Shown in pieces: positions 1-64,000 of a stretch of 64,000 nucleotides of DNA (positions are counted from its first letter, which is position 1; every line of letters starts with the position of its first letter). This DNA comes from Scatophagus argus. Lineage: Eukaryota; Chordata; Actinopteri; Scatophagidae. The position numbers and the translations under genes are program-made. Under the pieces are notes generated by a model. The model was not told where the DNA came from, did no database searches, and was given only the letters and a program-made list of their open reading frames with translations. The stretch spans positions 3,960,055-4,024,054 of the forward strand of contig NC_058508.1 in the NCBI RefSeq assembly GCF_020382885.2, given 5' to 3'.

Positions 1-5241
<5,241 letters not shown>

Positions 5242-6689
5242 AAGCAGTGAAGAGATTTGTGATGTGGACCATAATCGTGAGAAGATAGTGATCATAATCA
5301 GGGAAATTAAGATGCTTGTGTAAGAACAGAGGACTTTTATGTTACTGTAAATGGAAAGTAATGGTAGAGATGAAACCTGTGGCTTTGGTGACATCTATAT
5401 GAGTAGAGTAATTCCTTTTATTGAAGACAATAACGTTTCATGTTTGTCTATAGCTTCATAGGACTTTGTCTAAAACAGTAAAAACATCTTGGAATCAAAT
5501 TGGAATCTAGAATGATACTGTATGTCTATGACGATTAAGAGGTAAAAATTCTGTGCCGTGGTAAATTGCTGCAAAAAATACCATTGTATTCCCAAATAAT
5601 AAATGACAAGGTTATGCATATCAAGAAGTGTTGCAAAGTAACAGCCTGTCCTAGGAACAGAATGCCCTCTTATGAACTAGATAGATAAGTGCTGTGAAAG
5701 CACAGTGGGAAGCTTGTCAGCCGATACCACATGCTCTTACAAAGCTTCTCCTACACCTGAGCACCCGAGGGGCCCCAACAATGACAACCAAATGGCATCA
5801 AAATGAAATATAATGAAGCTGTTATACATATTATGTTGTGAATTATTAATGTGCAGAGAGCACAGTATTTGTATTCGTATCTGTCTGTGATGAGGCCACT
5901 AAATCATTTGTATTTGTATGTTAATAAAACTGCTTATAGGTGTAATAGTCCTGTTCTCGTTTTTCCATTTAAAGCATCTAAGATAGGTAATGCAGAACAG
6001 TGACTTGCAGGGATTGGACATAGCTGTGTTGCTGAAGCGGAACTTCTCTAGAATTGGGCTCAGTAGCTTGTACCTTTACATCTAGGGGTTGAGGGACAGC
6101 AAATGAGTAGCTATGAAACCTTAACTATGGAGGTAACTTAAAAAGTACATATTGGGACAACAGGGCTAATAATAGAGCTAACTGTAGATCTTTCACTCTG
6201 CCTAATAGGCTAAGGAAATCCCTGTCAAGTATAAATACAATTTGAAACCATCATAAAAAAACGTAGAACCTAACTCTACCAATTAAAAACATTAAATGGT
6301 TAACAGGTGCATGCTAGTCTATTCTCCCCCCAGTCAAACAAGCTGTGCTGCATCTGTGTATTCTAAGTTGAAACAGAAGCACAGCAACTTTACTAGAATA
6401 TCAATCAATAGTTATCTATTGTTGCAGTATGATATCTGCAGCCATGTGACACACAGACTGACTTAACAGTGAGCAGATGAACCAGTTAGCACCTACACTG
6501 AGGGAGCTAATGCAGGCTTATCTCCCCATCAAAGTCAGACAAACTGCTCTTCTCATATTGCAGGGTCAGCTTGTGAACAAAAGACACTTGCTACAAAACA
6601 ACATAACACAAAACACTAAAAACAGCTGACAAAGCAAAAATATTCAATCGTACAATAAATATTCATTTGTGTTTTGCTGAATACCATAT
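5242..6689. other. 3' UTR and intergenic DNA
   Basis: Probable 3' UTR of the receptor up to about 5945 (AATAAA-type signals near 5597 and 5922), then AT-rich sequence in which I see no gene. Confidence 0.4.
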
Positions 6690-6962
6690 TTGGATTCAGC
6701 TCTACCAGAGTCAGGACATCAGCATCACTAGTTCAGTCACAGCTCTGCACTAAAGTGGAACATTCATTCTGAGGAAGAGCTCAGGCTCATTCAGAAAGAA
6801 ACATAAAGTAAAACATACAGTATCACTTTTGCTACCTTCAGATTTCTCAGTCAGTTTTATAATTTAAATAATGAAGGACTGTACCAGCGTCAATGTGAGA
6901 AAAGCAGCTCAAGTCACTGTTTCAGCTCTCCCCAAAGTGACTTAGTTAAACTTTTACTTAAT
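6690..6962 (+). pseudogene. Decayed Ig-like exon of the duplicated receptor
   Basis: Alignable by eye to the intact Ig exons across its length, but both structural cysteines are gone: the ITC position reads ITS and the YQC position reads YQR. Stops and frameshifts are present, and there is no GTAAGG donor at the expected end. The flanking sequence after it resembles the intron before Ig exon 3, so it arose from a segment duplication. Confidence 0.7.
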
Positions 6963-7042
6963 ATTAAAAATAAAGTCCAAATAAGTATAGCTCAGCTCAG
7001 AGGCAGCACATTTAAAGCTCTGATATTGTCTTATTCTTTCAG

Positions 7043-7334
7043 TGAGCCTCCCAAAGCCCAGGATCTCCATGAATCCTGCTGGTGAGGTCACTTGGGGTCA
7101 GGATCTCAGCATCACTTGTTCGATCTCAACACAAGTTTTAGGTGGAACATTCATTCAGACCTCAGGCTCATTCAGAAAGACCCAAACATCAAATACCAAC
7201 ACTGCTACCTTCAGTATCCTCGAAGTAAACTTCGATAATGAGGGACTGTATGAGTGTCAGTATAAGAAAAGCAGCTCAAGTCGATCTTTCACTTCCTCAT
7301 AGAGTGACTCAGACTGTCAGACTTTCGGTTACTG
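7043..7334 (+). pseudogene. Ig-like exon with nonsense and frameshift changes
   Basis: The splice sites are intact (CTTTCAG acceptor, GTAAGA donor at 7335) and most of the domain reads well: SLPKPRISMNPAGEVTWG, SITCSIS, YECQYKK. Near the end, a CAG codon seen in the paralogous exons is TAG, and four extra bases follow (GACTCAGACTGTC against GACTCTGTC), so the exon cannot join in frame to the next one. The damage looks recent because the rest of the exon is well preserved. Confidence 0.8.
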
Positions 7335-7384
7335 GTAAGAAAAAGAAGCACTTCACTAAATTTGATGTTTTCTTCACTTAAAAT

Positions 7385-8055
7385 AGAATAGAGTGCCTCC
7401 ATTGTCATTGCACAGCTGTACAATGAAAATTTAATGCAACTTCTTGTGATAAGGGAAATAAGATGTAGAAAAAGGTGCAAGATAAAAGACATGGTAGAAA
7501 CATGAACAACTCACCATAAATAAGTAGCAAGAACAAAATAAATAAATACCAACAAAATGTATAAATTGAAATGTATTGCACAGTCCCAAATATTGATGAG
7601 TTTTTTTTCACTTAGATAAAAACTGTTCATGAGTCTGGAGGTGTGGGCATTAATTAACCGTTAGCGCCTCCCGAAGGGCAGCAGTGTGAAGTGAGTGTTG
7701 GGAGCAGTCCTGGATTATGTTTGTGGCTCCCGCCCAGGCATCTGAATCTGCATATGTCAGTCAGTGAGGGAAACTGTGGTTTTACAGTGTCATGTGCTGA
7801 CTTTATACCTCTCTCCAGAGCCTTTTTGTCAGCCATGGCGAGGCTTTTGAACCACACCAGAATGTTGTAGGTAATGATACTTTCCACTAAACATTTATAG
7901 AAAGCCAGAAGTTCCTGGGGCAGATGTATTTTTCTCAGTGACCTTAAGAAGTACAGTCGCTGCTGTGCTTTTTTTTTGTGTACAAGGTCAGTGGTGCTAA
8001 TAGTCCATGTGAGGTCCTGAGAGGTTCCCAGGAATTTGAAGTCACTGACTAATCA
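7385..8055 (-). mobile_element. Antisense non-LTR retrotransposon fragment (Rex1/Babar-like)
   Basis: The plus strand carries reverse-complement phrases typical of fish Rex1-like elements, for example GAGTGCCTCCATTGTCATTG near the 3' end and the segment ending CCCAGGAATTTGAAGTCACT. No long open frame remains. The family name is from memory. Confidence 0.5.
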
Positions 8056-8693
8056 AAGTGAAGCAAACTAATAAGAAGTCAAAATAAGCAAAACTTAGGT
8101 CAGATACAACCAAGGACGAAATTTTGATTTCAGAGATGGAGGGTATTTTTAATACTATATATACCTTTAATAAAACTAATCTTTCAGTTCACTGTGTTTT
8201 CTGGTAGTTCTTCTCGTTTTCTGTTGCCATTTTTAAGTTTAATGTTCCTTTTTTTGGTTTGACTGGTTGTAAAGCATGTAGCAAAACATTATCATTTAAA
8301 TATCATTATAAACAAATATCAAATAAATAAATATAAATAAATAAATATCAATATTTTATCATTAACATTTAAGTAATGACAATAATGATGAAAAATATTG
8401 CCAAATAAACTAGTTTATGTCATTCCCTCCCTACTGTGAGTTCCTGACATGAACTCACTGCTTAGTCGAGTACTATTTCTTACCAATAAAATAATACATT
8501 TACACAGACTTTTTAGTACACCGGCCTCAATATAAAACTGTACCTGGCCAGTTTGCTTCTTTCATCTGACAAAATATATAGATGCATGGTGTTTGAACTT
8601 TGAAAGCTCTGATACAGATTATCATCATTCTAACATTTGTCACAATGCTTAATCTCATGAATAACATATGTTTATCCTTTCAACCTCACCTGT

Positions 8694-8840
8694 GAGCCTC
8701 CAGCCTCTTCTCCTCCATCTCCTCCAGCTTCTCCTACTCTCCATCCTCCAGCCTCTTCCACTCCATCTCCTCCTGCCTCTCCTACTCTCCCTCCTCCAGC
8801 GTTTCCTCCTGTATCTCCTTCTGCATCTCTACTATCCATC
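8694..8840 (+). repeat. 48-bp minisatellite, three units, Pro/Ser/Ala-rich frame
   Basis: Three diverging units of about 48 bases begin CCTCCAGCCTCTTC or similar. One plus frame is open across all three and reads PPASSPPSPPASPTLH-like repeats. The sequence just before it (GTGAGCCTCC) resembles the start of the Ig exons. It could be a stalk-exon remnant or a chance pyrimidine-rich repeat; no good acceptor is visible. Confidence 0.45.
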
Positions 8841-8999
8841 GCCTGGCAAAAATATATGCATGACATGAACAGTAGGACAATTTGGGGTGCAACAATCATC
8901 AATTTTGACGATACGGTTACAGAGGAAAAAACGTAGTTTCACAATTATGAGTTTGGATGTAAAAAATCACATTTGTATATATTGTATTTTTTCCTTTTT

Positions 9000-9075
9000 T
9001 AAATAATAACAATAATAATAATACATTTTATTTATCAGCACTTTCAACAAAACTAATACACTTTACAAGATTATT
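9000..9075. repeat. (AAT)n tract with repeat-derived flank
   Basis: An (AAT)n run is followed by ACATTTTATTTATCAGCACT, a degenerate form of a common fish dispersed repeat. A related sequence occurs near 25413-25480. Confidence 0.4.
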
Positions 9076-9479
9076 GAGAGCTTTGAAATTGATAAGGAGG
9101 ATCTTGAAGTGGATATGCTGATTTACAGGAGCCAGTGAATCTGTTGCAGGATGGGTGTAACACATTTCTTGGAGTTACTTCCAAAGAAGTCTCTTATGTC
9201 CACTTTTCTATTTTTAAACATCCTGGCTTAAAATGAGTTAAAGTGAAGAGATACACCTCAACTCAAAGGTATTTGGTCTGCAATTTTCAGGTCTGTGGTG
9301 TGTGTCAAAGAACACCCACATGATTGCCAGAACCCAAGGTTTCCCTGCAGAACACTGCATTGTAAAAATCTGATTAACTTTATTCACTTCACCTGTGAAT
9401 GGTTTAAATGTGGCTGATTGGTGTACATGGTGTCACTGTAAGCCTTGACCACTAAAACAGTATTATCTTACTTGGTTTG

Positions 9480-10395
9480 GGCTCTACTCTGAGCTCCACC
9501 TGGATGTCCAAGCTCCTCATCCAATCTCAAAGGCTGAGCCCTGCCACCTTGCCCAGTCTCATTCTTTTGGTCAGTAGCCGGAGCTCATGACCACAGGTGA
9601 GGATCTGACCGTAGATTAACAGCTTTGCCTCCAGCTCTGCTCTCTCTTTACAACAACCATTCAGTTCAGCACCTACATCACTGCTGATGCCACACCAAAC
9701 CATCTGTTCATCTCATGCTCCGTTTTCCCATCACTCATGAACAAGATCCCAAGATATTTAAACTCCTTCAACTGCCCCCCAACCTAGGACATTTCATTTC
9801 TGTCAGAGAACCATGGCCTCAGACAAGTTGGCAGTTATTTTCAGTTAAGTTATTTTCATCCCACGTGCTTCACAATTGGCTGAACTGAAGGGCCTCTGCA
9901 AGACTTTCCCAGTTCACCCAAACTACCTGTTTGGGTTTGCCAGGTTTGTCCTGCAATCTCCCTCTCTATATGACCCAACTCACCACCAGGTGGTGATCAG
10001 TTGACATAGTTCTAGAACCACTGCTATGTGTAGAGGTACTATATCTAGCTGGTACTGCTCTAACTGAGAGGTGATGTTCCATGTCCCTAGGACTAGTCTG
10101 CAATATCAGGGCTCAGCATGTTTAGTTCTACACTTTTTCCTGCCACTCGACATTTAGTGCACCCGATCTCAATGCATCTCCCTGCAGGTGGTGGGTCCAC
10201 AGGGCTAGGGCTCTTTAGACCTGGCCACAAGTTGGTCATTGGTGAGATCCACTCCCAATCAAGGCCCTGGTTTCCCCATTCTGGCCAAGCTTCAACAGCT
10301 CTTTCCTGGCCGCTTCATTGGGGTTTTTGATTGCTCTTAGTCTGGCCCCTCCATTGAGATAAATTTTCACTGAGAGTCCTAAACAGGAGCTGCTG
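9480..10395 (-). mobile_element. Antisense interspersed repeat, family not identified
   Basis: Long segment with the character of an old autonomous element on the minus strand, including phrases seen repeatedly in fish genomes (for example the stretch around 9740-9790 and that around 10085-10210). Frames are broken on both strands. I cannot assign the family with confidence. Confidence 0.4.
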
Positions 10396-11150
10396 TCTCT
10401 GACCACAAACCTCTTGCTTTTATTGTGTTAAGATGGATATTCAAGATTGCAGCAGGGCATACCCTAGCGGAACTGTCAACTCTTCTGTAGAACTGGTTGA
10501 ACATGTTGGCCATTGCCACATCACTGTGCACTCTCTGTGGCCTGACTGTTCTTCTTGTTGTTGCAAGTGATGCTCCTCATACTTTTACACACCTCTCTGA
10601 TGTGATTACACTGCAGCTTTCTCTCCACCTTCTTTCTGTAGTCCACCTGCTTGCATTTGTCTCCTCTTCAGCTCATGTTGCACAATCCTGATATTCTTCC
10701 TGTCTCATCCCTAAACTTGCTCTTTCTGGTTGAGAAGTGCCTTGATATCACTGGTGGTCCGGGGTTTGTTATTATGGAAACTGTGTACAGTCCTTACTGG
10801 TATGACAGTGTCCGTACAGAAACTGATGTAGTCTGTAATGCTGTCAGCCATCCCGTCAATGTTGATCCCCTGTGGCTCCAGCAGTACATTCCACTCATTT
10901 GCATTTGAAACCGTCCCTAAGAGACTCATTAGCATCGGGCGTCCATTTCCTAAAGGAGCAGGTGATAGCAGGCAGTATAAATACACAGGGATTGTATGCA
11001 GGTTGAAGGAAAACTGGGTTGTGATCAGATCTTCCACCTGTCTGGTGGTAGACCTCCTGCAGTACATAATAAGTATCCTGATCGCAGATCTTCTCCTTGA
11101 CTCTAATATGACCGGGGTTGCACCATTTGGTTGGACCAGTGCCCCACCTT
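10396..11150 (-). mobile_element. Antisense LINE fragment (endonuclease-RT linker region)
   Basis: On the minus strand, 10711-11067 reads PVRTVHSFHNNKPRTTSDIK and onward to ALLNQKEQV. This is the usual linker between the endonuclease and reverse transcriptase of fish Rex1/CR1-group LINEs. The fragment ends just before the receptor-like tail exon at 11200. Confidence 0.6.
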
Positions 11151-11199
11151 GATTGATTGATATTCATGACACATTCTATTGCTGTATTTGTGTTCCAGT

Positions 11200-11546
11200 G
11201 ACTGTCAGGAAGCCTCATAAAGAGTTTGAACATGAAGAGGAACAGCATTATTTAAACTTTGAACTAAAGAAATCTAAGATGGGGCAGCAAACAAAAAGGA
11301 TGAAAAAAGAGGAGAGTGATGAATATCATGGCTATGAGGAAATGGAGAAAAAATGAATCATTTTGTGGAAGGCAAAGACAACTATGCTGTTGTTGAGGAC
11401 AACAGAGAGGAAGAGGTATATGTTGTTGTAAAAGAAGTACTGAACAAGGAAGAAACCAGTAACACTGATGATGACTATGTAGAAGCAGAGCAACCCATTG
11501 CTCAAGACATGCTAGACATTTACGGAGAATATGAGAATAATGTTTA
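11200..11546 (+). pseudogene. Tyrosine-rich cytoplasmic tail exon, frameshifted
   Basis: After GTGTTCCAG a phase-1 frame reads TVRKPHKEFEHEEEQHY and stops at 11354-11356. A second frame takes over at once, from 11353, and runs to a stop at 11544-11546. The junction is a run of six A at 11348-11353; one more A would join the two frames. The second frame has tyrosine motifs NYAVV, VYVVV, DDYVEA, DIYGEY and YENNV; YxN is the known Grb2 SH2-binding type. The exon is homologous at its start to the tail exon at 5184. It may be a pseudogene exon, an alternative tail, or carry a sequencing error. Confidence 0.55.
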
Positions 11547-11739
11547 GCTTCCTCCTGCCTTACAGAATCACAGCACCTATCATGGATTTAAAAAAAAAAA
11601 AAAAAGTCAACTATTGACACATTGCAAACTCTTTAATCATATGCATCTCCTTCTATTATAATCTCTTTATTTAAATGTATGAAAATATTGCAAGCAAACA
11701 GCTTTAACAGAAACCTGATGTTTAAAAATAAATGTATTT

Positions 11740-12093
11740 TGCATGTTGGACAGTGTGCAAGCAAGAGGGTTCCAGGTTCGAATCCCGGTCTGGGCCCTTC
11801 TATGTGGAGTTTGCATGTTCTCCCTGTGTCTGCGTGGGTTTTCTCCGGGTACTCCGGCTTCCTCCCACAATACCAAAAACATGCACATTAGGTTAATTGG
11901 CTACTCTAAATTACCCCTAGGTGTGAGTGCGAGAGTGTGTGGTTGTTTGTCTTTGTATGTTGGCCCTGCGATTGACTGGCGACCAGTCCAGGGTGAACCC
12001 CGCCTCTCGCCCGTAGTCAGCTGGGATAGGCTCCAGCTCCCCCGCGACCCTGACGGATAAGCGGTATAGAAAATGGATGGATGGATGGACAGT
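11740..12093 (+). mobile_element. tRNA-headed SINE with (GGAT)n tail
   Basis: Contains the GGTTCGAATCCC B box, the TTAATTGGCTACTCTAAATT core, GACTGGCGACCAGTCCAGGG and a (GGAT)n end. The head before the B box is truncated compared with the copy at 34364. Confidence 0.7.
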
Positions 12094-12126
12094 GTGCAGC
12101 AAGTTGCTTGCAACATTTGATCTATA

Positions 12127-12650
12127 TTTTATAGACAAAAGTATTGGGACATCGTTCCACCAACAGGGACTTTAATGACATCGCATTCTAAATACATAGA
12201 CAGCTTTGCAGACAGCTTTCACTCCTCTGGGAAGGCTTTCCACAAATTTTTGCCCATTCATGAATGGGAATTTTTGCCCATTCATGCAGTAGAACGATAG
12301 TGAGGTCAGACACTGATGTTGGACCAAAAGGCCTGGCTCACAATCTCAGTTCCAGTTCATTCCAAAGGTACTGGATGGGGTTGAGGTCAGGGCTCTGTGT
12401 GGATCAGTCATGTTCTTTCACATCAAACTCATGCAACCATGTTCTTTGGACCTTCCCCAAACTGTTACCACAAAGTTGGGAGCATAGCATTGTCCAAAAT
12501 GTCTTGGTATGCTGAAGCATTAAGATCTTCCTTCACTGGCAGTAAGGGGCCGAGCCAACCCCTGAAAAATAACCCCATACCACACCTGAATTCAATAATT
12601 ACGAGGCATATTCGAATACTTTTGTCAAATACTTGAATACTTTTTGTACT
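12127..12650 (-). mobile_element. Tc1-like transposon fragment
   Basis: One end reads ATAGACAAAAGTATTGGGAC and the other has a degenerate ACTTTTGTC. The minus strand encodes broken transposase phrases (AYQDILDNAMLPTLW) that recur in the copies near 34.3, 56.0 and 57.6 kb. No intact DDE domain. Confidence 0.65.
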
Positions 12651-12804
12651 TATAATTCCCCGATTAAACACCTGCCTCATAAATGAGATATACAAATTAT
12701 TTCTTTGGTCATTAATTTATATCTGACAAAAGTGTGACATTGTCAGTGCGCATGCGTCGATACGTGTGCAGCCTGTTACAGACGCTCCCGATCTTTCTCA
12801 CTGT

Positions 12805-12865
12805 TTTTCAAGAATTTCCCTCCAGGGATTAATAAAGGAATTCTGATTCTGATTCTGATTCTGAT
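12805..12865 (+). mobile_element. 3' tail of a non-LTR retrotransposon
   Basis: AATTTCCCTCCAGGGATTAA with an (ATTCTG)n end is the plus-sense form of the fish LINE tail that appears antisense near 19490, 29930 and 32870. Confidence 0.5.
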
Positions 12866-13039
12866 AAACCGTAAGATGTCAAACAACAGGACAACAAAAA
12901 TATGAGACATGAGAAAGGAGAAAAAAGAAAGAAGAAAAATGCTCATCTCGCTCCTCCTTCATTGTTGATCTCCTACCAACCAGCAATAATTCTGGCTCCT
13001 ACAGACCAGTTAGTTTTCCATTAAGAACCACTCCTAATC

Positions 13040-13832
13040 TCAGCTCTTTACCCAAAATACCTGTGTCAATTTATATCGTTATGTGGCTGTATAAAAGACA
13101 CCTGTCCACACAATCCAACATTCCATCATTTCCACCATGGCCAAGAACAGGAGCTGTCTAAGGACATCAGGGACAAAATTGTAGACCTGCACAAGGCTGA
13201 GATAGGCTACAAGAAAATAAGAATGTGGCTTGGTGAGAAGTTAACAACTGTTGGAGCAATTATTAGAAAATGGAAGAAACACAAAGTCACTGCCAATCTC
13301 CCTCAGTCTGGGGCTCCACGCAAGATCTTGCCTCGTGGGATATCAGTGATCGTGAGAATGGTCAGGGATCAGCCCAGTACTACATAGAAATAGCTTGTTA
13401 ATGGCCTGAAGGCAGTTGGGGCCACAGCCACAAAGAGGAACTTCGAATTGCCAAGCGACAGCCTCAGAACCTTAAGGATTTGGAGAGGATCTGCAAAGAG
13501 GAATGGACCAAAATCCCTCCCAAGATCTGTGCAAACCTGGGGAAAAACTACAACAAACATCTGACCTCTGTGCTTGCCAACAAAGGTTTCTCCACCAAGT
13601 ATTAAGTCCTATTGTTCCAGGGATCAAATACTTATTTCATGCAAAAATTTGATAATAAATTAATGAAATTTATATGATGTTGTTATTCTGGATTTCTTTT
13701 GTGATATTCTGTCTCTCAATGTTAAGATGTACCTATGATTAAAATTATACACAGTTCCATGCTTTGTAAGTGGGCAAACCTACAAAATCAACAAGGGATC
13801 AAATAATTATTTCTCCCACTGTATATAGCTCA
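13040..13832 (+). mobile_element. Tc1-like transposon, internally deleted
   Basis: The 5' part keeps the start of a transposase helix-turn-helix region with frameshifts ([17 protein letters not shown] is readable). The 3' part ends in an AAATAATTATTTCTCCCACT terminal repeat. The middle of the transposase is missing, and this copy is a different subfamily from the ATAGACAAAAGTATTGGG group. Confidence 0.6.
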
Positions 13833-13852
13833 CCCATGAAAAATTATATGGT

Positions 13853-16800
13853 TTACAGGTTTAAGGTGTGCCACGTCTCAGCTGTGACAACAGGGTAAAT
13901 ATGCGCTCTTTCAAATCCATTGAAGTCTGTGCATAAACAAACAGAGTAAGCACCCATATTGTCGAAGAGAAGCCAGTCCCCCTCTTGCAGCTCAGGAATC
14001 CAGTAGTTGTCAGCTACTTTGTCAATGCTGTCACAGGTTGGACCCCAGATGATAGACCGGTATCTCTGTTCACTGCTCTCTACAGCCTGTGTAAAGCACA
14101 AACATTGAGATATAAAATTGTTCTGGTTCTCATATTCCCCCACAGTTTGTTGTTTTAAAATCCTGTTTTACAATTTTGTCAGCCCAAAGGGTAAGTGATG
14201 GCCTACAGGTGTTCTACACTTTATTTTAAACAAACATTTCTGAACATAGAGATGGTATCAGGTTGGGATTTGTGCTTTAGAGCCCAGTATGCCAAGCAAT
14301 TACATCCGTATTGAACAATTCCACAGCTTAAGATTCATGTTGAGTGCTAATATGAAGTGCCAATGCAGGAAACAGAGACGTCCTTAGATGGACAGTAAGC
14401 CTGAGGAGGTTGCAATCTGAATTGTGTCTTTTACTCCAAGCACTCCATCAATCTTCATTGTTATGCTGATTTCTCCAGAGCTCCATCCACCGGCACCAAC
14501 CTCAACTTGCATCACCTCCTTCCCTGTGCTTCTACCCTGCCTGCCTATCCCCTGTTCATCAACCAACTTGCACTCCTGCTTTCACTGTTCACAGCCCAGC
14601 CAGCCATTATATTATTGGATATGTAGTTGATATTTACTCTGTGAAGGTAGGGTTCAACCTCGTTGTGGGCAGGATCATTGATTAGGCAGCTTAGGGAACC
14701 ATACACTCCATCATTAAGGTAGTACATCATCACTGTGTCAGGGCTGCCCTCACCATCTGAAAGAATTACATGCAAAAAAATGAAATACACTAAAATGGCA
14801 ATGAGATCATATAAAATATGCAAATGTTTCTGAAAAAGAACAAATTCAAAACGCTGACTGTAGTTAACGTACACCTATGCCATCTAGTTTGTGTGATACA
14901 TGTGTGATACTGGAGAGAAAACTTTCATCTGGTTTCAAAAGACATATCTATACATTACCGCTATGTTCATCCTTATCTTCCCTGACGACTTTTTTGGCAA
15001 TGACGTTGGCTGCCAGTGTGAACGCGGATTCCACGTAGTATCGGCCTGGTTCTGCAATAACCTGCACCCCAGGCGGGAAATGTTCATCGAGTGCTCCATT
15101 AATGACTTCTGCAAACTAGGAGGGCAAAATACACACAAGTTAAAAGCATATTTCAAAGGTATTGTATGTTTCTATGATGTATGATCCATGTAATTATGCA
15201 GCCTTGATAAAAACCAAATTAAAAACAGTGATGGTATAAATTGTTGTCCTGCTTGCTTGAGGTAAGGGAACTTTATTAATAGATAATTTATACAATCATG
15301 ACTGAAGAAAAGGATGTAGGTACCGGTACATTTTTTAAAAAAAAGTATTTACACATATTTACACCTGGCAGTGGCAATCTAATGACACAAATTGTGTCCT
15401 TAGAATACTGAGGTGCATCACAACAATAAATAAACACTAATAAAGTTTTCTTATTTTACCTCCTCAAATTTTATTTTAAAGTTGTCTTTGCCAGGGAACC
15501 CTCCACCAATGTCCAAGAGACTCATCTGGAAGCCCAGCAAATTCTGAAAGAAATATCAGGACCACTTACTAACAAGGCAGCCTTTATAAGTGTTCATAAG
15601 CAGGGACTTACAGTCTGAACAGTAACATGGATACAAGTGTTAGTCACAAGCCAGATATTTTATTCATTTTGGTCTGAATTAAAAGCAGACTCTCTTTATT
15701 GTTAGTCTATTGAGATACAAATTGAAGAATTGCGTATGACCTGCAGCAAAACCCATGCTGATGATAACGCCAACAATCAAAATGTTGATACAACTTATTA
15801 ACATGTCTTGTAAAGAGATGACAGAGACTGAAAAAAACTGAAGCTGACCAGTTAGAAGATTATTGCAGGCAGGTGGAGCAACTTCAAGGTGAATTAAGAA
15901 GCACAGATCAGTTCCAGTGTTCAAGCTACCAGAAACTGCCTGAGTTGGAAGCTATTGTCAGCAGCCATTTCGATTTCATCATTTGCCTGGAAAAGGGCTG
16001 TCATACCTGTTAAATATTTGCTTCACTCCAACATAATGCTAATATTTAAACTAATATTTAACAATTTAGATTATATGCAAATATTAACAGCCGTGAAACA
16101 GCTCAATATGTACATTAATCTCAAGTTGGCATAAACTTCCAAAAAGCCTGGCATTTACTTTTCTAAAAAGCCATGGAAATGAAATGAGTGACAGTTAATG
16201 CCAGAGACAACAACCAGTTAACAATTACAAGAACAAACTCAAAGAATTGAAAAGTCCTAAATGCAAATGATAAATCTTATGGGTTATAACTGATTTATAC
16301 AACTAATGAAGCCCTCATGGAATGTGCCTTAATAGAATGTGGTACCATAATGTCAATCAATCAGATAAAGAATCAGTCAAAACAAACATTTTTCTTTTCA
16401 AAAGTGTAACAGTATTAAACATGAACAAACATATTTTCACAAGCTGTCCAGAATTCTGATTTGATGGCCCCCCTGCAGTTCAAATGAAGAAGTGATGGTA
16501 AGTTATTGTGTTCTGCTTTCCTCACTCAAATTTACGCTTATGGCCACCACTGCCTTTTTGAGACTATACTGTACTGTATTGTAAAGCTCTAGTGCTATGT
16601 CAGTACTTACTGCTTTGTCAAAGACATGTCGGGCATCTGCTATGGCCTGCTTGAATGCCAAACTTCCGATGCACCCACTGCCTACATGGAAGCTGACCCC
16701 AATGACTTCTAAGCCCAGCTCTCCAGCACGTTCCAGTAGCTTATCAACTGTCTCCAGTCTGGCTCCAAACTTTGAGCTGAGTTTTAATAAGGATGCTGAA

Positions 16801-17863
16801 TCATCCACTGCAATGCGGAGCACCAGTCTAAAACGTGATTCAAAAGACTTAAATGAGTCAACACCCAAAGAACGATTTACACCAAACATAGAAACAAAAT
16901 GATCAGCAGTGCTTCACTTACTTGGCTTTGGCGTGACAACGAGAAATTTTTAGGAGTTCGTCCTCGCTGTCAAAAGTCATCATATTTACTCCGTGAGTGC
17001 AGGCATATTTGATGTGTGACAGCGGTTTGGTTGTATGTGCGTAAATGATTTTATCAGGTGTCACTCCGAGGGACAGGGCCAGCTGAATCTCACTCTGTGG
17101 GACCAGAACGTGTTTTCAATGAGCAAACTAGGAAAAATATGACAAGGAAACCAGATTTCTCCATAACAACTCTTGTTAAGAAAAAAATACTTCACAGTAC
17201 CTTGCTGGCACAGTCAAAGCCTGTTCCCAGAGCACTCAGCATCCTCAAAACTGCTGGTACGTTGTTGCATTTGACTGCATAGAAAGGCTTGACTCGAGGT
17301 AAGTTATTGAGCCACCTGAGGTGCCTCTGAAGCAGACTATCGAGGTTTGCCACATAGAATGGCTCTTCACTGTCCTAAATGAAAAAAAATGTCAAGAATC
17401 TCAACCATTTCACAATGCTTTCACACAATGCTACATTTATAGTTAACTTAAGTGTCATGATGTCTCTGATACTCACCTTTGAGCCAAGCTCTTTTATTTT
17501 GTTGTCTATGAAATCACTGATTGTCCTTCCATTGTTTAAAATGTCGATGCCACAATTCTTAGGGGACAAACCATGCATGACTGATCCATTAGTTACTGGT
17601 GCTACAAGGGATGACAAAGAGTAAAAGACAAAGGCATAAAGAAGCATTACTAACAGCTGTCTGTTTACATATTTGAATACAAAACAAATACTATAACTGT
17701 CCTATTTGTATACCTATTTGTCTAAATTATAAGAATGAAATGAAAATAATAATCAAAAACAAAAGAACACAAAAAGGCACATTTCATTCATTTATTACAA
17801 CACATTAAATGCCGTTCTGAGAAGTTTTTGCTTTGTCTTACCGTGGCTTGTATGCAGATCCAT
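13853..17863 (-). CDS. Ornithine-decarboxylase-like gene, copy 1 (9 exons, 434 aa)
   Basis: Exons in gene order: 17863-17842, 17601-17477, 17374-17201, 17094-16922, 16827-16611, 15543-15460, 15115-14959, 14756-14638, 14086-13853. All have GT-AG borders and fitting phases; total 1305 nt. This is a fold-III PLP decarboxylase. It keeps the PLP lysine in PFYAVKCN (ODC Lys69), TGFDCASK (Asp88), FHVGSG (His197), [15 protein letters not shown] (Glu274, Arg277), Asp332, WGPTCD (Cys360, Asp361) and DNMGAY (Tyr389). These argue for a working enzyme, not an antizyme inhibitor. Differences from ODC: AHTTKP replaces the usual NPCKQ motif, Tyr331 is Asn (CLINDPAH), and the protein ends WHTLNL without the ODC PEST/degradation tail. 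The start is the first ATG, in a 22-nt coding exon. A two-residue gap relative to copy 2 lies in exon 7. The substrate may be ornithine or another amino acid. Confidence 0.9.
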
Positions 17864-19486
17864 TTTTGAAATCCCTGAGAATTGCAAATATTTGTAAATA
17901 AGTCTAGGTGTTATAATGGCTTTCTTATGAAACAGAAATGGAAGTTTGACAGTAAGCACTCACATAAGTCAAATGAGACTTGTTCTTTTTGTTAGCACAC
18001 AGGTGACTTTCTCCACCTACTTTTTAAAAGTGTACACTGATCAGTCACTATATTAATATTAATATCGCCACCTCCTCCCACTGTACAAAAGTGATGCCAC
18101 AACAGGGTTTATGATCAGTATTGGTGCCAGCCACCAGGGGGCAATCAAGATGTCCATCTTTGTACATATACAGTCAATGGATTCTTGACTCTGCAGCAAC
18201 AGAAGACATTCTAGGTGTCTGATCACAATAATGATATATTGTTTTTAGGATCTCCACTACTGTAGGTTTTAGTAATGTTTGCACAGCCTAACTACGTACC
18301 GACTGACTCATAGTTGGTCAGCATAGTTTAAGAGGTCAAATAGCAAGAAAAAGAAACACTCTGTGTCAATGATTATTCATTGATGATTCACATCATTATG
18401 AGGTTTTTCAAATGTATCTGTTCAAAAAAGAAATCAGTATCAATGTCAGTTTACAGTGCCAGGCCACACCTGTCAATTTACCTTGGCTTGTTGCTTAAAG
18501 CATGGCTCATGCACAGTGCAGTCATCGCTGTGTATCATCCATTAATTATGTGTGCACACTTTTAAACAGTACTGTTGCTACAGCACAAAACTGAACAGTC
18601 AAAAGTTTAATTTACATTGCCACAGAGACAGTCAGAACTGAAATAACAATTTAGTTATAACTGATGCAAACTGTTCCTGTCAGGACATGCACTTTGTTTT
18701 AGTTGGCATATTTAAGCCAATGTTGATTTCTTCACACATTTGAATAAGCAAGGCAAACAGGACTTTTATGCTGTCACAGTGATGTGAAAAGCACAATTTG
18801 GAAAGTAGAAAGGAAAGTAAATTAAGTTTGAATTAATTTCAAAGACATGTTTGCTTAACTTTACCATTGATCACTAGTGGTTAAACCTGGAACAGGATTC
18901 CAGTATCTACAGACACAGAATCCTGTAATGCCATTAGAATGAGTAATACAATGCTCTGTTGGATGAGGTGTATGCAATGGCTCATGAAGGATGATTAGTT
19001 ACATGGAGGCATCGTGATCAGTAAAGATTTAGCACTTTAGTACATTTAATACTGTGCTTTATTTGAAGGATATAAACCAGTACAAATACTTTTATCTGTT
19101 TAAAATTGGACAGGATTCCCCTGCAGTAAATAAACTGACTTTAATATGGAAAGTGGATTGTAAAATCAGTCTTCTTCAGCATGCCCACTTTCAGCTGACA
19201 CCCAGCCTTCCAGCCAATTAACCAGTGCATCAGATGGCTTGTCTGTCAACCTGTCATTTAGCTGGTGTTTCTGTAATCCGTGTTTCTAACATCAAATTCA
19301 GGATAAGTATATTTACAAAAATCAATGAAGTTGATGAAACAAACCATAAAATAAATTTACTTGCAATTTTTTTTAACTGAGTGTATGTCACATATGATCA
19401 TATTCTCTCTTGTTTATGTCTTACACTTTTTGGAATCAGGGTTGTAAAAGCAAACATATTTTTAAATATATTTTTCTTCTTAAGAT
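17864..19486. other. Intergenic DNA between ODC-like copy 1 and the VMAT-like gene
   Basis: The divergent upstream regions of the two genes lie here. I see a repeat with a CTCF-like core near 18131 but no gene, TATA box or other clear promoter element. Confidence 0.4.
18112..18182 (+). repeat. Interspersed repeat with CTCF-like core, copy A
   Basis: GCCAGCCACCAGGGGGCAAT followed by CAAGAT and then TACAGTCAATGG. The same start and end occur at 60497-60585 with a longer middle. The CCACCAGGGGGC core (18131-18142) fits the known CTCF consensus; binding is not shown. Confidence 0.5.
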
Positions 19487-19967
19487 AAGATGAACTTTAT
19501 TGATCCCGCAGTGGGGAAATTTACTTGTCGTGGCAGCTCACAAGAACAGAGTTCAAAAAACAAAAAGGGTGCAAAAACAGTTACAAAAAAATACAGAGGT
19601 AATAAATTAACAATTCACAAACATAGTAAATACAGTACAATATACAGCTACATACAAGTCCTCATAAGGGAGGAAAAGAGAACTAGACCATTGAATTATG
19701 TAGTCTAACAGCAGTGGGAATGAAGGACCTGCTGTAGCTCCTTCCTACACTGAGGAAGGAGTTATTGAATTCTGTCATTTTGTCATGGCTATGCATCAGG
19801 GCAGGGTGTTGCCCTTGGTAAACATATCTGCTTTTTGTCTGTTTGCTGAGAGTCTCCAACTGCTGAGCAACAGCTATGAACTGAGAAGGCTGTTCACGCC
19901 TTTCAAGTTGTGACATCTTTGTCTGTACTCTGTGAAAGCTGGAAGTATGGGTGAGTTTCAAGTACAA
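19487..19967 (-). mobile_element. Antisense 3' end of a non-LTR retrotransposon
   Basis: The plus strand begins with ACTTTATTGATCCCGCAGTG, the reverse complement of a common fish LINE end. The minus strand then has an open frame at 19967-19683 ending SFIPTAVRLHNSMV, which resembles the C-terminus of fish LINE polyproteins. Family (Rex1-like) is from memory. Confidence 0.6.
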
Positions 19968-20336
19968 TATTTTCTTAAATTTGTCTTAAAGTTATCTTTG
20001 GTTGTATATAGAAGTTATCTATAAAAAGTGAATACATACACATTTCAGGTATTACACAAATCTGGAAATGTACAAAAGGAACTGCTGCAAAACACGTTTT
20101 ATGCTTTTTTATATATTTTGTCTTGCATTTACAGATATGTGCTTAGAATGTAAAAATTCATAACACAGACCAGTTTTATGTTTCATGATGCAACAAATGG
20201 GTGACCATATGGCACTGTAGTAATCTAGAATTACTACAATAGAATATTAGATGTCAAAGATGACAAACACTGTGCATGTCTGCTGTGTAACCTAGACTCG
20301 ATAAGCTGTCTGAAACATGAGGCCCACCTGAAGAAG

Positions 20337-23300
20337 ATGGTCCTGGTCATTGTCTTCATCGCCTTGTTCCTGGATCACATGCTACTGTCAGTGGTTGGTA
20401 GGTTCCGACATAAAACCTGTGGTGGACAGTGGCAGTGGACCTTAAACATACACTTTGGAGTACGTTGCTACAGTTGAGAGGGAAAAAGTGTGATAGCTGA
20501 AGTGACAAGTCACTTTAGAGATCAATATATTATGCTTTTTTTGAAAATGACATTGATAACGCTGATTAATATATTATAATAGTCATTTTGAGTGTTTTGC
20601 TGAGGAAATCTGATCACATTTAAAATAGGAGGATCAATTATTTTGTTGACAGTGCCAATTCTACCAAGTTACCTGTACAACACTGACCAGGATGCCACCA
20701 GCACTCCAGGGAACGGCACTGACTCAACAAATGATCCTCCTATCATCCACTCAGTCAGTAACTCTAGGATTTTGGCCTCTACATTTGCATCTCCAAGCCA
20801 GAACCTGGATCTCTCCAGTTCAACCTACTCTGAAGCAGATGCTGATCTGGACACAGTAAACATAAAAGTTGGACTGTTGTTGGCCTCCAAGTCCACCATA
20901 CAGCTAATTGTTAACCCTTTCATTGGGCCACTTACTGACAGGTGAGTGGATTTGATCTCTAGGAAACAGGCAGACATTTAGCAAGCTCAAAATTACTGTT
21001 TTCCCTACCTGTGTATTGTATATCGCGCAGAGTTGGATACCACATCCCAATGTGTGCTGGTTTCTGCATTATCATCCTTGCAACCACTTGTAAGTACCAC
21101 GTTATCCACCTTTCAGACAAGAGCTTTTCATGAAATGAACAGTTCTGTTTTTCATTTGAACAGATATTTAACATTTAAACAGGACTTTCTTGATTGTATT
21201 TTGACTCATGGCCTCCATCATCACCACAACTCACTGTGGTAACACAGGGCCATTTCTCTTTATCTGAATGCAACCTTTTCCATTTCAAATCTGATCTCTG
21301 CAGTGCACCACTGACACGTCAAATAATATAATAATAATATAATAATCACACAGTTTGTCCTTAGGCTATTAGAACCGGTGCTACAAGGTAAAATTACTGG
21401 CAGAGATGTTGTGTTTGAGAAGTGCAACGCTGCTTATTAGTGCAACAGACAAATGACTGAAATCTGCTTCTGACAAAAGATATTTTGGGCGACAGAGGAA
21501 ACCTTTTACTAATCCAGCTGCAGTGTGACTCCACAGATACATACAGACTAGTGACTAAGACCTTGCAGCAACACAGTCATTCATTCTCCTATCTCTTCAT
21601 CTGTCTTTCACATTATTATTCAGGTTGTGTTCCTTGACTTGTAATGCATTTTGTAATTTTCATTTTCTGTGGTTACTGATTTAATTAGCTCCTTAATTGA
21701 TCCTTAATTCTATTTACACTGTCAAAATAAAGTATATATAAATGATGTTTTTAACATGTGTTACACAAAGACAAGTAGTTATTTTTCTTAATTTAATCTT
21801 TGTTTCTTGTAAGTGTTTGCCTTTTCATCTAGTTTCATCTTACTGCTGTTGGCCAGATCTGTGCAAGGTATAGGTGGATCCTGCTTGTCTGTGTCAGGTG
21901 AGATATATTTATTTATGAATATTTTGTTCACATTACTGAGTTGGCCTTTCATTTAATTTTACACAAGCATTAATTAAATAGCAATTAAGAGACTAATAAG
22001 AAAGAGCAGGCGTCTAAACAAAGCGAGAACATGCTTGCGACGTAAGTGTGTGTGTGTGTGTGAGTGTGCGCAAAAAGATAGTGTTCCCAACTGAACTTTC
22101 ACTGAGCTTACTATTCAATTCATTATCTCTATTATTAATATTATTATTATTGTTATTGTTGTCATATTTGGTGTTGTTGCTGTCGTTGTTGTTGTGACTT
22201 CTTTTGCAGGAATGGGTATGTTGGCTGATGTCTACAAAGATGGCACGGAGAGAGGACGTGCAATGGGTATATCCTTCTCTGGTCTGGCCTTAGGATTGAT
22301 AGGTGTGTATCCAGACACAGCTTCTAATGTAGGTGTACATTCAAAAATACTCTGAGCCTCACTCTGAGAACTGTATGGATCTAGCAAACTGCAAAATGCT
22401 CACCCTGACGGAGATTTCAACCTTGCAAATCTCGACTCAGTGCTCCCTAAATTTCGCCAGCATGTGGACTTTGCAACGAAAATTGGAACACGTGGATACG
22501 TGTTTGGAGTGGTAGATGTGGTGTGGTGGCGGGGATGGTTGTGGTGGTATGTACTGATACTCATAGCGGCGACGAACTCTTTGTCTGTGGACTCTACCTG
22601 ATGGAGTCGGCCGTTTCTTGAAATGAAGGTCCTGCACATGAGCTTGGAGCTTCCTCTTCAGTTTGTCAAGTCTCTAGGCCATCCATCAAAGTGTTGAGGA
22701 GCTGTCGTCGGCCCTAAACTGTCTCTTCGTACACAGAATCTCTGCCATCTTCACTTCTTGCAGTTGAGCAGGCGGTGAGGGAACCAGGCTTGACGTCACA
22801 AGTCTCGATCCCAGAGGAGGAGAGTGCTCGGATCATATTTGTTCTTAAACGCGTATCAAGTATGATGGTGCCTCACAGCAGGAGGGTTCCAGGTTCGAAT
22901 CCCCTGTTCTTCCTGTGCCTGTGTCGGGTACTCCCATAATCCCACAAACATGCATGTTCAGCCGATTGACCACTACTACTACTGTCCCTGTGAGTGTGTG
23001 AGTGGGTGGTTGTCTGTCTTTGTGTGTCGGCCCTGCAATTGATTGGAGGTGTATCTCACCTTCCGTCCATAGTCAGCTGGGATAGGCCCGTGACCCTGAC
23101 GGATAAGCAGTATAAATAATTGATGGATGGATGGATGGATGGACGCTGTATCAAAACGGACTAGTGTGGACGTAGCCTTATTCACACCATTGGATGCACC
23201 ACACACCCAGCACACACGCTCTTCACCCTCTTCTTCTTCTGGCTGAATATTTCCTCTTTTTCTCTTTTTAAACCTAAGAGATGTTTGGCGTTCTGATGAC

Positions 23301-26300
23301 TAGAACTTTGACAGATTGTCTTGACCTTGTTTAAATGCCAAAATATATTGAGTTGCTGCCACGTGATTGGCTGATTAGATATTTGCTTTGCTTTGGTGTA
23401 CCAAAGTGCCCAGTGAGTGTGTATATAATTCATTTTTTGTCACATTACAAGGTACTTAATTACACTGATGAAGTAAGCATACAAAAATAGATTATTGACC
23501 ATAAATAAGCCTGTTCATTTATTTGTGACATTTCCACAAATGGATGCTGGGACATGCTCCAGTATAAAATGAATGGTGGCATCAAAAGAGAAATGTATTG
23601 GTTGCCCTCCTCGGTCACTGAAGGTTACCTTAGACAGAAGACGTTTATTTAGGTTTGAAACTCGGACATCTAATTAAATGATGCTTTTCTCTCATACTAC
23701 ATCATGCTTCTACTCCAGCACTGAACATTTTCACTCTCACTTAATGTATGACTTATCTCTTTGATATCCCAAGCGGGTGCTCCATTCGGCAGTGTGATGT
23801 ATCAGTTTGTGGGGAAGATGGCTCCGTTTCTGGTCCTGGCTATCATTGCTGTGTTGGGTGGAGGTACTGTTAGATGAAACATTTAATTCCCCTCTAACAG
23901 TTGTATATGATGTTGTTTGTGGATCAGACTGATCAGTTTTACTGTCCTTACACAGGTTTACACTTCCTCATCTTTCAACCATTGCAGGCGCAAACAGAGG
24001 TAAAGGATTTCAGTTACTTTCAAAAGACTGAAACCTGTGTTTTGAATATCAAATAATGACCTCTTGTACCGCTCATGTGATACTCATGTGCATTGTTGAA
24101 TGTTGTAGATCTCTAAAATTTGTTTTATGCTTCTACACAGAGGGAAAAAGGGACTCCACTGCTGACTCTCTTGAGGGACCCATACATTCTCATTGCAGCT
24201 GGTATTCTAAACAATAGATATAGACAGTAAATGTATGCTATACAGTTTGATGTCATTTGGTATGTTTTGAATCCTCCATGCTTGTCTCCATAACACACTT
24301 ATTCACTGTGTGACAATGACAATATTGTTTCCTTCCAAAAACAAACATAGCATCTTTTTATTCTAACCCAAACCCATTCTAACCCCCCCCAACAAAATAA
24401 AAACTAAAACAAAAAAAGCTAAAACAAAAAACAGGCTTTGTTGAAGTGAAATTTATTAGATCTGCGTAAAAACAGTGTAGTTTTTAGCACTGTTACCTCA
24501 CAGCAAGAGGGTTCTGGGTTCAAATCCTGGTCTGGGCCCTTCTGTGTGGAGTTTGCATGTTCTCCCTGTGCCTGCGTGGGTTTTCTCCTCCCACAATCCC
24601 AAAAACATGCACATTGTTTTTACATTGTGCTCTATTTTGCCCCTTGATGTGATTGTGAGATTGTGTGGTTGTCTGTCTTGCCTTGCGATTGACTGGCGAC
24701 CAGTCCAGAGTAAACCCCACGTCTCGCTCGTAGTCAGCTGGGATAGGCTCCAGCCCCCCCGCGACACTGACGAATAAGCGGTATAGAAAATGGATGGATG
24801 GATGGTTATGTTCTTATGCAGGCATTTAATGTCATAATTACCTGAAAAAGTTAACAAGACAACTATTTTGTTTTTGCATTTAATTAGTGAATCAATTGTT
24901 TTTAATCATTATTATCAATTGTCCATGCCACATTAAAGTTCAAATCAAATCACATCCCTGAAAGCAAAATGAAGACCTGAATTGTGTTTCAATCTTATCC
25001 AGCAGAGGACGGCATAGACCTGTAAATATTATATTCAAACAGCTGTCATTAATTCACACAAGTATGAAGAGATGCACAGAGGCTTTCTTTTTGAGATGCA
25101 GATGCACCATAAATGTTTACGTGGAAAACAGTCTGAAAACAATTGTTAGTTGCTGCTTTTCATCCCATTTATGACTTTACCATTGTGTCTGTTACTCAGT
25201 GACGGTGGCTGAACTCTGCACTTAAGTTATTGTGAGTTGTGATTCAAAGCATTGTATAAAATATGGAGAGCTGATGTTAAAGCCCTACCCTGCTGTGAGT
25301 TTTCAGTCGACTAGAACCATGGCAGAGAGACAACTAACAACAGCTTCACCTCTTCTATTACATGATGCAAGATGAGCACAATACTGAATGTATGAGAGCT
25401 GACAATGACTCAAAATAATAATAATAATAATAACTTTATTTATATAGCACTTTTCATAAACCGCGTTTCCAAAGTGCTTAACAATCATTTAAAAACAAAA
25501 CCAACAAATTGCATACAAATAGAAGGCAATAATTTGACCTGTGCTAAAGCAGCTGTTATCAATATTTTTCTGATAATAAGATCAAATGGCAAAGTGAAAC
25601 AACTTGACAAATGTATGTAATGGAAAAAGCAGCACCAAACTCAAGCCTTCCCCTTAACAACCAGAATATTTTTGCTTTATCCAGGCACACCATACCATCG
25701 GAAGACAATGGTTTTGCTGCTGATCTATTTCAAATGGCAAGTCTGTGATCAGTCACTGAATCTGCAGATTTCTTTTGTTTTATGGGGCTTTATGGGATCC
25801 TTTAGCTCGCTGTGAATCAGTCCAGCTGCAACGTTCTTTTTGGCTCATTTTTACTGCGCTCTGTCATTTTTGACAAGCTAGGATAATAAGGCATTTATTA
25901 ATCAGGGTGGAGATGTAAGATGACGACAAGTTCTCTGTGAAGCTAATTCCACCTCAGCTCCACTGGTGATGACAAGGGTGTGTGAAGGGTATGTGTCTTT
26001 GCCCTCCTTTTTCTTAATCAACAAGTAGTTCCGTGGTTGACTTTGAGCAGTAGGCTGTTATCTGTGCACCACTTTGTAAGACTGTGGATTCCCTCTCAAT
26101 ATGAAATTTTGTAGTTGTTTGTAATCTGTCCAATGATAGTGGCGTTTTAAGTGGTAAGTGCAGTTGTGAATGTACAGTGTGAACAGGAAGGGGCTGAGCC
26201 CTGGAAGCTTCTGGTGTTCGACACAAAAGCAGGGGAGGCATGACTGTAAATCAAAACTGTCTGGGGTCTATTAATGAGAGTGCAGTACTCAAACCCAGAG

Positions 26301-29300
26301 TGATAACTTTCATGGGGGAGATTACATTCAGTACAAGTGTAGACCCTCTGTGATAACACCTGTTGATTTGCTTGGAAGCCTTGACTTTGCCATCTTGTTT
26401 ATTGAAGCCAAAACTGAGCGTATTTGGTTGAGAGGATGGAGCCAATGAGGTTAGTGACTGGAGGTGAATGAGAACCAGAGGATGGGTTGTGGTAGCAACT
26501 AAAGTGTAATGTGCTTCATCTCGTTTTTTCCTCTAACAAGGACCATTATTTACATCCTGCTGTGTTGAAGAACACTAAACTAGCAACTAAAACCATAAAC
26601 TCATTAGAAAACTGTTTACTGAGTTAATAAATCAAGTGAGAACTGGGATGACCAGGGTTTAAATTGGCTTCACGTCTTAGACCCGTACATCTTCTTTACA
26701 TATTGCCTTTTATATCATGCTAAACAGCACAAGCTTTTCAAGTGATTTTTTGTAATTGTGTGCAGTGATTTTATTGATTTGAAATGAATTTTCACTAAAT
26801 GACCCTGGAGATTAATTAGTACAGGATCCTGTCGGCTCATTGCTGTCGACTTGCTGTGCCTTGTGCATAAATACGCAGAGTGTCTCTCTTAATATTTTCC
26901 TCATTAATGATGTATTATATATTTATATTGTTTTTTCATTTACCCACAAGCCTATCCACTATTCATCAGAATGTTAATTTTCAGATTTTACTGAGAGCTG
27001 TGCATCGTTACTGCAGACGTTGTTGGCACATATATGTGATGGTGGGCGTCTTGAAGTAGGTGATGTCATTCTCCTGTGTCAGAGACATTGATGTCATTGA
27101 TGATATCAAATGGCTGGTTGGTACATTTTCTTAGTACATTGTCAGAAATGTTGTCATGTCCAGCAGCCTTACCCATTTTCACACTCAGCAAGACTCTTAT
27201 CACATATCCACTGTGAATACCAACAGTGGCAGGTCCTCTGGAGGCACAGTGGACGTATTAAGCTCATCTGATTAACATGGCCTCACATGTGATGGGGCGC
27301 TCCTGCTTTTGTAGCTTGTATTATTCTGGATCACCTGCCACATATCTGTGGTATTGTTGGTGTTGAGATCTCTCTCCAGTCTCACCCGATGTCTCCACTT
27401 TGCCTTAGTCTTTAGTTCTTGTGGTGTTTTCTTTATTTTTCCTGGCCCTTGTTTATGCCCTCCTCTTGTCTGATTTATTTACCTGTTTGGATGTTTGGAT
27501 TACATTCTCTAGTTCTGACCCTTGCCTGCCTCACCATCCGTACCTCATTGTGCAAATGAAATGAATGAACTGTGTTAGATCGGCAACTGCACTTAGGACG
27601 TGTAATTATACTATCCCTATACTGTGACCCTGCTAGCACCAGCCTTCACAATAACCAAGTTAAATTAACCACAGATGTGTCAAACAAGAAGACACTTGTT
27701 GCACACCTTATTTTTTCAAACTGTGATTTGTGAAATGATGTCCTAGGGGAGTTTAAAATAAAAAATCTCACAACCCAAATGACACTAAATGACATAATAA
27801 TAAGAGTAATAATGTACTGACTCTGTTTTCCAGGAGCCATATGTTTTACAACTCTGGTTATTGCTACAATAGAAACAACCCTTCCTGTCTGGATGATGAA
27901 GACCATGTCTGCTAGCAAATGGCAGCTAGGTATTCAAGATAAGCCTGTGTTATGCTTATTCTCATAGTTCATACTCACAAGTATTCATTGTTTATTAATG
28001 TAGTCTCACACTGATGCTGTAAATAGTCTCATCTCATGATGTAAACACATGGATCTCCATGTAAGTTAACCAGATGGCAGGAATGTGCAGTGAAATCTTT
28101 GTCGGAGTAGGCAGTGATCTATCTATGCGGCATGGCTTCATTCAAAACACATCATCCCAGGTTTCATTTATGCATGAACAAACAAAATATAATCTATTTT
28201 AGTAAGATTATAAATTCAGTCATCCAGTCAGCCAAGTGAAAAATAAATGCAAAGTTTAAAGTAACATTATAGGAGGAAAAAAACTGCGTACTGTTTTGCT
28301 GAAGTGGAGCTTTTCCAGCTGATCTGCATCTGCTCGTCTATTTCACCACAAAGCTTTGATCAGGACTAAATCAGACATACTGCACATTATAGAAATTAAC
28401 TCTGGGGTCAATAGTGTTGTTCATCATATTATGGTTGTTAAATATGTCTACACTACATGCCAGATACCTTTTTTTTTTTTTTTTTTTTTTTACCAGAAAA
28501 TAACTATTATGCCATTACAACAAGGGTTGTAATGAGATCGTACCCCTTTTGGGAGCTTTATAATAAATAAAAAAATGATAAATCATAAATCTGACTCTCA
28601 ATGTTTTCTGTTATTTTTTATCCATTTTTCCACATTGCACAAAGTTATTATTGTTGTTAGGCGACAGCTAGCTGTCCATGATGGCTTTGGTTTAGGCTGT
28701 GTTCCTGACTTGTCGGCCAATCCGAGGTTTTTGACTGTGTGGTGGTTCTGATCTCAACTTAGCTGGCTCTCACAATAACTTGTAGCATACCCCTTCACTG
28801 CAGTGCTGCTGGTCAGGATGAGAAGGGTGGATGCCATGTCGCATGACTCAATGTTGATCTTTTAGCACACTGTAGGAACTCAACATGTATGTCCAAATCT
28901 ACAAAAATGCTGGCCCTGAGGGCAGACAGATAGACAAACAGCACAGATAGCATCTGCCTCAGCATTCAGGAAAAAGCTTTGGCAGTTTCATAGGAATACC
29001 TGTAAATCTGAGACAAATTATGAACAGTGAAAATGTAAAATTAATTTATATAATTATGAGTTATGAAGATGAATAAATTATTAAAGATACAACTATCATG
29101 TCATCTTAACATTTCTTATTCAGTGAGGCACTGCCTACCCTGCCTACCCTACCTCCACTGACCACACATCACTGCTAAATGGAGAGCTGATAAGTTGAAG
29201 CTTTTCAGTAGCATCACTTAAGACCATCCTCAGCTGCAGAGCATCTGCAGCAAACTAAACATAAGATAAATTGTCATGTATTACTAAATTGCTTTTATGT

Positions 29301-31528
29301 GAAAATGTTTGCTTGGAAAATCCTATCTGAATAGTCAAACTGCATTTTTATATTTCTCTGTTGCTGTCCTATTTTTATTTATTTTTATCTTATGGTGTCT
29401 TTGTGTCAGGCATTGTCTTCTTGCCAGACAGCTTATGCTACCTCATTGCCTCCAACATCTGCAGTCGCCTGTCACAAAAATACAGTAGAAGGTATGTTGA
29501 TGGATTTGAATACAGAGGCCAGAGATGAGCAGAAATATTGTATTTAGAGCCTCTGGAGTGAGTTTATTTCTTTTTTAATTCTAGATTTTTTTCATTTTTG
29601 TGAATATTCCTTAATTTATAGTATTTTCTTCATGGTTTTAGTATAAAACATACCAATAATGCCATATCCCATAAAGTGTTTATACTATTTTCTTAATCTC
29701 TTTCTACAGTTGGCTATGGGCTTGTATTGGAATGGCTGCGGCAGGAATCACCACCATTTCTGTGAGTACAATACAGGGTAAATATTTTGTAATTGCATTA
29801 AAATGCTTCCGTGGCATCTGCAAGGCCTATTAAATTAAATCTATTAAATCTATGCAGGACCTTGAATAAAGCACTGTGTAAATACTTTCTTATAATATAA
29901 TATAATACAGTAAGACAAGATAAAACTTTATTAGTCCCGCAGTGGGGAAATTCTCTTTTTTTTAAGATTAAGATAGTACAAGCAAGTGAATTTGTACTGT
30001 TTTCAATAGGGTGTAGAGGCAATCAGTCAGTTTTTTTTTATTTACATTTTAGATGGTGGTCCAACTTTTTGGAATTACACTTAAACATACATATACGTTT
30101 TCGTAAATATTTCAGATTTTTAAATAATAAATAACATAACTTACCCATTTTCCCTGTTTTGTACATTTAGTATGTTTACATCATTAGTACATTTTACTTC
30201 CATGGCACACATATACACAAAGATGTTTTCCTCTTGTTAGATAACCTCTGTCTGTAATTTGCAGGATGCAAAGCAAACGGTCTTCTACATGTTTGTACAT
30301 ATTTGAAATTTAGAAAAAATAGACACTCAAAGTAAAATCCAAAAAGAATGCTGAGTTTGTACACATTTGTCTCCCATCTTGTCATGGTTCAAGCTTTATT
30401 CATGATTCTCTGTCTTTCTTTATATTTCAGTTTGGATTTTCCAGCACCATCTACCATTACATTGTACTGAATGCATTTATTGGCTTTTCATCTGGTAAAT
30501 CATTCCTAATAATATTATTACTAATATTTGATGTTAAAGCAATGAATTACTTGTTGGCAATAAACAAGAAAGTAAACAAGTAAACAATAATAATTATGTT
30601 TCTATCAGGCACAGTGGACTCTTCAGTAATGCCTCTCATGGGTTACTTGGTAGACATGAGACATGTGCCGGTATACGGTACGGTTTATGCTATTGCCGAT
30701 GTCGCAGTTTGCATTGGATTCTGTGTAGGTGAGAATTTTTTTAGATTTTCTGCACCAAACGATAACACCAATTATGCTGCTAAGGTGTTTTTTATACAAC
30801 GAAGTGATGATTCTTGATGTTCATTCATGGCCAAAAATATTGGCACTCCTGCATTAGAATTATTATTAATAATAATAACAATTATTATTATTATAATGCA
30901 CGGCTTCTCCCAGAAAACTGTTGAAATTTCAAATACTTCAGTATTGTCGTGTTTATATCTTTTGTTTGCATTGGAACAACACAAAAAATCTGAGAAGTCA
31001 AAAGTCAAATCTGACCCATTTCGCACAAAACTCCAAAAATGGACTGGAGTAAATTATTGGCACCTTTTCAAAATCGTAAGAAATAATTGGATTTCAATCA
31101 TGTGATACTCCTTTAATTTGTAATTAAACACACCTGTAGCAATTAACAGGTGCTGACAATAAAGAAATCACACCTGCAACCAGTTAAAATGGAGAAAATA
31201 TTATATATCAAATATTTGTTTGTTTCTTTCTCTTTTGAGGTGTTGAATGTTGTTTGTTCTGTCCAAAGGTCCAGTGATTGCGGGTCCTGTAGTGGCATCA
31301 GTTGGCTTCCCCTGCCTCATGTCCATAATTGGAACAGTAAATTTAATCTACGCTCCCCTCTGTGTCTTCCTTTTTAGTCCATCTTGGCAAGGGGAACCTA
31401 TGGTGAGAGCTGGAAGGAAAATATACCTACAAAACACATTTGTGATACATACAACAGTCACATCTGCTTATCTGCAGAGAGAGGTACCTCTCTTTGGGAT
31501 GACCCCTCCTCCAGTAGAATGGAAGTGA
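20337..31528 (+). CDS. Vesicular monoamine transporter-like gene (SLC18A family, 14 exons)
   Basis: Exons: 20337-20397 (could start at 20296 or earlier), 20653-20941, 21031-21089, 21814-21897, 22210-22302, 23774-23863, 23956-23999, 24141-24201, 27834-27929, 29410-29491, 29710-29761, 30431-30494, 30609-30728, 31269 to 31402 or 31528. Every junction is GT-AG and in phase. It is an MFS proton/amine antiporter with the VMAT layout: TM1 ([13 protein letters not shown]), a long Ser/Thr-rich luminal loop with one NGT glycosylation site, [63 protein letters not shown] and [11 protein letters not shown]2 residues Asp33, Lys138, Arg189, Glu312, Tyr341, Asp399, Tyr422 and Asp426 are kept. Asn34 is His, Phe135 Leu, Asn305 Thr and Tyr433 Phe, and both cysteines of the luminal disulfide are missing. 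The N-terminus is unresolved: ATG 20337 sits inside TM1, so an upstream exon is likely. The C-terminus is also uncertain. Confidence 0.88.
22862..23146 (+). mobile_element. SINE copy in VMAT-like intron
   Basis: GGTTCGAATCCC B box, a GTCAGCTGGGATAGGC motif and an ATGGATGGATGG end. It has internal deletions relative to the copy at 34364. Confidence 0.65.
24474..24806 (+). mobile_element. SINE copy in VMAT-like intron 8
   Basis: TAGCACTGTTACCTCACAGC head, GGTTCAAATCCT B box (mutated), GACTGGCGACCAGTCCAGAG, then an ATGGATGGATGG tail. Same orientation as the gene. Confidence 0.7.
25413..25480 (+). repeat. (AAT)n plus TTTATATAGCAC repeat
   Basis: An (AAT)n run is followed by AACTTTATTTATATAGCACT, a common short fish dispersed repeat, within the large VMAT-like intron. 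Confidence 0.5.
25985..26460 (-). mobile_element. Antisense Rex1-like RT fragment
   Basis: One minus-strand frame reads [14 protein letters not shown], the reverse-transcriptase strand before the catalytic YADD box in Rex1-type elements, and then decays. Lies in the 3.6-kb VMAT-like intron (24202-27833). Confidence 0.55.
27020..27420 (-). mobile_element. Antisense non-LTR element fragment
   Basis: Antisense phrases of the kind found upstream of the RT core in fish LINEs (around TTGTCATGTCCAGCAGCCTT). It may be the 5' continuation of the fragment at 25985-26460, separated by unrelated sequence. Confidence 0.4.
28467..28492 (+). repeat. Poly-T tract
   Basis: Run of about 26 T in the VMAT-like intron 27930-29409. 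It could be the antisense poly-A of a retroposed sequence, but no source was recognised. Confidence 0.6.
29915..29965 (-). mobile_element. Short antisense LINE tail
   Basis: AAACTTTATTAGTCCCGCAG then TGGGGAAATTC, the same family of 3' end as at 19487. Confidence 0.5.
30823..31190 (+). mobile_element. Tc1-like transposon 5' fragment
   Basis: TGGCCAAAAATATTGGCACTCC and an inner TGGAGTAAATTATTGGCACC resemble the repeated inverted-repeat ends of a Tc1-like family. The following untranslated part ends before a transposase frame becomes readable. It sits in the last intron of the VMAT-like gene, very near exon 14. Confidence 0.5.
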
Positions 31529-32860
31529 ATAAAATTTCATTTGTGGCACTCATAGTAGTAAAGAAAAATAACAGCTTGAAAACTGTTCATAGTAAGGAAA
31601 GAATTTTTTTACATGACAAAATCAAAACTAAGGATATATATTTAAAATGAATGGAAAGTGAATTAGGAATAAAAAGTGGCAAAATCCAACATCCCTAATT
31701 GTTTCAATCCAGCCATTCAAATTTTTCTAACATCTATATTTTACTAATGGTTGTGTGTTGTAACAGCTCTGCTGTCCGCAAATACATGTGACAACTTGAG
31801 AATGTGTTCAGAGATCTCCACACACAAATTTTGAATATGCATTTGTAAATTTCATTTACAAATTTGATAACACACATGGATTGAGATGCAGTGATACAAC
31901 ACACTACTCACATTTTTAAAGCGCTGCTAGAATAATGGTCCCATACTATAAAAGTATACTATCTGAACTTGCTTCAGCCAAGTACTAGCCCAACCCCAGC
32001 TATTACAGTGTTGATGCATTTGCAGTCTGTCATTGTCTGTTTCATCTTGTGTTCCAGCCAATAACAAAATGAACCAAAGGAAGCTCAGCCTGCGAACTTG
32101 GAGTCACACTGTAAGTATACCTCAGTACAAGAATTTTTGGTGTTGCTTTGTATGGAAAACTACCATGAAAGTTCACTGTTTACAAGAAACACTAACTGAG
32201 GATGCTCACTGGTATTATATGGTAAAAACAAGCTTTCTTTCACTCTTGTTTCATCACTTTTTTTCAGTCACACCAGCTCCATGGCTCCAAGCATGGCAAT
32301 GTTTACCCAGAGTGCATGTCTTGCACAAGAGTGCAAATCATTGTTGGTTGAAGCATGTTGACTATTCAGGAAACATGACTTATGATTCAACATGTCTTAT
32401 CATTATCATTAGGACAACAGGCCACTTGTAGAGTAAACTGCAGCCTGTCAATTGGGGCACAGTGAATGGGGGATGGTGAACGTTATTTTTTCTTTTTTTA
32501 TGTATCAGTTAAACTGGTGTGTTTATATGCGTGTGTGCTAATTCTTTTTTCTTTTATAGAAGTAAGTGCTTTATCGTTGCTGTTCAATTTTCCAATTTGT
32601 TGCTTTGATGAAGATTTGTTTGTGCGTGTATATATTTGTCTCTGACTTTTAGTCTTGTGAATAACTTTTTTTCTTTAGATAATCTTTGTTCATGCAGTGT
32701 TGGGGTGGATGGAGTAAATAAGTAAATATAAAAGTATATATAAATATGAATTGTCCCAGGGGCATCTTTGCATAGCCTGCATCTGGGGTCCTGTCTGGTG
32801 TGGTAGACCCCAGCCTCTATTGATCTTGTACTGAGTGCCTGTTCTTGTGCTAGATAGATA
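31529..32860. other. Downstream region of the VMAT-like gene
   Basis: Holds exon-like borders at 32058 (TTCCAG acceptor) and 32109 (GTAAGT donor). If exon 14 of the transporter uses the GTGAGA donor at 31403 and joins at 32058, the frame reads PITK and stops at 32070-32072. No other gene is seen. Confidence 0.35.
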
Positions 32861-33480
32861 GATACTTAATTGATCCCGAGGGAAATCCCGAGGACAGCCT
32901 TCTGTGCTGTCCATCAATCCAACCTTCTCTAGCCATTGGTAGGATTTCTTGGTATCAGCCACTTCCTCTATCTGTCGGTGGTGCATGGCGTGCAAGGGCT
33001 TGTCATTCCATGATGGCTCATCCCCTTCTTCCTCATCATTGCCAGGTTTCTGCTGCCTAAGGTATTCACTTCCTGATGTATTCCTGGATCTTTGTTGTTT
33101 CATCTCGGACAATCGTTCACGCCACAACACGACACTTGCCAGTCCTCGGCTTCCCTCATTCCACTTAGTGTACAGTCTCAGGGTGCTGAATTTGGGGTGA
33201 AACCCTCCATGCATTGTGAGGAGCTTCCTTGTCTTGATATCAGTGGCCTCTATCTCCTCCTTTGACCAACTTATTCTGCCAGTGGGGTGGCTAATGATTG
33301 GACTGGCAGGGCATATGTGTTGATGGCCCAGACTTTGTTCTTACCATTCAGCTGACTTCCTTGCGGCCTCCTCATGGTTTCCATTTGCCTGTGGGATCTC
33401 AAGGTATTTGTTACTGTTCTGAACATCTGTCATGTTGCCTTCTGGTAGTTTAATCCCCTCCATTCTGATCATCACCCCTC
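32690..33480 (-). mobile_element. R4/Dong-like LINE fragment
   Basis: The minus frame from 33214 reads through EVADTKKSYQWLEKVGLMDSTEG, matching the C-terminal region of a fish non-LTR family that I recall as R4/Dong-like (KKSYQWLEKAGLKDSTEAL type). It is interrupted at about 32853-32892 by a short LINE-tail insertion (TTAATTGATCCCGAGGGAAA), after which STRTG and HQTGPQMQAM continue the homology. No catalytic domain remains. Confidence 0.6.
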
Positions 33481-34204
33481 ACTTGTTCACTGTTGGCATA
33501 CAGTTGCTTGTTGTACAAGTTGCTTCAAATTAAAAGTTACCCAACACTGCAGATGAGACAGAAGAAACATTCAGAGCTGACACTTTTATCCTTTGCAAAA
33601 GGATCAAGGCCATTGTGTGACCACTGGAGGGAGCTGGCTCATGAAAAAACTGAGTGAAACCAAACTTATTGAAAAGGCTTTACTTAAAGGGTCTGTGGCC
33701 TTATTCTGGCAAATACTGAAGTCAACAATGACCTTATCAGAATGAGTGAGAAGACCTGAGATAAAATATCCTAACTCTTCAAGAAAGTGGAGTAAGGATC
33801 TGGTGGATTTATTTATTTACTTATTTTTTGCTGGATACCCCGTACTCAGTAGGTTAATCAGTGGGACTCATGATAGAATGTGTATTAAGAGGAAAAAGAT
33901 GCCTTTCGTTGGTAGTATGATGTTTTGTTACCCTATACAAGTGATGAAGATGAAATACAGTAGTAAGTACCTTAGGCACGTTGCCTTGCAAGACATTATC
34001 AGGGTGCTTTCTGGAACAGTTCACTACTGTCCAAGGTAGAGATGATAAGGTAGAAATGATTGGTTATTTGTCTATCCATATATTATTATTTTTATAAACA
34101 CATTTTACAATTCACCATAGTCAAAATAATGTTTACATTGCAACCCCAGGAAAAACAATGACTTAATTTAAAGTTGATGTCATTTATTTTAAGCATTCTG
34201 AATA
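33481..34204. other. Intergenic, nothing recognised
   Basis: AT-rich sequence with no convincing exon or repeat family. Confidence 0.3.
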
Positions 34205-34920
34205 CATTATAAGAACAAAAGTATTGAGGCACACCTCTTTATTACTGAATTCAGCTTTGGTATGAGGTTGTTTTTCAGTAATGGGCTGGGCCCCTTACTT
34301 CCTATAAAGGAGAATCTTAATTCTTCAGCATACTAAGACATTTTGGACAATGATATGCTTCCACCGGGTGGCACGGTGGTGCAGTGGTTAGCACTGTCAC
34401 TGTCGCCTCATAGCAAGAGAGTTCCAGGTTCGAATCCAGGTCTGGGCCCTTCTGTGTGGAGTTTGCCTGTTCTCCCTGTGCCTGCGTGGGTTTACTCCGG
34501 GTACTCCGGCTTCCTCCCACAATACCAAAAACATGCACATTAGGTTAATTGGCTACTCTAAATTGCCCCTAGGTGTGAGTGTGAGAGTGTGTGGTTGTCT
34601 GTCTTTGTGTGTTGGCCCTGACTGGCGACCAGTCCAGGGTGTACCCCGCCTCTCGCCCGTAGTCAGCCGGGGTGGGCTCCAGCTCCCCCGTGACCCTGAC
34701 AGATAAATGGTATAGAAAGTGGATGGATGGATATGCTTCCAGCCTTGTAGCAACAGCTTGAGGAAGGCCTTTTTCTATTCCAGCATGACTGTGTCCCAGT
34801 GAACAAAGCAACATCCATAACGACATGGTTGGATGAGTCTGGTGAAGAAGAACACCAGATATCTGATATCCCGTTAAAGGCTACAGTTGCTGGCGTTCTC
34901 AAAGTTGACAAAGACTTCTG
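34205..34920 (+). mobile_element. Tc1-like fragment split by a SINE
   Basis: 34205-34363 and 34742-34920 are the two parts of one Tc1-like transposase region (TAAGAACAAAAGTATTGAGG end; then LFQHD-type phrases on the plus strand, TTTTCTATTCCAGCATGACT). The SINE at 34364-34729 separates them, bounded by a duplicated GATATGCTTCCA. Related to the copies near 12.1, 56.0 and 57.6 kb. Confidence 0.75.
34364..34729 (+). mobile_element. Near full-length tRNA-headed SINE
   Basis: Best preserved copy in the window: GGTGGCACGGTGGTGCAGTG head, GGTTCGAATCCA B box, a conserved TTAATTGGCTACTCTAAATT body, GACCAGTCCAGGGTGTACCC, and a short GGATGGATG tail. Flanked by a 12-bp target duplication GATATGCTTCCA at 34352-34363 and 34730-34741. 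The (GGAT)n tail suggests mobilisation by an RTE-type LINE (inference). Confidence 0.8.
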
Positions 34921-34989
34921 AACCTCTTTGAAGGTATAGAAAGATTCAGCCTTGATGAAGACTTCTTTGCATTGGTGAAACTATTATAC

Positions 34990-35400
34990 ACTGCAGGAGT
35001 ATTAGTACAAACAAATAACATGCAAGTCACACTGCCTGTCAGCCCTGCGATTTAACAATAGAACCCTAAAGCTTTTGTTTACACATGGAAGACACCACAC
35101 ACAAGTTTTCACTTTATGCTGATGATATACTATTTTATATCTCACATCCTGCTACATCACTTTCTGCCCTACTTCATATCTAAGAGCAATTCGGTAAATA
35201 TTCTTCAAGTAAACTTATCTACTAAAAGAGTGAACTGTGAATTCACTGCTGTCAATTCACTGGCAGGACAGGTTGCATGCTCCCAATCACAAAGATTGTT
35301 AATTCCCATACTATGCTTGCAGCTCCTTATACTCAACACTCAACAACCACCTTTTCAAACCTTTTCAAACAAAGTACATATTCAGTAATTGGTTCAGTAA
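34990..35400 (+). mobile_element. L1-type RT fragment
   Basis: The plus frame around 35107-35150 reads FSLYADDILFYIS, the catalytic YADD block of L1-clade reverse transcriptase, after a degraded upstream part near 35035. Downstream homology becomes weak. Heavily frameshifted. Confidence 0.65.
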
Positions 35401-35871
35401 TGGCAGAGTGACTATGAATAATTTGTACAAAAACTTTTCCTTATCTTTTACTGAGCTTTCATAAAAATTATCTTAAGGTCATTAATGCCTGCAACCGGTG
35501 AAAATAACTCCTTGCTGAACAGTTACATATTCTTGTCTTGTCTTGTCTCCATCTTTGGTGCTTGATCTGACACCAGCCTCTCTGTTGGTATACAATGAGC
35601 CCTGGCCTTCATGCTTTTACTGGCCCAAGTTATGATTTTACTGAAAGGGAAGCACACTTCCTTCCCATGCACAAGCTTTATGGAGGTTCTGTTATCTGTT
35701 CAAGTTTCTGCAGTATTAAACCTGAGGAACTTAGATTCTCTTTAAAATAAATCATTTGAATAAACCATGACATTTTGATCTTTTTGGAATCTAAAGACCA
35801 ATTCAACATTTCACCAGACACTAAAGAAGGTTCATTCCAACTAATACATATATAGAAGCATTCCCAAATAA

Positions 35872-38800
35872 TTAAAAGACAATGTTGTAGTTGTGAGTCA
35901 GGTTTAAGGTGTGCCACGTCTCAGCTGTCACAACAGGGTAAATGTGTGCTCTTTCAAATCCATTGAAGTCAGAGCATACACTAACAGAGTAAGCACCCAT
36001 ATTGTCGAAGAGAAGCCAGTCCCCCACTTGCAGCTCAGGAATCCAGTAGTTGTCAGTTACTTTGTCAATAATGTCACAGGTTGGACCCCACATGATAGAC
36101 CGGTATCTCTGTTCACTGCTCTCTACAGCCTGTGTAAAGTACAAACATTGAAATATAAAATATACATCACACTATATCATTTTCCCATTCTTGTAAGGCA
36201 GCAAGGTTGATATTTACCCTGTGAGGGTATGGTTCAATTTCAGCGTGGGCAGGATCCTTGATAGGACCACTCAAGGAGCCATACACTCCATCATTAAGAT
36301 AGTACATCATCATTGTATCACCATCCTCACCATCTGGAAAAAATTACATGCAAAACAACGAAAGTTACTTCAAAGTAAAATGACATCTACGTCATATCAA
36401 ATATGAAAATGTTTTTAAAACAGATGTCGGAAATAAAAGAGCATTATAATAAAAATAATCTATGGACTCCACCACATACACAAGGGTCTCTGGCTCTCTG
36501 CTCATTGGTAGTAATTATGACACTGCAGCTCAGGAGTGTGATTAGTTTATGTTTAGTTATTACCCACCTCTGACAACCAGATATTGTACACTTATGATAA
36601 CTTGTTTATGGATGATGCTGGAGAGAAAACATTCACGTGGCTTCAAAAAACATACAGTATCTATACATTACCGCTATGTTCATCCTTATCTTTCTTGACA
36701 ACTTTTTTGGCAATGACATTCGCCGCCAGTGTGAACGCGGATTCCACGTAGTATCGGCCTGGTTCTGCAATAACCTGCACCCCACTGTCAGGCGGGAAAT
36801 GTTCATCGAGTGCTCCATTAATGACTTCTGCAAACTGGGAGGGCAAAATACAATAAGTTAGAATACGTCAAATATATTACACCTTTGCACCTATTTCTAT
36901 GAAGCATGATTACGAAGTAATCATAGAGCCCGTGTTAAAAATAAATCACAACAGCTTATATACCAACAATGTATAAAATATTACCATGCTTGCCTGCAAT
37001 ATGGGAACATCTAAGTAAAGCTAAATGATGAAAAGGATCTGGGCACATTAAAAAATGTCTTCACATATTTATATCGGGCAATGGTTGTTCTGTAAATTCA
37101 GCTGACTTGTTTGTTTAAAGACTCTTTAATAACTTTAATGGTCCTTGAGGGAAAACAGGACACTTTGTAATTATTTGTATCCTTAGAAAGCAGAGGTGCA
37201 TCACAACAATAAAGTTTATTTTATTTATTATACCTCTTCAAATTTCACTTGAAAGTTGTCTCTCCCAGTGAACCCTCCACCAATGTCCAAAAGACTCATC
37301 TGGAAGCCCAGCAAATTCTGGAAAAAAAAAACCCAAAAACAAATCAGTGCCATTTCTTTAAAAAGGGTTCATAAGCAGGGACCTACAGAGTGTACCATGT
37401 AGACGTGTTTGTAACAAGAGCCCCACAGGACTCCCATGGGATATGTCAATCCTGCTGGTCTTACTTAAAAGGAGACAGCTGGACAGTTGTAAATTGATTG
37501 TAAGGGAAGTGAGAACGCCGAAGAATAAAACACGAAAGCCTATTCTGACGCTAATGCCAACAAGTAGTAAATGTGGAAACAAACTATTAACGTGCTTAGT
37601 TTTGTTAACAGCCATAACAACCAAGACTGAAAAACTAGAATTGACAAGCACAGTCATACACATCAGTTGCCGGGTTCAAGCTACAAGCTACAAGCAGAAA
37701 CAGGCTGACTGACTTTGAAGATTCTATCATACATCATCATTACATCATCATACCTTGGAAAAGACTTGCTAACTATGACAGGAGTTTTCAATAATTAGAG
37801 AACACTGCAAACACATCACATCACAGCAGTTAAATATTATCATCTACCATAAGTTGGAACCCTATTACAATGGTCTTTTCGAAATAAATGAAATCGTCAA
37901 CCCTACAGCAGTCACTTCTGGACAGCAGGACTTGTCCTCCTTCTTTGAAAATCCATACTACCTTACAAGTGTCTCTGCTCAAACATGTCTCTTCCAGCCC
38001 CAGCTACTGTATCTGAGGCCACTTTTGGGTTAATTTAAAAAATAAACCTTAACAACTAAGGCTGTAATCCCATTTGTCTGGTCCACTGCTGTGCCTAATC
38101 TTCCTGGCCATGTCACCATACTAATAATGCATGAAGAATCAATTCTGTTATGGTATCAGGGCATTTAGCTACATACTAATGGCAGCCTTTGGCTCACTTC
38201 AATTCAGCAAATCTGTCCCCGAATTCATTGTGTCAAGATTGTTAAATCCACATAACTAATACTGATTGAAAAGGTGCTTGTGCTGTGGACATATGATGCA
38301 TTGGATTTCAAAATAGAGTAAGATAGAAAAAATATCACGGGGTGAAAAGAAAAGCGAGGCCAGGGAAAACAACAGATAGTATCCAAAGTTTGGGATCATT
38401 TCAAGATGTACCATCATAGCATGACCTCACTATTTACACCATCTTAACAGAAATCAAGCAGTCTACTTCAAATCAATGAGCAATTGCTCATTTCAAGACA
38501 CCTGCCGTATTTTCTGTGTGTACTGAATATTTAATTAAATATCATAGGACCAGCATTCATCTTAGAACTCAGGTCCAAAGGAGTGATGTTTCTTATTATT
38601 CTGCAAATATGCAAACCACACTCATGATTGTCACTGGAAACACATCAAAATACAAAAAAATATTTTTAAAAAAGTCATTTAAAATTTATCAAAAGAAATA
38701 TTGAATGTCTGTGTTTTATTGTTCAGTGGAATTTTTCAGGGCAGTTATTTTTTGTCATTGCCAGTAAAATTTTTCAAATACTCCACAGTCACTTTTCTGG

Positions 38801-40296
38801 CCCCATGCAAAAGCACAATCTGATCTGATGCCCTCTGCAGCTTCACTGCAGCAGTGACGGCAAGTCGTTCTCTTTTGGCTTCCCCGCTCACATTTAAGCT
38901 AATGACGCTTCTTGAGATCGAGGATTTGCATCACAACTGTAAATCATCCCGAGAAACTTTATCAATGGCTACACATTCAAACATGTCAATGTACCATATT
39001 ATTGTAAAGCTCTAGTGCTATGTCAGTACTTACCGCTTTGTCAAAGACATGTCGGGCATCTGCTATGGCCTGCTTGAATGCCAAACTTCCGATGCACCCA
39101 CTGCCTACATGAAAGCTGACCCCAATGACTTCTAAGCCCAGCTCTCCAGCACGTTCCAGTAGCTTATCAACTGTCTCCAGTCTGGCTCCAAACTTTGAAC
39201 TGAGTCTTACTATGGATTTTGAATCATCCACTGCAATGCGGAGCACCAGTCTAAAACGTGATTCAAAAGACTTAAATGAATCAACACCCAAAGAACGATT
39301 TACACCAAACATAGAAACAAAATGATCAGCAGTGCTTCACTTACTTGGCTTTGGCGTGACAACGAGAAATTTTTAGGAGTTCATCCTCGCTGTCAAAAGT
39401 CATCATATTTACTCCGTGAGTGCAGGCATATTTGATGTGTGACAGCGGTTTGGTTGTATGTGCGTAAATGATTTTATCAGGTGTCACTCCGAGGGACAGG
39501 GCCAGCTGAATCTCACTCTGTGGGACCAGAACGTGTTTCCAATGAGCAAACTAGGAAAGAATATGACAAGGAAACCAAATTTCTCCATAACAACTCTTGT
39601 TAAGAAAAAAAATACTTCACAGTACCTTGCTAGAACAGTCAAAGCCTGTTCCCAGAGCACTCAGCATCCTCAAAACTGCTGGTATGTTGTTGCATTTGAC
39701 TGCATAGAAAGGCTTGACTCGAGGTAAGTTATTGATCCACCTGAGGTGCCTCTGAAGCAGACTATCGAGGTTTGCCACATAGAATGGCTCTTCACTGTCC
39801 TAAATGAAAAAAATGTCAAGAATCTCAACCATTTCACAATGCTTTCACACAATGCTACATTTATAGTTAACTTAAGTGTCATGATGTCTCTGATACTCAC
39901 CTTTGAGCCAAGCTCTTTTATTTTGTTGTCTATGAAATCACTGATTGTCCTTCCATTGTTTAAAATGTCAATGTCACAATTCTTAGGGGACAAACCATGC
40001 ATGACTGATCCATCAGTTACTGGTGCTACAAGGGATGACAAAGAGTAAAAGACAAAAGCATAAAGAAGCACTGTCTGTTCCCACTTATGGACACAAAACA
40101 AATACTATAAATGTCAGGCTGTGTCATTTGTTGGTCTTGTTTATACCCATTTGTATAAATTATGCCATGACAATAGTAATCAAAGGACATAAATTAGTGA
40201 CAGCAATCAGTCAGATTTGCCTCGCTTATTACATCCTATTAAACAATGCTGAGAAGTTTTCTTCTTTGCCTTACCGCAGCCCACATGCTCCTCCAT
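35872..40296 (-). CDS. Ornithine-decarboxylase-like gene, copy 2 (9 exons, 443 aa)
   Basis: Exons in gene order: 40296-40275, 40025-39901, 39799-39626, 39517-39345, 39250-39034, 37317-37234, 36834-36672, 36333-36218, 36129-35872. All are GT-AG and in phase; total 1332 nt. Same architecture as copy 1, with [21 protein letters not shown], Asp332, TCD and DNMGAY all present. Differences from copy 1: a different N-terminus (MEEHVGC against MDLHTSH), [14 protein letters not shown] against [22 protein letters not shown], two more residues in exon 7 (PPDSGVQ), Tyr331 replaced by Lys (GPIKDPAH), and an eight-residue C-terminal extension (THNYNIVF). It also lacks the ODC PEST tail. Exons 2-5 and their introns are almost the same as in copy 1; the rest has diverged more. 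Probably a recent tandem duplicate that has begun to differ in substrate or expression. Confidence 0.9.
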
Positions 40297-40820
40297 ATTT
40301 GGCATCTCTGAAAATCTAAAATGCTTTCAAATAAGCATAAGCTTTAACAGAGAATTCCTGTTAAAACAGAACCGGCAATAAGTTTGACACTAAGTGCTCA
40401 CACACATCCAACTAACAATCAGCACAAGATGCAAATGTTGTTAGTTCAGTTTATGCTTTTCCCCACCCACAGTTAAAAAAAAAAAACAATGATAAAATAA
40501 TTTGCAAGTCAGTAAACCCATTTACCTTAAACAAACAATTTGTAGCCACATAAGGAGTTCTCTACACTCATTATACTAAGACAAACAGATCACAAGCCAG
40601 AGGGGGGAAAACTGCAGCTTATTCTGTAATGGTTCTCCATCAAGCAGAAGCAGGGCTTTTCCAAAATTGTAGCCAGAGTGGATACATTTTAGGAGGCTCG
40701 TTTGGTATTTTAGTGGTTATGACAAAGTAATGATGTAAGACTAACTAGTCAGTGTGCGGCAGTTTAATGTAATTAAATAGAATTTTTGAAATGTCAAAAA
40801 TGCAATGCTAATAAATCCAA
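40297..40820. other. Upstream region of ODC-like copy 2
   Basis: No gene seen. It holds the likely promoter of ODC-like copy 2 on the minus strand, but no specific element was recognised. Confidence 0.35.
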
Positions 40821-40910
40821 CAGGCACGTGCAGATAAGGGGGGCTACAGGGGCTCAGGCACCTGCCCTTTTCCTGATGGACATTCAAAGTGCCCTTTTGA
40901 CAGGGCTGGT

Positions 40911-40943
<33 letters not shown>

Positions 40944-42040
40944 TTTTTTTTTTTTTAATAAATAAATGAGTTACAACAGCTAAGTTCTCCACAATGTCTC
41001 CTAAATCATATGCGAAGTTATACATTTGGGGGGAAAAACGTTTTACACCTAAATACCTTGCGGCCACGATTCATGACGTCACATGGTCAGCGAACCCATC
41101 GAAAGCGTGTGCATGCGGCCATCAAGTGAGACGATGCAAGAAGGAGAGGCGCATGGTAAGGTCGCAGTGAATCACAGTGTTCATTCCTTTTCTGACCATT
41201 CATGTTGTATGATTCGTGAAAGGACAAGTTAATACATTGTTTAGGGCTGTTTTTTGCGTTGGGTTGTGTAATGTAGAGCAACCTCATCGATTTAGTAATG
41301 TGGCAGCTTCGAATATTCTAGAAGATGAACCAGGCTCTACTACCATTTTATAGTAGCCCTGACTTAACCTTAAGTTAGTTGACTTAATTCATAAAGCAGG
41401 GGGAGTAGGCAAACCTTTTCTAAATCGCCATAACACGATAATCTGCACGCATGACAGTTGAATGAACCCGATTCCAAATTGTTCTGTTCCATTACGCACG
41501 TCCTGTCTTTGTCACGAACATAGGATCACGTGAAACTGCGACACCAGCTTATCAACAGAGCTAGTTGGAACTTGGCTATGACAAGGCTAAAAGGTGGTTC
41601 TGAAAAATCACTAAGATACAATGCCCTGCTACTATACAGTCTATAGCTATCACCAGCTATTAGTAATACCCTGATTCATCTTGCACTGACAACAGGTTTT
41701 GCTCTGCTCATTCTTCTTCCAAGTGCATGGATATGAACATCCATAAAATATTCACCAGTAGCCCATATACAACTATTTTGCGAACAGTCAAAAAGCCCTA
41801 TCCTGTCATCATTATTTAAATAGCATAATACATATTACTAAATTTCTAAAAAAAAAAAAAAAAAGTCTAGCCCAAGATGTCTAGCTAATAAAGGAGAATT
41901 TCAAGTTACTTTATAGTGTGTCTAGGTTTCTTATGCATTATATGTTGACCTATAAAACACATTAAATTCTGCAGTGGAAAGATGCCTCGTAAAGAAAAAA
42001 ACTGAGCCCCTGCCCCACCAGAGGTCTCTGCACGTCCCTG
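40821..42040. mobile_element. hAT-type DNA transposon, 1220 bp, with 8-bp target duplication
   Basis: The left end reads CAGGCACGTGCAGA and the right end, reversed, CAGGGACGTGCAGA; both continue to a GGGGCTCAG block. The direct repeat AAATCCAA lies at 40813-40820 and 42041-42048. An 8-bp duplication and CAGG ends are typical of hAT elements. The inside has a poly-T zone (40911-40957), a CpG-richer part (41050-41180) with ATGGTAAGG (a possible exon end), and no transposase frame. Non-autonomous. Confidence 0.8.
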
Positions 42041-42099
42041 AAATCCAATGTAAAGACCAGGAACAATTCATTGGTGGTCTTGGTCTTTACATTGGATTT
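42041..42099. repeat. Perfect 19-bp inverted repeat next to the hAT element
   Basis: Arms 42041-42059 (AAATCCAATGTAAAGACCA) and 42081-42099 are exact reverse complements with a 21-base loop. With the hAT insertion removed, the arms extend to 22 bp using bases at 40810-40820. Confidence 0.85.
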
Positions 42100-43193
42100 A
42101 TTTCTTCACAATTATTGTCTGTTTTATTTAAACCTGATATCAGTCCTCTGTGCTTTAGTTCTCCATTGTCCCTAAACAGAGGGTAACGTGTTTCTTCATT
42201 ACAAAGAACATGGTCACCGTAATTTTTTAAATATATAACTTATCACCAAAGCACCAAATCCTTACCACCAAACTGCAAAGAAAAATAGTTCCCAACAAAT
42301 GTTTTATTTCCTCCTGTTTAAAAACTATACTGTCTCAGTACACCAGGAACCTTGAAGTGTTTTAGTGGGGAATCATGAATTAAATTGAGTTCCTTTATGA
42401 CAATGCCAGGTGGCAAAAGGTAATGTTCACCATGTTTACCATCTTGTTTAACATTTGCTAATTAGCATGAAACCCAAAGTACAAGGAGCAGAGAGCACAC
42501 ACCCACAGCAGAGAGAAGAAACTCACAAATACATATAACTGACTCACCGTGACTGGTGTTTTTGTTGACATAGTTAAGCTAATGTATGTTTATCCCTTCC
42601 ATTATTTGCAAGTCAAACAGTCTCTATTAGTATCTATTCACAGAAAACCCTGTCTGAGAAAAGACTCTAAACAGGCAACTGCCTTCAAAGAGTAATATTT
42701 CCATTCAGTCACAGTCTAAAATGTATAAAGAAAAAAATACCGACATGAACATTTTGTGGTTTTGCCAGGAAGATCTCAACATCTTTGTATTTCTGAGATA
42801 CTGGGATCATTTGAATCTCACTCTGAAGCAGTATGATACACATAGCTGCCAAAGGATAGCAAACAACACATATCTTCATGCTGCCTCTAGCATTTCAACT
42901 GTGTGTCTCCGGGGCAATTCTAAGATCACACCTCTGGGCGGGGCTCAGCTCCCATGTATGTACAGTTCTGTTGTGAATGAATTTATTCCTGCTCAGTTAA
43001 ACAGTTGTGGCTTTGCCACTATAACAATCTTTCCCTCACTCTTTGTTCACTTTGTCACCTGGCTCTTTCCGCTCTGTCTCTCTTTCTCTGGGGACAATCC
43101 ACATTTGTTAACAGTACACTGTTTTAGCATTCTCACCCGTTTTTTGTTCCCTCAGCTCTCCTGCTCTCCCTGCTGCTCTCCATCTCTACCCTC

Positions 43194-43196
<3 letters not shown>

Positions 43197-43228
<32 letters not shown>
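43197..43228 (+). repeat. (CT)n microsatellite
   Basis: An uninterrupted (CT)n run after a C/T-rich stretch. Confidence 0.85.
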
Positions 43229-43229
<1 letters not shown>

Positions 43230-43587
43230 ATGCTGTCAACAAAATGGAAACCATAACAAGTATAGTATTTATAATATAATTAAATTGTCAGAAGTAGGGG
43301 GAGAATCCATATCAATTTAAACATTTTTCTAATTGAATATTGGGCTGCTGTGGGCAATTCAGCCTGGTAACATCCTTACTCTTACCTGATCCTGGCTGTT
43401 TTGCAAAGAAAAAAAATGTATATCTAACTTTGGAATAAACAGTATTTCTTTAGGGTTGTGTATGAAATTAAAAATTCATGCTGTTCTTAAACAACACATA
43501 ACGGAGAAAGAAGTAATGAGACTTAAAATACTCAAGTAACGTTTTCTTACTTTAGTAAGAAAACTGTCTCTCTTTTGTTCTGTGCAG

Positions 43588-43626
43588 GAACCATCATCAT
43601 ATCAAGAACCAGAAATTGATGTATGA
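43588..43626 (+). CDS. Possible terminal coding exon (low confidence)
   Basis: A pyrimidine-rich TCTCTCTTTTGTTCTGTGCAG acceptor is followed by a short frame reading EPSSYQEPEIDV and a TGA, with an ATTAAA at 43853-43858. It looks like the end of a cytoplasmic tail. No matching upstream exon was found, so it could also be chance. Confidence 0.2.
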   Translation, partial: EPSSYQEPEIDV

Positions 43627-45540
43627 CATCCAGCACTTCAGATCATGACAAAATATAGGACAGTATACATACAAGAGGATGAGTGGCGATGGCAATAAGA
43701 AACACTGAGGACCACACCATTTCCTGTCTTTTTTAAGGGTTTATTTGGTTCTTGTTAGCATTGATGAAACAGTTTAAATGTTTGTTTAAACAACGTTTAG
43801 TTATTTAGAGAGGAAAGAAGCCAGGATTTAGTATGTTTTGCTACAGGCAGTTATTAAAGGGCCCATTTTATGCAAAAATGCAGACTTTTAATGATTGCCT
43901 GGAGGTGAACTGCTTTGTTCCAGTTTGATGTTTTATGTTATGGAACGTCCAACTCCTGTACGACAGATGGAACAGTTTCGAAGTCTGACTGTATATCAAA
44001 GACTGTCTTTCTATCTACAAAAGATAAATTGTAACATCTGCTATACATTATATTTATTCAGGAAGGTATCATGTTCTCATTAGATCACATTCAATTTTTA
44101 ACATTGAGTTATTAAGAAATGTTAATTTTTGTGTGTGGTTTAGGAAAGCTGTATCTACATAATATGTACATTAACAATGTATAATATGGAATATGAAAAT
44201 TATTGAATCAGTCAGCTTTGTCATATATTGATCTATGACCCAACTGGGTTACAACTGAATTCTAAATTGTGTACAGTGAAGAATGAAAAGGAAGAAAGTA
44301 AGAAGTAAGACATTGAAACAATGTTTTATATAGCATAGAGTAGTACCACAGGCCTAAGTAACAACCTATACACAATCTACTCCATATGCTAACTATGCTG
44401 ACAATGTGTCACACATATAAAGTATATCAATATATCTATTGATCCTTTTTACTTGTAACTTTTGATTTTGTTTTATCAGTGATCTGATTCATCTGATTCA
44501 TCACTATTGACACATTTGATGATAAAGCCATGCACTATAATTTCCCATGGTGAGCTAGCTTCATGGTACCAAAAAAAAAAAAAAACAAGAAACAAAAATG
44601 GCTCTGAATCGACTAATGCTTCTCCTAGGCTGGAAATTGACCTTTTTGATAGAATAGGCTTTTCTGGCACAATGTTTATTAGGCTTTCAAAGCACATAGT
44701 ATAAAGACTGATAAAGTCAGGGAAGATTTAGGTAGCAAAACGATTCATTACATTGAGGAAAACATCACGGTTTTAGGTTATCACCCCTTTTACAACATTA
44801 AACACATAATTCCGACTAACATCACTGATGACTTCCTGACTGTTAGCCAGTCTTCTAACTGCTGTGAGTCCACAGATAGAACTACTTAAAACAAGAAGGC
44901 AGAAAAAGGCAGAGGATGAGCAGAAAGATGAAAGTGAAACAGCAAATGAAAGGTCTCAAATCACAACATAATATAAATAAACTACTTTAATACAACCGCT
45001 AGTAATAGTGGCAATTTTCAGTATACTGGAAAGGACTTTCTGAGACTAATTCGTTATTAGGGAGCAGAAAGAATTTGCTATGTGCATTTCTGCATATGAC
45101 AGCTTAACTGATTACTGATTACTTAACTGATTTTCCCTATTACATAAATCTCTCAACAGGATCAGTCAGGGTCTCATGTTCATTAATGTTCTGTGTTCAT
45201 CTACACACATCCAAAAGGTTACACACACAAACAGTTTACGTTCATGCCATTCATTCATGCCAAGTTGTATAGAGTAAAACAGTTATCTTTGTTTTGTTCA
45301 CCTTTTTTTTCATCTTTTTAAAAAAGAAAAAGATGAAAAAGAAAGAAAATAATTGTTTGGCAAGTGAATTAAAATGCAAGCTGCATCTGTAAAAGCTTGG
45401 TTGGCTTTGATTCGAGGCCTGGGTTTTGTGATGGCCAAAAGGCCTTGGTCAGTGACCTGTGGTCAGGGGTCACAGTAAATCCAAAATATAAAGTCGAACC
45501 AACTCATGAAGTGTTTTATATGAGAATAAAGAATTTCAAT

Positions 45541-45670
45541 TCTACATTGTATGGACAACCAATGCAATTCGGCCAATACTGGTGTAACGTGAGCTCTGCC
45601 TCATACATTAGTTAAAAGTCTAAATGCAGCTGCATTTTGGACCAAGTGAAGCCCAGGCACACAATAGCGA
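45541..45670 (+). repeat. Fragment of a common fish LINE-associated repeat
   Basis: Contains GCAGCTGCATTTTGGACCAA, a phrase very common in fish interspersed repeats. Adjoins the truncated L2 copy. Confidence 0.45.
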
Positions 45671-47615
45671 CTCGTGGTGGTGAACAGTGTATTATATAGT
45701 GTATTCAAATCATATTTAACAGATAGATTTCACTTTGCTCAAGTTAATAATGTTTCCTCTTCATATATAAGGGTTAGCCTCGGTGTTCCACAAGGTTCAG
45801 TACTTGGGCCGATCCTGTTCACCTTATACATGCTCCCTCTAGGAAATATTATTCAGAAACATGGCATAAACTTTCATTGTTATGCTGATGACACTCAGCT
45901 GTACTTATCCTTAAAACCTGAAGAAACAGAGCCGTTAGCCAGACTCCAGGCATGTCTTAAGGACATAAAGGACTGGATGACCTCCAATTTTTTATTATTA
46001 AACTCAGACAAAACTGAGATCATTGTTCTAGGCCCCAAACACCTTAGAAATAGAATAGCTGATAATATTCTCTCTCTGGACGGCATTACTTTGGCCTCCA
46101 GTACGACTGCGAGGAACCTCGGCGTTATCTTTGATCAAGACGTGTCATTTATTCATCACATTAAACAGACCTCTAAGACCGCCTTCTTTCACCTCCGTAA
46201 TATCGCTAAGATTAGGAGTGTCCTCTCTCAGAGTGATGCTGAAAAACTTGTCCATGCTTTCGTTACTTCTAGGCTGGACTACTGCAACTCACTATTGTCA
46301 GGATGTCCAAATTACTCTATTAATAACCTGCAGCTGATCCAGAATGCAGCAGCTAGAGTTTTAACAGGAATCAGTAAAAGGGATCACATCTCCCCCATCT
46401 TAGCTTCTATTCACTGGCTTCCGGTAAAATTCAGAATAGACTTTAAAATTCTCCTACTTGCATATAAGGCCCTAAATGGACTAGCCCCATCATACCTGCA
46501 GGATCTAATAGTCCCATATATTCCCAATAGATCACTCAGATCACAGAGCGCAGGTTTACTTACAGTTCCCAGAATTTATAAAAGTAGAACGGGAGGACAA
46601 GCCTTTAGCTATCAGGCACCCCTGCTGTGGAACCAGTTGCCAATCTGGGTTCGACAGGAAGACACCACCTCCACTTTTAAGACTAAACTAAAATCCTTTC
46701 TGTTTAGTAAAGCATATAGTTAGCACCAAATAAAGTGTGTAGGGCTGGTAGGCATAGTTTCACTCACCTCATGATATATAGCCACAGGTAGAATAGGTCT
46801 GACTAACTGTTAATCTTTAAATCTCTATCATAGCTAAGCTGCTATAGGCCTATGCTGCCGGGGGACACAAACATGATCCACCAAGCAGTTTCCCCTCCTC
46901 CTTCTCCTCTTCTATCCTCTCCCCTCGTCAGATTAACATGCAGTTCATTATTTTATGTCACTAACTGTGTGTCCAGTGCTCCTCGTCTTGTGTCTCTCCC
47001 TCCCTTTCTCTCTCTCTCTCTCTGTATCTTTCTGCAGGTATCTCTCCATCCAGATCTTCAAGTTGAACTGTAGCCGGCTCTATGACCAACCCAATGTGTA
47101 TTGTTGACATCTGCCTGTCATTCCTCTATGTACCGACTATGGGCGGGGTGGTTCTCCCTACGGGCCGAAATCGAACTGATAGGATAGTGATTCTCAACAT
47201 CACATAAAAAAGAATACATGAATGTTACAGCAGTTCATTATAATTTTCATTACTATAATTTTCTTATAACTTGTGAAATGTTAAAATCATATTGAGGTGG
47301 TAGCAAAAAGTGAAACTAAACAGTTGAGATTTTGTTTTGCTTATCTTTTTAGTAATGTCATTTCTCATGTTGCAAATTGCTTTCCTGCCTGTACAACATC
47401 CATTGCACGTCTGCCCGTCCTGGGTGAGGGATCCCTCCTCTGTTGCTCACCCTGAGGTTTCTTCCATTTTTTCCTGTTAAAGGTTTTTCTGGGAGTTTTT
47501 CCTTAGTCGATGTGAGGGTCGAAGGGCAGAGGATGTTGCTGATGTTATGTTAAGCCCTTTGAGACAAACTTGTAAAAATGGGCTATACAAATAAAGTTGA
47601 CTTGACTTGACTTGT
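45671..47615 (+). mobile_element. 5'-truncated L2-type LINE
   Basis: Starts inside the reverse transcriptase domain and runs to the end of the 3' UTR. The tail is GGGCTATACAAATAAAG followed by (TTGAC)n at 47595-47613, with a (CT)n tract near 47007-47022. Confidence 0.85.
45674..46723 (+). CDS. L2 LINE reverse transcriptase, C-terminal 349 codons open
   Basis: RNA-directed DNA polymerase of an L2-clade retrotransposon. It reads FKSYLTDR, GVPQGSVLGPILF, HCYADDTQLYL (catalytic YADD), LGVIFD, LDYCNSLLSG and IHWLPVKFRIDFKI, then ends FLFSKAYS. The endonuclease and the first part of RT are missing because the copy is 5'-truncated, so it cannot move by itself. The open frame suggests a fairly young insertion. 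Confidence 0.85.
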   Translation: MVVNSVLYSVFKSYLTDRFHFAQVNNVSSSYIRVSLGVPQGSVLGPILFTLYMLPLGNIIQKHGINFHCYADDTQLYLSLKPEETEPLARLQACLKDIKDWMTSNFLLLNSDKTEIIVLGPKHLRNRIADNILSLDGITLASSTTARNLGVIFDQDVSFIHHIKQTSKTAFFHLRNIAKIRSVLSQSDAEKLVHAFVTSRLDYCNSLLSGCPNYSINNLQLIQNAAARVLTGISKRDHISPILASIHWLPVKFRIDFKILLLAYKALNGLAPSYLQDLIVPYIPNRSLRSQSAGLLTVPRIYKSRTGGQAFSYQAPLLWNQLPIWVRQEDTTSTFKTKLKSFLFSKAYS

Positions 47616-49700
47616 ATTACAATGATTAAGATGGGAAGAAACAAAAACGTGGAAATGTTTCTGAATTGGAAGAAACAAGATTTGACCACTTCTTTTATGT
47701 ACCTATGTGTTGGTCAAAGAAAATTTGAGGTCATTGCTTGAGGTCTTGATTAACATTTACCACCAGCAGACTAATACATCGCTGTACTCTATCTTGCAGT
47801 TTTACAAAGATGAGAGTTTTTAGCTCATCAGAAGTCATCAGATTTAAAAGAAAAGTAGCGCAGTATCTTCCGCACAACACTGATACAAAAGGCACAGTTA
47901 AGAGGAACATCTATATGGAGAAAAGAACAGGCCCTCGGATAGAACCCTGCAGTACAACACACATCAGCAGAGCAGAAGAAGAGACCTAATGATCAACAGC
48001 TACAGAAAAACTCCTGTATGACAAAAAGGAGTCAAGGGCAGTCCTTGTTATACTCATCCATTCCTGATGCCTACTGAGGTGAATAAAACAACGACCGTTT
48101 CTTTTATTGTTGTTGTTGTCTTTTTTTTTGGGGGGGGGGGGGGGGGGGGGTCATGTGTTCATGAATTTTGTGTAATGCAAAGCTCTGGGGAAAATAAGCA
48201 GTTCTCACCTCTTTTGCTTTGTTATTCAAATATGAAAGTAATGCCTTCATGGGATTTGTTGACAATTAAAAAAGCATCACCAGACTTATTTATGATAAAA
48301 ACAATTTTCTAGAGTAATGTTAGGATCAGATTTTAATTTAGTTTGATTAATACAGGCAAATATACAAATAACACACACCAATATGATAACATAACAATAA
48401 CCTCACAAAAAAAATACATCAACATCATTAACAAGACACATCAACAAGCAAATCAGTCCTTTAGTGAATACCAGCCGTTACCTGTACGCCGTCATCACCC
48501 ATCAAGCTATGTAGTCTCATATATACACAATATTGTTGTATAGTGTACACTTAACAGTCAGTCACACTACCAAAAACAATAAGAAAAAAATGAGTTCATG
48601 CTGAGGACTTAAGGACAGAGTAAAAATGTAACTACAGCATGATTTTCTCACTCTTGGATAGATGGGGAGATATCTCATGTGGGTAGTTTCAATGAAACAT
48701 ATAGTTGTGGTAGGCTATAACAAGTTATGTGTCGCACAGTGACAGTCCACAGAGATTCATATTACTCAGGATCGGTGCATAACTGTTATCTACAACTGTG
48801 AGAGCGCCATCTGCTGACTGTTTACTGTCGGTGTCAACTGCCGGACAAACACAAAACACTACATGTTGGGTAAGATTTAAAACACAAAGTTCTGCAAATA
48901 GTAAGTCAGTACACAAAAAAAATAGGCTAATGTGTTTCATTTTGCTAAATGCCAGCAGATTAATTCTGGATGATTAGCAGATGTTTTGTTAGCATTCAGT
49001 GAATATTGCTGACTGTATTGTTCCTCTGCCTCTGTGGAGAGCTTCTCCTTATATGTGCATTTGGCATAGGCATACTTCATAAATTTTTTATCCATTTTTG
49101 ACGACTGACTGATGACAAATGAGTGCAGTGACGGTTAATGCTATCCTCAACAGAACGCTTGGTCATACTTCAGTTGCAGACTTCAATTCATTTATTATAT
49201 TTTTCTATTTTATTTTAGATTTTCTTGTGCGTGTATTTTCTTTCTCTGTCTGCCTTGTCTTTTCCTTTTAACTTACTTGACTCCAAGAGAGCCCTGCACA
49301 AGAACTCCCACGTGCCTGGACTGTTTTGTTTTTGCACAAATGGCAAATAAAAATTTTTGAATCTTGAACCTCGAATCTTCGTCCACAAAAGAGTGTAACT
49401 AAAAATAAGAAACACAAAATGACATTAGTTTTACCCCTTAATGTAATTCATATAATTACACTGACAATACAAGTTCTTTTCTTTCTTTCTTTCTTTTTTT
49501 TTTTTACATTTGCGTTTGTTTTTCCGACACGAAACAGCACTTGTACTCTGATCCCCTGTGATTACAGTTATTTGTAGATGTAAGTTGTCTGTTAACCACT
49601 AGATGTCCTCCTGCATGTGACATGATGACAGCTGCTGGCTGAACTGTAGTCATAGCCTCTGTTGTTGTCTGTAGCACACAAACACGCACGCAGAAGCACA
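47616..49700. other. Intergenic, no gene seen
   Basis: Contains a poly-T/poly-G tract (48120-48150) and a CTCF-like motif on the minus strand at 48803-48818 (AGCGCCATCTGCTGAC). Short open frames are random. Confidence 0.35.
48120..48150 (+). repeat. T9 followed by about 22 G
   Basis: Long uninterrupted G run able to form a quadruplex; also a site where assembly length is likely to be unreliable. Confidence 0.8.
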
Positions 49701-50045
49701 CTGAGCTTATTGGCCACGCCCCTTCGTAAATAATTCATCACCTCCCGTCGACCGCAGGAGACTCGTGCTACCGGAGACGTAAGCTCGAGCCCACCGGAGG
49801 GAAGAGGAAAATGGTCAAAATGTCTCCCTCTGTCTATTGATAAAGAAATACTAATACCCGGTAATGAATGGGGAATTGGGAAGAAAGGGAATCCGCCTCA
49901 CACACGACTCCGCTGGTTTCTACCCGGGAATTACGGAGGAGTACACACCGAGGGCTCGATATTAACCCGACCGTGACCGAGCCATTATCTGCCGGTCTGA
50001 CGTTATTCTCATCACCGGTGATTTGAGGGGAAATACACACTCAAG
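49700..50045 (+). promoter_or_regulatory. Probable promoter and non-coding first exon
   Basis: CpG dinucleotides are clearly denser than in the flanks, with a CCACGCCCC GC box at 49715, and no TATA box is evident. The zone ends in a good donor (CAAG then GTAGGTTT) at 50046. Short upstream frames are present: an ATG at 49811 gives 9 codons and an ATG at 49865 gives about 33. The likely partner is the coding exon at 63839. The transcription start cannot be fixed from sequence. Confidence 0.5.
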
Positions 50046-51590
50046 GTAGGTTTATTTTAATTCCCGTTCATTTGTGTTCGCGTGTGTGTGTGTGTGTGTG
50101 TGTGTGTACGTGTGCGCGCGAGGGAAGGAGCGACAGATACTGTAGTAAAGATGGTATGTGTGTGTATTTGTGTGGAGGCTCACATCTCCTACTAGCACAG
50201 CCCATAACATCAAAGAAATCAGTAGCATACAATAGTATTAATGCTAAAAATAAAAATGTTCCACAGTGATTATTTGAAGAAAATGTATATTCTAAATCAT
50301 TTTTTAGAGTTGCTGTTTCACAATCATTACTTGTCCCTGGTCTGCAATGACTTTGAGACTCTGACAGCAGCTCTGAGTTACTGCAGAGGTATTGTGGTGT
50401 CAGTATAAAACATAACAACTTTAAAATGATCCGTAATTTTGTGTTGATGGTACTCTGACTCTGACTAATCTGACTGAGATTTTGTTCATTTCACCTTTGA
50501 TTGTGAGCCAAACATCGTCACAAAGCCGTGGCTGTATTGGGAAGAGTGGTAAAAAACAGTAGAAAGTAACAAAAGGAAATGGAGCCTGGTAGGCTGGAAT
50601 AGACAACCCCTCACTAGGAACTGTGTGTATGTATGTGTTTGTGCGCAAAGGATTTCACTTTTTCCCGTTTTCTCCCACATTTTGCTCACATTTTCTGTTG
50701 TGGTTGCTTGTGTTGGACTGGACTTCTGTGTGAGCCAGCTGGTGGTTAACAGTTGTTTTGGCAGGAAACAGAAATCCTTTGTGTGGAAGTGACGGGATTA
50801 TCTCCCACAATCCTACTTCCAATATTAATCTATATTATTCTGCTGCCTCTGAGTGTGTGAACACACCGTCTATCTAATCTATCTGTATGTTACTAAAACA
50901 AAAAATTCTAACCCCTGTATGCGTTAAGCCTAAATCATTGTCAGTCCTTTATCAACACCTGATGTGTATAATGTTAATAGTCTATTGTATTTGCATTGGC
51001 TCTTTACTGTTTATGGTTCGACCAATGCTCAATTCTAGCATCTTTTCAGGAGAATGTTAACTGTATCAATCAATCAAATATTAACAGAAAATCATAGCTA
51101 GTGTCTGGATGGACATGTCCCCTTCAGGCTGCATGCACCTCCGTAAGGTAGGGCAGCCTGAATGTCACAAGTGAGACGGGACTCGTGATGGAGTAAAAAA
51201 GTCTGACATTCATCCTCTGCTACTTGTTAATGTCATAGCTGTGAGCACATGGTAGCAATTGAAGGTTACTCACATGACTGTATTAACATTTTTATCAGTT
51301 TAGATCTTCTCTTATTTGGACTATGGTGACATTCTGAGAGACTTCAGAAAATCAGCATCAAACTATAATGATGATGTGTTCCCCAATGGCAGTTATGCTT
51401 ATCTATCTGTCCATCTATCCATCTGACCAAGCTGTTTCTTTGTCATGTTTCCTCTCCTCCCAGCCTCTCTCTGGCTTCTTTTCCTAGACAGTGGCAGTGC
51501 AGATGGGTGTAATCCCATGTTAATCTGCCTAACCCTGTAGTTCGTAGTCTGGGTTTAACACTGCTCTGATTAACCCACCCCCCACCCCCC

Positions 51591-51591
<1 letters not shown>

Positions 51592-51622
<31 letters not shown>
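51592..51622 (+). repeat. (CA)n microsatellite
   Basis: Uninterrupted CA dinucleotides after a C-rich CCACCCCCCA segment. Confidence 0.8.
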
Positions 51623-54600
51623 AGGTCAGTCATTAGTTTAATTAGATCACACAGAATCACAGCTGCTAATTAAAGGAATACAAAACTTGTTTTGTAAAAA
51701 CAATTCTTTTTCTTTTTACTACTTTTTAACGCTATTCACAGATTCAGCATCAATCCTGACACGTTGTGTCACTTACCAAAACAAAATATGTTCCTCAAAA
51801 CAATTTTTTAAAACCTGGTTGAATCCCTTCCATCTTGAGCCCAATGCACTAAAAACAAGTGATAGAGTGTTGGTCATAAAATAGTGAAATAACTAACAGA
51901 AAATGATCCACAGTGTTAGTGTGCAGAGTCTGTGTTAGCACAGTTCTGACTTCCTGTGGGATAAAGCTGTCTGGAAAATGGGCAGTGCAGGATTTAATGC
52001 TCTGGTATCATTTTCCATATGGTGAGAGTGAGAATAGAGTGCGTACCACCCGACTGCTGTCCTTTATGATCTCTGGAGCTCTTCAATTCGCAGAGGGTGA
52101 TGTACCTATCTCTGAGTCGCATGTGCCAATAGATTTGGAGACTAGCCTTCAGCAGTTTGCAGTTCTGACGAGTCCAGCTGCCATGCAGTAGTGTAACACA
52201 CCTACAATACTCCCAGTGTGGCAGTGACAGTGATAAAGGCAGGCAAAACTGGAAAAAAAACAACATTTTTTTTGTTAGATATGAAAGGGCCTCCATCTCA
52301 GAGCTTCTGCTGGTCATCTTTTATTTACATAACATAAAGTGACCACTCAGACAATTCTCTCTGACTGTCTTCCTGATTACTTATTGTAAATCAGCTAAAT
52401 GGCTGCTGGTAAGAGCTGAGTAGAGCCAGCAGTGCCCAGTGATGACCCAGGAATATAAAATGGCCTTGGACTTTTGACTCAAACCCAAACTCACCTGGAC
52501 AAAAACCCCTCCTGTAGAGACCATTTCATACTTAAAAAGGTTAAAGTGTTAAAAAAAAAAAAGATTTTATTATGTAGAACAACACCCACCTATAATGTTT
52601 TATAATGATGTGTTTAATAATCATCATTACATCAAGCAGGGTCCTTTTGTGTGATGTATTGTGTGAAGTTGTCAGGGTGACAAAATACGAGAGACACTTT
52701 TTCATAGACTATATATTCCACTGTGGCACCACCGCAACAAAACACATGCCCAGTTCAACTGTGTCAACACACATTAACTGATGGAGTAACAACAAAAACT
52801 GAATGTTAATAAGTAAGTTTAAGTAAGGTTTCCTACAGCAACAAATACTACACATAATTCATTATGGTTGTTTTTGTTCCCCTCAGTACTTTGGTTAATT
52901 AACAAATTAGATGTTGGGATGAACTCAGATCTAGAAACTGAAGTTAATAACATTATCCTGTTAATCTAACCCAGATTATTTTATCCCGACTGTCGTCCAC
53001 CAGCCACTTCAGATGCAGAGACTTGAGTGGTGTTTTCACTGGGAGCTGTGGCACTGAATCCCCTCTGCCCCTCCCCTCTAGCTTCAGAGCGCTACATGCA
53101 TATCAACAAGCGATTCGGATTCTTCTCTGTTTTCAGGGGATTTTATCTTTATCTTTTTTTTCTTTTCCTCAAGCTTTTCGGTACGAGCGGTCCACTGCTG
53201 ACTGGGTCAGTGTGAAAATGATAGTAAAAAATGTTTCCACAAAAAAAAAATGAAAAGGAGCGGAGGAAGCTGTGGGACTCATATTCTCAACAGTGCCGGA
53301 CACAGTGAAAACTACAGAGGACGGGCCCACGCACAGACCAGCATACAACAGCTGACTGTTAGCAGGCTGTCCAAAATTTATGACAGTGCAGACGATACCG
53401 ATGCCTTGATAAAGCATAGATCGATTTACTTCCGTCCAATACCAATGCTTCCTGTGAGTGCACCCCGCCCTCTTGAAGCCTAAAAGGTGCAAAAGCTCCA
53501 AGGGTATGAGCCAGAGCTTGCTTTTCCCTTTTTAGATTGTGGCAGCTGCATCAATATTTATTTGAGTTAGTCAAACTAAACCGTTGGCTGGTAACATAAT
53601 AATCATGCACTGCAAACTGCTGCAAGATAGTTTGTTAGAAAAATTAAAAACCACTCTGACAGTCGCAATTTCTAAAAAAAAAAAAAAGTGCAAATTGTTG
53701 GTGTTCAAAAAGACCAGTAGAGTGATGAGAGCGCTTCAACTGTTATTATTCAACGGGAGTGAATGGGTGTCTGGTTTTCTAGACACAAATGAATTCTCAT
53801 GTTAGATGGAGTTGACTCTTAAGCAAAATGTTCATTCAAATATGATTCAATAGCATTCACTAAATAATATGTCTGAGGCAATAAAAAAAAACCCAAACAA
53901 TTCTAAAAGGAGAACTAGATGTAAAGCTTAAATGAAATAAGACGAATAAAAATTAGTGCTAAAACCTTTATCTCGATAAAATGCACCACATTTGAACTTT
54001 GAACTTCAACACAGCACGTCTTGCCTTTCTGTTACACTGCCATTGTTAGGAAAATCAGAGGTGTAGCGCCATTGTAGCGCCACACACTGGAGCCCACTCA
54101 ACTTTGGTTAAGCTGTGGCTCGTTTGGAAGGCTGCACCTACTGTCTACTCAGATCTGGTTGTGACAGGCACCAAGATCTACTTAATGCCTACCAGTTTTT
54201 GTACATTTCGGTGGAACATTTCGCAAAGGCTGCTCTGCCCACATGCAAATCTCCTATACATTTTCACCACTATTGATGCATGTGCAAGTCTTTGTCAGTT
54301 TCCTTGCAGTTAGGTGTTCAGGTCTTACTTACTTCTCCCACTCATTGACTGACCCTCCTATTTACTGTATTTTATGTGGCTATTAATGAATTCTCTTTTA
54401 AATCTAGATAAATAACAAAAATACAATAAAATACAATTATAACAGATCTATGAACTTGAAGCATTGAACGTGAAGCATTACGTTACAAATGAACTTCTCT
54501 ATCTTTGTTTTGGCTTTATCAAAAAATTATTACAAATTTTTACTGAAAGCCAAGGACGAGAACAGATTGACTTGTCAAGACTAGCAAAGATATGAAGATA

Positions 54601-55979
54601 TGAAAATGGAGAGAACTATTGTCATGAACTTTGGTACAGATATTCATGGCTCCTTCAGGATGAATTCTTATGACTTAGCCAACCCCTCCTCTTTTCCTTT
54701 ATCGCCATCATCAGGTCATTATTTCAGTTTGTCTTTCAATATGACTGATTTACTGCAAAACAAATCACATTTGAATCAGCCATTTCGCTCAAAGCAGTAC
54801 CGTTCCCGAGTACAGCATGACTGTAGACTTTGTCTTGTTGAATCCAAAATATTGTTGCGTGTCATGCAAATTTAATTCAAATTCTTCAACCCATCCTACC
54901 TGCTCACAGATATAATCTCTTAGCAGAGCACACTGTCCAGCCAGCTTCTCCTGTAAGCCAAAGGGGTTTGCCCTGACTGACCGGCCCCTCTTCCCCAACG
55001 CCTCAGAGGGATTTCCCCTCATTGCAAACCACACAAAGAGTCGCTGCTTACTATGAGCAGAGGAAATGGCCATTATCATTCACACAACTTATCCAGACAC
55101 GTACCGACACACACTAAACCAAAAGCACACATACAGTACAGGGCTGGTTTGTTTGACTAGGCTGGGTTGCCTTTTTATGTGTGTTTGTTGTTAGCAATAG
55201 CTGAGTGCAGGTGGCCTTATGCTCAGCTGAACCCATGCAGACACATACACATATATGTGCATGAGTCTGCACACACACCCACACACACATGCTGTGACTC
55301 TTATCTCTCTTCCCCAGAGAAGCCTTTCCTAACTTCCTGTAATCGCTCAGGTCTCCCCTCAGTTTGCCCACATAGAGGAAAGGGGTGTGTGTGTGTGTGT
55401 CAAAAAAGTTCCTGTAGATAAACAAAGGGCCAACTGATATGCTCACCTCCTTAATGCTGTAAACTTTTTTTTTTTTTTTTTAATGCTCAATTAAAATCAT
55501 CTCGTGGCAGCTTCTCACTGGCAGGCTCCAGTGACTGTCCTGGTAAATCAAACCTCTTCATTTATTTTTACTTCAGTTAGTGGTTTCTTACATTTTCAAA
55601 AATAAATGATTAAATAATTTCTGTTCTGTTAACATGTTGATGAACCGAAGTGAAGTCAACATATTTGATTTTTTTAATTTTGTGCTCACTTTGGTACTTA
55701 TTTATTGCCTATTTAGTTTTTCTGATAAAATACCAAATATGTACCTGACAGCAAATATTGGTTTTGGAACGATAGTCATCAACTATCAGTCAGGCCAAAG
55801 TCACCTCTGTTTATAATGTATTGATAATATTTCATTATCATATTTCATATTTGTTGGGGAATAGGATATGAGAAAATCTAATCTGTCTCCAAGATTGATT
55901 GCCAGTCAGTTAAAATACAGAATGGAAATTTTTATTCTCTCTCTCTGATCTGTTCATACATTATGAACATCTTCTGTAC

Positions 55980-56335
55980 TTACACTATACAGAGAAAAGT
56001 ATTCGGACTGGGGATGTTTTTCAGGGGTTGGGCTGGACCTCTCACTTCCAGTGAAGGAAAATCTTAATGCCTCAGCTTATCAAGACATCTTGGACAATGC
56101 TATGTTTGTGCGCTTTGTGGCAGCAGTTTGGGAAAGACCCTTTTCTATTCCAGCGTGACTGTGGCCCAGTGCACAAAGCAAAGTCCATAAAGACATGGCT
56201 GGATGAGTTTGGTGTGGAAGAACTTGACTGGCCCACACAGAGCCCTGACCTCAACCCCATCCAACACCTTTGGGATGATCTGGACCAGAGATTGTGAGCC
56301 AGGCCTTTTCATCCAACATCAGTAATGTATTTGAT
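55980..56335 (+). mobile_element. Tc1-like transposase 3' fragment, inactive
   Basis: The frame at 56067-56297 reads FQRDCGPVHKAKSI (second catalytic Asp region) and DWPTQSPDLNPIQHLWDDL. The third catalytic residue, Glu in the usual NPIEHLW, is Gln here. Starts near a CAGAGAAAAGTATTCGGAC end. Confidence 0.7.
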
Positions 56336-57546
56336 ACTGTATATGTCAACATAATTCATAAACAAAATTGAGGAGACAAGGAAGTTTAAAATTGAATCAC
56401 GTTCCACTTGAAGGAAAGAAAATAGGTTGTGAGTAAAATGCCTTTACTGCAGCTGAATGTTATGTTGGGGAACATTTAGTAGTTAGTAGTCTCACAATGT
56501 CTCTTTCCTGATAATTTAGCAGTATATACTGCAATCCTTTGTAGAAACTTATTGAAAGTTTTTTTCATTCTCTGTCAGCATTGATAAAAAATCTGAGCAT
56601 GATTATTTTATTTTTTCAGCATCCTGTTTGTCAAATATCAGATGAATGCCTACAACATAAACACAACCATATTTCATCCTTTTGCTTTAACTGCTGGCGG
56701 TGCCTGCTTTCCACCCAGATTTCATGACAATACATATTTCTTGAATTTAGCAAAAACTTCTTAACGTTTCTTTAGTTTTAGTTTAAGTTACTGGAATGGT
56801 CAAAACACAATTTTCAATATTTTTTTTTCTGTGGGGCACACACAGTTTTTAGGTATTTTATGTAACTGAATTACTAAAATACATTTCAACTCAGACAGTT
56901 TTGTATATAATGAGATTCGCAGCCTAATCATATGTATATCCGATGATTAAATTAAAAAACAGTGCTGGGAGGTAATTGAGTTGTCCATCTGTGCTGTCTA
57001 TGTGTGCGTTGATGCGGAAACAAAATGAGGTCCGTTAGCGAATGTAAAAAGAATAGTGAATATTTAGAAGTCGCAGAAGGTAGCTGTGGTAAACAGCAGC
57101 ATGAAGCAAAGCAGCGGAAGCACGAATTAGCCGGACTTACTGCTGTGTCTTTTATGTTACTGTTAAATTTGGACAAAACCTTTCTGTGTTGTGTTTGTCT
57201 GTTTAAGAGAAAAAGTTAGAGGAGGTCAGATGGCGCAGTAACTGACAACAGATGGTGTGTGTGTGTGTGTGAGTGAGTGAGTGAGAGAGAAAGAGACATG
57301 ACATCTCTCTCCTTCACACACATGAATGAGCTTCTCACCACGTCAGTGCTGAGTCACATTTACTGGCTGCAGACTGCCACAAGTGACTCAGATGAGTTTC
57401 ATTCATTTCCCACATCTCTGTTAAATTTCAAATGTTTCCTGTGTTTGGGGTGGTAGTGAAAGAATGTGTTGACTTCAGCAGCAAATAATAAAGTTCACAC
57501 CAATCTGTTGCCCTGTATTGCAGATAAGAGCCGCTCACACATAAAC

Positions 57547-58010
57547 ACTATATAGACAAAAGTATTGAGCCACCTGACCATTGCACTTACAGGGACTTTA
57601 ATGATATCGCGTTCTAAATACACAGACAGCCTTGCAGCTATGACAGCTTCCACTCTTCTGGGAAGGCTTTCTACAGGATTTTGGAGTGTTTGTGTGGGAA
57701 TTTTTGCCCAATCATGCAGTAGAACAATGGTGAGGTCAGGCACTGGTTGCTCGCAATCTCCATTCCAGTTCATCCTGAAGGTGTTAAATGGTGTTGTGGT
57801 CAGGACTGTGTGCGCCAGTCAAGTTATGGACTTTGCTTTGTGTACTGGGGCACAGTCATGCTGGAATAGAAAAGGACCTTCCCCAAACTGTTGCCACAAA
57901 GTTGGAAGCATAGCATTGTCCAAAATGTCTTGGTATGCTGAAGCATTAAGATTTCCCTTCACTGGAAGTAAGGGGCCAAGCCCAGAATAACAAAATAGCA
58001 AAACTGTGGT
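57547..58010 (-). mobile_element. Tc1-like fragment
   Basis: Plus-strand end TATATAGACAAAAGTATTGA. The minus strand reads AYQDILDNAMLPTLW and FQHDCAPVHKAKSI, the same family as the other three Tc1-like fragments with this end. Truncated. Confidence 0.7.
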
Positions 58011-58649
58011 AAATTCTCAGTACTGTACTGAGTACAGTACTGCAGCATTAACCAGTTTTTATGACTTCTATTTTTTTTCAAGGTACATTAATTAATGTTT
58101 ATATAATTAGAATGGATGAATTGGTATGAAATAACTCGCTTGTAGTGATTTACCCACAGAGAATCATTGTCCGGCTTTTCCCAGCTAGAAAGATAGTTTT
58201 AGTGTCTTTCAGCACCTGCTTTGGTTCACTCCCACCACTCTCATCAATGTCCTTTTTCAAATGTAGCAAAGGCAGCTGTTTTCAGTCAAAACTCCCTGGA
58301 AAACATACTATATGCTACCTGCCTACTGACACCAGACAGCAGAGCACCCAGCTGGTGAAGAAGTGGAACATTTAACAAGTAAAGTTTCAGATGTTGCCTG
58401 GGGCCACAAAAGCACCAAAAGGAGAGTGAATGTTGTACTTGTGTTTGTCAGGTGGACAAAAACACAATTTCAGATTAATGCAAGTATTGCTTCATGTCTC
58501 CAGTCTGTGTAAATAGGCAAATATTTGGTAATGTCTTAGCCATAAAAGCTTTATACAACTATATGTGTGTGCTGTGTTTATCACTTATTCTGTGGCCTCC
58601 AAGTGACCAAAAACAATTACTTTTGAAAAAATAATCTACAAGTAAACAT

Positions 58650-58985
58650 CCATCCATCCATTTATTATACCACATCCATCAGGGGGGGGGGGGGGGGTGC
58701 TCGAGCCTGTCCCAGCTGACTACGGGTGAGAGGCAAGGTACACCCCCAGTCAGTTGCAGGGCTGGCACACGAGGACACGCACACACTCACACCAAGGGAC
58801 AATATGGAGTAGCCAATTAACCTAACATGCATGTTTGCGGGATAAAGCTGGAGTACCTGGAGAAAACCCACGCAGGCACAGGGAGAACATGCAAACTCCA
58901 CCCAGAAGGGCCCATATCTGGATTTGAACCTGGAAACCTCTTGCTGTGGGGCGACAGCATTAACCACTGCACCACCATGCAGCCC
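58650..58985 (-). mobile_element. SINE copy, reverse orientation
   Basis: Begins on the plus strand with CATCCATCCATCCA (reverse of the GGAT tail) and ends with GCACCACCATGCAGCCC (reverse of the head). It contains a run of about 16 G at 58682-58697. The only copy of this SINE on the minus strand in the window. Confidence 0.7.
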
Positions 58986-60496
58986 TAGAAATAGACAGTG
59001 AAAAATTGTATTGAAAAGGGCAGTTATACAGTTATATATGATTTACTTTTTATTTTATTGCTGTTTTTTCCTGTTTGTCTCTCTCAGCCAGACACAAAGG
59101 AGTCTTGCTCTAGTTGTCTTGCTGCTGTCTAATTTGTCTTCAGCGGATTTACATTTATGTCATATTGTGCTGCTGTTTGGTCATGCGTGTGCATGTGTGT
59201 GTGTCTGGATGCAGCCTTAGTTTTTCGACTCAATCCCATCATTACCGCTTGCTTGCCATCAAGGATTAGCACACTGACACACATTACACACACATGCAAG
59301 ACTGAGCTAGCCACTGCTGTGTGTTTCTAAAGAAAAAGATCACATCTAACTGCTGCGAGTAGAAGCTTTTCTGGGAAGCTTGTTGAGCTTATCCCTAGAC
59401 TAGCCGTGCATATTGTTGTGGTTTTATTTGCACAGATAGCTGCTGCTGAGACAGGTTATTCCAAGACTGAATGTTTGTTCTGTTGAATGAGTTTTGTGTG
59501 TAGTTTATGAATTTCTTCAGGAACTCCTTTAAACACACATGAATTGTTCGTTTGCTATGAGCGGTGTCTTATCTAACCCGTTAGTCATGACACACTGTGT
59601 TGATTATCCGTTCCCCTCCTCTACACACACACACGCATGCACACAGCAAGCTCCTCAGCATGGTGGGGTTTGTCCTTGTGGAGTCACTTCTTACTTGCTC
59701 TGCATCTCACGCTAGAGTTTAGATACAGTTCTATTGGAAAACTAGGCAGTACAGGATACTCATGTTAATTATCTCTGGGTTTTTTTTACCCTGAATTGTG
59801 AAGCAGTTTGTATAGTCTTTTACAATGCAAGTACTACCAATTCGTCATTAGTCAGGGTCCTTCCACTGATAATTTAGAATCGTGATGATGGTTTACAGTT
59901 AAATGTAATAAATTTATGGCCGCCGTAAATAGCTACCGTAATGACAGCTGTTCTCACACTGTTGGAGAACCTGACTGATTGGACAAAGTCTGTAAAACTG
60001 CGCTTCTCCTTTGTTGTTCCGCCTTTGACTAATGAGTGCTGGAGAAGGCAGAAGTAACAAGAGGCAAACAGATGATTGATGGTGTTTTACCTGTGGGGAT
60101 GGAAATGGAGCTTGTGCACAGTCCCACAATGATTTACAAAACAAAACATGCTTCACCATAGCTTTATAAATCCAACAAAAGGACATGGACAACCAGGTGG
60201 CTGCTTAAACATGACTTACAACCAGTATACTGTGCACAGGTGTGCTCTCAACTCCAGTTGTACAGTAATAAGATGTCTGATAAAATTTGGAATAATATAA
60301 AGACCTGGAATTAAAGTTAAAGAGTTAGCAGATCCAGGGCTTAAGATCAGTCTGACTGAGTATGTAGCTAGACAGTAACTACCTAAAATGACAGAGACCA
60401 TCTTTGGGAAAAATTTATTTGATGTCTGCTTTGAATTTTTAGTTTGCTACGTGTCTCATCTGCTAACATGGAGGAGGAAGAGTTTAAGCCCTGCAC

Positions 60497-60590
60497 TGCA
60501 GCCAGCCACCAGGGGGCGATCAAGATCTTTTGGCTTGACTTTTGGGGAACTATCGTGTCTTGTTTTTATGTACAGTCAATGGTCAAAATC
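60497..60590 (+). repeat. Interspersed repeat with CTCF-like core, copy B
   Basis: CAGCCAGCCACCAGGGGGCG (core CCACCAGGGGGCG at 60506-60518) through TATGTACAGTCAATGG. Shares both ends with the shorter copy at 18112. Confidence 0.55.
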
Positions 60591-63500
60591 TTGTCCACAA
60601 CAAATTCACACTGACTATTATACAACTTAAAAAAGTTAATGTTATTATTATTATCATTATTGTTATTCATTATTATTGTAATATCATACGGACGTTGTAG
60701 GCTAATCCTGTACCAAAAACTGTAGATAAATGAAAGCCAGATACTGATAATTTCTTCACCTCAGTGCAGAAATAACTTGATAATGTTAGAATCATACAGA
60801 GAAAAACCACATCACATTACAAGTATCATTATTAGCAAAGCAGGAGTTGAATAAATCTGAACTGAAATGTCATGGAATTATCGTGGTGATGGATCCCGTC
60901 GGGGGAGCCGCTGGGTGTGTGGTGCAGCTGCCCTGCACATACTGAAGCTGCTGTAACCACTGGTGGTCAGCAGAGGGAGACAGAGGTCAGCGGTCACTGT
61001 TGCTGCTTAAAAACGTGTGCACTGGATGTGACACATTCTCTCAGTACCCACACACACAGACGCACTTAGCTCACTCTCATCCTCACAGTCACACTGACAC
61101 AAACATTCTCAGCATTTCTCTCAGCACTTTGTGTGCGTTCATACTAATTTTCTGCTCTGATGGGTGACACTGCCAATGATTACTTGGCTTACTTTGAGAG
61201 AGAGGCGGAGATGAAGTTTGGGATTTGGTTTTCAGCTCATCTCTGTTGTTATTTTGTTTTACGAATTTGGTCTTTACCGAATTTTCCCTTATTATTAACT
61301 TCAGTCAGTTGAAGGAATATTTGCATATTTGACATTAAAATAAAATTGAACGGAAGATTCAGAAACTGGATTGTGAAGAAGGCACATATCTCTCATGTAA
61401 ACACTGAGCAGGAAATGTTATTACCTCTGCCAAGGAGGTCATGCTTGGTCTGGTTTGTTGGTTTATGTTTGATTGATCGTGGCACTTACACTCTAAAGGA
61501 GAAGTAAACACACCCACACCTTCCACCCTCCCTACTGGTAAAATTGGCTATTGGCCTTAGCAGAAATATGCTCTCTGTTCTAGTAACGTATTTTTCACAA
61601 GGAAATTCAACTGTAAATGAGAATCCCCTTAAGTCTCCTTAAATTATAATCTAGATTAGATTTTTCTTATGACAGATAGATATAATCATCTTAAATTTAG
61701 TCTTTGGCTTTCTAGTAAAGAAGTTACTTATTCAAATGTATGCATCACAAGTACACTTTTTAAGCAAGGCTTAAATTGAGTCCTCTGCATCCTTCTGAAG
61801 TCCTAATTCTATTAGTCAAGGACATAGTTAATGTACATTATTCTTCATCTGTGAACATATACAGACATATCCCAATGTTCTCTCGCTGAGCCTTTTTGTC
61901 CAAAAAAGCCTTCTGTAAAAAGATTGTAGTTATATGCCAAGAATGCCAAGTTCAGCATCACACGTGTTAAAAAGTGATTTCAAAATGTTAATTGGACAAC
62001 AGAATGCATTGGTGAGATTTTTAACATTATGCTGCGTGACATCTGTTCACTGGTCTGTACATACTCAAACAGAAAATAAGTTTTCCTTCACACTGAAATT
62101 AAAATCCACTTTTTTTTATAACTGAGATGTACTTAGAGCAGTATAGATCAGTTACAGACAGACACTTCATAAAATCGCCCACTGCATCAGTGTATGTCTC
62201 TGTGTGTGTTGGATGAGCTGCCTGACTAAAATGGTTTTATGACAGAATCAACAGGGCTGAACCAGATTTAATTCGGGGTTTAAATCAAACTGACAGGTCT
62301 TCAATACCTCTCCTGAGTGTCTCTGTTGCTCAGCTGAAGATTGGCCTTTCCTGTAGGAGACACATGGGCAGACACTCTGTCCCCAAGGTCACCTTTTGGT
62401 CAGCTGTTGTTGTAGTGACCCACAGGTGATGTCCTGTAGTCTTTGAACAGCACACACACACACACACACACAGAGGCACACCACAAGGCCAACAGGGTCA
62501 TATTCTAATACGCATTCTCATTAATGCATCGCTTAGCAACGGTGAATGGTTGCCTAGCAACAACATCACCAGCCAGCAAGTTGGGTGTGTGTGTTCAAAA
62601 GTCACACTGTAGTAGAGGAAGAGAGGTTTGTGTGTGTGTGTAATAACTCCACTGCCAGTGGAACAAATGAGATATTCTGCAGAGTCAGATATTTACGTGC
62701 AGAACAATCATATATATACACATTAACAGCCTGCATGGGTGAAAGTGTCCTTTTATATCTGTTCGGTTCGGTCAACACAAACACGAGTCCGTTTTTCTGG
62801 TTCATGTGATTTGTTTGAGCTGTCACTCAAACCTTGGTGTGGACCAAACAGCTGAACACAGACTGCTTGAAAAGGTGCTGTGAGAGCAAGCGAGCAACCT
62901 GAGGATTTGTATTAGTATGTACTGTATGTGATTTTAGCATGATATCAAAGGACAAACTACTAATAAATCCTGCTGATTGTAAAATTCGATCATATGTATG
63001 AGCCATGTGTGTGTTTAATCAAACCATTTGGAACACTGGTACCCTGACACCAAAGAACATAAATATACTAGAGCCATTAGAGTGAGTTTGGTTTCCCCGT
63101 GTGGGTGCTGATGATGTGCTGATGATGCAGGACGACAGTTGCGAAAACTGTCCGATCCATGTTTATTCCTCTGCCAAACTAACGGCTCACACGCCAGCCA
63201 ACAACATGACAACATGATAACGCTAGTCAGTCAATAGTTTTCTATTGGTTCTTTGTATTTTCTTTGTACTGAAGTCTGTTGGCATTTTGTTCTCAGGATT
63301 GTACATCATTCAGTAAAGAGTTATTTGGATGAGTTTATACCGACAAAGTTGAATAAAGGTGCTGATTGAATTAAAAGCAAATAATCTGCAGTAACTTCCT
63401 CTACTGTGGACCCTCTGTACCTAGATCTGCAGGTTGAAGGTCACCAGTTTAACTTTGTGCTGATGTACTCTTCAACCCCCCCCCAAGCAAGTTTTAGTTT

Positions 63501-63756
63501 TAAATGCTTAAGGCCTGCAGCGTTATATGAGTGAATGAATCGTTTGAATTGATTATTGCTGACACGAGCACACATTTGAAATGTTCTAACTTGTGCATCA
63601 CCAATTTATGGTAGACAGCAGTGCATGCTGATAACTCACTTACCCTCAAATACTGAGACTCAGACATGTCAGGTTGTGATGGCAGCTCTGTACACCTGCA
63701 TCCACACCTGAATATGATTGGATGATTGGATGTTTGCAGTCAGCTGGAAAGGAAAT

Positions 63757-63764
63757 TCTAATAG

Positions 63765-63797
<33 letters not shown>

Positions 63798-63798
63798 A

Positions 63799-63833
<35 letters not shown>

Positions 63834-63834
63834 C
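63757..63834 (+). repeat. Long (CT)n tract forming the pyrimidine tract of an acceptor
   Basis: About 75 bases of almost pure CT run directly to the CCACAG acceptor at 63838. Length changes here could affect splicing of the first coding exon. Confidence 0.8.
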
Positions 63835-63838
63835 ACAG

Positions 63839-63916
63839 TGGCTGTTGGTAGGAAGTGCGCAGTCATGTTCCGAAACAGCCTGAAGATGTTGCTGGGAGGC
63901 AAAAGCCGCAAGAGCG
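63839..63916 (+). CDS. First coding exon of an unrecognised gene (continues past window)
   Basis: After the CCACAG acceptor, the ATG at 63865-63867 starts MFRNSLKMLLGGKSRKS and a GTCAGT donor follows at 63917, in phase 1. The basic, short N-terminus has no signal peptide and suggests an intracellular protein. The rest of the gene lies outside the window, and I do not recognise the product from 17 residues. Confidence 0.55.
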
Positions 63917-64000
63917 GTCAGTACCTCTTTGTGTTACTACATGTCTTCTGGGCTCCATCTTCTTGTGTTATGTTCATTACGGATTTCCTCTTGTTTGATT

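Follow-up and report, generated by a model that had tools for sequence, protein, structure and literature searches.

Does a fish keep, side by side, genes for making an amine and a gene for packaging it into vesicles? In the 64,000-nucleotide stretch of Scatophagus argus DNA that we analyzed (the window), two intact minus-strand genes resembling ornithine decarboxylase (ODC), ODCL_A and ODCL_B, bracket one intact plus-strand gene, VMATL, resembling vesicular amine transporters (VMATs). This arrangement had been proposed in the original prediction, and it is borne out by exon-by-exon models with GT-AG junctions, which provide intact frames and coordinates (Table 1), and by Pfam and PDB matches. 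The ODC-like and VMAT-like genes are separate, neither nested nor fused, and the surrounding genes are unrelated (Clp protease, SRCR/Ig receptor, ankyrin, and cytochrome b561 pieces). By eye, the ankyrin neighbor looks TANC-like. The DNA separating the ODCL_A and VMATL start codons is a possible shared regulatory region; repeat-like sequence can be seen by eye inside it, at ~19480-19900. In the accessible parts of the open-access literature on fish ODC-like and vesicular amine transporter genes, PMC5859300 included, we found no description of such a cluster, which, judged by that open-access literature, appears to be undescribed.

Table 1. Gene models and other features of the block, in window numbering
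Feature	Coordinates	Strand	Description	Basis
ODCL_A	13853..17863	-	9 coding exons, 434 aa, without internal stop	GT-AG model
ODCL_A exons 1-5	17842-17863, 17477-17601, 17201-17374, 16922-17094, 16611-16827	-		
ODCL_A exons 6-9	15460-15543, 14959-15115, 14638-14756, 13853-14086	-		
ODCL_A/VMATL start-codon interval	17864..19946		2083 bp, head-to-head	gene-model coordinates
VMATL	19947..32072	+	16 coding exons, 462 aa	translation equals P0121
VMATL exons 1-6	19947-19950, 20296-20397, 20653-20941, 21031-21089, 21814-21897, 22210-22302	+		
VMATL exons 7-11	23774-23863, 23956-23999, 24141-24201, 27834-27929, 29410-29491	+		
VMATL exons 12-16	29710-29761, 30431-30494, 30609-30728, 31269-31402, 32058-32072	+		
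ODCL_B	35872..40296	-	9 coding exons, 441 aa, without internal stop	GT-AG model
ODCL_B exons 1-5	40275-40296, 39901-40025, 39626-39799, 39345-39517, 39034-39250	-		
ODCL_B exons 6-9	37234-37317, 36672-36834, 36218-36333, 35872-36129	-		
Near-identical stretch, copy A	16720..17700	-	exons 2-4 and part of 5, introns included	sliding identity
Near-identical stretch, counterpart in copy B	39034..40025	-	exons 2-5	

The ODC-like array extends past the window: some 8 kb outside it lies copy C, the third (71949-75492 when window numbering is continued; C16:4032003-4035546). Copy C, which is identical to S. argus P0001, went unnoticed in the original prediction. The last 350 residues of ODCL_B are exactly S. 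argus P0045, which is annotated at 350 aa, and no protein identical to ODCL_A was found among the listed proteins. The best PDB sequence match of ODCL_A is ornithine decarboxylase (2oo0, E 1.8e-150; 1d7k is labelled human), and ODC-like identity to human ODC is 55%. As in ODC1, a fold-III PLP enzyme, a Pfam scan of A and C finds two domains in each (Orn_Arg_deC_N and Orn_DAP_Arg_deC), and copies A and B, which are ~92% identical, keep all 20 ODC catalytic/PLP residues, including D332 and D361. In contrast to ODC1, the ODC-like genes form a tandem array and a clade of their own, Y331 is replaced by N or K, copy C carries D361H, and the C-terminal tails are short, A ending 3 residues past the aligned part compared with ~45 residues in human ODC, with short tails in B and C as well. 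The human extension is a degradation tail. That the ODC-like genes might be pseudogenes or pseudoenzymes was rejected in view of their intact frames, their kept core residues, and a dN/dS below 0.5 (0.28-0.43 among A, B, and C).

How these proteins vary across the family was assessed on the 107 of 121 rows that passed a gap and length filter, after removal of the insect proteins P0069 and P0078; since copy C and P0001 are identical, these rows represent 106 proteins. Among the 14 rows filtered out were P0100, which has a disrupted stretch (354-368), and P0045, the 350-aa piece of copy B. While K69, R154, E274, C360, and Y389 are invariant, the substrate-contacting aspartates often change: 24 rows are altered at D332 or D361, both being kept in the other 83, and on the tree D332 changed 16 times and D361 10 times, which amounts to 26 of the 40 changes inferred over 20 key sites (one of the 40 being a gap state at G171). 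All 24 altered rows (23 distinct proteins) nevertheless keep K69, R154, H197, E274, C360, and Y389. Changes elsewhere affect S200 (8 rows), R277 (3), F397 (2), H197 (1), and K169 (1). Because the core is invariant while D332 and D361 often change, this pattern favors a diversification of substrates rather than a loss of catalysis. In a tree built without Gm853 and without Xenopus AZIN2/ODC2, ODC1, antizyme-inhibitor-like proteins, and AZIN2 form a clade (UFBoot 96) that excludes the ODC-like set, composed of 12 listed fish proteins and A, B, and C. The ODC-like genes were rejected as AZIN2 orthologues because they do not group with the five AZIN2 sequences, all from tetrapods, in that tree. 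S. argus carries an ODC1-like gene of its own (contig C15) and two antizyme-inhibitor-like genes (C9 and C17), which differ at several core positions, D88, R154, and C360 in both, according to composite readings. This loss of core residues, a hallmark of antizyme inhibitors, is absent from the ODC-like copies, unlike the C9 and C17 genes.

As for the transporter, VMATL is identical throughout to the S. argus protein "synaptic vesicular amine transporter-like isoform X2" (P0121), with a first coding exon of only 4 bases (ATGG). It contains an MFS_1 domain (Pfam), its best PDB sequence matches are VMAT2 structures (frog 8xiu, E 1.9e-147; human 8ucj, E 1.1e-142), and its predicted fold aligns with VMAT2 8jtc with a TM of 0.79 (query-normalized) and 0.92 (target-normalized). 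SLC18B1, although present in that database, was not among the PDB matches at E<=0.001, and VMATL thus appears no closer to this polyamine transporter than to VMAT/VAChT. D33, K138, R189, E312, W318, Y341, D399, and D426 are retained, so that the conservation of active-site and charge-network residues noted in the original prediction holds for the transporter as it does for the 20 ODC residues of A and B, whereas L, V, and D occupy the positions of F135, F429, and A337. These last three residues are conserved in VMAT1 and VMAT2. A second VMAT gene beside copy C was sought and discarded, tblastn (E<=0.01; window and 11 stretches) having found VMATL exons in the window only.

VMATL shares its fold and charge network with VMAT2/SLC18A2 and VMAT1/SLC18A1, but belongs to a clade of its own. 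In a tree of 27 VMAT-like, 22 canonical listed, and three human proteins, all 27 VMAT-like sequences group together (UFBoot 100) as sister to a monophyletic VMAT2 set (23 sequences, UFBoot 93), and this grouping excludes human VAChT and VMAT1, the latter represented by one sequence (UFBoot 96). Residues were counted in ungapped rows of 36 VMAT-like entries (P0121 was omitted as identical to the window protein), which are not independent because some are fragments and some species contribute more than one. An acid is found at position 337 in 34 of 35 rows, as opposed to A337 in 84/84 canonical slc18a2, and the clade has lost F135 (33/34), an aromatic residue at 429 (32/32), and P313 (36/36), while D33 (33/33), K138 (34/34), R189 (36/36), E312 (35/35), and D426 (32/32) are kept. 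Loss of N34 and N305 is not general in the clade, these residues being retained in 9/33 and 4/36 rows, respectively. Reports on N305 disagree: N305Q is described as abolishing transport in one assay (PMC11405867), while in another, of serotonin uptake, N305D kept 70% and N305A 17% (PMC12721464). V232L was rejected as a sign of a new substrate because human VMAT1 has the same residue. In VMAT2, Ala337 is reported to touch the tetrabenazine tail, near the dopamine ring site (PMC11405867), and E312 and D399 to be two alternative amine sites (PMC12721464).

A lack of conservation in related fishes, which would have spoken against the original prediction, was checked as contig sharing and was not seen. 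Among the best 120 matches listed per search, and with contigs matched by their lengths, ODC-like and VMAT-like genes lie on the same contig in all 19 other fishes for which the contigs of both were listed (Myripristis and diverse percomorphs), with contig sharing being what was seen in these species and adjacency in S. argus only. By the same measure, canonical slc18a2 is on the contig of ODC-like genes in 0/26 species and on that of VMAT-like genes in 0/13, a different contig not always being a different chromosome because some control contigs are small scaffolds. The idea of a strict three-gene module finds no support, since for 45 of the 64 ODC-like species having a listed contig no VMAT-like protein was among the matches listed.

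We tentatively read the block as an enzyme-plus-vesicular-transporter cluster for an aliphatic amine, a reading whose chances we put a little short of even. In the cytosol, ODC-derived PLP decarboxylases would act on an amino acid, releasing CO2, and a proton-driven SLC18A-type antiporter would then move the aliphatic amine so formed into acidic secretory vesicles; we infer the substrates, vesicle loading, shared cell type, expression, and co-regulation. Since neither substrate-contacting aspartate is altered in A or B, these copies would most likely convert a basic amino acid to a diamine (putrescine or cadaverine), while copy C, with D361H, should favor a different substrate. With E312 and D399 kept, an acid added at 337, and aromatics lost, the VMATL pocket would be better suited to aliphatic amines, diamines among them, than to serotonin or dopamine. 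The non-classical amine of the original prediction is consistent with the residue changes in VMAT-like (337, 135, and 429) and ODC-like (D332 and D361) proteins. A and B themselves may simply be ODC isozymes since they keep D332 and D361. A broader and more doubtful proposal is that spiny-rayed fishes possess a further vesicular amine system, in which a pocket aspartate has shifted a third VMAT-type pump toward diamines or aliphatic amines, and this pump is genetically linked to fast-diversifying ODC-derived decarboxylases whose pockets vary by copy and species.

The genes could also be functionally independent neighbors, a duplicated VMAT-like gene and a tandem array of ODC-like genes having met on one early-acanthomorph chromosome and stayed linked by inertia, as chromosome linkage can last without selection. 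The 45 species with no listed VMAT-like protein, the unrelated genes in the neighborhood, and the separateness of the three genes all agree with this. We nevertheless think it rather unlikely, because linkage has zero exceptions in the 19 listed species, the start codons of ODCL_A and VMATL face each other head-to-head only 2083 bp apart, and substrate sites have changed in ODC-like and VMAT-like partners alike.

It is less probable still that VMATL is a classical monoamine or histamine transporter of altered pharmacology, with A and B as ODC isozymes for ordinary polyamine supply. The kept VMAT charge network, the 20 ODC residues kept in A and B, and the VMAT1 state of V232L speak for it. Against it, nearly all VMAT-like rows have gained an acid at 337 and lost F135 and F429, at positions conserved in VMAT1 and VMAT2; moreover, the genome already has an ODC1-like gene, and D332 and D361 have been altered many times over within the ODC-like family. 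It seems highly improbable that the ODC-like proteins act as antizyme-inhibitor-type regulators with little catalytic activity. One paper reportedly describes recurrent inactive ODC homologues, and D332 or D361 is missing in 24/107 rows, but every one of these rows keeps the six core residues listed above, whereas the S. argus antizyme-inhibitor-like genes lack core residues.

The aliphatic-amine cluster that we favor resembles known pairings of an enzyme with a transporter. At the cholinergic CHAT/SLC18A3 locus, a biosynthetic enzyme is likewise paired with an SLC18 vesicular transporter, but there the transporter gene sits inside an intron of the enzyme gene, while the fish genes are separate and the enzyme is ODC-like. 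Bacterial speF-potE and cadA-cadB also place a decarboxylase beside the transporter of its product; these are, however, unrelated proteins, encoded in operons and acting by plasma-membrane antiport. Altered substrates in ODC paralogues have precedents in mouse Gm853 (leucine) and a Xenopus protein (lysine). Gm853/ODCrp, like the fish proteins, is an ODC paralogue with kept catalytic residues, and it is reported to act on leucine (PMC6313458, PMC7671201, PMC5518511) while retaining both aspartates (PMC7671201), in line with a precedent invoked by the original prediction (PMC6313458, PMC7671201); the accessible sections of these papers mention no linked transporter. Xenopus AZIN2/ODC2, a vertebrate ODC paralogue, is described as a lysine/ornithine decarboxylase making cadaverine (PMC6738921), and the fish clade lies outside the five tetrapod AZIN2 sequences in our tree, the Xenopus sequence not being among them.

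A linked enzyme-pump pair with substrate-site changes on both sides is a concrete candidate, and a natural experiment in how the ODC fold and the VMAT pocket shift substrate. To our knowledge, vesicular amine transport in vertebrates has been described for a few classical transmitters, and we know of no established vertebrate transmitter-like role for ODC-derived aliphatic amines. If the proposal for spiny-rayed fishes is correct, such amines might be stored for release as signals, for instance as ligands of the fish trace-amine receptors for putrescine, agmatine, and isoamylamine. The amines detected by fish olfactory TAARs are described as microbial decarboxylation products (PMC4695389), and the cluster would be a possible host source of them.

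Finally, copies A, B, and C share a near-identical stretch, in which A and B are 94-99% identical, and the three pairs 90-99%, in 250-column windows. Gene conversion may lie behind this. Homogenization of the barrel half alone holds for A-B and B-C, but was dropped for A-C, because several 3' windows are also 91-99% alike in that pair.

Gene models built on GT-AG junctions, together with annotated S. argus proteins, bear out the original prediction that two ODC-like decarboxylase genes on the minus strand (ODCL_A and ODCL_B, hereafter A and B) surround a VMAT-like transporter gene on the plus strand (VMATL) in this window (G000:C16:3960055-4024054; genome total, 570.7 Mb). The S. argus protein P0121 is identical, letter for letter, to the VMATL translation, and a second one, P0045 (350 aa), is the exact C-terminal part of ODCL_B. 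ODCL_A and VMATL are arranged head to head, with start codons 2083 bp apart, and VMATL and ODCL_B tail to tail. The product of a third ODC-like gene, copy C, is identical to S. argus P0001 and carries D361H (human ODC numbering), that is, GPTCH in place of GPTCD. Scored PF02784 matches elsewhere in the genome include an ODC1-like gene (contig C15) as well as antizyme-inhibitor-like genes on C9 and C17, one on each, and tblastn against the window and 11 other stretches of the genome returned no VMATL match outside the window.

Features of the cluster (window numbering)
Feature	Position	Strand	Description
ODCL_A	13853-17863	minus	9 coding exons, 434 aa; GT-AG junction model
VMATL	19947-32072	plus	16 coding exons, 462 aa; GT-AG junction model
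ODCL_B	35872-40296	minus	9 exons, 441 aa; GT-AG junction model
Copy C	71949-75492 (C16:4032003-4035546)		Intact third ODC-like copy; loci L009-L010, outside the window
Near-identical stretch	16720-17700 (A); 39034-40025 (B)		Counterpart in copy C

Pairwise identity among A, B, and C is 91-92%, and their identity to human ODC is 55%. In a tree that included 12 listed fish proteins and these three, built without mouse Gm853, the ODC-like clade (support 97) falls outside a grouping (96) of ODC1, tetrapod AZIN2, and antizyme-inhibitor-like proteins. We compared 107 rows of 121 (106 distinct proteins) at the 20 key residues of ODC, which PMC5518511 describes along with the parts that D332 and D361 play in substrate contact. 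The predicted conservation of active-site residues holds for A and B, which keep all 20. Across the family, K69, D88, E94, R154, G235-237, E274, C360, D364, G387, and Y389 never change, while D332 and D361 are repeatedly altered, the latter also in copy C. These two positions account for 26 of the 40 changes across the key sites, the remaining 14 falling at S200 (6), R277 (3), F397 (2), H197, K169, and G171 (1 each, the last a gap). With 16 changes on the tree at D332 (17 rows) and 10 at D361 (13 rows), against a median of 7 per aligned site, the substrate aspartates evolve at the pace of ordinary or even fast positions, most other key residues being frozen; the D332 count is less secure than that for D361, which lies in the GPTCD motif, because some rows carry short gaps in the D332 loop. 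All 24 rows altered at either aspartate keep K69, R154, H197, E274, C360, and Y389, and 15 keep all 18 other key residues. As for precedents, a change of substrate to leucine in mouse Gm853 is reported in PMC6313458 and PMC7671201, and PMC6738921 reports a change to lysine in Xenopus AZIN2/ODC2.

A and B are 94-99% identical over exons 2-4 and part of exon 5, introns included (90-99% for the three pairs), and identity in the comparison windows next to this stretch is 37-85% for most pairs. The near-identity likely stems from gene conversion, which would homogenize the PLP-barrel half in all three copies. In the half bearing D332 and D361, B has diverged from A and C, and A and C, unlike B, are again 91-99% identical in several 3' windows. 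Over full coding regions, dN/dS is 0.33 (A-B), 0.43 (A-C), and 0.28 (B-C), so the three copies are on average under purifying selection.

The transporter was compared across 36 VMAT-like entries (some of them fragments, with certain species represented more than once), 84 canonical slc18a2 (VMAT2) entries, and human VMAT1 and VAChT, using VMAT2 numbering. The charge network is conserved, as had been claimed: D33 (33/33), K138 (34/34), R189 (36/36), E312 (35/35), and D426 (32/32), with W318 (36/36) and Y341 (34/35) also kept and position 399 acidic (30 D and 2 E, n = 32). The pocket differs: F135 is Leu in 33 of 34 entries, F429 is Val, Ile, or Leu in 32 of 32, and P313 is lost in all 36. Ala337, present in VMAT1, VAChT, and every one of the 84 canonical proteins, is replaced by an acid in 34 of 35 entries (D in 33, E in one), and the single other row is apparently mis-modeled there. 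N305T (28/36) and N34H (22/33) are common without being universal, and V232L, being the VMAT1 state, was discounted as evidence of a substrate change. In the structural literature, Ala337 and Val232 touch the tetrabenazine tail close to the dopamine ring site (PMC11405867), F135 and P313 are part of the Phe-layer gate on the lumenal side (PMC10770148), F135 stacks on tetrabenazine and F429 is an inner-gate residue whose mutation to Ala does not weaken tetrabenazine binding (PMC10959523), and the amine can be held by either of two acidic sites, D399 or E312 (PMC12721464). An extra pocket acid and fewer aromatics would suit a diamine or aliphatic amine.

When 27 VMAT-like and 22 canonical proteins were placed in a tree with three human ones, the VMAT-like proteins form one clade (UFBoot 100), sister to a monophyletic VMAT2 set that includes tetrapods (93), with human VMAT1 and VAChT excluded from this grouping (96); a fast rate could partly account for the position of the clade. 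Judging by species names, we take all VMAT-like sequences found to come from acanthomorphs. The structure predicted for VMATL has a mean pLDDT of 76.3, with low values in the lumenal loop, and best matches VMAT2 8jtc, with a TM score of 0.79 normalized to the query and 0.92 normalized to the target.

Linkage in other fishes was read from the best 120 protein matches each for ODC-like and VMAT-like, equal size of the encoding contig being taken as the same contig. Contig-assigned entries among these matches cover 28 VMAT-like and 64 ODC-like species, and in 19 of the 19 species with both, the two share a contig, which is linkage rather than adjacency in species that are not independent. As controls in the same lists, canonical slc18a2 shares a contig with ODC-like in 0 of 26 cases and with VMAT-like in 0 of 13. 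In Cebidichthys the shared contig spans just 1.88 Mb, and the 19 include Myripristis (Holocentriformes), the others presumably being percomorphs. Conservation of the block extends to contig sharing in the listed fishes, adjacency having been seen in S. argus only. In Sander lucioperca, ODC-like proteins are listed on contigs of two lengths (43593786 and 20298344), so the copies may belong to two chromosomes or two assemblies. In the Perca fluviatilis database model P0085, an ODC-like protein is fused with collagen and C1q domains, probably through adjoining genes merged by annotation.

We tentatively read the block as a cluster that would make and package an aliphatic amine, with a diamine as first guess for A and B. 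Its main rival, that these are functionally independent neighbors, seems somewhat less likely to us. Counting against a fixed pair, the best 120 matches hold no VMAT-like entry for 45 of the 64 ODC-like species, nor an ODC-like contig for 9 of the 28 with a VMAT-like one. Loss, annotation, clustering, or the listing of only the best 120 matches could each contribute to the missing partners. For the proposed amine cluster, the closest locus-level analogue is, we presume, CHAT with SLC18A3, and no description of the present cluster was found in the open-access literature searched.

Neighboring genes were named by Pfam on hand-picked translated pieces, six of seven giving a match: a Clp protease and an SRCR/Ig receptor to the left, ankyrin repeats and a cytochrome b561 to the right. 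By eye the ankyrin gene is TANC-like (an AAA match in its region fell below the Pfam cut-off), and since we take TANC2 to adjoin CYB561 on human 17q23, these two neighbors probably reflect old synteny, not the module. The cytochrome b561 exons (L012-L013, minus strand) are possibly of the granule ascorbate-recycling type. Plus-strand exons at ~1-7300 (L014) encode the receptor, which has SRCR and immunoglobulin domains; two pieces were assigned by Pfam and the remainder by eye. Near-identical copies of an apparent last Clp-protease exon, at L015 ~661-970 and L014 ~2727-3035, suggest by eye that the 3' end of clpp was partly duplicated in tandem. Inspection by eye also picked out a reverse-transcriptase-like open frame of 351 codons from a LINE-type element at 45668-46723, and a UnaL2 LINE 3' element on the minus strand (962-1015) scores over the Rfam gathering threshold.
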